From Comamonas sp. 26 (lineage in GTDB: Bacteria > Pseudomonadota > Gammaproteobacteria > Burkholderiales > Burkholderiaceae_C), in assembly GCF_002754475.1 (NCBI RefSeq), contig NZ_PEFL01000001.1, forward strand, positions 1,922,001 to 1,986,000: a stretch of DNA of 64,000 nt. The letters run 5' to 3'. A program made the translations under genes and the position numbers. Of the stretch, positions 1 through 64,000 are shown piece by piece. The stretch's first letter is position 1. Every line of letters begins with the position of its first letter. A model generated the notes under the pieces. That model did no database searches. It worked only from the letters and a program-made list of their open reading frames with translations, and was not told where the DNA came from.

Positions 1-882
1 ACGAAAGCTCCTGCAGTCGCCCTGAAGCGGCATGAGATGGGATGGCTTGCCGGAGCCGTTGTAGCAGGCGGCATGATGGGGCCGCTGCTTTTGATGACAG
101 GCTTGTCTGGGATGGCTGCGACCGACGCATCTCTGCTGCTCAACGCCGAGGGCGTACTGACAGCCGTTCTCGCGTGGTTTGTTTTCAAAGAAAACTTTGA
201 TCACCGTATCGCCTTGGGGATGGTGGCAATTGTTGCTGGTGCGGTAGTGCTCAGCTGGCCAAGCCAAACGGGCACTGCCAGCCTCTGGCCCACGCTTGCA
301 GTGCTCGGCGCTTGTCTGTCCTGGGCCATTGACAACAATCTGACTCGTAAGGTATCGATTGCGGATGCCTCATTCATTGCAATGATGAAGGGCCTGGCTG
401 CCGGCGCTACCAATTTGCTGTTGGCTCTGGCGACTGGCGCAGTCTGGCCGTCACCAGGAGTCGTGGCTTTGGGGGCGGTGATTGGCTTCCTGAGCTATGG
501 CACGAGCTTGGTCTTGTTCGTGATCGCCTTGCGCTATCTGGGTACAGCTCGCACAGGGGCGTATTTCTCCATCGCGCCGTTTTTTGGAGCCGTGCTGGCC
601 ATTGCTTTCTTGGGAGAGCCTGCATCGCCTCGATTGCTCGTTGCTGGCGTTTTGATGGGTATCGGGGTCTGGCTACACCTTACTGAAACCCATCAGCACG
701 AGCACACCCATGAGTTGCTAGAACATAGTCATGAACATGAACATGATGAGCATCATCAGCATGTCCACGCGGACGGGTCGATGCCAACGGGTAAGCATGC
801 ACATTTGCACACTCATGAGCCTACGACGCACAACCATGAGCATTTCCCAGATTTCCATCATCAGCACGAACACAAACACTGA
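1..882 (+). CDS. EamA/DMT-family exporter with His-rich tail (5' partial)
   Basis: The reading frame is open back to the first base, so the N-terminal part lies outside the window. The visible part has about seven hydrophobic segments and the typical second EamA repeat, which places it in the drug/metabolite transporter superfamily of inner-membrane exporters. The last 65 residues are extremely rich in His with Glu and Asp (runs such as HEHEHDEHHQH), a cytosolic or periplasmic tail expected to bind divalent metal ions. The family is known for metabolite export. The His tail and the surrounding resistance genes suggest metal (possibly nickel or cobalt) export, but the substrate is inference. 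It reads away from the chrA remnant that follows. Confidence 0.8.
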   Translation, partial: TKAPAVALKRHEMGWLAGAVVAGGMMGPLLLMTGLSGMAATDASLLLNAEGVLTAVLAWFVFKENFDHRIALGMVAIVAGAVVLSWPSQTGTASLWPTLAVLGACLSWAIDNNLTRKVSIADASFIAMMKGLAAGATNLLLALATGAVWPSPGVVALGAVIGFLSYGTSLVLFVIALRYLGTARTGAYFSIAPFFGAVLAIAFLGEPASPRLLVAGVLMGIGVWLHLTETHQHEHTHELLEHSHEHEHDEHHQHVHADGSMPTGKHAHLHTHEPTTHNHEHFPDFHHQHEHKH

Positions 883-932
883 TGTGCAGATTCAGCGTGC
901 CGACACGCGTGAACCGCACTCGCCTTACGATG

Positions 933-1349
933 TCAATGATCTAGTTGATAGATGACAAGGCCAACAACTGAAGCTGCTGCGACGATGACTGGCCCTGGGA
1001 GCTTTGTTTGAAGTTTCCACTGAGTTACTGTAGAAATGATAGAAATTGCAGCGGCGATCCCGTCTGTAATTGATCGCTGCGCAATGACTGCAACTGCACC
1101 GATGATTTTTCCTATCGCTGCAGCAGTAATCCCACGAACAATGGCGATGAAGCCTGGCTTTTTTTCCATATTTCTTGAAATACGGAGATAGAACCAACGT
1201 GAACAAGAGGCAATGCAGAAAGTCGCCGCAGCCGCCTCGACCACGCCTCTGAAACCGTGCACGAGAAAGCCATTAAACACTGGCGTACTGACAATAGGTC
1301 CAGGGTTGGTCATGCATGCCATTCCATTTTTCCAATAGTCGGTCGGCAT
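933..1349 (-). pseudogene. chrA: chrA chromate transporter remnant
   Basis: The minus strand encodes pieces of a ChrA (CHR family) chromate efflux protein in two frames. One frame gives GPIVSTPVFNGFLVHGF and then, further on, GITAAAIGKIIGAVAVIAQRS and a C-terminal membrane segment ending GLVIYQL. The short stretch SPYFKKYGKK, characteristic of ChrA between these parts, is in another frame (about 1150-1190). So at least two frameshifts are present and the N-terminal half is missing; nothing ChrA-like is seen upstream of 1349. It is a dead C-terminal fragment, evidence that the element once carried chromate resistance. Confidence 0.7.
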
Positions 1350-1515
1350 AACCTCCGGGTTGCGAAGCGAGTCTCAACCTTTAAGCTGCGTGGATGTCTA
1401 GATGTACTTCGCAATCCTGCTTGAGCCACCTCGAACGGATTTACATGCCATGCTTTGTTCGTCTCAACTGGCGCACTGAGTTGAACCTCTGAAGCCAAGG
1501 AGGCTGCAAAGAAGC

Positions 1516-1569
1516 TGACAACAATGTCACCGCGCTGTCCCGATTTTGTTGGGCGCCGATTCCTAAGAT
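1516..1569 (+). promoter_or_regulatory. Regulator box and -10 element before DUF4148 gene A
   Basis: TGACAACAATGTCA (1516-1529) is a near-palindrome of the CusR/CopR type. A third TGTC half-site lies at +20 (1536). A TAAGAT -10 element lies at 1564-1569, 48 bp from the start of the box. The same layout recurs at five other places in the window. The binding protein is inferred to be the OmpR-family regulator at 23127-23819 or a relative. Confidence 0.65.
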
Positions 1570-1641
1570 CAACACATCTTCTCTTCACCTTGATCAAGGC
1601 CCAGGAGATTGTGTTCAACGACTTTCTTAGGAGCTTCAACC

Positions 1642-1986
1642 ATGTCTAAAAGCCGATTCTTCATCTCTTCCACACTGGCAAGTGCTGCAGCAGCCATTGT
1701 CCTAGCGCTTCCGGGTATTGCCTCAGCAGGCTACGAGCATCCGGCAAATAATGAACGAGGCGTGATCGTGCATCCAGAGCATTTCGTGAGCCAAAAAACC
1801 CGAGCTCAAGTCATCGCAGAAACTGAAACTGCGATGAAACAGGGTCGCCTGTCGTACGGCGAAAGCAACTATCCAACCCAGGTACCTAGCGTGGGCTCTA
1901 GCAAAACACGCGCAGAAGTAATCAATGAACTGCTGCGTGAATCACCTTCAGAGCGTGAGGCCCGTCTCCAATCTATGGCGCGCTAA
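1642..1986 (+). CDS. DUF4148 periplasmic protein A
   Basis: This 114-residue protein has a signal peptide (MSKSRFF, hydrophobic core, ending ALPGIASA) and then the DUF4148 pattern: a Tyr/His segment (YEHPANNE), HPEHF, and two repeats of the form KTRAQVIAE and KTRAEVINELL. ATG 1642 is chosen because TAGGAG sits 8 bases upstream and the signal peptide begins there. DUF4148 proteins are small exported proteins, common in Burkholderiales and often next to two-component systems; their function is unknown. A paralogue with the same order of motifs is at 30031-30378, and both have the same promoter layout, which suggests metal-responsive expression. Confidence 0.85.
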   Translation: MSKSRFFISSTLASAAAAIVLALPGIASAGYEHPANNERGVIVHPEHFVSQKTRAQVIAETETAMKQGRLSYGESNYPTQVPSVGSSKTRAEVINELLRESPSEREARLQSMAR

Positions 1987-1997
1987 GCCTTGAGTGT

Positions 1998-2032
1998 GTC
2001 TTAGGTCCACCGTCGTATACTGGGCCTAAGAC
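1998..2032 (+). repeat. Inverted repeat after DUF4148 gene A
   Basis: GTCTTAGGTCC (1998-2008) pairs with GGGCCTAAGAC (2022-2032), an 11-base stem with one G-T-type mismatch and a 13-base loop. No T-run follows, so it may be a weak terminator or mRNA 3' end. Confidence 0.4.
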
Positions 2033-2104
2033 TTAAACCATTTCATTCACCTATTGGCTTTGCTTGACTGACATTTCAGCATCTGGGACTTGTGTTTACA
2101 ATAT

Positions 2105-2127
2105 GGAGGCTTCTTCAGCCTCCTTTA
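2105..2127 (+). terminator. Putative terminator hairpin before the cus region
   Basis: GGAGGC (2105-2110), a 7-base loop and GCCTCC (2118-2123) are followed by TTT. The T-run is short, so termination strength is doubtful. The rest of 2033-2254 shows no convincing promoter or regulator box for the next gene. Confidence 0.4.
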
Positions 2128-2254
2128 GCCAAGGCGACGAATAAGATGCGTGCAGGCCATCTGCCCCCTCTAAGACCTTTGACATCTAGAAAGCGGTTAT
2201 GTCGTGTAGCGTTGACTGCCCAAGGCTGGTAGATTGACTGCACTTCCTGTAATC

Positions 2255-2638
2255 ATGCTGCATCGTCGCATTTACCGCCTGACCACCGCCATCGTGGTGG
2301 TGCTTTCGGTGCTGTTCGCACAGCTGGCGTTGGCGGGCTACGTCTGCCCGCAAGAGGACAGCGTTGAAGCGATGACGGCCAGGATGGAGGCCGGCATGCC
2401 ATGCGAAGGCATGGACCAACAGCAACCGGTTCTGTGTCATCAGTACACCAATGCCCCGGATGTGACCTTCGAAGCAGTCAAACTGCCCGTGGCGTCATTA
2501 CCTGCCATCGTGCAGGTGTTGGAACTGCCGCTAGTGCTCGAATTTGATGCTGCACTTGCAGTGTCCTGGCCCATCACCTTGGAGGTTCGACCGCCTCCGG
2601 ACCCTCTTTTTCTCTCTACTCTCAGACTCAGAGTCTGA
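2255..2638 (+). CDS. Small exported Cys/Met protein upstream of cusC
   Basis: This protein of 127 residues starts MLHRRIYRL and has a single hydrophobic export segment ending near QLALAGYVC. The central part carries Cys and Met residues (YVCPQED, MEAGMPCEGMD, LCHQY) that could hold copper or silver. ATG 2255 is preferred to the upstream TTG at 2234 because it begins directly with a basic n-region. I do not recognise a named family. It lies 76 bases before cusC on the same strand and is probably the first gene of the cus operon. A role in periplasmic copper handling is inference from context and composition only. Confidence 0.65.
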   Translation: MLHRRIYRLTTAIVVVLSVLFAQLALAGYVCPQEDSVEAMTARMEAGMPCEGMDQQQPVLCHQYTNAPDVTFEAVKLPVASLPAIVQVLELPLVLEFDAALAVSWPITLEVRPPPDPLFLSTLRLRV

Positions 2639-2714
2639 TCACTCCGTCGACTGACTGGTGCTGGCATGGCTTGTCCATACGCCGGCGATGCCCTCATTCG
2701 TCCACGGAGTTTCC

Positions 2715-3947
2715 ATGTCCCCTATTTTTTTGCGAGCGGCCTCCCTGGCTGCCGTCTTTCTGCCGGCCGTTGCTGCTGCAGAATCGATTTCATTCGACCA
2801 GGCAATAAGCTTGGCCGTCCAACGCTCCGAAGCAGCCCGCGCAGCCCAGGCGGCGATGCAAGGCTCTGTCCATTCCATCCAGGCTGCGGGTCAGCTGCCA
2901 GACCCCATGCTGCGGGCCGGCATCGACAATTTCCCGGTTACCGGCTCAGACCGCTTCAGCGGTACCCGTGAGTCCATGACAATGAAGCGCATCGGTGTCA
3001 GCCAGGAGTGGCTCTCCGCCGATAAACGAGCCGCGCGCGAAGGTGCGGCTCGTGCAAGAGCCGACCGCGACGCCGTACAAAAAGACATTGCCGAAGCCGA
3101 GGCTCGCCTGCAGGCCAGCATGGCGTATGTCGATGCTTGGTTCGCCACTGAAGCACTCAAGCTAACCACCCAGACCGAACATCACTTGCACGAGGAGCTG
3201 AATGCGGCAAAAAGCCGCATAGCAGCTGCCACAGGCAACAGCGCAGAAGCGTTGCAACTCCTATCCGCCAAAGGGATTGCAGAGGATGAAAGTGAAGAGG
3301 TTCGCCAACAGCAGTCTGCAGCCATGGTCAGTCTGCAACGCTGGATCGGCGTTCTTCCCGACGCTCTCAACAAGCCACCGACCTTCCCGGTTCCCGAGGA
3401 GCGGGACTACGTGGCGAGATATCCAGCCGTCGCTGGCTTAAAAAGCGACGTCGAAATTGCTCGCCAGAATGCGAACGTCGCAGCCAAAGAGCGCTCTCCC
3501 AACTGGACCTGGGAAGTTTCCTACGGCCAGCGCACTGGCTATTCCGATTTGGTTTCAGTCGGCGTCAGCATCCCGCTCCAAATCGCACCAAGCCAGCGCC
3601 AAGACCGCGAAACCTCGGCCAAGCTGTCCATGGTGGACAAAGCAGAGGCTGACCTGACGGAGGGAATGCGCGCAGCCATGGCCGATTACCGCACCTTGAC
3701 TAGCGACGCCGCGCGCCTGCAGCAGCGTATCGAGAGATACCAAGGCTCCGTAGTGACTCCGGCCAGACAGCGCACTTCCGCCGCCCTGGCAGCCTACCGC
3801 TCAAATCAATTGGCCCTGACCGCCGTGTTTGAGGCACGACATGCCGAGGTCGAAGCTCAGAGAAAACTCCTCGCACTGCAGCGTGATTTGGTACGTACGC
3901 AGGCCCAACTAAACCTCAAACCCATCGCTCAGGGAGGTGCCCAATGA
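2715..3947 (+). CDS. cusC: Outer-membrane efflux channel CusC/SilC-like (TolC family)
   Basis: This protein of 410 residues belongs to the outer membrane factor family, with paired helical OEP repeats (SISFDQAISLAVQRSEAARAA near the N-terminus and a second repeat from about residue 250). It forms the outer-membrane exit duct of a tripartite RND metal pump. The ATG at 2715 gives a good signal peptide (MSPIFLRAASLAAVFLPAVAAAES) and has CGGAG about 8 bases upstream; longer starts at 2658 (GTG) and 2688 add no signal-like sequence. The stop overlaps the start of cusB as ATGA, so the genes are translationally coupled. It resembles the short CusC group found with heavy-metal (HME) RND pumps. Silver and copper specificity is inferred from the CusB and CusF partners. 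Confidence 0.88.
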   Translation: MSPIFLRAASLAAVFLPAVAAAESISFDQAISLAVQRSEAARAAQAAMQGSVHSIQAAGQLPDPMLRAGIDNFPVTGSDRFSGTRESMTMKRIGVSQEWLSADKRAAREGAARARADRDAVQKDIAEAEARLQASMAYVDAWFATEALKLTTQTEHHLHEELNAAKSRIAAATGNSAEALQLLSAKGIAEDESEEVRQQQSAAMVSLQRWIGVLPDALNKPPTFPVPEERDYVARYPAVAGLKSDVEIARQNANVAAKERSPNWTWEVSYGQRTGYSDLVSVGVSIPLQIAPSQRQDRETSAKLSMVDKAEADLTEGMRAAMADYRTLTSDAARLQQRIERYQGSVVTPARQRTSAALAAYRSNQLALTAVFEARHAEVEAQRKLLALQRDLVRTQAQLNLKPIAQGGAQ

Positions 3948-5464
3948 AGCGCACAGCACTGGTCACTTCATTGGTTACGGCAGGCGTACTGCTGGCAGCC
4001 GGTGGCTTCTTTATTGGCCGCTTGACCTCCGAAGGCGCTGCCCCCCAGGCCGTAGCCGCCTCGGAATCCAAGGCTCCCACAGGCGAGCGCAAGGTCCTCT
4101 ACTGGCATGACCCCATGGTGCCGGGACCTCGCTTTGACAAGCCAGGCAAGTCGCCATTCATGGACATGCAACTGGTGCCCGTCTATGCGGACGAAGCCAA
4201 TGACACGGGCGTCAAAGTCAGTTCTACGGTGCAGCAGAACCTTGGCATTCGGACCGCGACGGTCAAGCGAGCCGACATCGGCGCGTCGTTCGACGCCGTT
4301 GGAACGGTGCAGTTCGATGAGCGTCTGAGCGTCGCCGTTCAGACCCGTGTTGCCGGCTATGTCGAGCATTTGGCTGTGCGCGCTCCCATGGATCAGGTTC
4401 GCAAAGGTCAGGCTTTGGCCACCATTTTTGCGCCCGAGTGGCTGGGGCCACAAAACGAACTGCTCGCACTCAAGCGTTCAGGTGTGCCCCTGGAACTTAT
4501 TACGGCAACCCGTGAGCGCATGCGCGCCATGTCCATCCCCGCAGAACTGGTACGCAAGAGTGAGGAAACCGGGGTCGCCCAAGCTCGCTATACCTTGCAG
4601 GCTCCGGTAAATGGCGTGGTGACGGAACTTGGTGTGCGAGATGGAGCCCAGGTGTCACCTGGCCTTACGTTGTTCCGTATCTCCGGCCTAGAGAAGGTCT
4701 GGGCCGTGGCTGAAGTGCCGGAAGCACAAGCCGTACGTCTGACGCGTGGCCAGAAGGTCAAGGCCGTTCTGCAAGCCGATGCATCCCAAACCTTCGAAGG
4801 CGAGTTGAAGGAAATCCTGCCACAGGTCAACGCCAACACGCGCACCCTGCAAGCCCGATTCGAGGTCGATAACCGCAGCGGCAAACTGATACCCGGGTTG
4901 CTGCTGCGCCTGCAGGTCGGCGACGCTCCAGCCTCACGCCTGGTCCTGCCTGCCGAAGCCGTCATCCGTACCGGCACCCGTGCATTGGTCATCGTCCGCA
5001 AGGAGTCTGGCAACTTCGAGCCTCGGGAAATCAAGCTGGGCGAGGACTTGGGTGATCAGTTGGAGGTGCTGCAAGGCTTGCGCGAAGGCGAAGAAGTGAT
5101 TGCCAGCGGCCAATTCCTGGTGGACTCGGAAGCGCGGCTCAAGTCAGCCCTGGGAGCCATGGACGCCGATCAATCCCAGCCTTCTTCCGCTGCGACCACC
5201 GAAGCCCCTGGTATCTACCGCGCCGAGGGCAAGGTGGAAAGCATCGATGACGACGGGATCACGATCTCGCATGGTCCCGTACCCAAACTCAAGTGGCCCG
5301 CCATGACAATGAGCTTTGGCAAGGCCGACTCGATGACGCTCACGGGTTTGAAGCCAGGAAATCTGGTGCGCTTCGAGTTCCGAAAAGGCGGGCCCCTAGA
5401 TTGGGAAGTCGTCTCCGTGCAGAAAAGCGGCAGCGACGCAGGAACCACCGGAGGCGCCAAGTGA
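3944..5464 (+). CDS. cusB: RND periplasmic adaptor CusB/SilB with fused CusF domain
   Basis: This is a membrane-fusion protein of 506 residues that links the inner-membrane pump to the outer-membrane channel. The order is an N-terminal anchor (residues 1-30); a heavy-metal-binding domain with the YWHDPM...[15 protein letters not shown] signature (about 53-85); barrel-sandwich and beta-barrel adaptor domains (about 105-390); and a C-terminal CusF-like domain (about 425-497) containing [11 protein letters not shown]. That Trp-Met-Met set is the known Cu(I)/Ag(I) site of CusF. The fusion is known in beta-proteobacterial SilB/CusB. The start overlaps cusC (ATGA) and the end overlaps the GTG of cusA (GTGA). 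Confidence 0.92.
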
Positions 5465-8400
5465 TTGCTACCCTTATCCGTTGGTCCATCGCCAACCGCT
5501 TTTTGGTGTTGGTCGTCACAGCGTTCCTTGTGGCGGCAGGCATCTGGTCGGCATCTCGCACTCCAGTCGATGCACTGCCAGACCTGAGCGACGTGCAGGT
5601 AATCGTCCGCACCACCTATCCAGGCAAACCACCTCAGGTGGTGGAAGACCTCGTGACCTACCCGCTGACCACGACCATGTTGAGCGTACCTGGGGCTAAA
5701 ACCGTCCGAGGCTATTCGTTCTTTGGCGACTCCTTCGTCTACATCCTGTTCGACGACAAGACCGATCCGTACTGGGCACGGTCACGGGTGGTGGAGTATC
5801 TGAACCAGGTGCAAAGCCGCTTACCAGTAGGTGCGACAGCCGCGCTAGGCCCGGATGCCACAGGTGTGGGCTGGGTCTACGAGTACGCGCTGGTCGACCG
5901 CAGCGGCCATAACGATATTGGACAGCTGAGAGCCCTCAACGACTGGTTTCTTAAATTCGAGCTGAAAACCGTTCCGGATGTGGCAGAAGTCGCCAGCATC
6001 GGCGGCATGGTCCGCCAATACCAGGTGGTGCTCGACCCGGACCGGATGCGAGTGCTCGGCATTACGCAGTCCATGGTCGTGCAGGCTCTGCAGAAGGCCA
6101 ATCAGTCGTCGGGCGGTTCGGTAGTGGAAATGGCCGAGACTGAGTACATGGTGCGCTCGCGCGGATTCCTTCAATCATTGGAGGACTTCCGTACTATCCC
6201 GCTCACCCTCAGCGGAGCGACACCTGTGTTGCTGAGAGACGTGGCCACCGTCCAGATCGGCCCAGAAATGCGCCGAGGCATCGCCGAACTGGATGGCGAG
6301 GGTGAAGTCACGGGCGGCGTGGTGGTCATGCGCTCCGGCAAGAATGCCCGTGCCACCATCGAAGCCGTTAAAACCAAGCTGGAGACGCTAAAGCCCAGTC
6401 TGCCCAAAGGCGTTGAGGTGGTGGAAACCTATGACCGCTCCCAGCTCATTGATCGTGCGGTCGACAACCTGCGTGTCAAGCTCCTGGAGGAGTTCGCCGT
6501 CGTCGCCGTAGTCTGTGCCATCTTCCTATTCCACCTGCGCTCCGCGCTGGTGGCCGTTGTAACGCTGCCTATTGGGGTGCTAGCGGCTTTCGGCGTGATG
6601 CACTGGCAAGGCGTGAGCGCGAACATTCTCTCGCTGGGCGGTGTGGCCATTGCTCTAGGAGCCATGGTCGACGCCTCCGTGGTCTTGGTCGAAGCTGCGC
6701 ACAAGCATCTGGAGCACTTTGAAGAACGACATGGACGCACGCCGTCCGTGGCCGAGCGCTGGGAACTGATTGCTCAATCGGCCGTGGAGGTTGGCCCAGC
6801 GCTGTTCTTTTCGTTGCTGGTCATCACCCTGTCATTCCTGCCCGTGTTCACACTGGAGGCCCAAGAAGGACGGCTGTTCTCGCCGCTAGCCTTCACCAAG
6901 ACCTACGCGATGGCTGCTGCTGCGGGCCTCTCGATAACGCTGGTTCCGGTGCTGATGGGATACCTCATTCGCGGGCGCATACCTAAGGAAACTGCGAACC
7001 CGATCAATCGCGGCCTGATTGCTCTCTACCGACCCGCTCTCGAACTAGTCTTGCGCTTCCCTAAAGCAACGCTGCTGGCAGCGGCATTGGCCCTGGCTAT
7101 CACCGCAATTCCGGTCATGCGGCTGGGCGGTGAGTTCATGCCGCCGCTGGACGAAGGCGATCTGTTGTACATGCCCTCGGCGTTACCTGGTATTTCGGTC
7201 TCAAAGGCCGCAGAGTTGTTGCAACAGACAGACCGGCTTATCAAGACAGTGCCCGAGGTTCAGCGTGTGTTCGGCAAGGCAGGACGAGCAGATACTGCGA
7301 CCGATCCTGCGCCGCTGGAGATGTTCGAGACCACGATCCAGTTCAAGCCACGTGAGCAATGGCGTCCTGGTATGACCCCGGAGAAGTTGGTTGAAGAACT
7401 GGACCGGGTGGTCAAGGTTCCGGGTCTATCAAACGTGTGGGTGCCACCGATCCGCAACCGTATCGACATGCTGGCCACCGGCATTAAGAGTCCCGTCGGC
7501 ATCAAGGTCGCCGGACCGGACCTCGCCACCATCGACAAGCTCGCGGCACAGATTGAGTCCGCCGTGCGCGGCGTGCCTGGTGTTGCTTCTGCCTTGGCAG
7601 AGCGCTTGACTGGAGGCCGGTACATTGACGTGGATGTAGACCGACACGCCGCGGCACGGTTCGGCCTTTCTGTGGCTGACGTGCAGGCGGTCATATCCAC
7701 CGCCATCGGCGGTGAGAATGTAGGGGAAGTTATTCAGGGGCGAGAGCGCTTCCCAGTGAACGTACGCTACCCACGCGAAATCCGTGATTCGCTGGAACGC
7801 CTGCGCAAGCTACCTTTCGTGACTGACAAGGGGGCGACCGTCCTCCTGCAGGATGTGGCGAGAATCGCCGTCACGGAAGGACCTCCGATGATCCGCAGTG
7901 AGAACGCACGGCTTTCGGGCTGGGTCTATGTGGACGTGCGTGGCCGGGACCTGCGCTCCGTCGTTCACGACATGCAAGCTTTAGTCGGAAAACAGGTGAC
8001 CATGCCTGCTGGCTATTCATTGTCTTGGTCCGGTCAGTTCGAGTATCTAGAGCGTGCCACAGAGCGCATGACAGTCGTCGTGCCACTCACATTGGCCGTC
8101 ATCTTCATGCTTCTCTACTTACTGTTTCGTAGCGCAAGTGACGCTGCATTGGTCATGGCTGCAGTACCGTTTTCGTTGGTGGGAGGCTTTTGGTTCATCT
8201 GGGCACTTGGCCACGCTGTGTCAGTCGCCTCCGCTGTGGGATTCATTGCTCTGGCCGGCGTTGCCGCGGAGTTTGGCGTCGTGATGCTGGTCTACCTGCA
8301 GAACGCATGGAAACAGCATCTGGCCGCGGGCGAGCCAGACAATGAGGAGACGTTGCTGGCTGCCATTCGCGAGGGCGCAGTGATGCGCGTGCGGCCAAAG

Positions 8401-8631
8401 GCCATGACTGTTGCCGTGGTTATGGCGGGCTTATTGCCCATCCTGATCGGACATGGCACCGGCTCTGAAGTCATGACCCGCATCGCTGCTCCCATGGTCG
8501 GCGGGATGGTCACGGCCCCGCTATTGAGCATGCTTGTCATCCCCGCTGCCTGGTACTTGATCCATCGGAAGCGCCCCATCACTAAACACCACTCTCCGAA
8601 CCTAAAAGCGTCCTCAGTCGAGGCTTCATAA
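5461..8631 (+). CDS. cusA: Cu(I)/Ag(I) RND efflux pump CusA/SilA
   Basis: This is the proton-driven inner-membrane pump of the HME-RND family, 1056 residues from the GTG at 5461. That start overlaps the cusB stop (GTGA) and begins with a typical first helix ([16 protein letters not shown]). Twelve transmembrane helices with two large periplasmic loops are apparent. The fourth helix carries [18 protein letters not shown], the acidic proton-relay region of the CusA group, distinct from the DFGIIIDGAVVIVEN form in the CzcA-type pump at 26657. A C-terminal [18 protein letters not shown] motif is present. The open frame continues upstream inside cusB, but the coupled GTG is the better start. Confidence 0.92.
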
Positions 8632-8654
8632 CCATTTTTTAGAAAGAAAGACCC

Positions 8655-8993
8655 ATGAAAACAACTCACTTACTTGCCGCAGCCCTCACATGTGCAGCGT
8701 TCACAACAGTCCATGCTCAGGACATGAAAATGCCAATGAAGCCAGCTGCAAGTGCATCAGCTTCCACCATGCCCTTAGTTGATGGTGAAGTCCGCAAGGT
8801 TGACATCCAAAAGAACCTTGTCGTCCTGCGTCACGGAGATATTCCGAACCTGGCGATGCCGGCCATGACCATGGGCTTCGAGGTATCCGATAAGAAGATG
8901 CTCGACGGCTTAAAGGTTGGCGATAAGGTGAAGTTCCAAGCAGAGTCGATCAATGGCAAAGCTATGGTCACGGAATTGAAACCGAACCATTGA
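8655..8993 (+). CDS. cusF: CusF-like periplasmic metal-binding protein
   Basis: This 112-residue protein has a signal peptide ending TTVHAQ, a Met-rich linker (DMKMPMKP), and one CusF/EcfE small beta-barrel domain with the AMPAMTMGFEV motif. CusF carries Cu(I) or Ag(I) to the CusCBA pump. The Trp that packs on the metal in classic CusF, and is kept in the domain fused to CusB (KWPAMTM), is replaced here by Met (AMPAMTM). AGAAAGAAAG lies just upstream of the start. It lies 23 bases after cusA as the last operon gene. Its natural terminator appears to have been cut off by the mobile patch that begins at 9014. A broken paralogue is at 32630-32800. Confidence 0.88.
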   Translation: MKTTHLLAAALTCAAFTTVHAQDMKMPMKPAASASASTMPLVDGEVRKVDIQKNLVVLRHGDIPNLAMPAMTMGFEVSDKKMLDGLKVGDKVKFQAESINGKAMVTELKPNH

Positions 8994-9302
8994 TAGAAGA
9001 AGGGACTGTCATTGGCGTTGTTGCACTACAGGGACTTCCCGTCAACGCAAGCGCTGATCAGTAACTTTTGACTAACCTGACTGCCAAGACGATCAAGGTG
9101 CTTGAAACGAGAAACAGACTGCACATCTACAGACGGTGTTAGGCACGAGGTGTGCGCCCCCTGAAACAAACCGCGCAGCAGGGTGCTATTCAAATCTCGT
9201 GACGTATTGCGACTCACAATGCAACAACCGAGCTTGCCTGCTGCTGATCTAACCTGTTCATTGCATCTTTGATTTCACGTCTGGCATGTTGAAGTGCTTG
9301 CC

Positions 9303-10363
9303 TCAGGCAACGGCAGAAATGGGTGGTCTAGGGCGTTCGCTGGCATGGCCTGCGTTACAGGTGCGCTCCTGTGTCATGAGCGCCCACAGGATGCGTGCAT
9401 TTTTGTTGGCTAAAGCCACGGCGGCCTTTTGCCAGCCACTGCGCGGCCTCAAGGCCATTACCGATTGGGAGATAGGGTCGAGGTTGTGTTTGCCGGTCAG
9501 CACTACGGCCTTGGCTCCTTACACCAGCAAAGTGCGCAGGTAACTATCGCCTCGCTTGGTGATGGCTCCGAGGTTGGATTTGCCTCCGCTGGAATTCTGT
9601 CTGGGCGTCAACCCAAGCCAGGCGGCAAACTGTGCACCCTTCCTAAACTGCTTGAAGTCGCCGACCATCGCTAATGCAGTGAGTGATCCCAAGCCCTTGA
9701 TGGCGGCAGCTCGCTGCACCTGGGCATCTTCTTCACAGTGAGCTGTAATACGCTGCTCACACCAGTGAAGATGTTCATCGAGCTCTTGTCAATGCATGAG
9801 TGCACGCTGTAGCGCAATGCGGGCTGCGCCTGCGAGGTCATTGCTCGCATCTTCCAAGATATCGTGCAAATAGGTGCGCAAGCCTCTGGGGCTTTGCGGC
9901 AGGACGATGCCAAACTCGGCGAGCATTTCTCGAATACGTTTGATGCATGCTGTGCGTTCCTCATTGACCCTTCGCGCGGCTGATGCACACATAGTATGCC
10001 CTGCTGCTCTGAAGTCTTAACGGGAACAAGGCGCATCTGAGGACGGCTGGCTGCCTCGCAAATGGCAGCGGCATAATTGGCATTTTGTTTCCGCTCTTGC
10101 CCTGCAAGCGATAGGGTGCAACCAATGCTGCTGCCATCATGCGTGCATCCAAGTCCATGCGCAGCAACTGCCGAACACCAGTGGTGCGCACCACCGCAAG
10201 CCTCCATGACCATCAGGCACCCTGCAGGTAATTGCGCACACCATGCCAAGAACTTGCTGCGCTGGATGGCCCGGTTAGTGACCATCCTCCCTTGAGCATT
10301 GACTGCATGGGCCTGCAGCACATTCTTTGCGAGATCTACCCCAACACTGACGATGTTTTGCAT
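9303..10363 (-). pseudogene. IS110-family transposase, several frameshifts
   Basis: From the ATG at 10363 the minus strand reads MQNIVSVGVDLAKNVLQAH, the DEDD-type N-terminus of IS110 transposases with its first catalytic Asp. The rest of the protein is spread over other frames: a central MCASAARRVNEERTACIKRI coiled segment (about 9990), then AAAIKGLGSLTALAMVGDF and TPRQNSSGGKSNLG with the C-terminal Ser motif (about 9570-9720), and a final piece ending near 9303. At least four frame changes make it inactive. Nearly the full length is still recognisable. Confidence 0.8.
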
Positions 10364-10514
10364 GGCACGACTCCTGATGAATGACGAAGAAATTGGCTTG
10401 CCGATCCAACGTGACACTGCGTATCCAGCAGACCAAGATGGCGGGAAGTCCTTCGTATTCAAATTGCCGGCTAAGGCTAGGTAGCCTCGTGCGATGTGTC
10501 AGTCCCCGTAGTCC

Positions 10515-10996
10515 AAACCCCGCTATCGCACCACCAACTGGAAGCAATACAACGCAGCGCTCAATGCGCGGGGCTCACCGACCATCTGGCTGGACAAAGG
10601 CATGGCTGGTTTGCAGCTGCCAGCGGCAAACGCGGGCACAGCCCGAAGTTCTCCGATGCGGCCATCCAGTACGGCCTGACCATCAAACCTCTTTGGATTG
10701 ACCTTGCGGCAGACCACATGCTTTGTTCTGACACTACTGGCGTTGTCTGGACTGCTGTGACCAGTTCCCGACTTCAGCACGTTGTGCAACCGCTAACGCA
10801 GTCTTACCGGTCCAGCTCCGCCGGCCTGCGCCTACTGGTCGACTCCACGGGCATCAAGTTCCTGGACGAAGCCGAGTGGAAGTGCAAAAAGCATGGGCCA
10901 GAGTGTCGCCGCCAAGTTGCCGAACTGCACATTCGAGCCGCCATCCCCAATCGGTTTACTGAACTGGGCTGCCCGCAGACGGTGGCTGTGGCCTAG
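10515..10996 (+). pseudogene. IS5-family transposase with internal deletion
   Basis: The start resembles IS5-family transposases (RYRTTNWKQYNAAL, then TIWLDKGMAG) and continues in shifted frames through SDAAIQ, YRSSSAGLRLLVDSTGIKFLDEAEWK and KKHGPECRRQ. It then jumps directly to the family's usual C-terminus (IPNRFTELGCPQTVAVA). The block that would carry the central and last catalytic acidic residues is missing. This is an internally deleted, non-functional copy whose right terminal repeat is still present at 11037-11050. A short piece of a similar transposase lies at 32231-32315. Confidence 0.75.
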
Positions 10997-12716
10997 CCGC
11001 GCCTGGGGTTGGGGAAATCTGGCCTGGGGCTGATATGTGCAACAACGCCCCAGTTATTGGGTCTTTTATAGGTAAGCTTGGGCTAACCCAGCTATAGCTT
11101 GGGTTGATAATGCTTCGAGATGGCTCGTAACTATTCCATCTTAATGCCATTAAATCCGACATGGTCCAAGCGAGCCAGTCAGATCTAAATGGTCTATCAT
11201 ATATATTTTTAGAAGCAACATCAGTTCCAGTCGATGTCCAAATTATTGTGGGTATTTTATAACCGGATGCAGTACTTGGACTGTGACCAACTTTATTTGT
11301 TTGATGTCCAACTTCTTGTCCGTGATCTGATACGTAAATAATGGACTTATAGTCATCTGCACTGGATGGGGAACTTCTTAATTTTTCAAAGACAGATGCA
11401 ACTACCCTGTCTTGATAAACAACAGCTGAATCGTAGTCATTTCTAAATTCCTGAACCCACATTGAACGTTCAGCCGCAGACATTATTCTTGATACTTCAT
11501 CATCGGTAAATATAGGCTGCTTTTCCGGGTATCGCAGACGATAATGAGGATGAGCACCCAGCATATGTAAAACAATCAATTTCCGAGGGTGTGAATCTTT
11601 AAGGGCATTCTCATATGATGGTAATAAAATCTCATCAAGTGAATTGCTAGATCTTCCTGGCTTATTATTTTCCATGGAAGCCACGTCGGCCATAGCTGCG
11701 TGCTTCTGCGTAATTGCAATATCGTCATGATTGCTTATCCACCAAGTCTTATATCCTGCTTCTTTCGCTAGAGCAATAATATTTAACTTCTTATCCGTTT
11801 CACCAGTTGTGAAGTTCATCATGCTATCGATGGCAGGAATAGTAGTTGCTTCCGTGGACCATGAATTACGAATAACTAGAAATCTATCACCTATGTCTTT
11901 CTGAAGCTTTTCAAGCATCGGTGTCGTATTCCTTGCGTAGCCATAAATTCCCATGTTATCTCGATTTATACTCTCGGAAATAACAAGAACCACGGTGGAT
12001 TTATCTTTCCTGGCAATTGAAGGACTCTCACTTTTCGCCGACCTTTGTGCCAAGGCGCGCTCTTTCCCATATGACGCCCAGCTATCTTTCGTAATCTTTA
12101 AGGATTCAGATAAATTAGACCAAAAAATCAGAGGATTAATTCTTCTCCAAGGTTTACTGATGTACGAAACGGCTGAGATTAGGATAATGATGGATAAAGC
12201 GATCAGCTCAATTTTAGAGATCTTTGTTTTTTTTCTGGATCCTTTTAGAGATAACCAAAGGGCAATTCCCGCTGAAATTATTAAAATAATACTGGATCCA
12301 CTGAAATCACGGATGTGTGTGGATATATAGCCTCCAATTTCCGATGTATTTGTGTTAGCAAGTGCACTTACCACCATCGTACTATCTGGCGCAGCAGCAT
12401 AAATTGAGATGAGATGCGCTCGGACGGCTGAGTCTAATAAAAATACAAGAACAAAACTCCAAACAAGAAATGCTCTAATTAGATTTAATCTAGAGTTATT
12501 GATTGGAATTAGTAACAATAATAGAGTCGGTATAAGTAGGACGCTTATCTGTAATATTTTTCTGCCTTCATATCCTAGAGATGCAAAAACAATTTGCATC
12601 ACAAGCAGAGAAATAATAGTTACCCATAGCTTATGGCGATCGGTAGTTTTTTGAAAAAACAAACCTATTCTTTGTCGGTGAAATTTAAGATTATCTTCGG
12701 ATGCCGGTGCGCTCAT
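10956..12716 (-). CDS. cptA: CptA-like phosphoethanolamine transferase
   Basis: The gene encodes an inner-membrane enzyme of about 586 residues that moves phosphoethanolamine from phosphatidylethanolamine to a lipopolysaccharide group. Five hydrophobic segments lie in the first 170 residues, followed by a periplasmic alkaline-phosphatase-fold domain with VVLVISESINRDNMGIYGYARNTTPML, STEATTIPAIDS (candidate nucleophile Thr), LHMLGAHPHY and YVSDHGQEVG (metal ligands). The C-terminal pattern YEPSRSIINPSY matches E. coli CptA, a core-heptose modifier, better than EptA. Start 12716 fits the promoter at 12775-12780; a longer frame to 12809 would cover the -10. The final 30 residues or so come from the IS patch (inside 11050), so the native C-terminus was replaced. 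The gene is AT-rich compared with its neighbours. Confidence 0.82.
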   Translation of the reverse strand: MSAPASEDNLKFHRQRIGLFFQKTTDRHKLWVTIISLLVMQIVFASLGYEGRKILQISVLLIPTLLLLLIPINNSRLNLIRAFLVWSFVLVFLLDSAVRAHLISIYAAAPDSTMVVSALANTNTSEIGGYISTHIRDFSGSSIILIISAGIALWLSLKGSRKKTKISKIELIALSIIILISAVSYISKPWRRINPLIFWSNLSESLKITKDSWASYGKERALAQRSAKSESPSIARKDKSTVVLVISESINRDNMGIYGYARNTTPMLEKLQKDIGDRFLVIRNSWSTEATTIPAIDSMMNFTTGETDKKLNIIALAKEAGYKTWWISNHDDIAITQKHAAMADVASMENNKPGRSSNSLDEILLPSYENALKDSHPRKLIVLHMLGAHPHYRLRYPEKQPIFTDDEVSRIMSAAERSMWVQEFRNDYDSAVVYQDRVVASVFEKLRSSPSSADDYKSIIYVSDHGQEVGHQTNKVGHSPSTASGYKIPTIIWTSTGTDVASKNIYDRPFRSDWLAWTMSDLMALRWNSYEPSRSIINPSYSWVSPSLPIKDPITGALLHISAPGQISPTPGAARPQPPSAGSPVQ

Positions 12717-12774
12717 AGAAATCCTATTAACCCTAATGGAAATATCGAAATTCGATTTGAAATAGGGGCACAGA

Positions 12775-12864
12775 ACTCTATGTGTGCAATACCGACAGAA
12801 ATCTGACATCCAGATTACATTTTAGTAATCAGGTTAATTTACGCTGTAGATTACAAAAGTATCA
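12775..12864 (-). promoter_or_regulatory. Two regulator boxes and -10 before cptA-like gene
   Basis: Read on the minus strand, TGATACTTTTGTAATC (12864-12849) is followed by TTACTAAAATGTAATC (12828-12813), a TGTCA half-site at +20 of the second box (12808-12804), and TAGAGT (12780-12775) 48 bp from the start of the second box. The same -10 hexamer, at the same distance, is found before czcC. The plus-strand view shows the palindrome GATTAC/GTAATC at 12813-12830. Confidence 0.65.
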
Positions 12865-12967
12865 TGTTGCAGACTATATTGCGTAACGTGCCTGTCTATA
12901 TATTTGATGTGTCTGGGTAAAAAAGCACTCAGACGTTCTTCAAGTAATTGATCAAGGAATCTTTATC

Positions 12968-13369
12968 ATGAAAACTAATCTCGCATTTCTGGCTTCAATC
13001 GTGCTGTCCTGCGCCACCGTTTCAATGTCTGCATCTGCAAATGAAAGTGGCGTCTTGGGTCCATCGGAAAGCGCGACTACAAAGTCCTTCGAAAGTACCA
13101 GCTCGACCACACGTACTGCAGACAGAACTTTTGGACGAGCAGGTGCTGAGTCTCAGGTCTCACGCGTTGTAGACACAACACGAAGCACTCAATATCTCAA
13201 TCTTGTATGTGGAGAGACGGTCGCGTTCACCAACGGCAAGGAACAGTTCATCTGGAAATTTGATGTGATGGGTCATAGGCCCGTCGACCTGTCAAAGATC
13301 GCACCTGCAGCGTTTGCAGGTAGCACGCTAAAGATCTACGTTGCGAAAAATGAGCTCGAGCGCCATTGA
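12968..13369 (+). CDS. czcE: CzcE-like periplasmic metal-binding protein
   Basis: This 133-residue exported protein has a signal peptide ending SMSASANE, a Ser/Thr-rich linker, and a C-terminal domain with STQYLNLVCGETVAF, KEQFIWKFDVMG and VDLSKIAPAAF. This fits the CzcE family, small periplasmic copper/zinc-binding proteins found with czc operons in Cupriavidus. AAGGA lies about 11 bases before the ATG. It converges with the cadR-type regulator and stands alone, away from czcCBA (23995-29830), so it may have been separated by rearrangement. The family call is from memory of the C-terminal motif. Confidence 0.75.
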   Translation: MKTNLAFLASIVLSCATVSMSASANESGVLGPSESATTKSFESTSSTTRTADRTFGRAGAESQVSRVVDTTRSTQYLNLVCGETVAFTNGKEQFIWKFDVMGHRPVDLSKIAPAAFAGSTLKIYVAKNELERH

Positions 13370-13448
13370 ATGCTCCTCTTGTTTACCACAATAGAAAGCG
13401 ATGAGCGCCTGCCGCATCCACTCGGTCAATTGGTCGGCGCATGGCTCC

Positions 13449-13895
13449 CTAGTGCGCGCCGTCGATATGGCGCTGGGGGCGAGTAGACGCGCTGCTTGTC
13501 GTGGAGCCTGTCTCCAGTCTTGAGAGAACGCCGCATTCAGAAAGCGCCTTTGGAGCGCTGCAGCTTGCACGAATGGTCTGGAGTTCAGTGAGGAGAGCAT
13601 TCAGTTCCTGAATGCGATGAGTGACATGTTCTATGTGTGTGTCCAAGAGTGCATTGACTTCCGCACAGTCCTTCGCAGATGACTCCCGTAGCGAGAGCAA
13701 AGAACGTACTTCATCAAGTGTCATATTCAGCGATCGGCAGCATCGAATGAAGGCAAGTTGGTCTATGTGGTCCGTCGAGTAAACACGGTAGTTGTTTTCA
13801 GCTGTAGCAGCCGAAGGCAGCAGTTTCTCGCGTTCATAAAAGTGAATGGTCTCAACCGCCGTACCAGCGACCTCAGCCAGTTCACCAATCTTCAT
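13449..13895 (-). CDS. cadR: MerR-family Cd/Pb(Zn) regulator, CadR/PbrR type
   Basis: The gene encodes a 148-residue activator/repressor with an N-terminal winged helix (MKIGELAEVAGTAVETIHFYEREKLLP), a long dimer helix, and three Cys in the positions used by the CadR/PbrR group: SAKDCAEVNALLDTH, SCSAPK and SECGVL. These bind Cd(II), Pb(II) or Zn(II). After the third Cys the tail (SRLETGSTTSSASTRPQRHIDGAH) is longer than usual and ends with His residues. It is divergent from the ATPase gene at 13973 with a MerR-type promoter between them, the usual arrangement for metal-induced control of the pump. It is related to but clearly different from PbrR at 39778. Confidence 0.9.
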   Translation of the reverse strand: MKIGELAEVAGTAVETIHFYEREKLLPSAATAENNYRVYSTDHIDQLAFIRCCRSLNMTLDEVRSLLSLRESSAKDCAEVNALLDTHIEHVTHRIQELNALLTELQTIRASCSAPKALSECGVLSRLETGSTTSSASTRPQRHIDGAH

Positions 13896-13914
13896 AGACC
13901 CGGTTCGAAATGAG

Positions 13915-13945
13915 TTGACTCTATACTAACTAAAAGGTTTTTAAT
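13915..13945 (+). promoter_or_regulatory. MerR-type promoter of the cadA gene
   Basis: TTGACT (13915-13920) and TTTAAT (13940-13945) are separated by 19 bp, the overlong spacing that MerR-family regulators correct. The spacer CTATACTAACTAAAAGGTT contains a partial dyad like known CadR/PbrR operators. The pbrA promoter (39714-39744) has the same -35, spacing and -10. Confidence 0.85.
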
Positions 13946-13972
13946 TGCCACATGGTCAACAGGAGATCGAGT

Positions 13973-16204
13973 ATGAAGCCCCCAAACATTGATGACAACA
14001 TGCTTAGTACCGCCACCACGGATTGCTGTAGCTCACACACCATCCCGAGCGTGGAGGCAACTCCGTTGGATCGAGGGCTAACGTACCGCATTCCAACGAT
14101 GGATTGCGCTGGCGAGGAAGCTGAGATACGTCGTGCACTTGAACCAATTGCAGGTATCCGGGGACTCAGATTCCAGCTCTCGCAGAGAACTCTCAAAATT
14201 GATGCGGACACTGATGCCCTTGCTGCCGCATTGTTGGCAATCACTGAAGCTGGCTTTGAGCCAAAGCTGATCTCATCGAACACTGCGGACTCAAGCCATG
14301 CGGCCGGCGACAGCCACGACAATGAGCTTGTGCGTGGCACAACTCCAAAGTTGGTCGCGGCGCTTGCTCTTGCTATCGCTGCGGAAGGTGTCGGCTACTT
14401 CGCGCCAGAAACCATGGCTTGGAAAGTCGCCGGCTTTGCAGTCGCCGCGATTGCGATTTGGCTTGCGGGCTTTGACGTCTATAAAAAAGGGTTTGGAGCA
14501 CTGCGTCGTGGCAAGCTGAACATCAATGCATTGATGACTGTTGCTGTGACTGGTGCGTTTGTCATCGGTCAATGGCCTGAAGCGGCGATGGTGATGGCGT
14601 TGTATGCCATCGCCGAGGCAATCGAGGCGAGGGCAGTCGATCGGGCCCGCAATGCCATTCAGGGGTTGCTTGCGATGGCTCCGGACCAAGCATCGGTTCG
14701 CCAAAGTGACGGTAGTTGGCTAACCGTCGCAGTTGCACAAATCGCAGTGGGCTCGACGCTGCGAGTCAAGCCAGGTGAGCGCGTTCCTATGGATGGAGTC
14801 GTTCAGGCAGGACAAACGAGCATCAACCAGGCCCCCGTAACTGGTGAAAGTATCCCCGTTGACAAGGCGGTGGGTGACCCGGTGTTTGCGGGCACCATCA
14901 ACGAGTCTGGAACTTTTGAGTTTGAAGTTACTGCATTGGCCTCCAACTCGACGTTGGCGAGGATTATTCATGCCGTTGAGCAAGCACAAGCGACTCGAGC
15001 ACCTACTCAGGGGTTCGTTGATCGATTTGCTGCAATTTACACACCTGCAATTTTCGTTATCGCCGTCGTCGTAGCATTGGTAGGCCCCTGGCTACTTGGC
15101 TGGACGTGGATGCAGGCCGTCTATAAGGCACTGGTTCTGCTAGTTATTGCTTGCCCCTGCGCACTCGTCATTTCCACACCAGTGACGATTGTGAGCGGCT
15201 TAGCGGCAGCAGCCCGCCGTGGTATTTTGATCAAAGGCGGTATCTATCTGGAAGAGGCGCGCAAGCTTAAGGCAATCGCGCTGGACAAGACCGGAACAAT
15301 TACTGAGGGCAAGCCGCGCCTTGTGGACTGGTCGCTGGTTGATGCCGCGAGCAGCCTTGATACCGCGGAGTCGGTGGCAGCAGCTCTCGCTGGCCACTCA
15401 GATCATCCTGTGTCGCGCGCCATCGCAGCGGGCCTGAAGCCTAACAACGCAGACATTCAGAACTTCACGGCACTTGCTGGACGAGGTGTGCAGGCCGAAC
15501 TGAGTGGAACAGTCTATGTACTAGGGAATCATCGCTTGATTGAGGAACGTGGCCAATGCTCCTCAGAGCTTGAAGCCACGCTCAAGCGGCATGAAGAATC
15601 CGGCCGTACTGTCACATTGCTTGCCGACCCGGAACGAGTCATCGCACTGTTTGCAGTTGCCGACACGATTAAGGGCTCCTCTCGTGAAGCTATATCTGAA
15701 TTGAAAGCGCTTGGTATCACCCCAGTCATGCTGACTGGAGATAACCAAGCCACCGCCTCTTCAGTAGCCAGTGAAGCTGGTATCGAGCAAGCACGAGGAA
15801 ACTTGTTGCCGGAGGACAAGCTAGCTGCCATCAAAACGCTCCAGGGCCAATATGGACTCACAGCAATGACGGGCGACGGTATCAATGATGCCCCAGCGCT
15901 GGCCCAAGCAGACGTCGGGGTTGCCATGGGTGCCGCCGGTACAGATACCGCTATGGAAGCAGCCGACGTCGTCGTGATGAATGATGACTTGCGAAGGATT
16001 GCTGAGACAGTGAAGCTGTCTCGATCCACCCATGCGATCCTTTGGCAAAACATCACTCTTGCTCTTGGCATCAAGGCCGTATTTCTAGTCTTGGCAGTGT
16101 TCGGGAATGCATCCATGTGGATGGCGGTATTCGCAGATATGGGGGCAAGTCTCCTAGTTGTAGTCAATGGGCTAAGGCTGCTTGGAAAAGTGCCCAAGTC
16201 CTGA
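13973..16204 (+). CDS. cadA: Cd/Zn/Pb-exporting P1B-type ATPase (CadA/ZntA)
   Basis: This is an inner-membrane ATP-driven exporter of soft divalent metals, 743 residues. One N-terminal metal-binding domain is present with TMDCAGEEAEIR in place of the usual CxxC (about residues 40-100), then eight predicted membrane helices. P-type motifs are in order: TGES, ACPCALVIST (metal-transfer CPC), DKTGTITEGK with the phosphorylated Asp, SDHPVSRAI, TGDNQATA and GDGINDAP. ATG 13973 is preferred over 13952 because AGGAG lies 7 bases before it. The divergent CadR-type regulator and MerR promoter indicate induction by Cd, Zn or Pb. It is shorter than PbrA at 36664, which has four N-terminal metal-binding domains. 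Confidence 0.93.
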   Translation: MKPPNIDDNMLSTATTDCCSSHTIPSVEATPLDRGLTYRIPTMDCAGEEAEIRRALEPIAGIRGLRFQLSQRTLKIDADTDALAAALLAITEAGFEPKLISSNTADSSHAAGDSHDNELVRGTTPKLVAALALAIAAEGVGYFAPETMAWKVAGFAVAAIAIWLAGFDVYKKGFGALRRGKLNINALMTVAVTGAFVIGQWPEAAMVMALYAIAEAIEARAVDRARNAIQGLLAMAPDQASVRQSDGSWLTVAVAQIAVGSTLRVKPGERVPMDGVVQAGQTSINQAPVTGESIPVDKAVGDPVFAGTINESGTFEFEVTALASNSTLARIIHAVEQAQATRAPTQGFVDRFAAIYTPAIFVIAVVVALVGPWLLGWTWMQAVYKALVLLVIACPCALVISTPVTIVSGLAAAARRGILIKGGIYLEEARKLKAIALDKTGTITEGKPRLVDWSLVDAASSLDTAESVAAALAGHSDHPVSRAIAAGLKPNNADIQNFTALAGRGVQAELSGTVYVLGNHRLIEERGQCSSELEATLKRHEESGRTVTLLADPERVIALFAVADTIKGSSREAISELKALGITPVMLTGDNQATASSVASEAGIEQARGNLLPEDKLAAIKTLQGQYGLTAMTGDGINDAPALAQADVGVAMGAAGTDTAMEAADVVVMNDDLRRIAETVKLSRSTHAILWQNITLALGIKAVFLVLAVFGNASMWMAVFADMGASLLVVVNGLRLLGKVPKS

Positions 16205-16253
16205 ATTCGACAGAGAGTTTTCGTGTGCACTAGCTTGAATTGTGAGGATAGTT

Positions 16254-16526
16254 ATGAGCTTTTTTGAACGCCTACTCGGAGGCCATCACCGATCTGGTGG
16301 CGATCATCATGGGAATGGTCATCATCAAAAACGGACACCCGCCTCCTACAACGATCCAGGAGTGTCCGGTGGGATCATTTGTCCTAACTGCCGAACTCAA
16401 AGCTCTCCCCAAGCACGGTTCTGTCAACAGTGCGGAAGCGGCCTAGCCCCCCAGGCCTGCAACGCATGCGGCGTGCAGATGGCGCTTGGATCGCGTTTTT
16501 GCTCAAACTGCGGAAAGTCTGCTTAG
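16254..16526 (+). CDS. Small double zinc-ribbon protein with His-rich N-terminus
   Basis: The protein of 90 residues starts MSFFERLLGGHHRSGGDHHGN with a His/Gly-rich segment, followed by two CxxC...CxxC zinc ribbons (ICPNC...FCQQCG and ACNACG...FCSNCG). ATG 16254 is preferred over the GTG at 16242 because GAGGAT lies 5 bases before it. It follows cadA by 49 bases on the same strand and may be cotranscribed. Zinc-ribbon proteins of this size often bind proteins or nucleic acid. A metal-sensing or metal-buffering role beside a Cd/Zn pump is plausible but not shown by the sequence. Confidence 0.75.
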   Translation: MSFFERLLGGHHRSGGDHHGNGHHQKRTPASYNDPGVSGGIICPNCRTQSSPQARFCQQCGSGLAPQACNACGVQMALGSRFCSNCGKSA

Positions 16527-16593
16527 AACTTAGGGAGAGCAGATGATCGGCTGGGTGATCTCTGTTCTCCTGAGATCTTAGATTACAAGAAGG

Positions 16594-16651
16594 TGTCAGA
16601 AATGTAATCTTCAGACCATGTAAATGGCTGAATAGTGTCAAAAATGTAATC
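16594..16651 (+). promoter_or_regulatory. Tandem regulator boxes before orphan flgB
   Basis: TGTCAGAAATGTAATC (16594-16609) and TGTCAAAAATGTAATC (16636-16651) differ at one base and start 42 bp apart, four helical turns. A further GATTACA lies at 16581. The second box is 58 bases before the flgB ATG. Unlike the other boxes of the window, no TANNNT element is found 47-48 bp downstream; TACCAT at 16673-16678 is a candidate -10. Confidence 0.6.
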
Positions 16652-16708
16652 TTGCTGAGAGGACAACTTCGCTACCATTGAAGCTTCGAAATTTACTAGA
16701 AAAATCCT

Positions 16709-17092
16709 ATGGATTCTCTTAGATTCGAGGATGCCGCTCTATATCTTAGAGTTAAGAGGATGGAAGTATTAGCAAGCAATATTGCGAATGCTGACACTCC
16801 TGGATACCAAGCGAAAGATATAGACTTCAAGGCTGCGCTTGAAGAGACGCAAAGGCAAATGCTGACAGTGCAGTCTACGAATAAGTCCCACCTTGGGAAC
16901 ATTGCTCCAACATCAATTGATCCTCAGATTGCATTTCGCCCTGTCTCTCAGAATGCAATGGATAGAAATACGGTTGATCTCGATCAAGAGAGGGCATCAT
17001 TTACAGCTAATGCTATTCGTACACAATTCGCTATGAATCAAGCTGTCGATGAATATGTAGAGATGGGGCAAATGCTGTCGAAATTAGTTTAA
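16709..17092 (+). CDS. flgB: Orphan FlgB-like flagellar rod protein
   Basis: The 127-residue protein shows FlgB features: an N-terminal Flg_bb_rod motif ending VLASNIANADTPGYQAKDIDF and a C-terminal helix (TQFAMNQAVDEYVEMGQMLSKLV). FlgB is the proximal rod subunit of the flagellar basal body. No other flagellar gene is nearby, whereas flgB normally starts the flgBCDEFG operon. The gene is AT-rich, has two metal-type regulator boxes upstream and its own strong terminator, so it is an independently controlled unit. Start ATG 16709 has no strong ribosome site. A function outside the flagellum is possible but unknown. Confidence 0.8.
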   Translation: MDSLRFEDAALYLRVKRMEVLASNIANADTPGYQAKDIDFKAALEETQRQMLTVQSTNKSHLGNIAPTSIDPQIAFRPVSQNAMDRNTVDLDQERASFTANAIRTQFAMNQAVDEYVEMGQMLSKLV

Positions 17093-17114
17093 TTTTATTT
17101 AGTTGGTCATTCAT

Positions 17115-17142
17115 AGAGCGCATTTATTTGCGCTCTTTTTTT
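17115..17142 (+). terminator. Rho-independent terminator after flgB
   Basis: GAGCGCA (17116-17122) pairs with TGCGCTC (17129-17135) and is followed by seven T. It separates flgB from the PAP2 gene, so the two are probably not one transcript unless readthrough occurs. Confidence 0.88.
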
Positions 17143-17240
17143 AATTCTGGTAGTAGAAGAATAAAATTCGCGACAAAGTAGTTGCCAACTATTTCGTTGG
17201 TTGAAATAATGAATATTTTCAAAAAGTGACAAGCTGGAAG

Positions 17241-17966
17241 ATGCCAAATAATATAAATAGAGAATTCTTTGTAAATCACTTACTGATTCCGATTACTTTC
17301 CTGGCGCTAATTTTTTATTATTTCATGTACCTGGGGGGGGATAATTTTTTTGCCACGAAAATATATGCCCTGCAGGGTTATGAATGGTCTTTGAATGATC
17401 ATTGGGTTACAAACAAATTGCTTCATAAGGGTGGAAAGCATCTGAGCACCATAGCAATCGTTGTGATCATTGCACTGTATATATTTGTACTTACCTCCAG
17501 AAATGAGCAGCGGAAAAAATGGCGATCTCCACTGCTTTACTTAATTTTATCCAGTTTGGTCAGTGTAATTTTAGTGAGTCTTCTTAAAGTGTTGACAAAT
17601 ATGGATTGCCCGTGGAATTTAAATCAATTTGGTGGCGATCGCCCCTTTATCGGTCTTTTCGAGCACAGGCCTCAAGAGATGGGGAGCGGAAAATGCTTTC
17701 CGGCAGGTCATGCGAGCGCTGGCTATGCCTGGGTTAGTCTATATTTCTTCTTTAAGATGATCATCCCTAAGTATCGATGGATAGGATTATTTTTCGGTAT
17801 CATGGCTGGATTGATATTCGGTATATCTCAACAATTGAGAGGAGCCCATTTTATTTCTCATGACATTGCCACAATTCTCATTTGTTGGCTGCTGGCTACT
17901 ATTTTATTTATATTGTTTTGCATCAAGAAATATTGCGTGAAAAATGGAAAACAACTCGGAAGCTAG
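17241..17966 (+). CDS. PAP2-family membrane phosphatase
   Basis: This protein of about 241 residues has six hydrophobic segments and the three PAP2 motifs: KVLTNMDCPWNL (weakened first motif), CFPAGHASAG (second, with catalytic His) and QQLRGAHFISHD (third, with nucleophile His and Asp). PAP2 enzymes remove phosphate from lipids such as phosphatidate, undecaprenyl pyrophosphate or lipid A. Start is ATG 17241 or GTG 17226; neither has a well-spaced ribosome site. The 3' end overlaps the apparent dgkA start by 23 bases. Lipid A 1-phosphatase or lipid recycling are both possible. A PAP2 gene beside phosphoethanolamine transferase genes is also known from mcr-1-pap2 units. Confidence 0.82.
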   Translation: MPNNINREFFVNHLLIPITFLALIFYYFMYLGGDNFFATKIYALQGYEWSLNDHWVTNKLLHKGGKHLSTIAIVVIIALYIFVLTSRNEQRKKWRSPLLYLILSSLVSVILVSLLKVLTNMDCPWNLNQFGGDRPFIGLFEHRPQEMGSGKCFPAGHASAGYAWVSLYFFFKMIIPKYRWIGLFFGIMAGLIFGISQQLRGAHFISHDIATILICWLLATILFILFCIKKYCVKNGKQLGS

Positions 17967-18346
17967 TATTTTTAATAATATTCAAAAAAAATAGGAAAGG
18001 ACTTTCTAGAATCTGGCATGCATCAAAATACTCATGGTCAGGCATAAAGGATGCGTGGCTAGAGCCTGCATTCCGCCTTGCGGTAATATTATTTGTGATT
18101 TCGCTTCCATTGGCTCAATTGATTGGGAGATCTATGATGGAAAAATTGCTCCTGATCTCTTGTATCTGGTTTTTGATGATAGTTGAGGTAATTAATTCTG
18201 CGATAGAGTCCGCAATAGATAGAGTAGGACTTCAATATCACGAACTTTCCGGGAAAGCCAAAGATTTGGGTAGTGCCTCCGTATTAATGACAATTATTTT
18301 TTGTCTGATAATTTGGTCTTCTCTAATTTTTAAAAATATTATTTAA
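17944..18346 (+). CDS. dgkA: Diacylglycerol kinase DgkA, frameshift at A8 run
   Basis: The C-terminal 120 residues closely match DgkA: RIWHASKYSWSGIKDAWLEPAFR, EVINSAIESAIDRVG and HELSGKAKDLGSASVLM, with three membrane helices. DgkA phosphorylates diacylglycerol to phosphatidate. A normal start, ATG GAA AAC AAC at 17944 overlapping the PAP2 gene, is in another frame and stops at once; the frames join if the A8 run at 17984-17991 had seven A. So the gene has a one-base frameshift, a slippage site, or an assembly error. A TTG at 17933 is an in-frame alternative start. Diacylglycerol is the by-product of phosphoethanolamine transferases, which fits the nearby eptA/cptA genes. Confidence 0.75.
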
Positions 18347-19045
18347 TTATTTCGCCATAAGAGCAGGAACGAATCACAGGGATGCACCTCATGCATCGCT
18401 TAACATGCATCTTCACGCTTACAGGGTGATGCCAACTCTTGTTCGTCGGAAAAAGCATCCAATATGTCCGCTCATGCCTCGCGAAGATTTCACGGATTTC
18501 TGCGCGCGGTGAGGCCGGCTGCTTTTGGCCGTGGCATTGTGTTGCCCGTGACGGAAAGACCGATGAAGGTGATCCTGCACTGAGCAGCAGAGCTTTAATT
18601 CGATGCAAAGTTTGCAATGCTTGCGATGAGCTTAGCCATATGTATCGCTCCTCCCGGTGGTTTTGAACTGACTGACCAGAGGCCCCCTTGAGTGTTTGAA
18701 GCATGTGCCGCGCCCGAGACACTTGGGCTTGGCGTGATCGCACCTGTGGGCTCAGTAGATGATCGCCGGTGTAGGCTTGGTGCCGTTCACGCTGGCCGAA
18801 GCGGCTTTACCGAACCTTTCTACTTGTGCGCTGTACTCCTCTGTGCCACAAAGGGTCCGAGCCTTCATATCTGTGCTGAATTTGCTCTGCTCCAAACAGA
18901 AGCGGAGCCAGTTGTAGGCAAGGAAGATACTACTGGCAAGGGCAAAAGTGGACCGCTCCTGCCCTAGCTCACTGCCTACTCTGACTGTACTGAGTGGCCG
19001 ACCCCACTCGAACCGAAGCCGGCATCTAAATCTCGATCAATTGAA
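18347..19045. other. 700-bp stretch without a recognisable gene
   Basis: Several short frames cross this stretch but none has a convincing start, ribosome site or family motif. A minus-strand frame from about 18985 to 18750 (containing ERSTFALASSIFLAYNWLRF and ending TPAIIY) has the look of a degraded coding sequence, possibly a transposase tail, but I cannot name it. The base composition shifts here from the AT-rich lipid genes back to GC-rich sequence, which marks a junction. Confidence 0.5.
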
Positions 19046-19615
19046 TTAGATAGCGACTAAATGTTCGTACAAAATGATCGAGCCAATACTGATCAGCAGG
19101 ACACCGCCGATGGCTTCGGCCCAGCGCCCAGCAATATTCCCCAGTACACGCCCGACCATCACGCCCAACGTCACCATTGCGAATGTTGCGAAGCCGATAG
19201 CGAGAGCAACGGTGACGATGCTTACGCCCAGAAAAGCAAGTCCTACGCCCACGGCCATGGCATCAATGCTTGTTGCAAATCCAGTTGCAACAAATAGCCA
19301 GAAGCCATGTCGTGCAGGTTTGCTGGGCTCTTCACCATCAGGCACTTTGATTGCCCCGATCAACATTCTTCCACCTAGCACCAGAAGCAGCACAAAGGCG
19401 ATCCAGTGGTCCCAGGCCTTGACGTAATCTGAAGCCGCATAGCCCAGCGCCCAGCCTACCAAGGGCGTGATGGCTTCGATGACACCGAAGATGGCACCAG
19501 TCCTCAATGCTTCAGACCAGCGCGGTTTGAGTAGCGCAGAACCTTTGCCGACGGCTGCGGCAAAGGCATCGGTGGACATGGCAAAGGCCAGGAGCAAGAT
19601 AGAAGCGGCATTCAT
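19046..19615 (-). CDS. mntP: Manganese efflux pump MntP
   Basis: The gene encodes a 189-residue membrane protein with two homologous three-helix halves. Each half carries the conserved acidic motif of the family: [15 protein letters not shown] in the first and [17 protein letters not shown] in the second. MntP exports Mn(II) across the inner membrane. ATG 19615 ([14 protein letters not shown]) is chosen over a longer frame to 19735, since the family begins this way and the upstream part is riboswitch RNA. A yybP-ykoY-type manganese riboswitch precedes it, and an IS3-family element sits about 330 bases upstream. Length agrees with E. coli MntP (188). Confidence 0.92.
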
Positions 19616-19689
19616 GGGGAATTCATTCTTAACGGTCGGGCATGAGCACAACGGCATCTCACCGCGGCCCGAGCTCGTCGCGATGAAAT

Positions 19690-19808
19690 GCCGATGGTCT
19701 CGCCAACCGAAGAACGGATGCATACGCCACAGCAAATTGAATGCCGAGTATGTTGACGCATGCGCTTCCAGGGTGGAAGCAGGCTACTCCCCAAGGGGTA
19801 CTAAAGTT
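19690..19808 (-). promoter_or_regulatory. yybP-ykoY (mntP) manganese riboswitch
   Basis: On the minus strand the leader of mntP shows conserved elements of this class: CCTTGGGGAGTAGCC (about 19795-19781), a hairpin CTGCTTCC...GGAAGCG, CGTCAACATACTCGGCATTC (19758-19739) and, at the 3' side, TTGGCGAGACCATCGG (about 19707-19692). The GGGGAGTAGC, CGTCAACATACTCG and GCGAGACC blocks are hallmark sequences. Mn(II) binding is known to turn expression on. Exact ends are approximate. Confidence 0.9.
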
Positions 19809-19945
19809 TACAAGCGATCAAAATGCTTGAGGAATATGGCCTTTTTTGAGTTCTGGGCTTTAGAAATGGCTCGCATTTTCAAAGCGCTGGCCTCTAGCAA
19901 GAAAGCTGCGTCGATACCGCCATTAGGGCTGTCCATGCACTCCCC

Positions 19946-21601
19946 TGTTGATTTCCACTCAAAACTGACCCGCCGGGGATGCGGATGAAATTTTGGACTA
20001 CTGAGAGGTAGTTCATGTATTCATACGAAGATCGAATCCGCGCGGTGACGCTCTACATCCAGCTAGGCAAACGAGTCGCGGCAACCATTCAGCAGTTGGG
20101 TTATCCCACCAAGAATTCGCTCAAGGGGTGGTGCCGCGAGTACGAGCAGGACCGGGACTTGAAGACCGCGGTTGTTCGCCCGCCGAAGTTCACCACTGAG
20201 CAAAAGGCACGGGCCGTCGAACACTATCTGATGCACGGGCGCTGCGCGGCTTTCACCATCAAGGCTCTTGGCTATCCCAGGCGGGCCTCTCTTCACGCTT
20301 GGGTTCAGGAGCTCAATCCCCGAGCTCGGCCACGCGTGCTGGGAGCATCTTCAAACGAGCAAAAGCACGCTGCGGTGCTTGCGCTGTGCATGCGTCAAGG
20401 AAGCGCTCAAGCCATCGCTGACAACGTTGGTGTGTGTCGAGAGACGCTGTACAACTGGCGCAATGAACTATTGGGGCCAGAGGCTCTCGCATCGATGAAG
20501 CGCTTCAATGATTCTTCAACGGGTTCGGAGCTGTCCCAGTTGGAGCAGCAACTCCAGACGCTACGCCGTGAAGTGAGACGGTTGCAGTTGGAGCAGGAGT
20601 TATTGAAGAAGGCGAATGAGCTCCTAAAAAAGGAACAGGGCATCATCCTTCATCTCCTGAGCAATCGGGAGAAGACACTCCTGGTTGATGCCCTGCGCCA
20701 TGCGTACTCGCTTGCCGAGTTGCTTGCCTCGCTAGTCCTGGCTCGCAGCTCGTACTTTTACCATCGAGCTCGGCTCAACGCTGGCGAGAAGTATGTCTCG
20801 GTGCGCCGAACGATCACCGACATCTTCGAGCGCAACCATAGCTGCTATGGCTACCGTCGCATCCAGGCCTCACTGGTCAGGCAATGTGTGTGGATCTCGG
20901 AGAAGGTGGTCCGGCGCCTGATGAAGCAGGAAGGGCTAGTAGCTGCTGTACCCAAACGACGCCGCTACGGTTCCTACTTGGGAGAGATCAGCCCGGCCCC
21001 TGAGAACTTGCTGAACCGTAACTTCAATGCCACTGCGCCTAACCAGAAGTGGCTGACCGACATCTCGGAGTTCCAACTGCCCGCCGGCAAAGTCTACCTC
21101 TCGCCCATGATCGATTGCTTCGATGGAATGGTGGTGAGCTGGTCTATCGGAACACGCCCCGACGCTGAACTGGTCAACACGATGCTGGATGCCGCGATCG
21201 CCAAGCTCAATGACAGCGAAGTGCAACCTATGGTTCACTCCGACCGTGGTGCTCACTATCGCTGGCCAGGATGGTTGTCACGCATCGCTGATGCCAAGTT
21301 AGTGCGTTCGATGTCACGCAAGGGCTACTCACCGGACAATGCGGCCTGTGAAGGTTTCTTCGGGCGGCTCAAAAACGAACTGTTCTATGCCCGCGACTGG
21401 CAAAACACGAGCATTGAGCAGTTCACACAAGTTCTGGACGCATACATCCGTTGGTACAACGAGCAACGGATCAAGATCTCGTTGGGGGCACGAAGCCCTG
21501 TCGAGTACCGCAGGGCCCTCGGGATCGCTGCATAACCCGTCCAAGATTTATGCCGCATCCCCGCCGGGGGCTAGTGGGTCACTGCTGGGTGGAAATCAAC
21601 A
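19946..21601 (+). mobile_element. Complete IS3-family insertion sequence
   Basis: TGTTGATTTCCAC at 19946-19958 is exactly inverted at 21589-21601 (GTGGAAATCAACA). A second shared block, CGGGGATGCGG on the left (about 19974-19984) and CCGCATCCCCG on the right (21553-21563), extends the inverted ends. The element is 1656 bp and holds one transposase frame. No 3-4 bp duplication is seen in the flanks (CCCC left, GTCG right). That suggests later recombination or loss of the duplication. Confidence 0.85.
20015..21535 (+). CDS. IS3-family transposase, single-frame (IS150/ISL-like group)
   Basis: This is a 506-residue transposase in one continuous frame. The N-terminal part has two similar helix-turn-helix units (MYSYEDRIRAVTLYIQLG and EQKARAVEHYLMHG) followed by a third HTH (GSAQAIADNVGVCRETLYNWRNE). 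A leucine-rich coiled coil lies at about residues 170-212 (LSQLEQQLQTLRREVRRLQLE). The C-terminal rve integrase domain has the DDE residues in TDISEFQLP, HSDRGAHY and ACEGFFGRLKNE. Most IS3 elements need a frameshift between OrfA and OrfB; here the frame is fused. It looks intact and active. A diverged relative remains as a fragment at 32316-32629. Confidence 0.92.
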   Translation: MYSYEDRIRAVTLYIQLGKRVAATIQQLGYPTKNSLKGWCREYEQDRDLKTAVVRPPKFTTEQKARAVEHYLMHGRCAAFTIKALGYPRRASLHAWVQELNPRARPRVLGASSNEQKHAAVLALCMRQGSAQAIADNVGVCRETLYNWRNELLGPEALASMKRFNDSSTGSELSQLEQQLQTLRREVRRLQLEQELLKKANELLKKEQGIILHLLSNREKTLLVDALRHAYSLAELLASLVLARSSYFYHRARLNAGEKYVSVRRTITDIFERNHSCYGYRRIQASLVRQCVWISEKVVRRLMKQEGLVAAVPKRRRYGSYLGEISPAPENLLNRNFNATAPNQKWLTDISEFQLPAGKVYLSPMIDCFDGMVVSWSIGTRPDAELVNTMLDAAIAKLNDSEVQPMVHSDRGAHYRWPGWLSRIADAKLVRSMSRKGYSPDNAACEGFFGRLKNELFYARDWQNTSIEQFTQVLDAYIRWYNEQRIKISLGARSPVEYRRALGIAA

Positions 21602-21735
21602 GTCGTGCTCCAGGATTTGCCTGGCTGCTTCATTCCCGAGTTCTTCGAGGTAACGTTGACAGCTCATAAGGACTCCTGATGGAACGAGGAGGCTCTGAAC
21701 TAGCTTTGAAACTCAGGTCGATCCAAATTGGAATC

Positions 21736-23130
21736 TCACGACTGAGATTCAAAGATGTGTGGCGTTGCCTTAGGTGAGGCAGGTAATGAAATCCCAATTT
21801 TTGTGATCCCACTTGAGGATGTTGCAAAGGTGGTACCGCCGTGCATCCGTGCAATAGCTGCAACGATGGCTAATCCTAAGCCGTGATTGAGATTCGCATG
21901 TGCGCGGGACGCATCGGCACGATAGAACCGATCAAACAGGCGTGGCAAATGGATAGGATCAATCTCCGCTCCTCGGTTGATCACCGCGATACCGACGTTC
22001 TCACGATTGCCATCTGAAGTCTCCACTACGCTTTGGGAAATCTCGATAGTGATCGTCGATCCGGGTTCTGCATAGCGTGAAGCGTTGCCTAAAAGATTGG
22101 ATAGTGCACGACGAACCAAACGTGCATCCACAGCAACACTTGCATCTCCATCGATTTGAACTTGAAGGTGCGCTTCTTGAAGCACTGCCTCATGGAATTC
22201 GGCTACTTCTGAGGCAAGTTCTGCAAGACTCACTTTGGCGGATCGCCGCGCTTCAGTACCGCGATCTGCTTGTGACAGAAACAGCATGTCTGCCACGATT
22301 CCCGCCATGCGCTGAAGATCTTCTAGGTTTGAGGCCAAGATATCCTGTAGTTCAACGGCACTACGCGGTTTACGAAGCGCTAACTCACAACTACTGATCA
22401 AGGTGGTCAACGGTGTGTTTAGCTCGTGCGCCACATCAGCATTGAACGCCTCCATTTGTTGATAGGCGATGGCCAGTCGGTCAAGCAATGCATTGAACTG
22501 TGCGATCAATGGTCTTAATTCTTGAGGTTGATGGCTATCATCTAAACGGCGATGTAAGTCTTGCGCAGAGAGGCTTCGCGTTTGATCCACCAGTAGGCGT
22601 AAAGGCTTGAGCCCTATACGAACAAGCCATGTGCTCGCGAATGAGACCAGCAATGCACCCGCCACGGCGGCAATGCCCAGGGTCCAGGCCAGACGATTAA
22701 GCAGTCGGTCATCTGGTCTACGGTCTAGCAACAGGACCGCTTGCATTGGCTGCAGGCCGTCGTTAACTGTCGGAACTTCCACTGAAAATTTGCGAACTGC
22801 AACCCGGTCGTCATCTTCAGGTTGGCGCAAAAGTTCAAATGCACTTTTGCCAGTAGTTGGAACTAAGCGTAGGGAGAGTTCGTCATGCCCCGTGAGAAAG
22901 TCATTGAGCATGTGATTCAAGGCTTCCGGGGAGTGCACACCTCGGCTCTCACTCAGCAGGTGTTCGATGGCTGTTTTTTTGTGATCTAGCGTGTCTTGTT
23001 GGCGTTCCGACAGCGTGACGGAGATCACGAAATAGACAGCAATGCATACAAAACCGAGGCCAACAATGGTTTGCAGTGCTAAGGCGCGGGCTAAACGTCG
23101 AGCTAAATGTGGTGCAGCGGTCTTGCTCAT
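21736..23130 (-). CDS. Metal-responsive sensor histidine kinase (CzcS/CusS/CopS type)
   Basis: This is a 464-residue inner-membrane sensor kinase. The order is transmembrane helix 1 (about 14-38), a periplasmic sensor loop of about 110 residues, transmembrane helix 2 (about 148-170), HAMP (about 172-225), H-box [19 protein letters not shown] with the phospho-His, N-box [15 protein letters not shown]-box [12 protein letters not shown], and G-box [18 protein letters not shown]. The size and H-box match the heavy-metal sensor kinase family (CzcS/CopS/SilS). Its ATG overlaps the regulator stop by four bases (ATGA), so the pair is coupled. It is divergent from czcC. Periplasmic Cu, Ag, Zn or Cd is the expected signal; the exact metal cannot be read. 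Confidence 0.9.
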
Positions 23131-23819
23131 GTTGTGCGAGATTCGAGCACATAGCCCATGCCACGGACGGTGTGGAGGAGATGTTGCTCAAAAGGCTGAT
23201 CAAGCTTAAGTCGCAGGCGTCGGACAGCGACCTCTACCACGTTGGTTTCACTGTCGAAACTCATGTCCCAGACCTGGGATGCCAACTCTGTTCGTGAAAG
23301 CACTTCCCCTTGACGGCGTAATAGAAGGCTTAGCAAATTGAACTCTTTGGCCGTGAGCTCGATTCTTTGTCCCGCCCGCGTAGCCCTACGACGAATCAGG
23401 TCTAACTCTAAGTCAGATAAGCGCAGAGTTGTCGCTTCTGGGGCGGCTTGGGCCAAGCTGGGGCCCCTGCGCCGCAATAGAACATGCAGGCGTGCGACCA
23501 GTTCAGAAAACGCAAATGGCTTCACGAGATAGTCATCGGCGCCACACTGCAGTCCCTTGACGCGATCCTCCACTTGGCCACGGGCAGTCAACATCAGTAC
23601 AGGTGTTTGCTTCGTTTGCCTCAGCGCAGCTAGCACGGCTAGGCCATCGATACCCGGAAGCATGCCGTCAAGCACGATCAGGTCATAGTCCATTTCACTG
23701 GCCAGGTGCAGACCGTCAATACCGTTATGGGCTACATCCACAGTGAAGCCTTCCTCCGCCAGACCCTTTTTTAGGTAATCGGCGAGCTTGATCTCATCTT
23801 CTACAACAAGGATTTTCAT
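23127..23819 (-). CDS. OmpR-family response regulator (CzcR/CusR/CopR type)
   Basis: This 230-residue regulator has a receiver domain ([20 protein letters not shown], phospho-Asp in [10 protein letters not shown] at about residue 51, switch Thr in LMLTARG, Lys in YLVKPFAF) and a C-terminal winged helix ([23 protein letters not shown]...[21 protein letters not shown]). It activates efflux genes when phosphorylated by the adjacent kinase. A CusR-like box (23853-23872) lies just upstream, shared with czcC. It is the best candidate for binding the related boxes before the DUF4148 genes, cptA, eptA and flgB. Confidence 0.92.
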
Positions 23820-23852
23820 GCTGACTATTCTGAGATAGGCGCACGCATTTTG

Positions 23853-23910
23853 AAAATGACAAATTTGTAATCCGGCTGTCAGGATGGTGAGGGGAGCACT
23901 TCATTAGAGT
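23853..23910 (+). promoter_or_regulatory. Regulator box in czcC / response-regulator divergent promoter
   Basis: AAAATGACAAATTTGTAATC (23853-23872) is very like the E. coli CusR box. The TGACA unit starts at 23857, a TGTCA half-site lies at +20 (23877-23881), and a TAGAGT -10 lies at 23905-23910, 48 bp from 23857, pointing toward czcC. Autoregulation of the two-component genes from the same site is likely. Confidence 0.72.
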
Positions 23911-23994
23911 GGCAGCGCCCATCCGCTTTCTATTCCTCACTTGGGCAATGTAACGCCCGGCAGACTTCGGATTGCACGGGTAGGAGTTTTAACA

Positions 23995-25272
23995 ATGATT
24001 TCTTCGTCGTCTCATCGCGCTGGCCGAGCAGCTAGTGCGTTGCGTCATGCGTTGTTGTTCACCAGCTTGGCTTTAACTGGCGTGGCAGGCATAGCGCAGG
24101 ACAATCCTGCGAATAAGGCGTCTCTGGCACCACTGACTCTGGACACTGCAGTAGCACGCGCTATCGACCAACACCCTCGTTTACGAGCTGCCCAGCGCGG
24201 TCTTGAGGCAAGCGATGGAGCCGTTCTGCAAAGTAAGGCGAGGCCTAACCCTGCGCTCTCGTATTCACAAGAAGATACGAGCAGAGATAAACGTACCACG
24301 ACGGTTCAATGGACCCAAATGCTGGAAATCGGTGGCAAGCGCGATGCGCGCATGCGTGCTGCAGCACGTGGCCGAGATGTGGCTGAGGCGGAGCTGGATG
24401 CCGCCAAAGCTAATCTTGTCGCAGATGTCCGACTCGCATTCTTCGGGTTGTTAGTCGCACAGCAGCGTGAAGTCCTCGCGGGACAAACGCTTGACATCGC
24501 TCGAAGCGCGCGTGAGGCTGCATCGAAGCGTGTAGCAGCGGGCAAGGCAGCGCCCCTAGAGGCCAACCGGGCCAGTGTCGCTGAGTCCAGTGCAGAGCTG
24601 GAGCAAGCCCAAGCTCAGGCCGCAAAACGAGTGGCTCGTCAACAATTACAGGCCCTTATAGGAGAGGGAGGCCCTGTATTTGGTGATGCGCAAGGCAAAC
24701 TTGACGCGTTGCCTACTGTTCCGGAAATTGGGGTTCTTCAAAGCCGCTTGGAGCAGTCGCCTTCCATTCAGCAAGCTCGCTTCACTGTTGAACAGAGCCG
24801 GGCGACCGCAGATCTGGAGCGCGCAAAGCGAATTCCTGACCCAACGGTGAGTCTAGGTATGAAGCGCGCTCAAGAGACCGGCAATCAACTCGTAGTCGGC
24901 GTCTCCATTCCTTTGCCTGTGCTCGATACCAATCGAGGAAATCAGTTGCAAGCCCTCCGCCTGGCTGACCAAGCTGAAGAGCGCTTGCTAGCTACCCGGT
25001 TGGAACTTCAGTCTCAACTTTATGCGGCGCGAGAGACGCTAGAGGCAAGTCGTAAACAAGCTATCCAACTGTCTGAACGCGTGCTGCCGACTGCACAAGT
25101 CGCCTATGAGGCGGCAAGCAAAGGATTTGCGCTAGGGAAATTCGGCTATCTGGACGTACTTGACGCGCAACGCTCTTTGTTTGATGTACGTAGTCAATAC
25201 CTGGACCAGTTAATGGCCACACATCGTGCTTCGGCCGATATCGAACGCTTGTTGGGCACAACAGACGAGTAA
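23995..25272 (+). CDS. czcC: Outer-membrane efflux channel CzcC
   Basis: This protein of 425 residues is the TolC-family outer-membrane channel of the CzcCBA tripartite pump. A signal region (about residues 1-40, ending VAGIAQ) is followed by two OEP repeats (LTLDTAVARAIDQHPRLRAAQRGLEASDG and the half from about residue 245), with a typical C-terminal SADIERLLG. ATG 23995 is chosen since TAGGAG lies 9 bases upstream; the longer TTG start at 23941 is unlikely. It starts the czcCBA operon, divergent from the two-component genes. No czcI gene is found before it, unlike in Cupriavidus. Confidence 0.9.
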   Translation: MISSSSHRAGRAASALRHALLFTSLALTGVAGIAQDNPANKASLAPLTLDTAVARAIDQHPRLRAAQRGLEASDGAVLQSKARPNPALSYSQEDTSRDKRTTTVQWTQMLEIGGKRDARMRAAARGRDVAEAELDAAKANLVADVRLAFFGLLVAQQREVLAGQTLDIARSAREAASKRVAAGKAAPLEANRASVAESSAELEQAQAQAAKRVARQQLQALIGEGGPVFGDAQGKLDALPTVPEIGVLQSRLEQSPSIQQARFTVEQSRATADLERAKRIPDPTVSLGMKRAQETGNQLVVGVSIPLPVLDTNRGNQLQALRLADQAEERLLATRLELQSQLYAARETLEASRKQAIQLSERVLPTAQVAYEAASKGFALGKFGYLDVLDAQRSLFDVRSQYLDQLMATHRASADIERLLGTTDE

Positions 25273-25294
25273 GTTTTTTGCACAGATCATCAAC

Positions 25295-26643
25295 ATGAAC
25301 GATACAAAACCATCTCCATTTGGGACTCGGCGTACTCAGATTGCAATTGCTGCAATCCTAGTAGTTGGCGCTCTTTCTGCTGCACTAATTCTTCGCAGTG
25401 GTCCAGACAGCAGCAGTGCTAAAGGTGCCGGAGGTCAGGGGCACTCAGAAGCCGCTAGCCACGCAGACACAGAACATCACGGCGAGAAGCAAAGCGGTGA
25501 TCACAAAGATGAAAAAGGACACGCAGATGGTGAGCACCATGATGAAAAAGAGCAAAAGGACGGAGCCAAGTCTGCAGAGAAGAAAAGCGCCGAAGGTGCT
25601 CATGATGACGATGAAGGTCTAATCCAAATGGATTCGCAGCGTATGCAGGCTGCAGGCATTCGAACCGCAGAGGTCGGCGCTGCAACTGTTCGCTCAGTAC
25701 TGCAACTTCCGGGGGAAATACGCTTCAACGAAGACAAAACGGCTCACGTTGTCCCTCGAGTCCCTGGCGTCGTCGACTCGGTACCCGCCAATCTCGGGCA
25801 GGTTGTAAAGAAGGGGCAGTTGCTAGCTGTGTTGAGCAGTGCGGCTGTTTCTGAGCAACGAAGTGAACTTCAAGCCGCTAGCCAACGCTTAGCACTGGCG
25901 CGTACAAGCTATGCCAGAGAGCAAAAGCTGTGGGAGGAGAAGGTATCGGCTGAACAGGATTACTTGCAGGCTCGGCAGACACTGCGCGAGGCAGAAATTG
26001 CCGTTTCAAATGCTCAACAGAAATTGGCAGCCAACGGCGCCGGAGGCGGTGGCGGTGCACTAAACCGATTTGAATTAAGGGCTCCTTTTGACGGAGTGAT
26101 CGTCGAGAAGCATCTCGCCGTCGGTGAAGCTGTTCAGGACACTACCCAAGTTTTCACAATCTCAGACTTGCGCTCCGTTTGGGCTGAAATGAGGGTTGCA
26201 GCATCTGACTTGCCCGCCGTGAAGGTAGGGGAAAAAGCAACTGTCAAAGCGACAGCATTCTCGTCGTCTGCGACTGGGGTGGTTGCTTACGTGGGTGCTC
26301 TGATTGGCCAGGAAACACGTACCGCTCCTGCTCGAATCACTCTAGAGAATCCTGAAGGTGCGTGGCGCCCAGGTCTATTCGTTAATGTGGAGTTGACGGC
26401 CTCTTCGCAACAAGTGCCAGTGGCGGTAGCTTCCAGTGCTATCCAGCGTCTGGACGGCCAAAACAGTGTTGTGTTTGTGCCCGTCAAGGGGGTTTCCGAG
26501 CTCAACCTGTACGCGTTGGTCGCTCAGATCCCCAGACAACAGAAATTCTTGAAGGGCTGAAGTCCGGCCAGTCCTATGTGACTGAAGGCAGCTTCATGCT
26601 TAAGGCCGAACTGGGCAAGGCTACAGCCGAGCACGCACACTAA
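25295..26643 (+). pseudogene. czcB: RND adaptor CzcB, frameshifted near its C-terminus
   Basis: The periplasmic adaptor of the Czc pump has an N-terminal anchor, a His/Asp/Glu-rich segment (about residues 50-110, such as HADTEHHGEK and EHHDEKEQKD) typical of CzcB, then a barrel-sandwich domain, helical hairpin and beta-barrel. The frame stops at 26558-26560 with an atypical tail. The expected end (TEILEGLKSGQSYVTEGSF and KAELGKATAEHAH, stop 26641-26643) is in the +1 frame. Restoring one G in the G5 run at 26488-26492 would rejoin both parts. So about 50 residues are out of frame; the pump may be impaired, or this may be an assembly error. czcA follows after 13 bases. Confidence 0.82.
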
Positions 26644-26656
26644 GCAAGGGCTGCAA

Positions 26657-29600
26657 ATGTTCGAACGAATTATCCGATTTGCCATTGAGCAGCGCTGGCT
26701 GGTCATGGTTGCCGTTCTGGCCCTAGCGGCTCTTGGCGTATACAACTATCAACGCCTCGCTATTGATGCTGTACCTGACATTACCAATGTTCAGGTACAG
26801 ATCAATACGCAGGCCAGCGGCTACTCACCGCTTGAGACTGAGCAGCGAGTCACTTACCCAATTGAAACGGTGATGGCCGGCCTGCCCAATCTGGAACAGA
26901 CTCGCTCGCTGTCGCGCTACGGCCTGTCGCAAGTGACAGTAGTGTTTAAAGATGGCACTGACATCTACTTTGCTCGCCAGTTAGTCAACGAACGCATCCA
27001 ACAGGCCCGTGACAATCTTCCCGCTGGTGTCACTCCCACGCTGGGACCTATCTCTACAGGTTTGGGTGAGATCTATCTTTGGACCGTTGAGGCCGAGGAC
27101 GGTGCAAAGAAGGCAGATGGAACGCCTTACACACCTATGGATCTGCGCGAGATACAGGACTGGGTGATCAAACCGCAACTGCGTAATGTGCCTGGTGTCA
27201 CTGAAATCAACTCTATTGGCGGGTTCGCGAAAGAGTATCTGGTTTCGCCACGCCCAGAACAGCTGGCGTCCTATGGTTTCACTCTTGCTGACCTGGTTGC
27301 TGCGTTGGAACGCAACAATACCAATGTGGGAGCTGGATACATTGAGCGTCAAGGTGAACAATATTTGATCCGTGCCCCGGGTCAAGTCTCTGGCATTGCT
27401 GACATTCGAGAAGTGATCGTGGGTTCGGCTCAAGGCCAGCCCATACGTATTCGTGATTTGGCAGAGGTTGGCTTGGGTCGTGAGCTTCGCACCGGCGCTG
27501 CCACGGATAACGGCCGAGAGGTCGTGCTTGGCACGGTCTTCATGCTGATCGGGGAGAACAGCCGTGTGGTCTCGCAGGCTGTGGCTGCACGTATGGAGCA
27601 GATTAACCGCAGTCTTCCTGAAGGCGTGAAAGCGATCACGGTCTACGATCGCACAAACCTCGTCGATAAAGCCATCGCAACGGTCAAGAAGAATTTGGTG
27701 GAAGGTGCGGCTTTAGTTGTTGTCATCCTCTTCCTTTTCCTGGGCAACCTCCGCGCGGCCCTGATTACAGCGCTGATCATTCCGTTGTCCATGCTGTTCA
27801 CCTTCACTGGCATGGTGCAATACAAAGTCAGTGCCAACCTGATGAGTTTGGGCGCTCTTGACTTCGGCATCATCATTGATGGCGCGGTGGTCATTGTAGA
27901 GAACTGCGTGCGTCGTCTTGCCCACGCGCAAGAAGCACGCGGACGCTCTTTGACGCGCAGTGAACGCTTCCACGAAGTATTTGCTGCAGCCAAGGAAGCG
28001 CGTCGGCCTTTGTTGTTTGGACAATTGATCATCATGGTTGTCTATTTGCCAATCTTTGCGCTCACGGGTGTAGAGGGCAAGATGTTCCATCCCATGGCGC
28101 TGACTGTGGTGATCGCGCTTGCTGGCGCAATGTTGCTGTCCATTACCTTCATTCCTGCGGCGATTGCTCTTTTCATGGGTAACAAGGTTGCGGAGAAGGA
28201 AAATCGCCTCATGGTTTGGGCACGTCGCGTTTATGCACCAGCCCTTCATCGCGTCATGAGAGCTCCTGCAGTTGTTCTGACTGCAGCTGGTGTGGCGGTG
28301 GTGCTAAGCCTGCTGCTGGCAACGCGTCTTGGTAGTGAATTTGCACCAAACCTCAACGAGGGCGATTTCGCCATTCAGGCTCTGCGGATTCCAGGAACCA
28401 GCCTGACCCAGTCCCTTGAGATGCAAATGCAGATCGAGAAAACCTTGAAGAAAGAGTTTCCTGAGATCGACAGGGTATTTGCTCGTACAGGTACCGCGGA
28501 GATTGCCTCTGACCCGATGCCTCCGAACATTTCGGACGGCTACATCATGCTTAAGCCGCAGTCCGAATGGCCGGATCCGGCACGTACACGAGACGATTTG
28601 CTGGCAGCAATTCAGGCCGCCGCAGATCGAGTTCCAGGCAACAATTTCGAGTTCTCTCAACCCATTCAGCTGCGCTTCAATGAGTTGATATCGGGTGTGC
28701 GTAGTGATGTCGCTGTAAAGATTTTTGGCGACGACATGACCGTGCTGGAGAAGAACGCACAAGCTGTCGCAGGCATGTTGCAGCAAATTTCTGGAGCCTC
28801 TGAAGTCAAGGTCGAACAGACCACAGGCTTGCCAATGCTCACCGTGAAAATCGACCGTGAGAAGGCCTCGCGCTATGGTTTGAACATGGGTGACGTGCAA
28901 GACACCATCAGTACGGCACTGGGCGGTCGTGAAGCCGGCACAGTTTTCGAAGGCGACAAGCGATTCGACATTCAGGTTCGCTTGCCGGACGAAGTGCGCA
29001 ATGACATGGAAGCGATAGGACGCCTACCTATCGCGCTTCCACGCGGTACGGATGGCCGACTTGGTTTTGTTCCGCTTTCGGCCGTGGCTAGTTTTGATAT
29101 CGCACCAGGCCCTAACCAGGTGAGCCGAGAGGATGGTAAGCGCCGCATCGTGGTGAGTGCCAACGTGCGCGGACGTGATATTGGATCTTTCGTCACAGAA
29201 GCACAACAACGCCTCGAATCGCTGCAACTGCCTGCCGGCTACTGGACCCGATGGGGCGGAACCTTCGAGAACCTCGAGTCGGCTAGAAAACGCTTGACGA
29301 TTGTTGTGCCGGCAGCATTGCTGATGGTCTTTGTCTTGCTGTTTGCAATGTTCGGCAATGTTCGTGATGGTCTCATCGTGTTCACGGGCATTCCGTTTGC
29401 GCTGACAGGTGGCATCTTGGCGCTCTGGATGCGCGGTATTCCTTTATCCATCTCGGCAGCGATCGGGTTTATCGCGCTGTCAGGCGTGGCAGTGCTCAAT
29501 GGCTTGGTGATGATTGCCTACATCCGATCGCTGCGCGAAGAAGGAAAGCGCCTATATGAAGCAGTCACTGAAGGTGCTTTGACCCGACTGCGGCCAGTTC

Positions 29601-29830
29601 TGATGACCGCGTTGGTTGCATCGCTAGGCTTTGTTCCGATGGCCATCGCAACGGGCACAGGCGCGGAAGTTCAGCGCCCCTTGGCCACAGTGGTGATCGG
29701 CGGGATCTTGTCGTCGACTTTGCTGACCCTTCTCGTGTTGCCATTGCTTTATAGCTTGATACACCGCAAGGATCTCTCCGAGACGGAGGATGAGCAGGTG
29801 TTGGCGTCTACTGAGGAAAAGCCAGCCTGA
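26657..29830 (+). CDS. czcA: Cd/Zn/Co RND efflux pump CzcA
   Basis: This 1057-residue inner-membrane HME-RND pump is driven by proton motive force. Twelve transmembrane helices flank two periplasmic porter domains. The family signature in helix 4, LDFGIIIDGAVVIVENCVRRL, contains the three acidic residues (D, D, E) shown in CzcA to be essential for proton transport and marks the divalent-cation (Zn/Co/Cd) HME group. The N-terminal MFERIIRFAIEQRWLVM and AIDAVPDITNVQVQI match CzcA closely. It is complete and ends with an acidic tail. It is the last operon gene, with a strong terminator downstream. Confidence 0.94.
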   Translation: MFERIIRFAIEQRWLVMVAVLALAALGVYNYQRLAIDAVPDITNVQVQINTQASGYSPLETEQRVTYPIETVMAGLPNLEQTRSLSRYGLSQVTVVFKDGTDIYFARQLVNERIQQARDNLPAGVTPTLGPISTGLGEIYLWTVEAEDGAKKADGTPYTPMDLREIQDWVIKPQLRNVPGVTEINSIGGFAKEYLVSPRPEQLASYGFTLADLVAALERNNTNVGAGYIERQGEQYLIRAPGQVSGIADIREVIVGSAQGQPIRIRDLAEVGLGRELRTGAATDNGREVVLGTVFMLIGENSRVVSQAVAARMEQINRSLPEGVKAITVYDRTNLVDKAIATVKKNLVEGAALVVVILFLFLGNLRAALITALIIPLSMLFTFTGMVQYKVSANLMSLGALDFGIIIDGAVVIVENCVRRLAHAQEARGRSLTRSERFHEVFAAAKEARRPLLFGQLIIMVVYLPIFALTGVEGKMFHPMALTVVIALAGAMLLSITFIPAAIALFMGNKVAEKENRLMVWARRVYAPALHRVMRAPAVVLTAAGVAVVLSLLLATRLGSEFAPNLNEGDFAIQALRIPGTSLTQSLEMQMQIEKTLKKEFPEIDRVFARTGTAEIASDPMPPNISDGYIMLKPQSEWPDPARTRDDLLAAIQAAADRVPGNNFEFSQPIQLRFNELISGVRSDVAVKIFGDDMTVLEKNAQAVAGMLQQISGASEVKVEQTTGLPMLTVKIDREKASRYGLNMGDVQDTISTALGGREAGTVFEGDKRFDIQVRLPDEVRNDMEAIGRLPIALPRGTDGRLGFVPLSAVASFDIAPGPNQVSREDGKRRIVVSANVRGRDIGSFVTEAQQRLESLQLPAGYWTRWGGTFENLESARKRLTIVVPAALLMVFVLLFAMFGNVRDGLIVFTGIPFALTGGILALWMRGIPLSISAAIGFIALSGVAVLNGLVMIAYIRSLREEGKRLYEAVTEGALTRLRPVLMTALVASLGFVPMAIATGTGAEVQRPLATVVIGGILSSTLLTLLVLPLLYSLIHRKDLSETEDEQVLASTEEKPA

Positions 29831-29854
29831 TACAAGTAGTTCAATTCACCTCAT

Positions 29855-29890
29855 AAAAGCCATGGCCTCTAAGGCCATGGCTTTTTTCTT
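29855..29890 (+). terminator. Rho-independent terminator after czcA
   Basis: AAAAGCCATGGCC (29855-29867) and GGCCATGGCTTTT (29873-29885) form a 13-bp perfect stem with a 5-base loop, then a T-rich tail. It ends the czcCBA transcript. Confidence 0.93.
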
Positions 29891-29906
29891 GTAACAATAC
29901 TTAATA

Positions 29907-29959
29907 TGACAACATTGTCACATTCCTGTTGGCAATCTGTCGGTGGGTATTTTCTACAC
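29907..29959 (+). promoter_or_regulatory. Regulator box and -10 before DUF4148 gene B
   Basis: TGACAACATTGTCA (29907-29920) is a perfect TGACAA-N2-TTGTCA palindrome, the canonical CusR/CopR form. A TGT half-site follows at +20 (29927), and the TACACT -10 lies at 29954-29959, 47 bp from the box start. The layout parallels that of DUF4148 gene A at 1516-1569. Confidence 0.75.
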
Positions 29960-30030
29960 TTAAGCCATCTTCTCTGAATAGACGACTTTCTTAGATGGAG
30001 AAGAAAATCAATTCACTTAAGGAGTATTAA

Positions 30031-30378
30031 ATGGCTCACCGTAAAATTTTTGCATCTCTCACCGCCGCAGCCGCAATGGCAACCGTTATGGCAATGCCTG
30101 GCGTCGCAGTCGCAGATACGTACTGGCACCCCACAAATAATGAGGCTGGTGTAAAAGTATACCCCGAGCATTTCAAGAGCTCTCGAACCCGTGACCAAGT
30201 TCGTGAAGAAGCAGCGAATGCCGTACGAGAGGGCGGGGACAATCGACTGCGCAGCGGAAACTACCCAGCTGAGGCGAAAGGTACGGAGCCCGAAAAGACA
30301 CGTCAGCAAGTTATCGACGAACTGATTAAAGAAACCCCTTCGCAGCGAGATGCTCGTAACCAAGCTATAGCTGGGTAA
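30031..30378 (+). CDS. DUF4148 periplasmic protein B
   Basis: This 115-residue exported protein has a signal peptide ending PGVAVA and then the DUF4148 pattern: YWHPTNNEAGVKVYPEHF, SRTRDQVREEA and EKTRQQVIDELIKETPSQRDAR. AAGGAG lies about 9 bases before the ATG. It is paralogous to the protein at 1642-1986 with the same motif order (TNNE/ANNE, PEHF, KTR). It sits between the czcA terminator and its own terminator, so it is a single-gene unit under the CusR-like box. Function is unknown; co-expression with metal efflux is inferred. Confidence 0.88.
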   Translation: MAHRKIFASLTAAAAMATVMAMPGVAVADTYWHPTNNEAGVKVYPEHFKSSRTRDQVREEAANAVREGGDNRLRSGNYPAEAKGTEPEKTRQQVIDELIKETPSQRDARNQAIAG

Positions 30379-30396
30379 TCAGTAATATTTTCTTGG

Positions 30397-30431
30397 CGTG
30401 GATTCGTGGTAACACGATCCACGTTTTTTTT
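30397..30431 (+). terminator. Rho-independent terminator after DUF4148 gene B
   Basis: CGTGGATTCGTG (30397-30408) pairs with CACGATCCACG (30413-30423) around a short loop and is followed by eight T. It isolates the DUF4148 gene from eptA, which has its own box only 12 bases further on. Confidence 0.9.
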
Positions 30432-30442
30432 CGCTCAAAAAA

Positions 30443-30496
30443 TGACAAAAATGTAATCGGAATGTCATCGTGCAGATCAGATTTTATCTCTAGGAT
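30443..30496 (+). promoter_or_regulatory. Regulator box and -10 before eptA
   Basis: TGACAAAAATGTAATC (30443-30458), preceded by six A, carries a TGTCA half-site at +20 (30463-30467) and a TAGGAT -10 at 30491-30496, 48 bp from the box start. It is nearly identical to the boxes before flgB and czcC and places eptA in the same putative regulon. Confidence 0.72.
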
Positions 30497-30569
30497 TGTG
30501 GGTTTATATAAATTCAAAAATAGTTTCATTGAGAAGCTGAATAGTTCTTGATTAAATTCTTTTCGTAAA

Positions 30570-32213
30570 ATGAAGACTTTAAATAAAATAAGTGAATTCC
30601 TGCGCTCTAGTGGCATGCAATCAACACGCATGATCATTGGAGTTAGTATATGGATTGCTATTTTTTCTAATTATTATCTTTGGCTGAAGATATCTAAACT
30701 AGGTGAAGAATCGAATATAAGTTTAATAATATCTTTTGTTTTTATATTGATTGGTGTGAATATTTTTTCGATTTCTGTTTTGGGATGGGGGTGGCTTTTA
30801 AGGCCAATTGCCAGCATCTTTGTAGTCGGTGCGGCTTCAGGTGCCTATTTCATGCAAGCATACGGGATTGTTATTGATTCCAATATGATAACTAATGTGC
30901 TTCAAACAGACTTCAATGAAGCCTCGGATCTGATTAACTTGCAGATGATTTTCGTGATCTTGCTGCTGTCGTTGCCTCCATTGTGGTTTATATGGCGCAG
31001 AAATTTCTCAAAATCTACTTTTGGCAAACTGATATTGCAACGTTTGATGCTTGCTCTCCTGGGGATTTCAATAGCAGTGGTAAGCCTAATTGTTTCTTTT
31101 CAGGCGTTCTCCTCAACCATGAGGAACCATAAGGAGATTCGCTATTTGATTAATCCATACAACGGACTATATGCGGTTTTCAAGAAAATTGACGATTCCC
31201 AGAAGAGGAAATCTAAAGATTTGGTAAAAATAGGAGAAGGAGCATACATTGAAGGGACTATAGACCCTATAGTATTTCTTGTAGTCGGAGAAACCGCTCG
31301 TTCAGATCATTTGGGGTTGAATGGCTATTTAAGAGATACCACACCTTTGCTATCAAGTCGAAAAGACATTTTGTCATTTAAAAATGCCTGGGCTTGTGGA
31401 ACGAGCACCGCAGAGTCATTGCCGTGCATGTTTTCTCATTTATCAAGAGAGGAATTTTTTGATCGAAGCGAAAATTACGAAAATTTATTAGATGTTCTAA
31501 AAAGGGCAGGATTGGATGTCCTTTGGGTTGACAATCAATCAGGGTGTAAGGGGGTATGTGCGAGAATACCTGCTAGTAATCAAGAGATTATCGAAGGTAA
31601 TATCAATTGCAGAGATGATGGCTGTTTTGATGCAGCAGTGTTGAACAATCTCCAAAAGAAAATTGAAGACTTGCCAAAACCTGGCAAAGCTAAAGGAACC
31701 GTTATTCTAGTTCACCAAATGGGAAGCCATGGTCCAGCCTATTACAAGCGCTCTTCATCAGATAGAAAAGCCTACTTCCCAGAGTGTGACTCTTCAGCTC
31801 TGCAAACCTGCAGTCGAGACCAAGTAGTTAATGCATATGACAATAGCATAAGAGAGACTGATTATTTCATTTCGAATGCAATTGATTGGATTAAGGAAAC
31901 ATATCCAGATCGACCAACTGCAATGATGTATGTCTCAGATCATGGCGAGTCTTTAGGAGAAAATAATATATACCTCCATGGCCTACCTTATAGTTTGGCA
32001 CCCGATGCTCAGAAACGGATTCCTTGGATCGCTTGGTTCTCTGAATCATTTAAGCGCGAGAAATTCGACGAAAATGGATGTGCTGCTCTATTAGACGTTG
32101 ATGCCAAGATAAGTCATGATAATTATTTCCATTCGGTTTTGGGAATGATGAATGTAAAGTCTGAGATCTACAATCCTGATCTTGATATTTTTAAAAAATG
32201 CAGGAAGTATTGA
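30570..32213 (+). CDS. eptA: Lipid A phosphoethanolamine transferase, EptA/MCR-like
   Basis: The gene encodes a 547-residue inner-membrane enzyme that transfers phosphoethanolamine from phosphatidylethanolamine to lipid A phosphates. Five transmembrane helices lie in the first 180 residues, then a periplasmic sulfatase-like domain: VVGETARSDHLGLNGY (metal-binding Glu), CGTSTAESLPCMFSHL with the nucleophile Thr, NQSGCKGVC, HQMGSHGPAYYKR, and YVSDHGESLGENNIYLHGLPY with metal-binding Asp and His. Cys pairs typical of the family are present. The same motifs occur in EptA and in mobile MCR enzymes, and sequence alone cannot tell whether it gives polymyxin resistance. The gene is AT-rich, and its 3' end abuts IS5-family remnants. 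Start ATG 30570 has no strong ribosome site. Confidence 0.88.
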   Translation: MKTLNKISEFLRSSGMQSTRMIIGVSIWIAIFSNYYLWLKISKLGEESNISLIISFVFILIGVNIFSISVLGWGWLLRPIASIFVVGAASGAYFMQAYGIVIDSNMITNVLQTDFNEASDLINLQMIFVILLLSLPPLWFIWRRNFSKSTFGKLILQRLMLALLGISIAVVSLIVSFQAFSSTMRNHKEIRYLINPYNGLYAVFKKIDDSQKRKSKDLVKIGEGAYIEGTIDPIVFLVVGETARSDHLGLNGYLRDTTPLLSSRKDILSFKNAWACGTSTAESLPCMFSHLSREEFFDRSENYENLLDVLKRAGLDVLWVDNQSGCKGVCARIPASNQEIIEGNINCRDDGCFDAAVLNNLQKKIEDLPKPGKAKGTVILVHQMGSHGPAYYKRSSSDRKAYFPECDSSALQTCSRDQVVNAYDNSIRETDYFISNAIDWIKETYPDRPTAMMYVSDHGESLGENNIYLHGLPYSLAPDAQKRIPWIAWFSESFKREKFDENGCAALLDVDAKISHDNYFHSVLGMMNVKSEIYNPDLDIFKKCRKY

Positions 32214-32230
32214 TTTTTGAAGCGATGTTG

Positions 32231-32629
32231 AGCAAATGGGTTTCTGACTATCTGGTTGGATAAAGGCATAGCATGGTTTGTCGCTATCAGTGGCAAACAG
32301 GGGCGTAGCCCGAAGGGGGATGCGAACAAATGCTAGGACTACCAGGATTTAGTTCATATTCTCATACGAAGACAGGATTCGTGCAGTTGAACGTTACTTC
32401 AAGCTTGGCTTGCGTATCAGGGCCACAATTCGCCAGTTGGGATACCCAATCAAGAACGCATTGAAAGGCTGGTATCAGCACTTCCTGAAGTATCAGGATT
32501 TGTCAGTAAGCCAAGCGCCAAGAGCACCGAAATATTCGCTGCAGCAAAGACAGGCAGCGGTTGCTCATTACCTCGTCCACTATCACTGTATTGCTGCCAC
32601 GATAAGGGTTTTAGGTTACACGGGTCGAG
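32231..32629 (+). mobile_element. IS5-family and IS3-family remnants
   Basis: 32231-32315 reads GFLTIWLDKGIAWFVAISGKQGRSPKG, an IS5-family N-terminal piece like the one at 10570-10640. From about 32316 the DNA resembles the left end of the IS3 element at 19946 (GGGGATGCG, then GTTCAT and YSYEDRIRAV). It continues as a diverged transposase N-terminus (RATIRQLGYPIKNALKGW, VAHYLVHYHCIAATIRVLGY) to about 32629, where it runs straight into a broken cusF. Only fragments remain; no terminal repeat on the right is seen. Confidence 0.75.
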
Positions 32630-32800
32630 GAACCTTGTCGTCTTGCGTCACGGCGATATTCCGAACCAGGCTAAGCCGACCATGACCATGGGCTTCGCGG
32701 CATCCGAAAAGAAGATGCTAAAGGTTGGAGATAAGGTGAAGTCCTAAGCAGAGGTGATCAATGGCAAGGCATGGTGACGGAGCTGAAACCAAGTCGCTGA
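32630..32800 (+). pseudogene. cusF: Broken second cusF copy
   Basis: The DNA matches the C-terminal two-thirds of cusF at 8805-8993 (NLVVLRHGDIPN, TMTMGFAASEKKML, KVGDKVKS), but with an early stop after KVKS, small deletions and a frame change before the end near 32800. The N-terminal part, including the signal peptide, is replaced by the IS3 fragment. It is followed at once by a strong terminator that probably once ended a cus transcript. Several base differences from the intact cusF show it is an old paralogue, not a recent copy. Confidence 0.8.
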
Positions 32801-32804
32801 TAGA

Positions 32805-32834
32805 AAAGAGCCTGCCGTCCACGGCAGGCTCTTT
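32805..32834 (+). terminator. Rho-independent terminator after the cusF remnant
   Basis: AAAGAGCCTGCCG (32805-32817), loop TCCA and CGGCAGGCTCTTT (32822-32834) form a perfect 13-bp stem with terminal T. The region 32835-33096 that follows holds no gene that I can support. Confidence 0.92.
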
Positions 32835-33047
32835 GTTCAAGACATTCGTTTAGGCAGCAGACCGTACTAGCAGAGCTCCAAACTCGCAAGTCATCGTGGG
32901 CTTTCGTTTACTTTCTGCCAACAGCCGAAGATTGGCCTAAAGCAGGCATCCATTAGTGGCAGCACAGGTGTGTGCTTCAGGCTATTGCTGTTTGAAACTC
33001 CCCTATGGATCATGTTTTTGCCGGTGCCTGAAGATCTTTGAGAGTCA

Positions 33048-33075
33048 GGGTGCTCGGAGCATAGTCGGAGCACCC
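33048..33075 (-). terminator. Hairpin downstream of pbrT
   Basis: GGGTGCTC (33048-33055) and GAGCACCC (33068-33075) form an 8-bp stem just after the pbrT stop on the minus strand. No T-run follows, so it may be a processing or weak termination site. Confidence 0.45.
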
Positions 33076-33096
33076 TACCAAGGGGGCCTATTAATC

Positions 33097-35046
33097 TCAA
33101 ACGATTCGGGGGTTCCGAGCCTTCACGGCGTTCATGGCAAAGCCCGCTAAGGCAATGGCAAGCACCAAAGCTTGCGCAATCGCGGTTTCCGCTGACGGAT
33201 AGATGCCAAGCACTTCAATGCGCGGCCAATGGATCGGGCTCGCGCTCAACCAGCCAGCCTCCTGGAGGCCAGCAACCCCCTTGCCAGCGAGCACTACCGC
33301 GAGCACCGCAACCAGGATCGAACTGAGGCTGAAGAACTTACCAATCGGCATGCGCGCACTGCTCCGCAGCATAAGCCATGCAATGACGGCCAGGATGGCC
33401 ACTCCGCATACCAATCCGCCTAGCAAGGCACTGTTGTTGCCGTCACTGGTCAGTGCAGAGTAAAACAACACGGTCTCAAACACCTCGCGGTAGACGGCGA
33501 TGAACGACAAGGCGAACAATGCCCACGCTGAACGCCGCGTCATGGCTGCCGAAAGTTTGTCCTTTAGGTAGGCCTGCCACTTGCCCGCTGCGCTTTTCTG
33601 GTGCATCCAGAGCCCTACGCTCAGCAGCACAACGGCCGCGAACAGTGATGAAACCCCCTCGGTCACCTCACGGCTTGCGCCGCTGATGCTCATGAAGTAG
33701 GTGGCCACCGCCCAGGTTAGACCACCGCAAGCCAGTGCGGTCACCCAACCGCCATGCACATAGCCCAGCACATCGCGTCGTTCTGCCTTCTTCAGGAAAG
33801 CCAGCATTCCCACGACGATCAACAGCGCTTCAACCCCTTCGCGTAGCAGGATGGTTAGGGAGGCAATGAAGGTGGTTAGTGGGTCTGCCTTATTAGCGCC
33901 GAGTTCGGCGTCCACCTGGGCAAACAGATCGTCCAGCTTCTGTGCTGTGGCATCGGCTTGTTCCAACCTCCCGCCGGCGAGCGCACCGCGATAGGCCAGC
34001 ATGGCGTTTTCGACTTCTGTGAGAAGTGCCTGGTTGCGTGCGCGCAATGCAGGCTCAAGCGGCTCAAAACCATCCAAGTAAGCCGACAGGCCCAGTCGTG
34101 TTGCGCTGGCCCGGTCGCCCGCGCGCGCCGCGGCAAGGCTCTTCTGAAGGAGTGAGCGGGCCAGGGTTAGTCCGCCAGAGCCGCTCGCAACAGCGGTGAC
34201 TTCTGGGTGGCTACGAACATATGCGGTGAGGTCGCGAGCTGCGTCTGGTGCTATCAGTTCGGATAGAGCGGCTTCGGTCAAGGTCGCTGCAGCAGCTAGA
34301 TCGGGAAAGACAGTCTTGGCGGCGGTGTCTCGAACCCAGGATTGTTCGCCGCGAGCACGCATGGCATCGTCATGCGACAGTGTTCCTGTGAAGAAGGCCA
34401 GCGCCCAACGATCCTCGTCAGCGAGCGTGCCGAAGCCCTGCATCGATGTGCCGGTCACGCCTTGAGAAATGACCTGGTACAGCGCGAGCACACTTCGCGA
34501 ACGGGCACGATCATGATCGGTGAAGGCGATCGGGGGCGGGTCTAGCTTGGTGCTGAGTGGGCCGTCGCCAGCACCAGTTGCCCCGTGGCATGACGCGCAC
34601 TTGGCTTCAAACAGCACCTTAGCGCGTGCGAGATCCGGTGGCTGAGTAGGAGATAGCGGAAACGGATAGGCTTTGACCAACGCCGCTGCCAGCGAATTGG
34701 CGCTGTCGGCCACTGCTTTGGCATCCGCCTTTGCGGCAATGAGGTCTACTAGCACTTTGGCCTGCCGCTGCAACTCGGGCAGCACCGCAGTGCTCGGCAA
34801 TGCGGCTAGCTGCAGCACAGCGGTTGCCGCGAATTCCTTCATTTCTTCGTATTCACTCGCACTTTGAATCTGGCCGTTGCTTACTGCGCCACCGTAGTCA
34901 ACCGCCAGGTAGTCCAGCAACTGCCAGGTTTGCTTAGCCTGATCGCTGGCAGCAGGGTCGGCAGCCCAGGCGGGAGAAACCGACCAGAGCACAAACAATG
35001 CGGCTATTGCCAGGAATCTTCTGGCGTAAAGAGAAAGCATTTTCAT
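33097..35046 (-). CDS. pbrT: PbrT-type lead/iron permease with cytochrome c domain
   Basis: This 649-residue protein has a signal peptide (ending SPAWAA), an N-terminal periplasmic part with a haem-binding CASCH motif (about residue 150) typical of a c-type cytochrome, and a C-terminal FTR1-type permease with seven membrane helices. The permease carries the two metal-binding REGxE-like motifs LLREGVEALL and AVYREVFETVLF. The same fusion is known for PbrT, the Pb(II) uptake protein of the Cupriavidus pbr operon. Family members also import iron, and a Fur-like site lies upstream. It is separated by 230 bases from the uppP-like gene, so it may be an independent unit. Start 35046 or 35040. Confidence 0.85.
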   Translation of the reverse strand: MKMLSLYARRFLAIAALFVLWSVSPAWAADPAASDQAKQTWQLLDYLAVDYGGAVSNGQIQSASEYEEMKEFAATAVLQLAALPSTAVLPELQRQAKVLVDLIAAKADAKAVADSANSLAAALVKAYPFPLSPTQPPDLARAKVLFEAKCASCHGATGAGDGPLSTKLDPPPIAFTDHDRARSRSVLALYQVISQGVTGTSMQGFGTLADEDRWALAFFTGTLSHDDAMRARGEQSWVRDTAAKTVFPDLAAAATLTEAALSELIAPDAARDLTAYVRSHPEVTAVASGSGGLTLARSLLQKSLAAARAGDRASATRLGLSAYLDGFEPLEPALRARNQALLTEVENAMLAYRGALAGGRLEQADATAQKLDDLFAQVDAELGANKADPLTTFIASLTILLREGVEALLIVVGMLAFLKKAERRDVLGYVHGGWVTALACGGLTWAVATYFMSISGASREVTEGVSSLFAAVVLLSVGLWMHQKSAAGKWQAYLKDKLSAAMTRRSAWALFALSFIAVYREVFETVLFYSALTSDGNNSALLGGLVCGVAILAVIAWLMLRSSARMPIGKFFSLSSILVAVLAVVLAGKGVAGLQEAGWLSASPIHWPRIEVLGIYPSAETAIAQALVLAIALAGFAMNAVKARNPRIV

Positions 35047-35057
35047 GATATGGAAGT

Positions 35058-35078
35058 GTTATTGATTCTCATTTTATT
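35058..35078 (-). promoter_or_regulatory. Fur-box-like sequence before pbrT
   Basis: On the minus strand AATAAAATGAGAATCAATAAC resembles a Fur box (TGAGAATCA core, AT-rich dyad). It lies 12 bases before the pbrT start. The remainder of the 230-base gap (35079-35276) shows no gene and no MerR-type promoter. Iron control of this gene is a suggestion only. Confidence 0.4.
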
Positions 35079-35276
35079 CAGGATATGGCCCACTGGGCGT
35101 TGCTCAAGGCCGTTCGGCATAAGTTTCTAAAAAGGAGGTTTGCTTGTTGTAGGCAAAAAATGGCTCAACCAACAACGCCGCATAATTTAGGTTGCATTTA
35201 TCGATCGAGTCACAGCCAACTGTGCTGAATGCCTATAAGAGGCAACATATTCATCTTCGTCATGGTTGCTGAACGA

Positions 35277-36080
35277 TTACGTGACGAGCACTGCCAAGAT
35301 TAGTGTTCCCAGTGCAATGCGATACCACGCGAAAACTCCAAATCCATGTCCGGTCAGATAGCGCATCAGAAGGCGTATGGCAAGCAGCGCAAATACGAAA
35401 GAGGCAAGGAGACCCATTACAAAAACGCCGATGTCGTCGCTCGACAATGCGTTCCAGTGCTTGAAGAGGTTGTATCCGGAGGCGGCCCCCAAGACTGGAA
35501 TGCCAAGGAAAAACGAAAACTCCGTCGCCGCCTGGCGTGAAGCCCCGAACCATAGCCCGCCGATAATCGTCGCGCCTGAGCGCGAAGTACCCGGCCAAAG
35601 TGCAAGGCACTGCACGAAACCAATCTTCAATGCGTCGATTCGGCTGATCTCTTCGGCACGCTCGGCCTTTACATGCACGGGCCGCCGCTCGGCCCACAGA
35701 ATCGCGATACCACCGATTACGAGTGCGACGGCCACTGGCCCTGGGCTAAATAGCAGCCTCTGCACATGAGATCCAATCAGCAATCCGAGCACTGCCGCAG
35801 GCATGAATGCAATGGCGAGGTTCACTAAGAACCGGCGAGCGCCCTGATCGGCACGCGCTGAGACAACAACGTTTGCCAGACGAGCCCTATATTCCCAGAT
35901 GACCGCGAGCATCGCGCCGAACTGGATGAACACTTCAAAGACGTCGCGTTTCTCTTTCGCAAGGAATGAGAGCGCATTGCCCGCCAGGATCAAGTGCCCT
36001 GTCGAGGAGACTGGCAAGAATTCCGTGATGCCTTCGACGACGCCCATCATTAGCGTCTTGAGAACAAGTTCAGCGTGCAT
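35277..36080 (-). CDS. pbrB: UppP-family phosphatase, PbrB-like
   Basis: This 267-residue membrane protein has the undecaprenyl-pyrophosphate phosphatase signatures EGITEFLPVSSTGHLIL near the N-terminus and LWPGTSRSGATII at about residue 163, and about eight hydrophobic segments. UppP removes phosphate from C55-PP. In the lead-resistance model of Cupriavidus, PbrB releases phosphate in the periplasm to precipitate exported Pb(II). It follows the lspA-like gene by 87 bases in the same direction, consistent with a pbrA-pbrC-pbrB transcript. A housekeeping bacitracin-resistance role cannot be excluded from sequence. Confidence 0.88.
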   Translation of the reverse strand: MHAELVLKTLMMGVVEGITEFLPVSSTGHLILAGNALSFLAKEKRDVFEVFIQFGAMLAVIWEYRARLANVVVSARADQGARRFLVNLAIAFMPAAVLGLLIGSHVQRLLFSPGPVAVALVIGGIAILWAERRPVHVKAERAEEISRIDALKIGFVQCLALWPGTSRSGATIIGGLWFGASRQAATEFSFFLGIPVLGAASGYNLFKHWNALSSDDIGVFVMGLLASFVFALLAIRLLMRYLTGHGFGVFAWYRIALGTLILAVLVT

Positions 36081-36167
36081 TTGCAGGCGGCATTGGTAGA
36101 GTCGAGTGGGACATCAGTTTCTCCGAAGCCATGTTCACGGCTCCGCATGTGTCAATGAAAAGATGGA

Positions 36168-36674
36168 TCATCTTGCTGGCGTATGGGAATCTGCGCCGTT
36201 TCGTTCATGGCCGCGAAAAGCAGCGATCAGCAGAACCCCCGCTCCCAGGGTGATGCCAATGTCGGCTGCATTGAACGCCGGCCAGTGCCAATCACCCCAA
36301 TGGAAATCGAGCCAGTCCACCACGGCCCCATGCCGCACGCGATCAAGAACATTGCCGAGCCCGCCTCCGAGAATTGCCGCGTAGCCCACAGCCTCAGGTG
36401 CTGGAGTCTTCTCGGAGGCAATGAGCCAGGTGAAAAGGGCAGAAGCAGCGAACCCAATAGCAACAAAAAAGCCGCGTTGCCACCCACCCGCCTGCGCCAA
36501 GAAACTGAAGGCCGCACCTGGATTCAGCCAATGCCCGATGCTGAACCATGGCGTGATTTCATGAGAGTCATACAAGGGAATCCACGCGACGATGGCCGCC
36601 TTGGTCGCTATGTCGGCGGCAAGCACAGTCACGGCCAGCAGGTACACCCACAAATTAGTCCTCTTAATGGCCAT
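36168..36674 (-). CDS. pbrC: LspA-family signal peptidase II, PbrC-like
   Basis: The gene encodes a 168-residue prolipoprotein signal peptidase with four membrane helices and the two catalytic Asp motifs, GNVLDRVRHGAVVDWLDF and FNAADIGITLG. The conserved N-terminal DIATKAAI and LNPGAAFSFL are present. ATG 36674 is used because the family begins MxxxxxLWVYLLAVTVLAAD here; the longer frame lies within pbrA. It overlaps the end of pbrA by 11 bases, so the two are coupled. In pbr operons an LspA-like protein (PbrC) is thought to process lipoprotein partners such as PbrD. No pbrD is visible here. Confidence 0.9.
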   Translation of the reverse strand: MAIKRTNLWVYLLAVTVLAADIATKAAIVAWIPLYDSHEITPWFSIGHWLNPGAAFSFLAQAGGWQRGFFVAIGFAASALFTWLIASEKTPAPEAVGYAAILGGGLGNVLDRVRHGAVVDWLDFHWGDWHWPAFNAADIGITLGAGVLLIAAFRGHERNGADSHTPAR

Positions 36675-39591
36675 GTGGCTTGATTTCCTCAGACGACCGC
36701 AGCAAGCGCATCCCATTGAAAACGACGGCCAGGCTAGCCCCCATGTCGGCCAGAATCGCCAGCCACAGACTTGCATGTCCAGTAAAAGCCAAGGCCATGA
36801 ACACCGCCTTTGTCCCAAGCGCAAACACGATATTGGCCGTCAAGATGCCTGCAACGCGTTGCGATAGCCGGATGAACTCAGGAAGCTTGCGGAGGTTGTC
36901 TTGCATCAAGGCGACGTCAGCCGTTTCGATCGCTGTATCGGTACCAGCAGCGCCCATCGCAAAGCCTATGCTCGACTTGGCCAACGCTGGCGCATCGTTA
37001 ACGCCATCCCCAACCATACCAACTGGCCCGCGTGCCAGTAGCCCTTCGATTGCCAACAGTTTGTCCTGCGGAAGTAGTTCGCCCTTGGCGTCAGTGATGC
37101 CCACCTGCGCAGCCACAGCTTGCGCGGTTTTCGAATTATCGCCAGTCAACATGACTGGCTCGATCCCCAGCGACTTGAGTTCGGCGATTGCTTGCCGGCT
37201 GGTGTCGCGCACCGTGTCGGCCACGGCCAGCAGGGCGAGTACTTGCTGGTCAGTTGCGAGGAGCACAACGGTCTTGGCCTCGTTCTCCAACGCATCGAGC
37301 TGAGTCTCGATCTCGAGTGTTGAAAGTCCCAGCTCTTTGATCAGCCGGTGGTTGCCGACGTAATAGACATCTCCATCGACGTTGCCTTTGACGCCTCGTC
37401 CAGGGATCGCTTCGAACTTGCCCACCTGAGCATGCGGTTGGTTGTAGCTGGCCACGATGGCAGTGGCCACAGGATGCTCCGACAGCGCATCGATGCTCGC
37501 AGCAATCCGCAGAACTTCTTCCCTCGGCTGGCCACGCAACGGTACGACATCGGTCAGAGAAGGGCGACCATGGGTCAGGGTCCCCGTCTTGTCCAAAGCC
37601 ACCGATTTCAGGTGTCGCCCTTGTTCGAGGTAAAGACCGCCCTTGACAAGGATGCCCCGGCGTGCGGCCGCTGCCAGGCCGCTGACCACGGTAACCGGCG
37701 TGGAGATCACCAATGCGCAGGGGCAGGCAATGACCAGCATCACCAGCGCTTTGTAGACCCATTCGAACCAGGGCTGCCCGAAAGCGAACGGAGGAATGAC
37801 CGCAACGGCGAGAGCAACCGCGAAGACCGCCGGTGTATAGATGCTGGCGAACTTGTCCACGAAGCGCTGCGTCGGTGCGCGTTGCCCCTGCGCTTCCTGC
37901 ACCGATCGTGCAATACGGTCGAGAGTGGTTTCACCCTTTCGAGAGGTAACGCGGAACTCCAGCGTGCCGCGCTCGTTGATGGTACCGGCGAAGACCGTGG
38001 CACCGGCGGTTTTCTCCACGGGCATGCTCTCACCGGTGATCGGCGCCTGGTTTACCGATGATTGGCCCGCGACGACTTCACCATCCAATGCGATGCGTTC
38101 GCCCGGACGCACCCGTACAATGCTGCCGAGTGGCACGGAATCCGCCTTGACTTCATGCCATTGCCCGTCCGGCTGGCGTACCAATGCGTTCTCCGGCGCC
38201 AGATCCATCAGCTTGCGGATGGCATTGCGGGCCCGATCCAGGCTCAAGGCCTCAATCATCTCAGCGATACCGAAGAGCCAGATCACCACCGCTGCCTCAG
38301 GCCACTGCCCAATCAGGGCCGCACCGATGACGGCGACCGTCATCAACAGGTTCATGTTCAGCGAGCGCGTCTTCAGCGCAATCCAGCCCTTTTTGAGGGT
38401 CTCGACCCCACCCAAGCTGATGGCCACGAGGCACGCAAGAATGATGGGCCAGGAGGCCTCGGATGCCCCCGCAAAGACCATGGCCTCTGCGCCGAGCGCT
38501 AGTACGCCGGAGACCGCCATCCGAATCCATTGCCCGCGCGAGATGCTGGTGCCGAAATCACGGGGCGCAGATGGCTCTGGGTCAGAGGTGCTTTGGAGCA
38601 CTGGAGCCATGCCGAGTCGCTCAATCGCGGTCGTCACCGGAGCCAGATCGGCAAGATCGTGGCTCACGGTAAGCGTACGACCCATAAGATTGAAATTCAG
38701 TGCTTTCACCCCTGGCATACCTTCGAGCGCCTTGCGCAACAGCCCCTCCTCGGTTGGACAGTCCATTTTTTCGATGAGGTAGATGGCTTGGCCCTGCGGC
38801 GCGGTGTCGCCGCTGCGCTCGATGCTGGCCTTCATGCCGACATCGTTCAGCGCCTTGAGGATCGGCGCAGGGTCCGGCAAATGATGCAGCACATCCAGCC
38901 GTCGCCCCATCAGGTTGAAATCCAGTCGCTCAATACCGTTGATTGCACCCAGGCGCTTACGGATTGTTGCCTCTTCGGTGGGGCAATCCATATTCGGAAT
39001 AAGGAAGCGTGTACCGTTGCCTGGCACTGGTGTCCGGATTGAAGACGCCACCATGCGAGGGGGGAGGGCTTCGACAGCGATTGGCATGCTACCCGCCGTC
39101 TTTTCTACCGGCTGCATACCCAGATTCACGATGGCCTGGGCAATCGGAGTGGTATCGGTGAGCGTATGGGATACCGTCAACGTGTGGGCCTTCAGGTCGA
39201 AGTCCAACTTCTGTACCCCTTCCAAAGGCTCCAGCGTTGCGCGCAACTGGCGTTCTTCGCTGGGGCAATCCATTTGCTGGATGAGATAGACAAGCTGCGA
39301 AGACCTGGGCTGCACGACCGCCTGCATGCCAATGTCGTGAAGTGCACGCAGGATTGCATTTTGGCCGGCAGGCTCATGCACTACTTCCACGTAATGAGCG
39401 GGCAAGTCAAAAACTACATCTTGGATGCCATCAATTTGCGCTAGCCGCTTGCGGATCTGGGCTTCCTCACTAGGGCAGTCCATATTGCCTATGAAAAAAC
39501 CCGTCACGAGCGGCGCAACTGTCGCTTTCGTGATTCCTGTAGCGCACCCACATGTTGAGCCGCAAGTTGCTTGCGTCATTGCATTGTTCAT
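36664..39591 (-). CDS. pbrA: Pb/Cd/Zn P1B-type ATPase PbrA with four HMA repeats
   Basis: This 975-residue exporter is the ATPase of the lead operon. The N-terminus has a Cys cluster (CGSTCGCA) and then four heavy-metal-associated domains, each with MDCPSEE or MDCPTEE, at about residues 37, 107, 201 and 276. Eight membrane helices follow. P-type motifs are in order: TGES, ACPCALVIST, DKTGTLTHGR with the phosphorylated Asp, SEHPVATAI, TGDNSKTA and GDGVNDAP. Most PbrA/ZntA proteins have one or two such domains, so this N-terminus is expanded. ATG 39591 has AAGGA upstream; a longer frame to 39678 would cross the promoter region. Divergent from pbrR. Confidence 0.92.
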   Translation of the reverse strand: MNNAMTQATCGSTCGCATGITKATVAPLVTGFFIGNMDCPSEEAQIRKRLAQIDGIQDVVFDLPAHYVEVVHEPAGQNAILRALHDIGMQAVVQPRSSQLVYLIQQMDCPSEERQLRATLEPLEGVQKLDFDLKAHTLTVSHTLTDTTPIAQAIVNLGMQPVEKTAGSMPIAVEALPPRMVASSIRTPVPGNGTRFLIPNMDCPTEEATIRKRLGAINGIERLDFNLMGRRLDVLHHLPDPAPILKALNDVGMKASIERSGDTAPQGQAIYLIEKMDCPTEEGLLRKALEGMPGVKALNFNLMGRTLTVSHDLADLAPVTTAIERLGMAPVLQSTSDPEPSAPRDFGTSISRGQWIRMAVSGVLALGAEAMVFAGASEASWPIILACLVAISLGGVETLKKGWIALKTRSLNMNLLMTVAVIGAALIGQWPEAAVVIWLFGIAEMIEALSLDRARNAIRKLMDLAPENALVRQPDGQWHEVKADSVPLGSIVRVRPGERIALDGEVVAGQSSVNQAPITGESMPVEKTAGATVFAGTINERGTLEFRVTSRKGETTLDRIARSVQEAQGQRAPTQRFVDKFASIYTPAVFAVALAVAVIPPFAFGQPWFEWVYKALVMLVIACPCALVISTPVTVVSGLAAAARRGILVKGGLYLEQGRHLKSVALDKTGTLTHGRPSLTDVVPLRGQPREEVLRIAASIDALSEHPVATAIVASYNQPHAQVGKFEAIPGRGVKGNVDGDVYYVGNHRLIKELGLSTLEIETQLDALENEAKTVVLLATDQQVLALLAVADTVRDTSRQAIAELKSLGIEPVMLTGDNSKTAQAVAAQVGITDAKGELLPQDKLLAIEGLLARGPVGMVGDGVNDAPALAKSSIGFAMGAAGTDTAIETADVALMQDNLRKLPEFIRLSQRVAGILTANIVFALGTKAVFMALAFTGHASLWLAILADMGASLAVVFNGMRLLRSSEEIKPHGH

Positions 39592-39713
39592 AGTCAGTTG
39601 TCCTTGAATTCCTGATCGCTGGTTCGCTGCACGTAGTAACGGCATCAGATGCGACAGCGCACTCTGATTGATCATCACGCCGTCACTTGACTTCGGAGCC
39701 TATCTAGCGCATC

Positions 39714-39744
39714 ATTAAAAACCCTAAAGCAGATTGAGAGTCAA
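39714..39744 (-). promoter_or_regulatory. MerR-type promoter of pbrA
   Basis: On the minus strand TTGACT (39744-39739) and TTTAAT (39719-39714) are 19 bp apart, the long spacing typical for MerR-family control. The spacer CTCAATCTGCTTTAGGGTT holds a partial dyad. The hexamers are identical to those of the cadA promoter at 13915-13945. Confidence 0.87.
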
Positions 39745-39777
39745 GGGAAACCCGCAACTAGTGCCAGGGAATACAGA

Positions 39778-40197
39778 GTGAAGATCGGTGAATTGGCCAG
39801 CGCGACAGGGGTGCAGATCCCAACAATTCGTTTCTACGAGCAGGAGGGATTGCTGCCACCTGCAGCGCGCACGGCAGGCAACTACAGGCGATATGACGAA
39901 TCGCACGTCCAGCGACTAGCGTTTGTGCGAAATTGCCGCTCGTTGGATATTGGGCTGGACGATATCCGGTCTTTACTTCAATTGAAAGATAGGCAGCGTG
40001 AACCTTGCGGCGAGGTCAATGAGCTTCTGGACAAACATATCCTGCAGTTAGTCAAACGCATTGAGGAGCTGAAGGCTCTCGAGGGACAGTTGATCGCTCT
40101 TAGAGCGCAATGCTGTTCCGGGCAGGTCGTCGAGCTGTGTGGAATACTTGATGGCCTGTCGTCGGCGTTGCAAAGTCCGGTGCCAACGATGTTATGA
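39778..40197 (+). CDS. pbrR: MerR-family lead regulator PbrR
   Basis: The gene encodes a 139-residue MerR-family protein starting at GTG 39778 (MKIGELASATGVQIPTIRFYEQEGLLPP). It keeps the Pb(II)-binding Cys positions of PbrR: REPCGEVNELLDKH (Cys near 79), RAQCCSG and VELCGIL. It is divergent from pbrA with a 19-bp-spaced promoter between them, so metal binding should activate pbrA. It resembles the CadR-type regulator at 13449 over the whole length, but differs enough to be an independent acquisition. Confidence 0.9.
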   Translation: MKIGELASATGVQIPTIRFYEQEGLLPPAARTAGNYRRYDESHVQRLAFVRNCRSLDIGLDDIRSLLQLKDRQREPCGEVNELLDKHILQLVKRIEELKALEGQLIALRAQCCSGQVVELCGILDGLSSALQSPVPTML

Positions 40198-40450
40198 AAA
40201 ATATCGGCCGTCTACTCAGCGAACCCAAGAGTTTGACTCGAAAGAGATTTGATTTACACGCGGCGTCTGCATCGATGATGGACTTTCAGTGTATTGCGCA
40301 TACTTGCACTGGTACTTCTGATTTGATCGCGCAACGTTGACAATCTGAACCTCAGTCGGTTCGATACATAGAAGCTTCACGCCCAGCCTTCGAGGGATGT
40401 GGAAGTCACTCAATTTGGATCGTGTGGAATGCACGATCGCCCAGGGAAAC

Positions 40451-40720
40451 ATGAAGATCCATTTCACATCGTTGGGGCTTCTTATGCTCAAGTTCTTTAT
40501 CGCACTCATCGGCCTGTTTTGGCGAGTCCTCCTCATCGTTGGAGGCCTAGTGCTTGGCTCGCTCTGGAATGCTGCTTGGGCCTTCTTCACTTCGCCCATG
40601 ACGGATGATGAGGAAAGCACCTCGATCTCCTGCGCTTACGATGCCCATACTGCATTCCAAAATGGAGAAATTGGTATGGGTGAACTTCAGTATTGGTGCG
40701 AACAAGAAGAAGACCTTTAA
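40451..40720 (+). CDS. Hypothetical small membrane protein
   Basis: This protein of about 89 residues has one long hydrophobic segment (MLKFFIALIGLFWRVLLIVGG and on to about residue 45) and an acidic C-terminus (TSISCAYDAHTAFQNGEIGMGELQYWCEQEEDL) with two Cys. Starts at 40451 or 40484 are possible; neither has a strong ribosome site. It converges with the conjugation cluster and lies at the boundary between the lead operon and the transfer genes. No family recognised. The 250 bases before it (40198-40450) show nothing else. Confidence 0.5.
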   Translation: MKIHFTSLGLLMLKFFIALIGLFWRVLLIVGGLVLGSLWNAAWAFFTSPMTDDEESTSISCAYDAHTAFQNGEIGMGELQYWCEQEEDL

Positions 40721-40727
40721 CTAGCTG

Positions 40728-42343
40728 TCAACGTTTTAATCGAACGCTAGACCCCTTACCAGCTTTGTTAGAGAGGTTGTCTGCTTTGTTAATGCTGGAG
40801 TTTTCAAGCCCAAGTCGATAGCCCGCCCACGCCATCATGGAACTCCAGATGAGTGGAAGTGCAATGAACATCATTGCCAATAAAGTGTTAAGAATCATGC
40901 GCTTGTATAGTTGCGGCTGACCGGAGCTCACGCTTTGCGTAATCTCTTGCATCAATGCAGATCCGGTCAAACCTGGGTACATCGCATCGATTAAATGGGC
41001 GTCAACCCATCGGGCCACATACCACATGACGGCCCAAAACTTAACTGTGAATATTGCTAATCCACCAACCACCATCACTTTCAAATCGTAGCAACTAATC
41101 ACTACGATCAATGGCAGGAACATATACAACGCCATCAGTACAAGTGCTTGGAGCATGGGAAGCATATTCAACAATGGGACCATGCCGAGTGAGGATTCAA
41201 ATGCCTGTTTACCTACTCCGATGGTACTAATCCCCCTGTGACAGTACGCCACGCGTTCGTGCCCTTGCCATAGTCGTCGCCCAGCATCTTGTCAGGACTA
41301 ACAAATGTCGGGTTGGCCTTCTCAAAGGCTAGCTTTGCCATGGCATCCTTGGCCTCATCTGTCGAACTAAACGTGATAGTGTTTTGGGCGACTTGCAAGA
41401 GACTCCGCCATGTCGAGGTGTTGCTGGTGAGGCGCTCTCGCACTCCTCCTGTAGCAGCGTCAGCTTCCCACCATTGCTTGCAAGTTGGGCGCCCCCAGTC
41501 CGGGTTCATAAAGCCCTGATCCGAACCGCCACCTTGCATGTATTCGCTGTCGCGATTGAAGTCGATGCTCCAGCCAGGCACCGGGTTATATGAGCGCATC
41601 ACGTCATAGAAACCGGGCTCTGTTCGGAAAAACTGGCTGCCCACCCAGTCCACATCCGTGGGGCCATAGATGCTCCCCTCTGCGAGAATGCCTCGGCCGT
41701 TTGCTGAGATCTGATTCTTGTCCATCGAGAAATACTGGCTGCGCGCAGGCACAAAGCACTCGCTGTAGAAGCGCTGCACATCGTGCAACAGAGCCGGATC
41801 TTCAATCGTGGCCATCCTGGCCAGATCTGCTACGACGCGCAGATCGCGTTCAGAGCTGGTCATGCCCGCCCGAAAAGCGCCATTGATGCCAGAGGACAGC
41901 CCCATGACGCTGTACCACCACAAGGGGACATAGGACAGGTTTCCAGATCGGGCAAAAGACCCATTCACCGCGTCGGCCATCGCTCGGTCGTAGCCCGAGT
42001 TCGTCCCACCCTGTGTCGACACGACCTGAGGCTCAGAACCATCTGCAGCTCGCTCTGGCTTGTAGCTGAGATTGATGTTGTGCAGCGAGGTGAGAGGCGT
42101 GGTGGCGAAGCACAGGGCCATAACCAGCAATGCTGTAATCAGCTTGGTCTGTATGGACTCGATGAGAGCCAGCACGCCGTTAAACCCTGCGCCTTCTTCT
42201 TTAGCGCTATGCCACGCGCTAAACGCGATGAGCGCGAAGGGCAGGGCGGCCAGGCCGGTTCCGGTCAAAATTTCGCCGAGAAGGTTGGCGAATGCCCAGC
42301 CGTAGAGCGTCGTAAAAAGTTCAAGATAGCTATCGAGCTGCAT
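40728..42343 (-). pseudogene. traG: TraG-like mating-pair protein, frameshifted
   Basis: This is the N-terminal-TraG-type membrane protein of MPF_G conjugation systems. The first part (from ATG 42343, MQLDSYLELFTTLYGWAFANLLGEIL) runs 376 residues and stops at 41213-41215 with a false tail after WRTVTGG. The rest (ISTIGVGKQAFESSLG, then four hydrophobic segments to 40728) is in another frame. One more G in the G5 run near 41232-41236 would join them. The protein is expected to stabilise mating pairs at the inner membrane. It is the last gene of the transfer operon seen here. A real mutation would probably harm transfer; an assembly error is possible. Confidence 0.8.
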
Positions 42344-42348
42344 ATCGA

Positions 42349-42762
42349 TCAGGAGATAAGGCCCATGATGAATCGGGCAATATTGCCCGCGCCTATTGGC
42401 ACGAGTGCCAGGTACATCGTCAGCATGCCGGCAACGCGCCAGCGCATCGCCAGCACCGCCCGCAGCTCATGCTTGGCCACGTAGCCGCGTCTGAATCCCC
42501 AGGCCACGATCGGACGCCAACTGACAATCACCCAGCAGCACAGGGCGGTCTGAGTAAGCGTCCCGAGTTGCGCGCCCTTGCGAAACCACGCTGAGACAGA
42601 GACGACCTGTGAGGGCTCCAGCTTGAGCAGCCAGGTCAATAAGGTGCCGCCAATCAAAACGATCAAGGCACCGTAGATGAGCCAGGGCAGCCAACGACGA
42701 AGCCGCCCCTTACGCTTTGGAACCGACTCAGACGCTTCCACGACTTTTTCGGTGTCGGTCAT
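42349..42762 (-). CDS. Conjugative element small membrane protein
   Basis: This 137-residue protein has a basic N-terminus after an acidic start (MTDTEKVVEASESVPKRKGR) and about three hydrophobic segments. It overlaps the gene upstream by four bases (ATGA) and lies 5 bases before traG, so it belongs to the transfer operon. In MPF_G elements a small membrane protein of unknown role commonly occupies this place. I cannot name a domain with confidence. Confidence 0.75.
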   Translation of the reverse strand: MTDTEKVVEASESVPKRKGRLRRWLPWLIYGALIVLIGGTLLTWLLKLEPSQVVSVSAWFRKGAQLGTLTQTALCCWVIVSWRPIVAWGFRRGYVAKHELRAVLAMRWRVAGMLTMYLALVPIGAGNIARFIMGLIS

Positions 42763-44141
42763 CTTGTGCTCACACGTCCGTCGACCAACGGCGCAGGATC
42801 TGCACGCGTGCCGCCTTGCACATCCATCGACGCGGCCCCGGCTTGCTGCTGGTTGCCCATAATCGACAAAGCTGTCTCGCCGGTCATTTCTTTCCGAATG
42901 CGGAACTCAAACATCATGTCGTTGATGTACTGAGTCAGGCGGTCAATCTTCGTCTGCACCTCGGATCTAACGGGAGCAGCGCCCGTGGCCTCGGGCAGGC
43001 TCATACCGGAGATCAGCGCGTTACGCGCGATCAGTGCCTTGTCGATGGTCTTGTAGACCGCAACCTCCTGGGCCAGGCGGTTAATGGCCACGGACCGCAC
43101 ATCGGTCGGCAGCTTGCGCACGGCGTCCATCAGCTGTGGGCTCACGGCCATGCCGGGAGCGCTGACCTTGGCCAGGTCGGCATGGCTGCTTGAAGTGCTG
43201 AAGCCCATATTGCGCATCGTGGGCAGTACCTCGTCCAGCTCGCGCTCAAACTTCGGTGCAAGGCCAGTCGCCGTCGAGGTGATGGTGGGGCTCGGGCAAT
43301 CGGAGCCTTGGGTGCACATATAGATTTTCTGATCACCAAGGACCTCAGAACTCCAACGGGCTAAGTCTTCAGGTGTCTTGAAAGCCTGGACCAGTCGTGT
43401 CGATGCCAGAGAGGAGCTACCGTAGTTCGCCGTTGCCAGCGAATTGGCAGCCTTGTTGATCGTGACGTTGTAGCCAGCCACCGCCAGGTCACGGATCGGC
43501 TGAATCGGTGGCGTGCCAGCACCCCCAGCGCGGGTACCGAACACCCATGGCAGCCCCGCACGCTGGCCAGACTCGTTCTTGTTGATATCGAGCTTGGCAT
43601 TCACCACGCTGCCGCCCGCGTTGGCCTTTACCTTCCAGGCATCGCCCTTTGCCAAAGCAATGTACTCCTCATACGGGTCTTGACCATTCTTAATCATCGA
43701 CTCCATCTCTTCGCAGGTCTTGAGCGACGCGGACACCAATAGATCCGCCTTTTGGCTGAAGTTCTGAAAGAGTTGGTAAAGGCCAGGCTGTGCGCGCTGG
43801 AGGAAGTACAGCGGCAAGGCCGAGATGCCCGCCTGGACGGCTCCAGTGATGGTTGCACCCAGGTTCTGAATGCTGTTCATGAGATCCGACCAGGAGAGGC
43901 CAATGTCAAATTTTCCGCAGGAATAGTTTGCGCGGACGCCAGCGCCCAGCTGCATCGACAAGGCACTGCGATGGGGCGCAGCGCTGATTGGAGAGCCGCC
44001 TCCCATCCGGTAATAAAGACCTGAAGACGTAATCGTCTGTGCGGCAGCCGGTGCCACGACCGAGGGAGCCAGCACGCAGGCCAGGCTCACGGCCACGCAG
44101 ATCCGCTTGAGGCGCAGAGAAGGGGAATGTGTGATTGTCAT
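42759..44141 (-). CDS. TraH-like conjugative element protein (TIGR03755 type)
   Basis: This protein of 460 residues has a signal peptide (MTITHSPSLRLKRICVAVSLACVLAPSVVAPAAAQ region) and a periplasmic domain with YSCGKFDIGLSWSDLMNSIQNLG, which resembles TraH of F-type systems (CGxFDxGxS). TraH-like proteins take part in assembly of the conjugative pilus. ATG 44141 is chosen because a signal peptide begins there and the longer frame to 44219 has none. It lies 20 bases after the TraU-like gene. Family label from memory of the integrative-element gene order. Confidence 0.82.
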   Translation of the reverse strand: MTITHSPSLRLKRICVAVSLACVLAPSVVAPAAAQTITSSGLYYRMGGGSPISAAPHRSALSMQLGAGVRANYSCGKFDIGLSWSDLMNSIQNLGATITGAVQAGISALPLYFLQRAQPGLYQLFQNFSQKADLLVSASLKTCEEMESMIKNGQDPYEEYIALAKGDAWKVKANAGGSVVNAKLDINKNESGQRAGLPWVFGTRAGGAGTPPIQPIRDLAVAGYNVTINKAANSLATANYGSSSLASTRLVQAFKTPEDLARWSSEVLGDQKIYMCTQGSDCPSPTITSTATGLAPKFERELDEVLPTMRNMGFSTSSSHADLAKVSAPGMAVSPQLMDAVRKLPTDVRSVAINRLAQEVAVYKTIDKALIARNALISGMSLPEATGAAPVRSEVQTKIDRLTQYINDMMFEFRIRKEMTGETALSIMGNQQQAGAASMDVQGGTRADPAPLVDGRVSTR

Positions 44142-44161
44142 AGTGATACTGGAGTGGGAGG

Positions 44162-45457
44162 TCAAGGCACGGAATAGAGATAGACACCACGGCGCCGGCA
44201 ACAGGTGTACTTTTGCCAAAGATTCCAGGCGTAGCCGTCATCGGAACTGGTTGCACCGTCCCCAAAGGAGGTCAGTGAGAGCGAGTCGTTTTGGCCGAAC
44301 TGCTGGCACCCGGACCAAGCCTGCGGATACAACATCTGCCATTTGCGTTTCTCCCCATAGTTGAAGTAGCGATAGCCACCGGAGGGCTGGACACGCGAAT
44401 AGATGTGCGGCTGAGCCTCCTTGTAGATGATCGAGGCGACCCTCTCAGCCAGCACGGCTGAGGCCTTCACGGGGTGCGACTGGATGATTTCTCCGGTGCG
44501 TGGGTAAACGTTGCCCCAGGTCTGCGTGTAGCCAGACCCGATCTCGCCTAATCCGGGCACCCAGGCCTGCGGGTAGATCATTTCCACGGGCACGATGCCG
44601 CGCCAGAAAGGCGCATCGAGCTCGCTTTGGAAGTGCAGGTTGAAATAGCTGGCTCCGCCAGGACAGAAGAGGGCACCTCCGGTGCTGCCCGAGAGTATTT
44701 CTGAGAGCTGCTGCAGACCGGCGATGCCTGCCTGAATCTGCTGCACTGTCTCGGCAATCTCCATCACCTGCTTCACGCCCTCAATGGTCTTGAGGATCGT
44801 TCCAAGGCTGGCCAGCAATGATTCCGAGCTCAACAGACCCTTGGCATCAGATGCCACAGTTTCTGCAATGCTGGCAGGCACTTGGGTCCACTGGCGCCCA
44901 ATATTGGGTAGCTCCTTCGAGGGGAACTTGGCCAACTCGCTAACCGTGGGAAATGCGATGGACTTCGGCATTGTGAACATGCCGCCAGACGCGAGCATGC
45001 TGGCAAACATGCCGGCAGGATTGCCTATGGCATCCGCCCCTTTGAAGTTCGCCATGGCCGAGTTGCTGTCCAGGCCGCCGGCGGACGAGTCCAGCAGCCG
45101 TCCTGTCAGTGCAGATCCAGCCGTTGTCAACGTGGTGGCCACGACCGTGCCGATGTCGGTCCAAGGGTGGCGCAGCGGTTCGTTGTAGGTGCTGACCACC
45201 ACGTCTGGCACATAGTGGGAGATCTTGATCGAGGTCCGAATCCAGCATCCGGTCCAGCCGCAGCTCAAGAAAAAGCACACGCCCTCGACGGAGTACGACA
45301 CACAAGACAAGGCTGCCTTGGCCGTATTCGCGATGATGGCCGGGGTGGTGGTTCCTGCCATGGTGGTGGCCGGTGTGAGCACGGCGCACATCGAGGCCGT
45401 ACTGACGGCCGCGACGAGACGGCGCAGCCTGAGATTTAGGGAAGCTCGTTTTTTCAT
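44162..45457 (-). CDS. TraU-like conjugative element protein (TIGR03756 type)
   Basis: This 431-residue exported protein is rich in Cys (ALSCVSYSVEGVCFFLSCGWTGCWIRTS and CCRRRG at the end), with PQAW repeats (MIYPQAWVPG and MLYPQAWSGC). The pattern resembles TraU of F-like systems, a periplasmic factor for pilus assembly and mating-pair formation. The many Cys suggest disulfides made with the help of the TrbC/DsbC-like proteins in such clusters. The start overlaps the previous gene's stop by four bases. Confidence 0.83.
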   Translation of the reverse strand: MKKRASLNLRLRRLVAAVSTASMCAVLTPATTMAGTTTPAIIANTAKAALSCVSYSVEGVCFFLSCGWTGCWIRTSIKISHYVPDVVVSTYNEPLRHPWTDIGTVVATTLTTAGSALTGRLLDSSAGGLDSNSAMANFKGADAIGNPAGMFASMLASGGMFTMPKSIAFPTVSELAKFPSKELPNIGRQWTQVPASIAETVASDAKGLLSSESLLASLGTILKTIEGVKQVMEIAETVQQIQAGIAGLQQLSEILSGSTGGALFCPGGASYFNLHFQSELDAPFWRGIVPVEMIYPQAWVPGLGEIGSGYTQTWGNVYPRTGEIIQSHPVKASAVLAERVASIIYKEAQPHIYSRVQPSGGYRYFNYGEKRKWQMLYPQAWSGCQQFGQNDSLSLTSFGDGATSSDDGYAWNLWQKYTCCRRRGVYLYSVP

Positions 45458-45900
45458 CGGGAAGGCCTCTGCTGAGCCGCGGCGAATAGTTCGATGGCGC
45501 GGTCCACATCCGCAACTCCATAAATGACCTTGGCGCGATTGATGACGATGGCCGGGAGCCGGTCCAATCGGTACTGGACGGCCAGCGTCATGCCGGAGGC
45601 CGCATTGGTGATCTGGTCCTTGTAGCGGCGGCGGATCTCGCCCTCGTGCTGACGCATGTAGGCCATGGCGTCGGCCTCGTTCTTGGGCAGCCCTGCATTG
45701 AGCTGCTGCTCAAGCTGAGCCATGGCGTCCACGCGATAGACCTTGAGCACGTAGCCAGGCTGGCGAAATGGCGGCCGCACCACCGTGGCCGAATTGGCGA
45801 AAACTTCCACCGTCGTCACCGAAGGGCCGATGGAGCCTTGGGCCAGGACGCCATGAGAGCAAAGGCCCAGCACCAGGGCAGTGAGGGATGACCGCATCAT
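45454..45900 (-). CDS. Conjugative element periplasmic protein (TIGR03757 type)
   Basis: This 148-residue protein has a signal peptide (ending HGVLAQ) and the features of the TIGR03757 group: TTVEVFANSATVV near the start, an internal helical part (AMAQLEQQLNAGLPKNEADAMAYM), and a C-terminal half with AVQYRLDRLPAIVINRAKVIYGVADVDRAIELF, which looks like a thioredoxin-fold TrbC-type domain. It is expected in the periplasm as a pilus-assembly helper. It overlaps both neighbours by four bases. Confidence 0.82.
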   Translation of the reverse strand: MMRSSLTALVLGLCSHGVLAQGSIGPSVTTVEVFANSATVVRPPFRQPGYVLKVYRVDAMAQLEQQLNAGLPKNEADAMAYMRQHEGEIRRRYKDQITNAASGMTLAVQYRLDRLPAIVINRAKVIYGVADVDRAIELFAAAQQRPSR

Positions 45901-48746
45901 GCGCGTGCCTCCTGCAGGCGTGCCGCCACGCGGTAGGCCGCTTCAACCTCGGTGCATCCTTGCTCTTTCATGAGGCGGTGGCGCTCGGCTTTCTCGTGGC
46001 CTTCGGTCATTGCGAGGGCAATGGGCAATGCCGGTGGCACGTTTCGGAACAGCCACTGATTGTTCGCGCTGATGAGCACACCTTCGGTGTACTTAGCCGG
46101 CTCCTTCACGGCAGACTCCATCATGTGGCGTTGCTCTGGTGTGAGCGAACGAAAGCGCGCGATCTCCTCGATCTCGTTCTTGTCCATGGTCAGCAGCATC
46201 CAGAACTCGCACATGGACAGCACGCGGGACATACTGCCTGGGAAGTCCTTCAAGTTTTGCGTGGCCAACCAGAACCAGGCATTGAGCTTTCGCCACATCT
46301 TGGTGCCCTTGGCCACCTTCGGGCCAAGCAGCTCGTTGGTGGTAATCAAGTGCCCTTCATCAGTCAGCATGATGAGGGGGCGATCCTCATGCTGAGCGGC
46401 CTCTGCGCGCGACTGCACCGAGTCCAGCAGGCTGGTGTAGGCCACAGCAAGCGCATCCTCATAGCCGTCTTTGGTCAGTGTGCCCATTTCCACGAGGGTC
46501 ACATCGGCATCGGGCCAGTCCTGGCCCAAGCGGTTGAAGAGCTTGCCGCGCAGGCCTGTGGTGAAGCTCATCATCGAATGGCCCATCTCTTCGGCACGCG
46601 AGCGGCGGTGCTCCGACAGAGATGCGTCCTTGACCATGGCCGTCAGCTCCAGGGCAACGTCTTGTGTCAGAGGATGGGGCTTGCCTTCCTTGGACACGCG
46701 CACTGCGGCTCGAATAATGGCTCTGGTGACCAGATAGCGGTCGGCCCGCGTCATGCGTTTGAGCTCGGCGTCTTCACCGCCCGTAATCATCATGATGGCC
46801 GAGATGAGCATCTCGCCCAGGTAGTCGCGCTTTTCTTCGTCCGAGTCGTCGTCGGCGTCAGCAGGCTCCATCACTTCATTGACCGACTCCATCAGTCGCT
46901 CGGCACCGACGAGCTCAGCATCCTCTTCGGAGGGGATACCCGCTCCAGCGCCGAAGTATTCCTCCGCTGCCTTGAAGGACTCCATGATCTCCTTGTCCTG
47001 CAGCAGCTGGCTGCCGTACACGAATGGAGGCAGTGATACGTCTGTATCGCCGCTCAAGTTGACGCGATGCACGCTCAAGCCTTTAGTGGCCATGTCCTTG
47101 ACCATCAGATCGAAGGACTTGCCTGCATCAGCAATCACCAGGCGTGGACGGTGGATGGCCATCACCAGCATGGACAGGTAATTCAACGTCGCCGACTTGC
47201 CCGCACCTGTGGGGCCGAACACCACCATATGGGCGTTCTTCTTACGGTCAATCTTGTTGAGTGGGTCGATCCACAACGGCTCGCCGCCGCGATTCCAGAA
47301 CCAAAAGCCTGGGTTGGCCGTGCCGCGTGAGCGCCCATAGACCGGCAAAATGGCGGCGATCAGGCTCGCAAAAGTCAGGCGCGACCGTCGCATGCTGCGA
47401 AGGTCGAACGAGGGATCGAATGCAAATGGCAGTGCACGCAGGAAGGCGTCATGCGGCACCAAGTCCTCTCGGGATTCGATGAAGCGCATCCCGGTCGGCG
47501 TCAGCTGGGCATTGACCTCGGAAACAGCCGCATCCAGATCCGCATGGGTCTTACCGCTCAGGTACAGCCCCATGAACATCGGATACAGCTTGTCCCCGGT
47601 GGCCATGTGCTGGAGCACTTGCTCCGACTCTCTATGGGTCTCCTGCGCCACGGCGTTTTGAGCACGGGAAGCCCTTTTGATGTCCTCGACGTGGCGCTCG
47701 ACCTGGTACTGCGCTGCAATCGTCACCGTCACAGACAGCATCGATCCAGGCGGCAGTCGGTCAAACCGCGCATAGGCTTCGTTCCCGATCCGGCTTTCTG
47801 CGGAGAAGTGCCCGATGCTAGGGTGAGCACGAAGGTTTTGCAGCGTGAGGAACTTCACCGGCTGGCCATCGAACTCGAAGCAGCCTTGTTCCTGGTTGCA
47901 CGAGGGCTCCGAAAGGTTCAGCGACTCGGAAAAATCCCAGTCATAAATACCCTCTGGAGCCTCATCACCCGGATAGGGCGCGCCGCGGAACAGCTCGGCG
48001 CCCGTGCTGGCCCAGGGCACGCTACGGTTGAAGAATGGAAGCATCCACTCGTAGAAGTCCTTGCCGTTGGCACGCCGCGCCGTCACGCCGGCTTCGTTCA
48101 GCGTGGCAAGCAAGGTTGTGGCCACCGCCTCCATCTGCTGCTCGGCCAGGCGGCGCTCATTGACCAAGTCATCAAACTGGCGATAGATGCAGCAGCGAAC
48201 ACGGCGCTGCTGGCCGCGCCAGGTCTGGCCCGTCACCAAGGTGTCGGTGAACAGCCCTTGCTCTCGGGAAACCTGCGACAGGTGACTGCGGAACTCTTTC
48301 AGCACGGACTGCGTGTATTCCGAGTCGATGATGGCCTGCGCGCGATTGGCGTCCTTGTGCTGGGACAGGATGTAGTCGTGAAGGTATTGGTTCAGCCCGT
48401 CGATGTTTCGGTCATCGCTCAGGAAGAACTGGACCACCCAAGGAGAAGAGTCGACCTCGGGAATCGCCTGGATAGCCTCTTGAATCTTGCGGCAGTGCTC
48501 TTGCAGGTACTCCAGCGGCTGCGCCTCCGTAGCGACAGCCCCCAGCTCGAACAGCGCGCCCAAGGTCTTGCCGTCGCGCATCACAAAGTTGCGGTCTTTG
48601 GGTGAAAACTTGACCCAAGGCAGCAGCTCAGTGAAGGAGGGCGGACGGGCGGCCATCTGCTTGCGGTCGGCGGCTGTCATGAGCCGGCGCTTGTGCCTGC
48701 CTTTGGTGCCCCCAGACAGGCCCAGCATTTCCAGCAATCCGCTCAT
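45897..48746 (-). CDS. VirB4/TraC-type conjugative transfer ATPase
   Basis: This 949-residue cytoplasmic ATPase energises the type IV secretion channel and pilus. Walker A is VVFGPTGAGKSATLN at about residue 508, Walker B lies in DRPLIMLTDEGHLI at about residue 790, and an arginine-rich motif follows (LNAWFWLATQNLKD). The N-terminal half matches the CagE/TrbE/VirB4 region. Size and position agree with the ATPase (TIGR03744) of MPF_G integrative elements. The ATG overlaps the lipoprotein gene's stop by four bases. It appears complete. Confidence 0.92.
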   Translation of the reverse strand: MSGLLEMLGLSGGTKGRHKRRLMTAADRKQMAARPPSFTELLPWVKFSPKDRNFVMRDGKTLGALFELGAVATEAQPLEYLQEHCRKIQEAIQAIPEVDSSPWVVQFFLSDDRNIDGLNQYLHDYILSQHKDANRAQAIIDSEYTQSVLKEFRSHLSQVSREQGLFTDTLVTGQTWRGQQRRVRCCIYRQFDDLVNERRLAEQQMEAVATTLLATLNEAGVTARRANGKDFYEWMLPFFNRSVPWASTGAELFRGAPYPGDEAPEGIYDWDFSESLNLSEPSCNQEQGCFEFDGQPVKFLTLQNLRAHPSIGHFSAESRIGNEAYARFDRLPPGSMLSVTVTIAAQYQVERHVEDIKRASRAQNAVAQETHRESEQVLQHMATGDKLYPMFMGLYLSGKTHADLDAAVSEVNAQLTPTGMRFIESREDLVPHDAFLRALPFAFDPSFDLRSMRRSRLTFASLIAAILPVYGRSRGTANPGFWFWNRGGEPLWIDPLNKIDRKKNAHMVVFGPTGAGKSATLNYLSMLVMAIHRPRLVIADAGKSFDLMVKDMATKGLSVHRVNLSGDTDVSLPPFVYGSQLLQDKEIMESFKAAEEYFGAGAGIPSEEDAELVGAERLMESVNEVMEPADADDDSDEEKRDYLGEMLISAIMMITGGEDAELKRMTRADRYLVTRAIIRAAVRVSKEGKPHPLTQDVALELTAMVKDASLSEHRRSRAEEMGHSMMSFTTGLRGKLFNRLGQDWPDADVTLVEMGTLTKDGYEDALAVAYTSLLDSVQSRAEAAQHEDRPLIMLTDEGHLITTNELLGPKVAKGTKMWRKLNAWFWLATQNLKDFPGSMSRVLSMCEFWMLLTMDKNEIEEIARFRSLTPEQRHMMESAVKEPAKYTEGVLISANNQWLFRNVPPALPIALAMTEGHEKAERHRLMKEQGCTEVEAAYRVAARLQEARA

Positions 48747-49228
48747 TGGCCAGCCTCCCGCGCAGTGCGGCCGCGTGAGAATGCGGCGCGGCCTTGTTGC
48801 AGCTCTTCGGCCACCTCACCGGGCATGGCGTACTCCGTTGACTCATACATTGGGAAAACCGTGACATAGCCAGGCACGGGGTAACGGCCCTTGGCCAGGT
48901 GGGGATAGACCACCATGACTAGATCCGGGTTGGGTACGCGTGCAAAGCGCTGTTGCATAGGCTCCAGGGCTGACCAGTAGCGCTGCGTCATTTCGTCGCC
49001 GCGCGCGATCGGGCGCGCACTCGACGCACGCTCCAGGCGGTCCCGCGCGGTCTCACGAGAGGAAGCCGCTGACTGCGGGGGCTGAAACTTGCCCCGATAC
49101 ACATCCACCAGGGTCGGACTGCCAGCCGTAGCTTCCTTCAGCGGAGACTCGCGCGACCCAATAGCCGTGCAACCAGCCAGTAGCGCGGGAAGCACGATGG
49201 CAAGAAGAAGGGAATTATTCGAGGCCAT
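48743..49228 (-). CDS. Conjugative transfer lipoprotein (TIGR03751 type)
   Basis: This 161-residue lipoprotein has a lipobox LPALLAGC near residue 20 giving an acylated Cys. It has no other recognised domain; a conserved-looking part includes YRGKFQPP and PHLAKGRYPVPGYVTVFPMYESTEYA. The family is a TraV/VirB7-like outer-membrane-associated subunit of the T4SS core. ATG 49228 overlaps the end of the VirB10-like gene by 14 bases and gives the correct signal sequence. Confidence 0.83.
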   Translation of the reverse strand: MASNNSLLLAIVLPALLAGCTAIGSRESPLKEATAGSPTLVDVYRGKFQPPQSAASSRETARDRLERASSARPIARGDEMTQRYWSALEPMQQRFARVPNPDLVMVVYPHLAKGRYPVPGYVTVFPMYESTEYAMPGEVAEELQQGRAAFSRGRTAREAGQ

Positions 49229-50633
49229 AGCGGGCTCCAGACAGGACATTGGGGGACTGCGTGCGGTGCACGATCTTTCTTGGGTTGGCGGGCTTGTCGA
49301 TTTCGATCTGGCGGTCCAGATGCACGACCAGCTGCTGGCCAGCGGGCGTGACCACCGCGTCAAACGAGCTCTTGAGGCGCTCAGTCAGCCAGCGCACCAG
49401 CTCATCGGTGGCTCCAGAACCCATGCGGCCCAGTGCAAAACTGCCGGCATTTCCGGTGATCGAGGAGGTGGTGCCATTGCTGCTCGCCATGGTGGTGGTC
49501 TGGGCCTGCGCCAAGGCCTCGGCGGCCACGCCCAAGCCCTTGGCACCAATGATGTCAGTCAGGTAAGCCGGCGCATTGGTCACGAACTTGCCTTGAATAC
49601 AGGGGTTGCCGTACAGATCACTGATGAATCCAAGGTCTGTGGAACCATTGGTAGCCATGGCTGTGACGCCGGCACCTGCCTGGGTCTGCGGCGCACGACG
49701 CGCCGAAACCGTATGGATCGCACCATCGTTGAACACGAAAGTCATGCTGCGGATCTTTCCCTCGGTGCACGAAAGCGCCATATCGCCTACGGCCACGCCG
49801 GTAACGATCATCCCGGCGAGGTCTTCGGGCAACTCCCAGCCGTTGGCTGCCAAGTTGTCTCGCCCTACCATGGCTTTGAATTGCATGGGGTCCGTCACTC
49901 GGCCATTGACAGGCACACGGCCGATCAAACTGGTCATCGCGGTGACGCCCGCCAGCGTGGAGTTCTCCGGCAGCGTGAAATAAGCCACGGGTTGCGGCTT
50001 CGTAGCCGCCTGAGAGGCCTGAGCAGCTTGTGCGGCCTGGGCCGCACTGACCGCACTGGGCATCGATTGCGTGCCGTCCGGGGCTACCCGCACGTAGCGC
50101 GTAACCGTCTTCCCTTGATGCTGAGTTGTCTCGGTGGTGTAGCCCATGGGCGGAACCACCTTGTAGGCAGTGCTGCCACCGGACAAGCCTAGATCCTGGG
50201 AGCCACCAACGGGACGATGACCTCCGCCGGCGCCATTCGAGCCAAGCCCCGTAACAGAGTCGATGGCGTCGCCAATGGGCTTAAAGACATCGATTGGGGC
50301 TGGATCTGTGTCATTGCTGGTACCACCGACAGTACTAGCAGAAGAGGTGCCTGCAGGTGCACCTTTCTCCAAGCGTTCCAGGCGCTTGCTGAAGTCCTGG
50401 TTAGCACGGAGCACTTCCTGAATATCTGCTCGCAGGTCCTTGTTGGCCGCGACCACCGTGGCCAGCGTCTCGCTGGGTGTGTCCTCATCTGCGCCTGCTG
50501 TTTTTGGCAGGGGGGCGGCTGCCATGGGCGCAGCGGTCGGTGCATTGTTCTGGCGCATGACGAAGACCGAGCCGACGATGACGAAGGCCACGATGACAAG
50601 AACAGGGGTGAGTTTGTTGCTCTTCATTGCCAT
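49215..50633 (-). CDS. TraB/VirB10-like conjugative element protein (TIGR03752 type)
   Basis: This 472-residue inner-membrane-anchored protein has one N-terminal membrane helix (LTPVLVIVAFVIVGSVFVM), a coiled coil (ANKDLRADIQEVLRANQDFSKRLERLEKG), a flexible Gly/Ser/Ala region, and a C-terminal domain of the TraB/VirB10 type that spans the periplasm as part of the T4SS core. ATG 50633 is chosen because it starts just before the membrane anchor and follows the previous stop by 7 bases; the longer frame overlaps the neighbouring gene. Confidence 0.85.
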   Translation of the reverse strand: MAMKSNKLTPVLVIVAFVIVGSVFVMRQNNAPTAAPMAAAPLPKTAGADEDTPSETLATVVAANKDLRADIQEVLRANQDFSKRLERLEKGAPAGTSSASTVGGTSNDTDPAPIDVFKPIGDAIDSVTGLGSNGAGGGHRPVGGSQDLGLSGGSTAYKVVPPMGYTTETTQHQGKTVTRYVRVAPDGTQSMPSAVSAAQAAQAAQASQAATKPQPVAYFTLPENSTLAGVTAMTSLIGRVPVNGRVTDPMQFKAMVGRDNLAANGWELPEDLAGMIVTGVAVGDMALSCTEGKIRSMTFVFNDGAIHTVSARRAPQTQAGAGVTAMATNGSTDLGFISDLYGNPCIQGKFVTNAPAYLTDIIGAKGLGVAAEALAQAQTTTMASSNGTTSSITGNAGSFALGRMGSGATDELVRWLTERLKSSFDAVVTPAGQQLVVHLDRQIEIDKPANPRKIVHRTQSPNVLSGARYGLE

Positions 50634-50640
50634 GGGTGCC

Positions 50641-51738
50641 TCACAGACAAGACTCGAAAGTGCGATCGCACACCAGGTAGACCGCCGTGGTGTCGGTGTC
50701 AGTGCCAGCAGCACCGATCCGGCCATGCTGGGCCGTGGCCGAGAGCCAGCGCCCGCGCAAGCTCTCCAAGGGCAGCTCCAGCGCAAAGCGCGAGCGGTTG
50801 GTGACGCGCACCGCAGTCACATACAGGTTTCCCGACTTCCACTGGCCTACGGGCGCAGCGTCCACGGCAGCGCCACGGAACAGTGTCGGCACGGGCTCGG
50901 TTCCTACGCCAACCTGGCTCACACCTGGCGTACCACCAGCCAAGCGTCGAGGTGCGTAGAGCTGGCGGGCAGCATGTCGAGTGAGCTGCACCATGTCCGC
51001 AGCAACGCTCTCTTGCTGTTGAGACTGGCCGCCAGACAATGCAGCTCCACCAATGGGGTTCGGCACGGTCGCAGGCTCGATCACAGAAACCTGCAGCTCG
51101 CCTTTAGCGGACTGCGTGGACACGACCTTGCCCTTGGAGTCTTTAGCGTCTGGAGCGGCTACCGCAATCAGATCCATCGGAATCTGCTGGCCGCTATCCA
51201 CCAGCTCGGCAATGATTCGGATCGCCGTAAATGGCACAAGCGCAGTGACATAGATCGTGCCGGCGATCGTCTCGATACGCGCCACGCTATCCATGTCACT
51301 GGGCATGCGCAGCAACGCATCGGCAGGTAGGGTGACAAGGCGCTCCTGGCCAACCGTCAGGTTCACCCGGACGGGCTCACGCGCAAACACCGCGCGCTCA
51401 GCGGGGCCAGAGGTCAAAGGCGCTGGGCCAACACGGCGTAGAGAAGCTTCGGCAGCTGCGCGCCTGGCGGAACCTACGGCTGTATTCGCCAGCGGTGCGG
51501 GCACGCTAACGCCAGCCACCATGCGCCCGCCAGCCGGTGCGCGTCCTGCATTGGCTCCAGCAACTAGAGTTACAGCTGCTGCACCCGTTTGGCCCAGGTC
51601 AATAGGCTCATTGAACTCGGGAGTCTCGGTACTGCCCGCAAGCGATTCGACCTGCTGAGCAGCGACGCTGCCATGCAGAAGCTGCAGGGCGACCAGGAGG
51701 CAGATCGAAAGAGAACGACGTTGGATCATGTGGATCAA
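50641..51738 (-). CDS. TraK/VirB9-like conjugative element protein (TIGR03749 type)
   Basis: This 365-residue protein has a signal peptide (ending HGSVAAQ), then a domain with VNLTVGQERLVTLPADAL, TIYVTALVPFTAIRIIAEL and a C-terminal KSGNLYVTAVRVTNRSRFALELPLESLRGRW, as in the TIGR03749 family. It acts as the VirB9/TraK-like secretin partner in the core complex. The internal stretch of about residues 55-115 is Ala/Gly-rich. The ATG overlaps the upstream stop by four bases. Confidence 0.83.
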   Translation of the reverse strand: MIHMIQRRSLSICLLVALQLLHGSVAAQQVESLAGSTETPEFNEPIDLGQTGAAAVTLVAGANAGRAPAGGRMVAGVSVPAPLANTAVGSARRAAAEASLRRVGPAPLTSGPAERAVFAREPVRVNLTVGQERLVTLPADALLRMPSDMDSVARIETIAGTIYVTALVPFTAIRIIAELVDSGQQIPMDLIAVAAPDAKDSKGKVVSTQSAKGELQVSVIEPATVPNPIGGAALSGGQSQQQESVAADMVQLTRHAARQLYAPRRLAGGTPGVSQVGVGTEPVPTLFRGAAVDAAPVGQWKSGNLYVTAVRVTNRSRFALELPLESLRGRWLSATAQHGRIGAAGTDTDTTAVYLVCDRTFESCL

Positions 51739-52475
51739 TCGACAGAGGTGTCACGAGGCAGGCTCGAAGGGGCAATAGTTCCGGGCAGGCGCGGTGCTTT
51801 CAGGTCCGCTTGAACCGGCGCGCCAGGCTTGAGCTCCGCAGGATTGAGGCGCGCGGGCTGGCTACTGCCGAAGCAATCCAAGCCCAGACGCCATGGGTTG
51901 CGCTCACGGTCCACATCGAAGCGCACCACGCGCAGCGGGTACCGAATGAATACGTCCTTGACCGGCTGCCCTGCGAAGGTCTCCTGAACCTGCATGTCCA
52001 GCAGCACCGTCCAGGCATCCGAGCCTTCACGGATCACGCGGTTTTCGCTGTACGGGAATCCGGGGATCTCGCTGATCTGGCGAGTACGGCGGCGCAACTC
52101 GCCTTTAGCGTGACGCTGCTGCATATCGGTTTGCAGTTGCGCCTGGCAACGAGGCGTCAAATAGAACTGCATCGCATAAATCTGCTTGCCATAGTCTTGA
52201 GAGCCATCGCTTTGCCAGCGATTAATCTGCTGCCAGATGTAGTACGCAAAACCGTAGGCATTTGTAGACGGCACTGGAGACTGCCCATCAATAACCCGTA
52301 TCGTGTCACCCGCCTTAATATCTGGCGCGACGTGCAAGTCGATATTCTTTGGAACGCGCGAAGCGAACCACATGCCAGCCACTGCCAGCCCTACTATGCC
52401 AAATATGATTTTTGTAAGCTTTGCGCTATGGCTGCGCTCGGACGCAAGTGCGTCCAGATAATCACCACTGCTCAT
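51735..52475 (-). CDS. TraE/VirB8-like conjugative element protein (TIGR03746 type)
   Basis: This 246-residue protein has one N-terminal membrane helix (about residues 22-40) and a periplasmic domain with GFAYYIWQQINRWQSDGSQDYGKQI, SENRVIREGSDAWTVLLDMQVQET and FIRYPLRVVRFDVDRERNPWRLGLD. This matches the VirB8/TraE-like group of the transfer apparatus. A 1-base TAATG overlap with the preceding gene indicates coupling. Confidence 0.84.
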   Translation of the reverse strand: MSSGDYLDALASERSHSAKLTKIIFGIVGLAVAGMWFASRVPKNIDLHVAPDIKAGDTIRVIDGQSPVPSTNAYGFAYYIWQQINRWQSDGSQDYGKQIYAMQFYLTPRCQAQLQTDMQQRHAKGELRRRTRQISEIPGFPYSENRVIREGSDAWTVLLDMQVQETFAGQPVKDVFIRYPLRVVRFDVDRERNPWRLGLDCFGSSQPARLNPAELKPGAPVQADLKAPRLPGTIAPSSLPRDTSVD

Positions 52476-52903
52476 TATTTGGTTTCCGATGATTTGCCTT
52501 CAGCCCTGATCGAATTCAAGCGATAGCTGCAACCCAATTGCATCCGGCCATCATGGACCAGAAATTTTGGCTTGGACAAGTTGTGCGACACGAGAAAAAA
52601 ATGCATCCAATGAAGGTAGTAGCCTTCAGGGCGGTTTCTCTTTACTTCTTGCAGGTACAGTGATGAATACCACAGCACTGTGAAAGGCACGATAATGCAA
52701 ATCAATGGAGCAGCCACCCAAAATCCAGAGATATATGCAACCACGCATCCAATAAACAGGCTTGCAGCGAAAGACACCGCCCCAATGTATCCGGCTTCAC
52801 TTGCTGCCATGCCATTGATAATAGGTGGTTCAGAGTTCACGCGATCGGTCAACGGAGCCGAAGCCGCTGCCATTGCTTGGGGACGAGTGTCTCTCGTTAG
52901 CAT
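52475..52903 (-). CDS. TraL-like conjugal transfer membrane protein (TIGR03750 type)
   Basis: This 142-residue protein has two adjacent hydrophobic segments in the middle (SFAASLFIGCVVAYISGF and APLICIIVPFTVLWYSS) and a cytoplasmic C-terminus rich in basic residues (KPKFLVHDGRMQLGCSYRL). This suits the small inner-membrane TIGR03750 proteins, similar in placement to VirB3/TraL. It lies directly after the TIGR03745-type gene. Confidence 0.82.
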   Translation of the reverse strand: MLTRDTRPQAMAAASAPLTDRVNSEPPIINGMAASEAGYIGAVSFAASLFIGCVVAYISGFWVAAPLICIIVPFTVLWYSSLYLQEVKRNRPEGYYLHWMHFFLVSHNLSKPKFLVHDGRMQLGCSYRLNSIRAEGKSSETK

Positions 52904-52904
52904 C

Positions 52905-53288
52905 TCAGGCTAGGGTCTGAACAGAGTAATTAACCATCGCAATTACGAGGGTGAGAATAATGACGCTAACAATTACGTGCTCTTTTAGATCGCCTAGCTG
53001 GATAGTGCCTTTGGTGTAATCGCGGTAGCGTTGCATAGAGGCAATCACTACGTATAAAAATGCGGCAACTGCCAGAATTAGCCCCAGGATAGTAAACCCG
53101 AGTTTCAGATATGCGCCAATTAGCCCAAGAATATCGCCTTCTTGGGTGGTGCCGCCGCCGATACTTCCACCTGCGGGAGGTTGAATCGTTGGCAGAGCGC
53201 TAAATGCAGGGCTGGCTGCAATCAGAGCAACCGGAGCCAATGCAATAGATGCGATGCCAGAGTTAATTTTTCTCAAGTGTTTCTTCAT
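52905..53288 (-). CDS. VirB2-like conjugative element membrane protein (TIGR03745 type)
   Basis: This 127-residue exported protein has a signal peptide (about residues 1-31, ending SPAFSA) and two hydrophobic helices in the mature part (GAYLKLGFTILGLILAVAAFLYV and VIVSVIILTLVIAMVNYSV). This is the size and layout of a pilin-type or TIGR03745 membrane subunit. It is probably the major pilin or an associated inner-membrane component of the conjugation machine. Confidence 0.82.
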   Translation of the reverse strand: MKKHLRKINSGIASIALAPVALIAASPAFSALPTIQPPAGGSIGGGTTQEGDILGLIGAYLKLGFTILGLILAVAAFLYVVIASMQRYRDYTKGTIQLGDLKEHVIVSVIILTLVIAMVNYSVQTLA

Positions 53289-53312
53289 GATTTCTCCAGT
53301 CGATTAGTTGAT

Positions 53313-53558
53313 TTATTTCAGAATGATTGATCCCAACACGCCAACCACTAACAAAACAGTAATGGCGACCCCAATACATGCTTTCATGGCTTCAGATGCA
53401 TCCAGCTCTCCGTCTCCAAAAGCCTTCAATACCAGCGTGCCGAGCCATGCGCCAATAGAAAACACCATCACAAAAACCATGACAAAAAGCAGGTACTTCA
53501 AGCTTTGAGGATTGAAGCCGGCCCCTTGCATAAATGCCGTCGCCATTTCTGAACGCAT
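53313..53558 (-). CDS. Conjugative element small membrane protein (TIGR03758 type)
   Basis: This 81-residue protein has two hydrophobic helices (YLLFVMVFVMVFSIGAWLG and CIGVAITVLLVVGVLGSIIL) around a short acidic loop (DGELDASEA). It lies between the RAQPRD-type gene and the pilin-like gene, the position of TIGR03758 in this element class. Starts at 53558 or 53546 are possible. Confidence 0.8.
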   Translation of the reverse strand: MRSEMATAFMQGAGFNPQSLKYLLFVMVFVMVFSIGAWLGTLVLKAFGDGELDASEAMKACIGVAITVLLVVGVLGSIILK

Positions 53559-53576
53559 GGATTGTTTTTCTTTTGG

Positions 53577-53891
53577 TTATTGCCGATAGTCACCACGCAA
53601 TGGGGCGACTGGGCGAGGCTGGCGAGGTGCATCCACGTGGTTCGTTACGCCGAGGCGCAGCAGCTCCAGGTCGCGCTGCAGCCAGTCGTAGCGAAACTTC
53701 ACGCGCTGGCCGGTCGGCGCGGCTTTTTCCGCGTCAGCAACCATCAACTGCACCTGCTCGATCTCGCCAGCGATGCGCGCCAAGCGCTCGCGCTCCAGCT
53801 CGTCGTCGGCAACATCTGCCCAGGCCATCGCAGTGGTGGATAGCACTCCAATCACCAAGAGGGCAAAGAACGAATGTCGTGAGCGTTTCAT
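53577..53891 (-). CDS. RAQPRD-family conjugative element protein (TIGR01690 type)
   Basis: This 104-residue exported protein has a signal peptide (about residues 1-25) and a helical mature part (ERERLARIAGEIEQVQLMVADAEKAAP, KFRYDWLQRDLELLRLGV) that ends with Arg/Pro-rich sequence (APRQPRPVAPLRGDY). The family normally ends with an RAQPRD-like motif; here a degenerate form is present. ATG 53891 is chosen from the signal peptide; the longer frame overlaps the neighbouring gene. Function unknown, but it is a constant part of these transfer clusters. Confidence 0.78.
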   Translation of the reverse strand: MKRSRHSFFALLVIGVLSTTAMAWADVADDELERERLARIAGEIEQVQLMVADAEKAAPTGQRVKFRYDWLQRDLELLRLGVTNHVDAPRQPRPVAPLRGDYRQ

Positions 53892-53914
53892 CAATATCTC
53901 CTTCAAAATCAATG

Positions 53915-54691
53915 TCATGCGTATTTCTTGAACGCACCTACCGTTGTCGATAGGGTGAATGCCACAAGCACGGTGAACACCAGAACCATGTAGGCCGGGT
54001 TGAAGCCGCCGAACGGCCAGGACAGGTACAAGCCAAAGCCGCCTGTAAGCGCCCATCCCACATAGCGCTTGGCGTGGTGGTAGACGAACGAGGATTCGCG
54101 ACCGCCTTGCCAACGGCGCCGGTCCCTGCGCATCAACCCGTCGATCACCCCCATCAGGCAGGCAAGGGCAAATGCTGGGAGCGCGAAAACTGCAGTGCAG
54201 AGGCGCAGCAGAACGTCCTGCAGGACAAACATGCTGATGACCACCCATTCGCTGAGCATGTAGATGAACGACGCACCAGCCTTGGCCAACCCCTTGAGTT
54301 GAGGCTGCACGCTTTGACCCAGAAAGCTAGGCAGTGCCGCATCTGAACCTGCCTGCTGGGCGGCCAAGTTGCGCTGATACCAGCGCAGCGCACCAAGGCG
54401 CTCGTAGGGCATACGTACCCACTTCACGATGCGCAGCGAAAAGTCCACGGTGTCTGGCACTAGCAGACTGCGTGGCGCGGCTGCGATATAGCGCAGATCC
54501 TGCTGCACCATCTCCTGTGCATGGCGGATGCCCTGGCCACGCCAGAAGAAATAGCCACCGCCGACTTCAATCACCAGACCGATGAGCCACGAAGACACTG
54601 TCACGCTGAATAGTCCAAAGCCAACCAACACGGCCACCCCCACAGGGCCGTGTGTGCTTGGCTTTCTGGCGGGCGAGTTCGGAGCCGTCAT
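53915..54691 (-). CDS. Conjugative element membrane protein (TIGR03747 type)
   Basis: This 258-residue inner-membrane protein has about five hydrophobic segments and motifs of the TIGR03747 family: WRGQGIRHAQEMVQQDLRYI, a central basic region (GLMRRDRRRWQGGRESSFVYHHAKR) and C-terminal LYLSWPFGGFNPAYM. It always follows the coupling protein gene in this element class. The ATG overlaps the traD stop by four bases. Confidence 0.83.
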   Translation of the reverse strand: MTAPNSPARKPSTHGPVGVAVLVGFGLFSVTVSSWLIGLVIEVGGGYFFWRGQGIRHAQEMVQQDLRYIAAAPRSLLVPDTVDFSLRIVKWVRMPYERLGALRWYQRNLAAQQAGSDAALPSFLGQSVQPQLKGLAKAGASFIYMLSEWVVISMFVLQDVLLRLCTAVFALPAFALACLMGVIDGLMRRDRRRWQGGRESSFVYHHAKRYVGWALTGGFGLYLSWPFGGFNPAYMVLVFTVLVAFTLSTTVGAFKKYA

Positions 54692-56934
54692 GAGTGTGGT
54701 CCCATCACGTTGCCGGCCACGGCGGACGAAGTTGCACCTGCCATGGCGTAGCCAGGCATATCGTCATCAAAGGCAGAGGCGAGATCCGTGTCGATCAGCC
54801 CACCTGCACCAGCGCCCAAGGGCTGTGTACTGAGCCAGTCGGTTTCTGCGGCCCAGGTCTCACTCGTGCGATAGCGGCGCTTCATGTCCTCTGCAACCGC
54901 CTTGAGCGAAGCAGGAATGAACGGGTCGTCCTTGGTATCAGCCAGAGGAATACGAATCTTGTGGCAGCGATTGCCTTCCAGCAGCGCAAACGCTTGACCC
55001 TGTGGCAATGAAAGAACGTCAGAAGGCTCGATCAGCGGCGCCTTCGACTTGTTCGCTATGTCGTTGTTCTGGCTGGTGAAATCGACGCCATTGCCCTGAG
55101 CAGCCGTGTCCGACACGCCCGATACTGGCGTGAGCACCGTTACATTGACCTGTGGCACCTGGTCCGTCAGCAGGCTCGCGGTCGCCTTGCTGCGCACCCG
55201 CAGCATGCAGAGGTGGTTGAAGTTGTCGAGGATCTGGCCAGCCTTGGCCTTGTCACCAACCTTCGCCTCGATGTCGAACATCGACTGGGTGTATGCAGTG
55301 ATGCGAAAGCCAGATCCGCCCAGTTTGTTGACCATGGGCACGAACTCGGGACCTGCAATCTCATTGACCTCATCGAAATGGCAACACACAGTCGGCAGCT
55401 GCAGCTTGCCGTCGCCGTGTGGGTCGAGGCCTGTCTTGTAGAGCTTGCCGCCGGTCGAGACCAGATCGGACAGCATGGAGTTGCCCACGGCAGACGAAAC
55501 CACGGAGTCAGACAAGGCATCCAGGCCGGCATACACGATGCCGCCCTGGCGGAACACAGTCATCCAGTCGAAGATCGGCCGCTTGTCGTTCGGGTCGAAG
55601 TAGTCCGGGCTGATGAGCTTGCCAACTGCGCCAGAGGTGAGCTTTTCGAGGAATGGCCCCAGGCTGGCAATGATCTTTTCGTAGAACGAACGCTCGTAGC
55701 TGAATGCGGCCGCCAGGCCGACCAGTACCTTGTCGTCCAGTCGTGCTTCCTTGATGAGCAGATACATCGCCACCTGATCGGGCGAACGATCCTGCAGGCT
55801 TCTTGGAACCGGAGCCTTCTTTGCCACGATAGCGCGCTCCAGCTCCACCAGGCGGTCCTGATAGCTGCCGAAGCGCTGGGGATGGTCAATCGCGAGCTTG
55901 CGAAACGTCATGCCCGCGTAGTCCATGAACAGCGGGTCAATGCCAGTCACGTCCTTGAGCAGCGTCTCGTAGGTCGGAATGCGACCGAGTGCCACCTGGG
56001 CCTGAGCCACGATGTTGGTGAACCGCCAGCTGAACTCCTTGAAGGCAGCCGAGTTGCCCGAGGAGGGCAGGGCATTCGTGGCACGGCCAGCGACTTCGGT
56101 GATACGCGCGAAATTGCCAATGCCGTTGTAGCGCGCAGAAATCTCCGGGTAGCCCAGATGGAACATATAGAACTGATCCAGGCGACCAGCGCGTCGTGCC
56201 TCAGCATGCATGCGAAGCATCAGCTCCGCGTCGCCCTTGGGGTCGATGACGATCACCACATGACCAGCATGAATGTCCTGAGAGCACAGAAGCTCCAAGA
56301 GGCGCGTCTTGCCCACGCGAGTCGTGCCCATCACCAGCAAGTGGCCAGAGCGCGAGCCTTGGCGCAACACCACCGGCTTTTCGCCCTGCACGCCGACGCC
56401 ATGAAGCACGGGGTTGCCGCCCAGGTCCACGCCCGAGGCAAAGGGATTGGCGGTACCGCCCACATCGAGCGCACGCTCCAGCACCCTGGCCAGCAGGCTG
56501 TCGGTCTTGGCCTCGGCCCACTTGCGCATCTTTTCGCCGGTCGCTGCGAGCTTGAGCTCGGTTGGCGAGGCCTTCACGAAACGCTGAACATCTGTCTCAC
56601 GAGCGTCCAGCAAGCGCTGCGTGTGCAACTGCGTCCACTCGAAGCCTTCGCCCAGGTAAAGATGCTCCTTGAGGTTGACGGGAAGCTTGTGGGGAGCCAA
56701 GCGCGTCATCTTGGTGAACTTCAGCCCGCGTTGATAGCTATAGACCTGGAAGGCCTGGCGCGCTCGCACGCATCCGAAGCCGGCAGCGATTGCGCCCGAG
56801 ACTGCGCCCAGCGAGTGGGGCATCATCAGCGCCCATGGTGCGGCTGCAGCCACGCCAGCAATCCCAAAAGCTGTGGCAGCGCTCAATGCTTCGACTGGCG
56901 GCCTCAGCACGCCTTCCATGGTCCCGTCAGTCAC
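54688..56934 (-). CDS. traD: Coupling protein TraD (type IV coupling ATPase)
   Basis: This protein of 748 residues has two N-terminal membrane helices (ALSAATAFGIAGVAAAAPWALMM region). Its RecA-like ATPase domain has Walker A VMGTTRVGKTRLLE (about residue 203) and Walker B LPTVCCHFDEVNE (about 520), with a TraD/TraG C-terminal motif FRITAYTQSMFDIEA. It couples the relaxase-DNA complex to the secretion channel. GTG 56934 is preferred: GGAGGG lies about 7 bases upstream and the codon overlaps (GTGA) the stop of a 56-codon gene. An in-frame ATG is at 56919. Confidence 0.91.
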   Translation of the reverse strand: MTDGTMEGVLRPPVEALSAATAFGIAGVAAAAPWALMMPHSLGAVSGAIAAGFGCVRARQAFQVYSYQRGLKFTKMTRLAPHKLPVNLKEHLYLGEGFEWTQLHTQRLLDARETDVQRFVKASPTELKLAATGEKMRKWAEAKTDSLLARVLERALDVGGTANPFASGVDLGGNPVLHGVGVQGEKPVVLRQGSRSGHLLVMGTTRVGKTRLLELLCSQDIHAGHVVIVIDPKGDAELMLRMHAEARRAGRLDQFYMFHLGYPEISARYNGIGNFARITEVAGRATNALPSSGNSAAFKEFSWRFTNIVAQAQVALGRIPTYETLLKDVTGIDPLFMDYAGMTFRKLAIDHPQRFGSYQDRLVELERAIVAKKAPVPRSLQDRSPDQVAMYLLIKEARLDDKVLVGLAAAFSYERSFYEKIIASLGPFLEKLTSGAVGKLISPDYFDPNDKRPIFDWMTVFRQGGIVYAGLDALSDSVVSSAVGNSMLSDLVSTGGKLYKTGLDPHGDGKLQLPTVCCHFDEVNEIAGPEFVPMVNKLGGSGFRITAYTQSMFDIEAKVGDKAKAGQILDNFNHLCMLRVRSKATASLLTDQVPQVNVTVLTPVSGVSDTAAQGNGVDFTSQNNDIANKSKAPLIEPSDVLSLPQGQAFALLEGNRCHKIRIPLADTKDDPFIPASLKAVAEDMKRRYRTSETWAAETDWLSTQPLGAGAGGLIDTDLASAFDDDMPGYAMAGATSSAVAGNVMGPHS

Positions 56935-57101
56935 TGCATGCCCTCCAGTTGGAACATGCCGTGAAGGCTTGGAACATTTTGGGACTGCGCAGCCGCAAAA
57001 GGCGTTCCAAGCTGAACCTGCCAAACGCGCAACAGCCGAGCATTGGCACATGCTTTCGCCGCGCCTTCCAATCCGATATGCACCAGGCCGAGTTCGCTCA
57101 T
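56931..57101 (-). CDS. 56-residue small gene before traD
   Basis: ATG 57101 overlaps the stop of the gene before it (ATGA), and the TGA (56933-56931) overlaps the GTG start of traD (GTGA). The 56-residue product begins MSELGLVHIGLEGAAKAC and ends MFQLEGMQ. The double coupling suggests a real gene; without it there would be a gap of about 160 bases in an otherwise tight operon. No family recognised, and no membrane helix or signal peptide is evident. Confidence 0.6.
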   Translation of the reverse strand: MSELGLVHIGLEGAAKACANARLLRVWQVQLGTPFAAAQSQNVPSLHGMFQLEGMQ

Positions 57102-57637
57102 GGAGCCACTCCAAACGTGCGCTGAGGCAGGATCTGGTAGGCGCGGCCATTGCTGTGCACCAGGACGGGAAAAACTGGCGCCCCCTTTGCGATCAATGTC
57201 TCTGCAAGGAATGCCCCTGTATCAGGAGCCAATTGCAAGGGGTTGGCCACTTGCTGCAGCAGCTTGAATGCGGCAGGCGTTGCTGCCTGCACCACAATGC
57301 CGACAGCATTGAGCTGTATCAGCTTCTTGTGGTTGAAGGCTACCCAGCGCAAAGACGCGTCGTCCGCGCCGATCACGAACATCGGCTGAGTCAGCCATTG
57401 GCCATTGAAGACCTGCACACCGTCTTGCTTGAGCACACCGCCTCGCAATTGGCTGCGAAACGGGAAACGCAGCCCGTCGAGCACATTCGCCTCATCTGTG
57501 CCGCCCACGATCTGGGCCACATAGGGCGCCAACGGCACAGACTTGCCGCTGTCGTGGATCATCTCCAGCTCCACGCCGGCCAGGGCCGGCGCGCTGCAAG
57601 CGAATCCAAGGGCGAGGATGGCGAACCGGCAGCGCAT
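57098..57637 (-). CDS. Conjugative element protein (TIGR03765 type)
   Basis: This 179-residue exported protein has a signal peptide ending CSAPALA and then a domain with ELEMIHDSGKSVPLAPYVAQIVGG and PMFVIGADDASLRWVAFNHKKLIQLNAVGIVVQA, which matches the TIGR03765 family of MPF_G integrative elements. It is thought to be periplasmic; the role is unknown. The family is often preceded by a lytic transglycosylase gene, which is absent here; only 1 base separates it from the TIGR03759-type gene. Confidence 0.82.
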   Translation of the reverse strand: MRCRFAILALGFACSAPALAGVELEMIHDSGKSVPLAPYVAQIVGGTDEANVLDGLRFPFRSQLRGGVLKQDGVQVFNGQWLTQPMFVIGADDASLRWVAFNHKKLIQLNAVGIVVQAATPAAFKLLQQVANPLQLAPDTGAFLAETLIAKGAPVFPVLVHSNGRAYQILPQRTFGVAP

Positions 57638-57638
57638 A

Positions 57639-58169
57639 TCAGCGTTTTCCGCGGTTGGCAGGATCTGGCGATGCGCGCTCGATGATCTGCGTGCGCGGCA
57701 CGTTCAGCATGTCGGCTGCACCAACAGACGACTGCACGCGCGGCAGGCCGTCATAGTTCACCATCGGCTCATTGGGATACAGGCGGGCCATAGCCGCCTG
57801 CATTTCACGGTCCCACAAGATGCTTCGCTCCACATCCTGGTGGAAGATCCGCGCCATGCGCTCGGCATACTGGCGGCGCTCTGCATCGTTGCGAGCATGA
57901 ATGCCCAGGACCTCAAGGGGCGAGAGCTCCTTGACTGAGAAATTGGCACGAGGTCCCAGGGACAGCACCTTGGCGCGCTGCATTTCATCGGCAGTCAGAC
58001 CCCACATCTGTTGCACAGCACGCGCTGTCTCGTCCAGTTGCGAGCGGCCCTGTTGAGTCGTGCTGGGCAACGAGCTAGCTTCTGCAGTGCGGCCAGTGCG
58101 CAGCTGCGCAAGGGCGCCCGTGCTCAGCTGCAATGCGACCACGGTGGCAATAAAGGCAGTTTTTTTCAT
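57639..58169 (-). CDS. Conjugative element protein (TIGR03759 type)
   Basis: This 176-residue exported protein has a signal peptide (ending STGALAQ) and the family pattern MWGLTADEMQRAKVLSLGPRANFS, SPLEVLGIHARNDAERRQYAERMARI and FHQDVERSILWDREMQAAMARLYP, which is mostly helical. TIGR03759 members occur only in transfer clusters of this type, and the function is unknown. It follows the PilL-adjacent gene after 3 bases. Confidence 0.83.
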   Translation of the reverse strand: MKKTAFIATVVALQLSTGALAQLRTGRTAEASSLPSTTQQGRSQLDETARAVQQMWGLTADEMQRAKVLSLGPRANFSVKELSPLEVLGIHARNDAERRQYAERMARIFHQDVERSILWDREMQAAMARLYPNEPMVNYDGLPRVQSSVGAADMLNVPRTQIIERASPDPANRGKR

Positions 58170-58172
58170 GAA

Positions 58173-59537
58173 TCAGCCTCCATTGCTCACTGAAAGGGTC
58201 AGGCCTTGGCTGCCTGGAGCCACGAATGTGGCTGTGCGAGACACAGGATCTGCCGACTTGAGCGACAGACCATTGACCACATCACCTGGGCGCAAGACAC
58301 GCACGCGGCGATCACCGGGCACGCCCGACGCGACCACGACCGAAGGCTCGCCGTTCCACATATCGACGGACACAAGCTGGGCACCTGCAGGAGCTGCAGC
58401 TGGCTTCGCGGCAACGACCTTTGCTGCTTGGCGGGGAGTCGCCGGCTTCGCCTTCACCATTACGCGCTTGGGCGCTGGGCGCGGCGACGGCTGCTCGACG
58501 GGGGCGGCCTGTGCGGCTGCCGGAGCCACTGCAGGCGCTACCGCAGGAGCGGGAGCCGGTGCCGCCGAGGTCTTGCCAGCAAGCGCGTTGGCCTGCTGCA
58601 TGGCGGCCAGTTGCTGGGACATCAGCAACATCATGTCTTCCATGCGCTTCATGCGATCAAGCACCTGGGGGTCGACGCCGACTGGTGTTGCAGTCGCCAC
58701 TGCCGTGGGGGCCACCGCCATAGTCGGCGCTGGTGCGGCAGTAATAGGTGCACTACCAGCCGGTGCTGCTGCAGCGACCTCATTTCGCTGGAGGGCCACG
58801 TTGGCCACGGCTTGCGGCACAGCGCCCGCGTCCCCCAGGCTGGCAACGCCTGCATCAGCTGCAGACTGCCGCATAACCGCCTCTGGATCGAATTCTGGCT
58901 GCATGCCCACGGGGATTGGGTCCGCATCGCCAGATGGTGCTCCGGCGATAGGTGCCGCAGCCGCATCAGCCAAGGGCGCAAGGGGCAGAGGGGAGGTGTC
59001 AGCCAAGCGCGGATCAAACTCGGAAGCATCGAAAGCAGGCTGCGGCGTCACCAGGCCGGCCTCGGGAAGCGATGAGCCAAGCAGATCCAGTGCTGGTAGA
59101 CGTTTCGGCCCGTACTGAAGGTACCCCACTGCCAATAGTCCCACGACACCCGCAATGCCGATTGTGCGCAGCACCCATGGGTTCGTTGGCTTGCGTCGAG
59201 AGGGGATATCGCTGGACTCAACACTCACAGGCACCTCGGCCTTGCGTGGCTTTGCTGCGGCCGGTGCGCGACCGAACGCGCGGGCGAGGAATCCTGGCCG
59301 TTTTTCAGCATCTACAGGCGCAGCAGCTGCCGCCGCAGTTGCAGTGGCAGCACTGAGAGGAGCGGCAGTCTCAAGCTCGCTCAACCAAGAATGGTCGACG
59401 GCTGAATCGTCGACACCAGTGACCTCGGGGGCCACAGAAGCCGCAGGCGGAAAATCTGCCACATCGGGAGGCGGCGGCGGTGGCACGCTTGGCTCAGTCA
59501 CTTGTACGTCTGCATCGACAGTGCTTTGTTCCGACAT
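58173..59537 (-). CDS. Ala/Pro-rich conjugative element membrane protein
   Basis: This 454-residue protein has a Pro-rich cytoplasmic N-terminus (VPPPPPPDVADFPP), a single membrane helix at about residues 122-145 (PWVLRTIGIAGVVGLLAVGYLQYGP region), and a long low-complexity Ala/Pro/Val region with a short coiled coil (LDRMKRMEDMMLLMSQQLAAMQQ). A C-terminal domain (AQLVSVDMWNGEPSVVVASG through SRTATFVAPGSQGLTLSV) resembles PilP or a transglycosylase-adjacent pilus domain. ATG 59537 has AAGGAG 7 bases before it. It probably spans the envelope in the transfer apparatus. I cannot give a family name. Confidence 0.72.
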   Translation of the reverse strand: MSEQSTVDADVQVTEPSVPPPPPPDVADFPPAASVAPEVTGVDDSAVDHSWLSELETAAPLSAATATAAAAAAPVDAEKRPGFLARAFGRAPAAAKPRKAEVPVSVESSDIPSRRKPTNPWVLRTIGIAGVVGLLAVGYLQYGPKRLPALDLLGSSLPEAGLVTPQPAFDASEFDPRLADTSPLPLAPLADAAAAPIAGAPSGDADPIPVGMQPEFDPEAVMRQSAADAGVASLGDAGAVPQAVANVALQRNEVAAAAPAGSAPITAAPAPTMAVAPTAVATATPVGVDPQVLDRMKRMEDMMLLMSQQLAAMQQANALAGKTSAAPAPAPAVAPAVAPAAAQAAPVEQPSPRPAPKRVMVKAKPATPRQAAKVVAAKPAAAPAGAQLVSVDMWNGEPSVVVASGVPGDRRVRVLRPGDVVNGLSLKSADPVSRTATFVAPGSQGLTLSVSNGG

Positions 59538-59539
59538 GC

Positions 59540-60043
59540 TCACTCCTTGGCGGATGCCTTCGGCTGAGGCGTAGTGCTAGGGCTGACGATGGGCTCCAGG
59601 CGGCGAGGCTTGGGTGCGTTGGCCAGGGTGAACCAAACGCGGCGAGTGATGTGATCGGTGTGCCAGCGCCATGCCGTACCCACGAGCACGTTCAGAACGT
59701 CTTGAACAGAAAACGGGCCCAGCGTGCGCTGAGCCTCGGGCAGCGGCAGACCTAGAAAGCGCCGCGCGTCGGAAGTCAGTGATTGGGAATCCACCAGGGC
59801 ATAGCCAGTGCGAAGCAACGTGTACTCGATGGCTTCGCCAACGGTCGTCACCTGTTCGCGCGGGAATGTGAGCTGGGCCACCAGGGCCAGCGGCTCATTC
59901 AGATGAGGCTGTGGCTGGGCTTCGGCAGTGGTGTAGCGGCCCAACTGCAGGCGCTTGTTGCCATCAACAAGCTGAGGGGTGGCCTGGGCTGAGGCCATGG
60001 CCAGCAAAGCCATGCTGGCAAAGAATCTGGGCATGCGGGTCAT
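59540..60043 (-). CDS. PilL N-terminal-type protein (TIGR03748)
   Basis: This 167-residue exported protein has a signal peptide (ending AMASAQA) and the PilL-N pattern: LGRYTTAEAQPQPHLNEPLALVAQLTFPREQVTTVGEAIEYTLLRTGY, a central FLGLPLPEAQRTLGPFSVQDVLNVLVGTAWRWHTD, and TRRVWFTL. Such proteins begin the transfer operon of SPI-7-like elements. ATG 60043 is chosen for its signal peptide. The next gene's candidate GTG overlaps its stop. It is the 5'-most gene of the transfer operon seen here. Confidence 0.85.
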   Translation of the reverse strand: MTRMPRFFASMALLAMASAQATPQLVDGNKRLQLGRYTTAEAQPQPHLNEPLALVAQLTFPREQVTTVGEAIEYTLLRTGYALVDSQSLTSDARRFLGLPLPEAQRTLGPFSVQDVLNVLVGTAWRWHTDHITRRVWFTLANAPKPRRLEPIVSPSTTPQPKASAKE

Positions 60044-60333
60044 GGACCGTAGGAACTCCGTAAAAAGAACCCGGACCACAACCAAGAGGAGGTGTGCGAA
60101 GAAGATCAGTGGCCCGGGGGTGTCGACGCAATGCGTCAGTCGCCGAGCCGAATGTTCTTAGAGCTGCCGCTTTGTCACCAGCGGAAACCGTGCGTTACAT
60201 ACCTAACGGTTAACGCTTGACACAAATGGAAATAAATGGTTGGTAGTTTAAGGGGTTAAAGGATGGCGAGCGTCAGGGGCCGCTCGCATACAGGGCAAAC
60301 GGCATTACTGGATACAGGGCCTATCCAAAGGGC

Positions 60334-60364
60334 GCGCATGCTCCTCAAAAATCGGAGCATGCGC
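60334..60364. repeat. 11-bp inverted repeat
   Basis: GCGCATGCTCC (60334-60344), a 9-base A-rich loop and GGAGCATGCGC (60354-60364) form a perfect stem. No T-run follows. It may be an attenuator, terminator or protein-binding site. Confidence 0.7.
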
Positions 60365-60408
60365 AAAGGATTTACAGGTACTGGGAAAGGGTTATACGGG
60401 CCTACAGG

Positions 60409-60445
60409 CGAAAGCTCCTGGCCTCGGAGAGACCAGGAGCTTTCG
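60409..60445. repeat. 13-bp inverted repeat
   Basis: CGAAAGCTCCTGG (60409-60421) and CCAGGAGCTTTCG (60433-60445) form a perfect 13-bp stem with an 11-base loop. It could be a bidirectional transcription end between the SIR2 gene and the transfer operon, or a nicking/binding site. Confidence 0.75.
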
Positions 60446-60625
60446 AAATGGAAAGGCAGCGCTTAAGGCATTCGCAGTAAGCAAGGCTATGGTCAGGATG
60501 CGATGAAGTTGAGTGTCTGAGTGCTGGTGCCGATATAGCAGCCGAACATGAGCGGCCATTCAGGTAAACGTCTCAAAGCTGTCATTCCCCTTGAGGCCGC
60601 TGCTCCGTAAACAACCAAGTAGTTC

Positions 60626-63600
60626 TCATAGCCGTAACGTCCTCCTGTCGAGCCATTGAAACCTTCGGTCCACCTCCAACTCTGGTGCTGCCCGAAGGAG
60701 GCGATCAAGGATATCGGCAATGTCGAAGCCCTCGGCAGAACTCCCTTTAAGGAGAAGCCAAAGCAGATTCAGCACGCATTGAGGAAAGTCTTCAGGATGC
60801 TTGCTATTCATAAATAAGAAATGTGAATCCAGCCTATCCAGCGGCACGAGATAGGGTCTAACATAATCAAGTGCCTCTGGGAAAGCGTCGCCTGAGAAGA
60901 TTGCCAAGCGTGCAAGATGAAGAGAAGTTTGCTGCGTTCTGAACACCTTCTCTCGTGGCCAAACTTGCTCCAGCAGTGGTCGAAGTAGCGTACGCCACGT
61001 GACCTCGGGAGGCCCTTCAAATGCTGAACTCCACTTCACAAGTACACCGGCCGCAGCAACATGAATTTCGGGCTTTGAATTCCGCAATGCCAAAGCAGCA
61101 TCAGCAATGGAAATACCCCATGCTTCTGCTGTCGACTTCTCGCGCAGAATGGATAGTGCCGGTGCCAAAATCTTTGCTGCAGCATTTTGTGCTTCGCTTC
61201 CTGTGCCCTCACACTCAATGACCCCCCGGAGAATTTGTTTAGAAAATGCGTTGGAAACAAGTTCTGAAGCCGCTGTCTTACACACCAATATTTTGCGTAG
61301 AGCCCTTCCTTCTTGGCTTTCGGATGACAGTGCCAAGGACAGTCGTTTTGTTACTCTAGGCAAGTTTAGAGACACTACAAATTGCGAATCTCTTATAAGC
61401 ACGGAGCGAGAAAAACTACCCTGAATGCCCAATCCATTGGCACAGTCGTAAAGCGCTGTGACTAATCCAGGTACTAGTGCTACACCTTCTGCGCGCGCTT
61501 TTTCTATGTCCTGAAGTACAGCGGTTGCAAGCCGTCCAGCTGAACTGTTGATAGCAGAGAAGTAGAAATCGTCTGGAATTTCAACATGCTCGCGTTCGCT
61601 CGAAATGGCTAACAAAAAGAGCCTCTTCCACCATTTCCGAAGCGAGGGCGTTTGGTAACGAGGCGAGAGTTCATAAAGACTGCATAGAGCGCGGACAAAT
61701 GTAGTCAGGAACTCATCCGCTGCTGGCTTAAGAACTTTGAAGACCTCTACCACCAAATCCGTGCGGATCTTCTTGCTGCCTACATCTGGGACGCTTAGGG
61801 CAGATACAAAGCTGTCCCAAAGTCCTGCGTTGGCAACATCAAGCGGGGCGCCCCGAAGCGTCTGGAACGCGCCCTCGGGGTCAAGATTGCAGTATGCCCT
61901 CCAGCCTTGGCGCTGCTCTATGTCGTGACTTAGCTGTGAAGCCTTTGCGACCTCAAGACGACTTGATTTCGGTGCATCGATGAGGGGCTGTGCATCTCCA
62001 AGGACCATTTGCACTCCCGAGGAATAGGAGCTGAAAAAGTCACTCTCGTCGACTGGCCTATTGAGGTAAGGCCTTCTCTGCTTTATGAGCTCAAGCTCCT
62101 GAGCTCCATGCTCAGAAATTCTATGTGCAGCATCAAGCATGTTAAGCCTTAGCCAAACCGCCGCATCTCGTGCGTGGGCTCTCCAGTCGACTTGCCCTGT
62201 TTCAATGTCGAATCGTTGGAAGTAGTTCTCAGCGTCATCGAGAATTCGCCGCTCAAGCGCTAAAACAGCGGATTCTTTTGCCTGGGGAGCCCTTTCTTTA
62301 ATCAACAGCGGCACCTCGCGGTCTGTATTCCAAAAGACTATGTCTGAGGTGTCGAGTAAACAAGCCAAAGCCTCATCGGCGGTGAAAAGCTCGGCATTTC
62401 TCTGAGCATTCAGCCAGAGTCGAGTCCCTAAGAGACCTGGCGCAGTCTTCCATGTGCTTGCTGCACTCAACGCGGCATTTCGGTTTCGCTGCGCGGCTCT
62501 TGGAAGGACGCTTGTCAGCAATTGGGCGAGGAAGACAAAGCCTTCGTGAAAATCGTTCTGAGCGTGGGGCTCGACTGATGGAACATCGTAGTTGGTACGG
62601 TCGTACTCGTCTTCGATGGCCCCTATGTCAATAGCAAGACGGACGCTCTCATGGAACTTCTCTGTTGCAATGTTCAGGATGGAGTCTGCATTCCCGTGGT
62701 TTGAGAGCACATCTGAGAGTTCCGAAAGCTCTCCCTCATGGGAAATTGCAAGGCTAGCCCACACAATTTCATCAAGGCTCTTTGGGTCCCCCAACGACGA
62801 TTGAGCATATGTAGACAAGAAGCTGGCTTTGAGCTTCAGCTTAGGGGACAGCATTTCGACAGCTAGCTGCAAGTCGCTATTGAGCACAACTTCAGTATTT
62901 AGTCGTCGAGTTACGGCGTAAGGTTGGTTTACCCAGTCTGATCTGGAAGACAGCTTCAAATGGGACATCAGGCGCCACGCTCGCTTCCAAATGCTAGGAA
63001 GCTCTTCCTTACGAACTACCCGGCTAAAAATACGATCAACAAATGGTTTACCTAGTTTCTCTAGCCAATCTATTGCGACGTGATACCTGTCGATAGACTG
63101 AAGGTCAACTGCAATCCATCCCTCGATGACGCCTGTAGCGTCCTCATCGGACCATATGCCTTCATCATGGAAAAACTTGAACCAAGCCTTATCAGTAATG
63201 GCCTCGATGGCGACTACGTTTAGGTCACGTTGCCCTTTGAAAAGCCAGCGAATATTCTGCCGTTCAAATTTGTCAATGCTCTCTAATGGCTTGGCTAGGA
63301 CAGCCCTTGCCAGCTCCCTTCTGCATTTCTTTGGGCGCTCAACAATATCGGCCAGACTGGCTAGGTCACGCCAAAGTGCCGAATGGCCTTTCGTTCCCGT
63401 AGAAGGGTCCACCTCCTTTTGATAGAAGATAGGGACGACGCCTAGCGCCTCCCATCCTGGAGATTGTTTATCTGGCTCTGGCTCAGAGTCGAGTGCATAA
63501 ACCTTATGCAGGTCGGAGAAGCGCTCACGGTCAGCCTCCAGAACGTTCAGGAAGTACCGAACTGGGGCGTCACTCGCGCTATAGCCAACTAGAACAATCG

Positions 63601-64000
63601 TCTTGCAGCGGCTAAGGTCAAACAGAAACCGTGAAGCCCAACCAGAACGCATGTAGGCATCGCCATACTCGGAGCTCGTGACAATCAATGGCGTCTGCGA
63701 CAGACCAAGCTGAGCATCTGAAAGTCGTCCATGCAAATGGATGATTCCGCCGAACTCAGCGGTTCCTGGTCGCGGAATTTCCTGTCCGGCCAAGCTTTGG
63801 GCTTGGGTTTCAGCCTTGCTCTTGGTTTTTTTAAAATATGCCTTCTCTAAAAGAATGTCAAAGTTGGTTGTGACAACGCAAGGTCTGTTGTTCAAGTCCC
63901 TCGAAAGTCTCAGAATTGTGGCGTGATTGGAGAGGTTGGGTTTGGCGGGCGCAGTCAATTGCTCAGCAATTGTCCGAGTGAAGAGTGCAGGCTCCGCTAA
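60626..64000 (-). CDS. Large SIR2-domain protein, probable defence gene (5' partial)
   Basis: The frame is open to the window edge, so the true start is outside; 1124 residues are visible. The N-terminal visible part is a SIR2-like NAD-binding domain: CVVTTNFDILLEKAY, GGIIHLHGRLSD (catalytic His-Gly), TSSEYGDAY and VLVGYSASDAPVRYF. The remaining 850 or so residues are mainly helical with no motif I can name. This layout, SIR2 domain plus a very long helical sensor part, resembles anti-phage NADase proteins of the DSR type, which deplete NAD on infection. It lies next to conjugation genes, a common place for defence cargo. Function is inferred. Confidence 0.75.
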   Translation of the reverse strand, partial: LAEPALFTRTIAEQLTAPAKPNLSNHATILRLSRDLNNRPCVVTTNFDILLEKAYFKKTKSKAETQAQSLAGQEIPRPGTAEFGGIIHLHGRLSDAQLGLSQTPLIVTSSEYGDAYMRSGWASRFLFDLSRCKTIVLVGYSASDAPVRYFLNVLEADRERFSDLHKVYALDSEPEPDKQSPGWEALGVVPIFYQKEVDPSTGTKGHSALWRDLASLADIVERPKKCRRELARAVLAKPLESIDKFERQNIRWLFKGQRDLNVVAIEAITDKAWFKFFHDEGIWSDEDATGVIEGWIAVDLQSIDRYHVAIDWLEKLGKPFVDRIFSRVVRKEELPSIWKRAWRLMSHLKLSSRSDWVNQPYAVTRRLNTEVVLNSDLQLAVEMLSPKLKLKASFLSTYAQSSLGDPKSLDEIVWASLAISHEGELSELSDVLSNHGNADSILNIATEKFHESVRLAIDIGAIEDEYDRTNYDVPSVEPHAQNDFHEGFVFLAQLLTSVLPRAAQRNRNAALSAASTWKTAPGLLGTRLWLNAQRNAELFTADEALACLLDTSDIVFWNTDREVPLLIKERAPQAKESAVLALERRILDDAENYFQRFDIETGQVDWRAHARDAAVWLRLNMLDAAHRISEHGAQELELIKQRRPYLNRPVDESDFFSSYSSGVQMVLGDAQPLIDAPKSSRLEVAKASQLSHDIEQRQGWRAYCNLDPEGAFQTLRGAPLDVANAGLWDSFVSALSVPDVGSKKIRTDLVVEVFKVLKPAADEFLTTFVRALCSLYELSPRYQTPSLRKWWKRLFLLAISSEREHVEIPDDFYFSAINSSAGRLATAVLQDIEKARAEGVALVPGLVTALYDCANGLGIQGSFSRSVLIRDSQFVVSLNLPRVTKRLSLALSSESQEGRALRKILVCKTAASELVSNAFSKQILRGVIECEGTGSEAQNAAAKILAPALSILREKSTAEAWGISIADAALALRNSKPEIHVAAAGVLVKWSSAFEGPPEVTWRTLLRPLLEQVWPREKVFRTQQTSLHLARLAIFSGDAFPEALDYVRPYLVPLDRLDSHFLFMNSKHPEDFPQCVLNLLWLLLKGSSAEGFDIADILDRLLRAAPELEVDRRFQWLDRRTLRL

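Follow-up and report, generated by a model that had tools for sequence, protein, structure and literature searches.

A box at fixed distance from the -10 hexamer precedes both metal efflux operons and phosphoethanolamine transferase genes in a Comamonas heavy-metal resistance island

Results

Gene content of the island

We analysed a window, that is, the whole stretch of 64,000 nt from Comamonas sp. 26 (GCF_002754475.1, NZ_PEFL01000001.1, positions 1,922,001-1,986,000, forward strand). This region of the 4.7-Mb host genome is a heavy-metal resistance island with czc and cus efflux genes. The box TGACAACAATGTCACCGCGCTGTC (1516..1539, plus strand), with the -10 hexamer TAAGAT at 1564-1569, lies upstream of the gene for the small secreted protein DUF4148-A (1642..1986, plus strand; Pfam PF13663), whose start is an ATG within the ORF 1609-1986. 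A cusCBA-type RND efflux system with CusF follows (2658..8993, plus strand; Pfam OEP, HlyD/CusF, ACR_tran and CusF; TIGR00914). On the minus strand, the box TTACTAAAATGTAATCTGGATGTC (12805..12828; -10 TAGAGT at 12780-12775) precedes a gene for a phosphoethanolamine transferase of 586 aa (10956..12716; Sulfatase, PF00884). The closest solved sequence to this protein is EptC (5zzu, E=1.3e-40), and its scores lie below the cut-offs of two CptA families (212.8 vs 404 for NF007933 and 190.2 vs 900 for NF012179). Thus, we call it CptA/EptC-like. Two assignments of the first-pass annotation needed correction. The box at 1516 heads a cusCBAF-type operon via DUF4148-A, and the cptA-like gene starts at the ATG at 12716, not at 12809, because the longer ORF starts within the box, upstream of the -10.

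A weak candidate box, TTACAAAAGTATCATGTTGCAGAC (12851..12874, plus strand), with TATATT at +48 and a score of 14.8, below the clear range, stands before a czcE-family gene (12968..13369, plus strand; PF16986). Further along the plus strand, the tandem boxes TGTCAGAAATGTAATC (16594) and TGTCAAAAATGTAATC (16636), together spanning 16594..16651, precede a lone flgB-like gene (16709..17092; PF00460), which is followed by a PAP2 gene (17226-17966, PF01569). The minus strand carries the heavy-metal sensor kinase gene czcS (21736..23130; TIGR01386, 352.3 bits vs a cut-off of 292.55) and the gene for the OmpR/PhoB-type heavy-metal response regulator CzcR (23127..23819; TIGR01387, 316.2 bits vs a cut-off of 279.2). 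The box TGACAAATTTGTAATCCGGCTGTC (23857..23880, plus strand; -10 TAGAGT at 23905-23910) occupies the czcR-czcC intergenic region and is followed by the czcCBA efflux operon (23941..29830, plus strand). These genes are ORFs, of which CzcA matches TIGR00914 with 1736 bits, and czcC and czcB are named by position alone. Next come the box TGACAACATTGTCACATTCCTGTT (29907..29930, plus strand; -10 TACACT at 29955-29960) and the DUF4148-B gene (30031..30378, plus strand; PF13663). A terminator-like hairpin at about 30398-30433, downstream of DUF4148-B, was seen by eye and not reported by the terminator scan. The last box, TGACAAAAATGTAATCGGAATGTC (30443..30466, plus strand; -10 TAGGAT at 30491-30496), is retained in six other near-copy loci and precedes eptA, encoding a lipid A phosphoethanolamine transferase (30570..32213, plus strand). 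The product scores 557.5 bits against NF028537 (cut-off 500) and aligns over residues 17-546 with EptA of PDB 5fgn (E=6.1e-97).

The box and its spacing to the -10 hexamer

The box has the form TGACA-N4-TGTMA-N6-TGTC. All five sites proposed in the first-pass annotation (1516, 23857, 29907, 30443 and, on the minus strand, 12828) were found in place, the last of them, TTACTAAAATGTAATC, with two mismatches to the core. The third half-site, TGTC at +20, held except at 29907, where TGTT stands instead. The -10 hexamer had been placed 47-48 bp from the box start. We find TANNNT at exactly +48 in 5/5 sites (TAAGAT, TAGAGT, TACACT, TAGGAT and TAGAGT), while the spacers between box and -10 vary from promoter to promoter. 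A spacing of +47 does occur in relatives, in the DUF4148-B promoter of one genome (G445) and in one DUF4148 promoter of another (L121). The tandem boxes before flgB are present as well; they have no -10 at +48 and one (TACCAT, 16673-16678) at +37 from the second box.

Allowing one mismatch at most, TGACAN4TGTMA matched 18 times in the window, compared with 5.9 ± 3.3 in shuffled sequence, and 0/100 shuffles reached as high a count (palindromic sites were counted on both strands, in window and shuffles alike). The chance probability of TANNNT at one common offset among 64 in all five sites is about 5e-9, a figure of rough order only, as the calculation is post hoc. Using leave-one-out matrices, we found that every left-out site ranked 2nd to 5th among about 128,000 window positions. 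The five sites score 27.2-30.5 with the matrix trained on these same five. Among 3.84 million dinucleotide-shuffled positions, none reached a score of 20 and one reached 18.

Distribution of the box in the genome and the family

The exact three-part box matched three times in the whole 4.7-Mb genome, always inside the window. When up to two mismatches were allowed, the genome held 41 matches vs 18 for the control. Those of the 41 with a score for box plus -10 above 20 precede metal genes, DUF4148 genes and one MdtC-like RND operon, so the motif is not equally common at unrelated promoters. The best further sites of the genome lie before an RND operon beside a second regulator, CzcR2, before DUF4148 genes, before copA beside copRS, and before the MdtC-like RND operon. 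None of the 27 matches outside the window and the long stretches (covered by 26 stretches, L079-L104) scored above 19.0.

In 399 genomes of the family, the exact box matched 28 times (3 in the own genome) vs once for a reversed-pattern control. Classifying the 25 matches outside the own genome on the matched strand, we find seven with a -10 at +48, eight with one at +36 only and ten with neither. Six of the seven at +48 stand before czcE, a DUF4148 gene next to copS, or RND genes; the seventh precedes a PstS-family gene that also has a -10 at +36. Of the eight at +36 only, seven precede pstS by reading (four confirmed by HMM) and one is unclear. One of the ten with neither (L121) has an opposite-strand box whose TAGAGT lies at +47; a DUF4148 gene follows it. 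A -10 at +47/48 from the box is the mark of metal genes.

More than one regulator adjoins the boxes

All five sites have a common core and identical -10 spacing, and one of them, 23857, is CzcR's own; both points would suit a single CzcR (23127-23819) controlling every box, as the first-pass annotation had supposed. The surroundings of the boxes speak against this, and we consider it unlikely. At least three regulators of the CzcR/CopR family (CzcR, CzcR2 and CopR) are encoded in the genome, each with adjacent boxes. Like the window regulator, the response regulators of L022 (318.9 bits) and L025 (347.6 bits) pass the TIGR01387 (cztR_silR_copR) cut-off of 279.2. CzcR2 adjoins an identical 16-mer (L022:10157), and CopR has boxes next to it at copA/copR and DUF4148-C. 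The sister island L165 carries the 1516-type box immediately downstream of copRS and ahead of DUF4148-cusCBAF. In three other genomes (L108, L117 and L118), the 1516-type box adjoins copS, twice with the same promoter sequence. Box 1516 is part of a copRS-type copper operon. CzcR is the likelier driver of the czcC, eptA, cptA and flgB promoters, and CopR that of the DUF4148-cus promoter, with cross-binding to be expected. Sorting the boxes strictly into a CzcR class (TGTAATC) and a CopR class (TGTCAC) was rejected as a discriminator, since TGTCATC occurs at czcC in six related loci (L029, L030, L161, L163, L164 and L166) and at the copS-linked DUF4148 genes of other genera.

Conservation and recurrence of the box before eptA

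Leaving the eptA site out of the matrix, we scored the upstream regions of 58 eptA loci (samples comprised the best 30 loci per search, and two loci of this set had 81 and 142 bp upstream). Eight of the 58 score 24.3-29.3, all of them in Comamonas czc islands, and 8.8 is the highest score among the remaining 50. Seven of these eight are near-copies with 93-100% protein identity. The second eptA of the own genome (L131) has no box, with a best score of 8.4. In an order and class sample, one of 60 loci, a 95% relative of a metal-plasmid gene, scores 25.0 and the others 12.9 or less. The cptA-like box was present in 4/4 sister islands fetched (identical in three, with one base changed in L165), and the flgB tandem boxes were retained in 4/4 as well. 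In L029, from Comamonas testosteroni ATCC 11996, boxes stand before czcC, DUF4148-B and eptA. One further locus (L130) has a single flgB-type site with TATCAT at +37.

On plasmids, the box stands before eptA in 5/14 regions read. Distantly related eptA genes on Cupriavidus metal plasmids carry it, and those on Pseudomonas metal plasmids carry it more weakly, the latter reaching only 16.7 because the -10 there is TAATGC. In L040, the box lies about 940 bp upstream of eptA with a short ORF in between. No box precedes eptA in the plasmid regions L037, L038, L042, L043, L044, L045, L048 and L169. L043 is a Xanthomonas metal plasmid on which eptA stands on the same strand after RND and CDF genes. 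On the tree of eptA, box presence needs at least three changes and a single clade is rejected, which implies that the box has arrived before eptA more than once.

The boxes before eptA and cptA could be passengers copied during island assembly, bound yet irrelevant to expression or fitness. The islands are near-identical across species, and conservation among close copies is for that reason weak evidence of selection. However, the promoters have different spacers from box to -10, and the half-sites are unchanged between the 100% and 93% eptA variants, in contrast to the bases that flank them and those inside the -10. The distant eptA genes on Cupriavidus and Pseudomonas plasmids carry the box too. 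Moreover, terminator-like hairpins flank DUF4148-B on both sides (the second seen by eye), so that eptA needs its own promoter. We regard the passenger explanation as improbable.

Discussion

A candidate metal regulon that includes envelope genes

We describe here the anatomy, spacing, specificity and conservation of the box and its recurrence upstream of eptA. The idea of an envelope-remodelling metal regulon survives in part: a common, spacing-constrained box joins the efflux promoters with those of eptA and the CptA-like gene and is kept in sister islands, but the single regulator is not supported. It is likely that CzcR/CopR-family regulators activate eptA, the CptA-like gene, flgB and the small secreted proteins jointly with efflux.

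Two other routes to these genes were weighed. Zinc control could run via ColRS, the established zinc route to eptA in P. aeruginosa (PMC9952513) and to cptA in P. putida (PMC4074579) in the available text of these papers, with the box only modulating; against this, box and -10 here make up a promoter of activator type that belongs to the efflux class, and we hold this route to be improbable. The boxes as Pho boxes, with the OmpR-family regulator PhoB controlling eptA and cptA, is scarcely credible, and the PhoB identity was rejected on the -10 offset: the pstS promoters of relatives carry the same three half-sites, but those read have their -10 at +36, whereas the metal promoters and 5/5 window sites have it at +48, and the window neighbours are metal genes. 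One PstS-family promoter (L114) has both +36 and +48.

Proposed mechanism and its meaning

From the sequence we infer regulator binding, activation, the assignment of metals to promoters and the benefit as follows. Zn, Cd and Co are the metals of the CzcS family, and Cu and Ag those of the CopS family. The box would be an activator site for heavy-metal response regulators with an OmpR/PhoB fold, those of the CzcR/CopR/CusR group. Excess periplasmic Zn, Cd or Co via CzcS, or Cu or Ag via CopS, would be the trigger. The phosphorylated regulator would bind the three half-sites of TGACA-N4-TGTMA-N6-TGTC, the last of which finishes shortly before a poor -35, and would recruit RNA polymerase to the -10 at 48 bp from the box start, or one helical turn closer at flgB. 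Metal export by czcCBA and cusCBAF would be the first layer induced. Envelope remodelling by eptA, the CptA-like gene, the small secreted DUF4148 proteins and flgB would be induced together as the second. The eptA and CptA-like products may add phosphoethanolamine to lipid A or core, and the added positive charge should lower metal binding at the outer membrane.

Metal exposure thus probably changes the Comamonas cell surface too, because the efflux-promoter box stands at the same -10 distance before the phosphoethanolamine genes and some metal islands of other bacteria pair the box with distant eptA copies. Going further, we suggest only tentatively, at somewhat below even chances, that metal-island regulators have taken control of lipid A phosphoethanolamine transferases, mcr-like ones included, on repeated and independent occasions, via a box at fixed -10 distance. 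The link between metal and polymyxin resistance is usually co-selection of neighbouring genes; a common activator site would mean co-induction, an immediate and testable metal effect on lipid A. If this is true, metal pollution would induce polymyxin-type surface modification directly, beyond co-selection. As a sequence rule, a box with its -10 at +47/48 picks out regulon members and tells them apart from Pho boxes. The box also offers a way to approach the lone flgB and DUF4148 genes seen in metal islands, which are so far unexplained.

Comparison with known systems

A common CopR/CusR/CzcR site with cross-regulation is already known, and zinc is likewise known to induce eptA and cptA through ColRS. 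Among the literature matches listed, from a search covering few subscription papers, we recognised none that reports a CzcR, CopR or CusR site in front of eptA or cptA. Zinc-induced eptA is known through ColRS, and for a route from an efflux regulator to eptA we found no report.

The resemblance to a CusR/CopR site noted in the first-pass annotation is borne out by the core, which matches the Pseudomonas CopR consensus CTGACAn5GTAAT in the published text (PMC11195947). TGACAn5GTAAT is found in the boxes of czcC and eptA, where A replaces the leading C; relative to this consensus, the first half of the cptA site is TTACT and the second half of the DUF4148 boxes is GTCAC. The Pseudomonas CopR/CusR/CzcR regulon, as far as the main text of PMC11195947 describes it, likewise joins OmpR-family regulators through a common site, with efflux and periplasmic protein targets. 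That main text has no occurrence of eptA or phosphoethanolamine, whereas in Comamonas the site stands before eptA, the CptA-like gene and flgB, and five promoters have their -10 at +48. The main text of the P. aeruginosa CzcR ChIP-seq paper also has no occurrence of eptA. The P. aeruginosa CzcR motif GAAACn6GTAAT does not fit: by reading the sites, GTAAT is found at czcC, eptA and cptA and GAAAC is absent.

ColRS is likewise a metal-sensing two-component system inducing eptA or cptA plus envelope genes (PMC9952513, PMC4074579). It is a different regulator, and the passages describing ColRS do not include sharing with RND metal efflux.

The czc region of C. metallidurans pMOL30 (L168) also has czcCBA, czcRS, czcE and a lone flgB beside a P-type ATPase gene, according to the portions available of PMC9045368, PMC10127602 and PMC11647585; no eptA is annotated in the 27 kb read. 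There, czcP is CzcR-dependent with two CzcR sites, and flgB-czcP is a predicted operon, in the portions available of PMC9045368 and PMC10127602. We had expected czcN and czcP to fit our matrix, and this failed: neither of these CzcR-bound promoters matched, and czcJ alone did. The czcJ box has the same -10 spacing, and its -10 (record 85904-85899) lies 7 nt before the TSS at 85892 given in PMC9045368.

A further parallel is mcr-12 of Pigmentiphaga litoralis pPLE30.2, which is EptA-type and lies in a metal island with czcCBA on one side and cusRS on the other (PMC13373230). In the sections available, its authors call the expression constitutive and suggest no common regulation, and polymyxin B is the only exposure described in the RT-qPCR section (PMC13373230). 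If our reading is true, islands like that on the mcr-12 plasmid would be metal-inducible, not constitutive.

The box and its -10 distance in the Comamonas sp. 26 genome

The metal island fills the first half of the 64-kb window (contig positions 1922001-1986000), in a genome of 4.7 Mb. In order, it carries DUF4148-A, cusCBAF, a CptA-like transferase gene (start revised to 12716), czcE, a MerR-family gene and a Zn/Cd-type P-type ATPase gene (here cadR and cadA), flgB, PAP2, czcSR, czcCBA, DUF4148-B and eptA. An IS3-type transposase gene (20015-21535) lies between PAP2 and czcS. Directly upstream of the window, stretch L025 holds a multicopper oxidase gene, copRS (CopS has the CusS sensor domain), a third DUF4148 gene and a further RND system.

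The first-pass annotation had claimed a fixed -10 spacing for the box TGACA-N4-TGTMA-N6-TGTC, and the claim was borne out. A TANNNT hexamer stands at exactly +48 from the box start in all five window boxes (1516, 23857, 29907, 30443 and, on the minus strand, 12828, preceding DUF4148-A, czcC, DUF4148-B, eptA and the cptA-like gene, respectively); among the 64 offsets compared, every other one was filled in at most one promoter. Sites were scored with a matrix including the -10, and leave-one-out matrices ranked each omitted site 2nd to 5th of about 128,000 window positions. The mismatch-free box occurs three times in the genome, each time inside the window. Allowing up to two mismatches, we found 41 matches versus 18 for the reversed-pattern control; 27 of the 41, lying in neither the window nor the long stretches and read in 26 short stretches, scored at most 19.0. 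With the matrix trained on the same five window sites, scores above 20 were found at five sites outside the window: DUF4148-C (25.0) and copA adjoining copR (24.4) in L025, a fourth DUF4148 gene in L027 (25.4), an MdtC-like RND operon in L026 (25.3) and an RND operon beside CzcR2, a second CzcR-type regulator, in L022 (21.3). A shuffled control reached 20 at none of 3.84 million positions. In line with the annotation, the motif is thus not equally common in unrelated promoters of the genome.

This one genome encodes four DUF4148 secreted proteins (window 1642-1986 and 30031-30378; L025:11378-11722; L027:9709-10128), each with a box and a -10 at +48. In L026, an MdtC/MuxB-like multidrug RND operon (L026:8369-9964) follows a metal-type box on the minus strand (L026:10030; TAGAGT at +48), and outer-membrane genes homologous to that of L026 are also boxed in two other family genomes (L110, L128). 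These boxes suggest that multidrug efflux may be under a metal regulator.

The -10 distance separates metal promoters from Pho boxes

Searching 399 family genomes for the exact box, we obtained 28 matches in 25 genomes, and one for the reversed pattern. We read each of the 25 matches that came from genomes other than the host's. Seven have the -10 at +48, preceding czcE and then an RND outer-membrane gene (L106), DUF4148 adjoining copS (L108, L117 and L118, the latter two sharing a single promoter sequence), an RND outer-membrane gene resembling that of L026 (L110, L128) and a PstS-family gene with -10s at both +48 and +36 (L114). In another eight the only -10 is at +36; pstS follows in seven, judged from the ORF start (four HMM-confirmed), and the eighth (L125) reads out of frame. 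The pstS promoters (L107, L109, L112, L119, L122, L123, L126) repeat all three half-sites of the box and place their -10 at +36. On the matched strand, the other ten show a -10 at neither offset; in one of them, L121, an opposite-strand box with TAGAGT at +47 precedes a DUF4148 gene, and the DUF4148-B promoter of genome G445 likewise has its -10 at +47. Since +48 goes mostly with metal genes and +36 mostly with pstS, the box alone mixes metal regulators with PhoB, and a distance of 47-48 versus 36 separates them. Because pstS promoters share the half-sites, CopR-like motif scans lacking a spacing rule may pick up Pho boxes.

Recurrence of the box at eptA

Omitting the eptA site from the matrix, we scored 58 eptA loci (the best 30 each from family and genus searches, two common to both). 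They divide cleanly, eight at 24.3-29.3 and 50 at 8.8 or below. All eight boxed loci lie in czc islands; seven are closely related near-copies, the window's included, and the eighth is a diverged island (G219; EptA 50%) whose box heads DUF4148-eptA. The window EptA is 100% identical to a Comamonas testosteroni ATCC 11996 protein and 93% to a C. terrae protein.

Among the best 30 loci each from order and class searches, one of 60 scores 25.0 and the others at most 12.9 (two genes, in G087 and G128, occur in more than one sample). This locus is a 95% relative of eptA on the Cupriavidus plasmid pMTS3, where a small secreted-looking ORF, eptA and PAP2 follow a box (25.9; TACACT at +48) and have czcE-family and P-type ATPase genes as neighbours. 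The small ORF, without a Pfam match, occupies the DUF4148 place. Four Pseudomonas metal-resistance plasmids (pKF715B, pXWY and those of L046 and L047) carry TGTCA-N4-TGTAATC about 245 bp before eptA, scoring 16.7 with a weak -10, TAATGC, at +48.

EptA identity among the Comamonas, Cupriavidus and Pseudomonas boxed groups is 36-42%, and the window EptA is 42% identical to the host's own second EptA, so the boxed groups are no closer to each other than that. In a tree built from 129 EptA rows, 11 of them boxed, the box label needs at least three changes; by the program's warning, three could also be one gain and two losses. We interpret the changes as separate gains, since every group is surrounded by genes that lack the box. 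Forced monophyly of the boxed rows was rejected (p-AU 2e-62, on a quick tree and for a group named after the fact). On these comparisons, the box-eptA link is specific and recurrent.

Boxes at cptA, flgB and czcJ

Each of the four other sister islands retrieved has the cptA box, with at most one base altered, and the tandem flgB boxes. In front of flgB, G219 retains one core only, and its TATCAT is at +37, matching the position of the window flgB -10. A lone flgB-like gene recurs in Comamonas, Pseudomonas and Cupriavidus metal islands (window 16709-17092; L130:11113-11496; L047:16110-16523; L168:20684-21106). The relevant passages on C. metallidurans describe a lone flgB and czcP as a predicted operon, give czcP two sites for CzcR, on which it depends, and list flgB as up-regulated by a mixture of metals (PMC9045368, PMC10127602, PMC11647585).

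On pMOL30 of C. metallidurans (L168), the best match (17.4) precedes czcJ (L168:17953, minus strand). Its -10, at record positions 85904-85899, lies 7 nt before the start listed as TSS_85892 in PMC9045368. As this agrees with a mapped transcription start, czcJ may be controlled directly by a regulator of the CzcR/CopR type.

Regulators and comparison with known systems

A single regulator for all boxes, as first proposed, was not supported: three CzcR/CopR-family regulators have adjoining sites, and the 1516-type box is tied by synteny to copRS (sister island L165), the 23857 box to czcR. Since CopR, CusR and CzcR have common sites with different outcomes, according to a passage of PMC11195947, cross-regulation is expected, and we do not give the boxes to one regulator. 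Activation, metal specificity and benefit at these promoters are predictions from the DNA.

ColRS is the established zinc induction route for eptA in P. aeruginosa and cptA in P. putida. In the open-access literature searched, we found no report placing the site of the efflux regulators themselves at eptA or cptA. On a Xanthomonas plasmid (L043:2223-10911), eptA and dgkA lie closely downstream of RND and CDF genes on one strand, a layout that would couple efflux to modification of lipid A in operon style, with no box involved. The closest published arrangement is that of mcr-12, which its authors call constitutive; the relevant passages suggest no common regulation with its neighbours, the RT-qPCR section covers polymyxin exposure only, and the gene lies between czcCBA and cusRS (PMC13373230).
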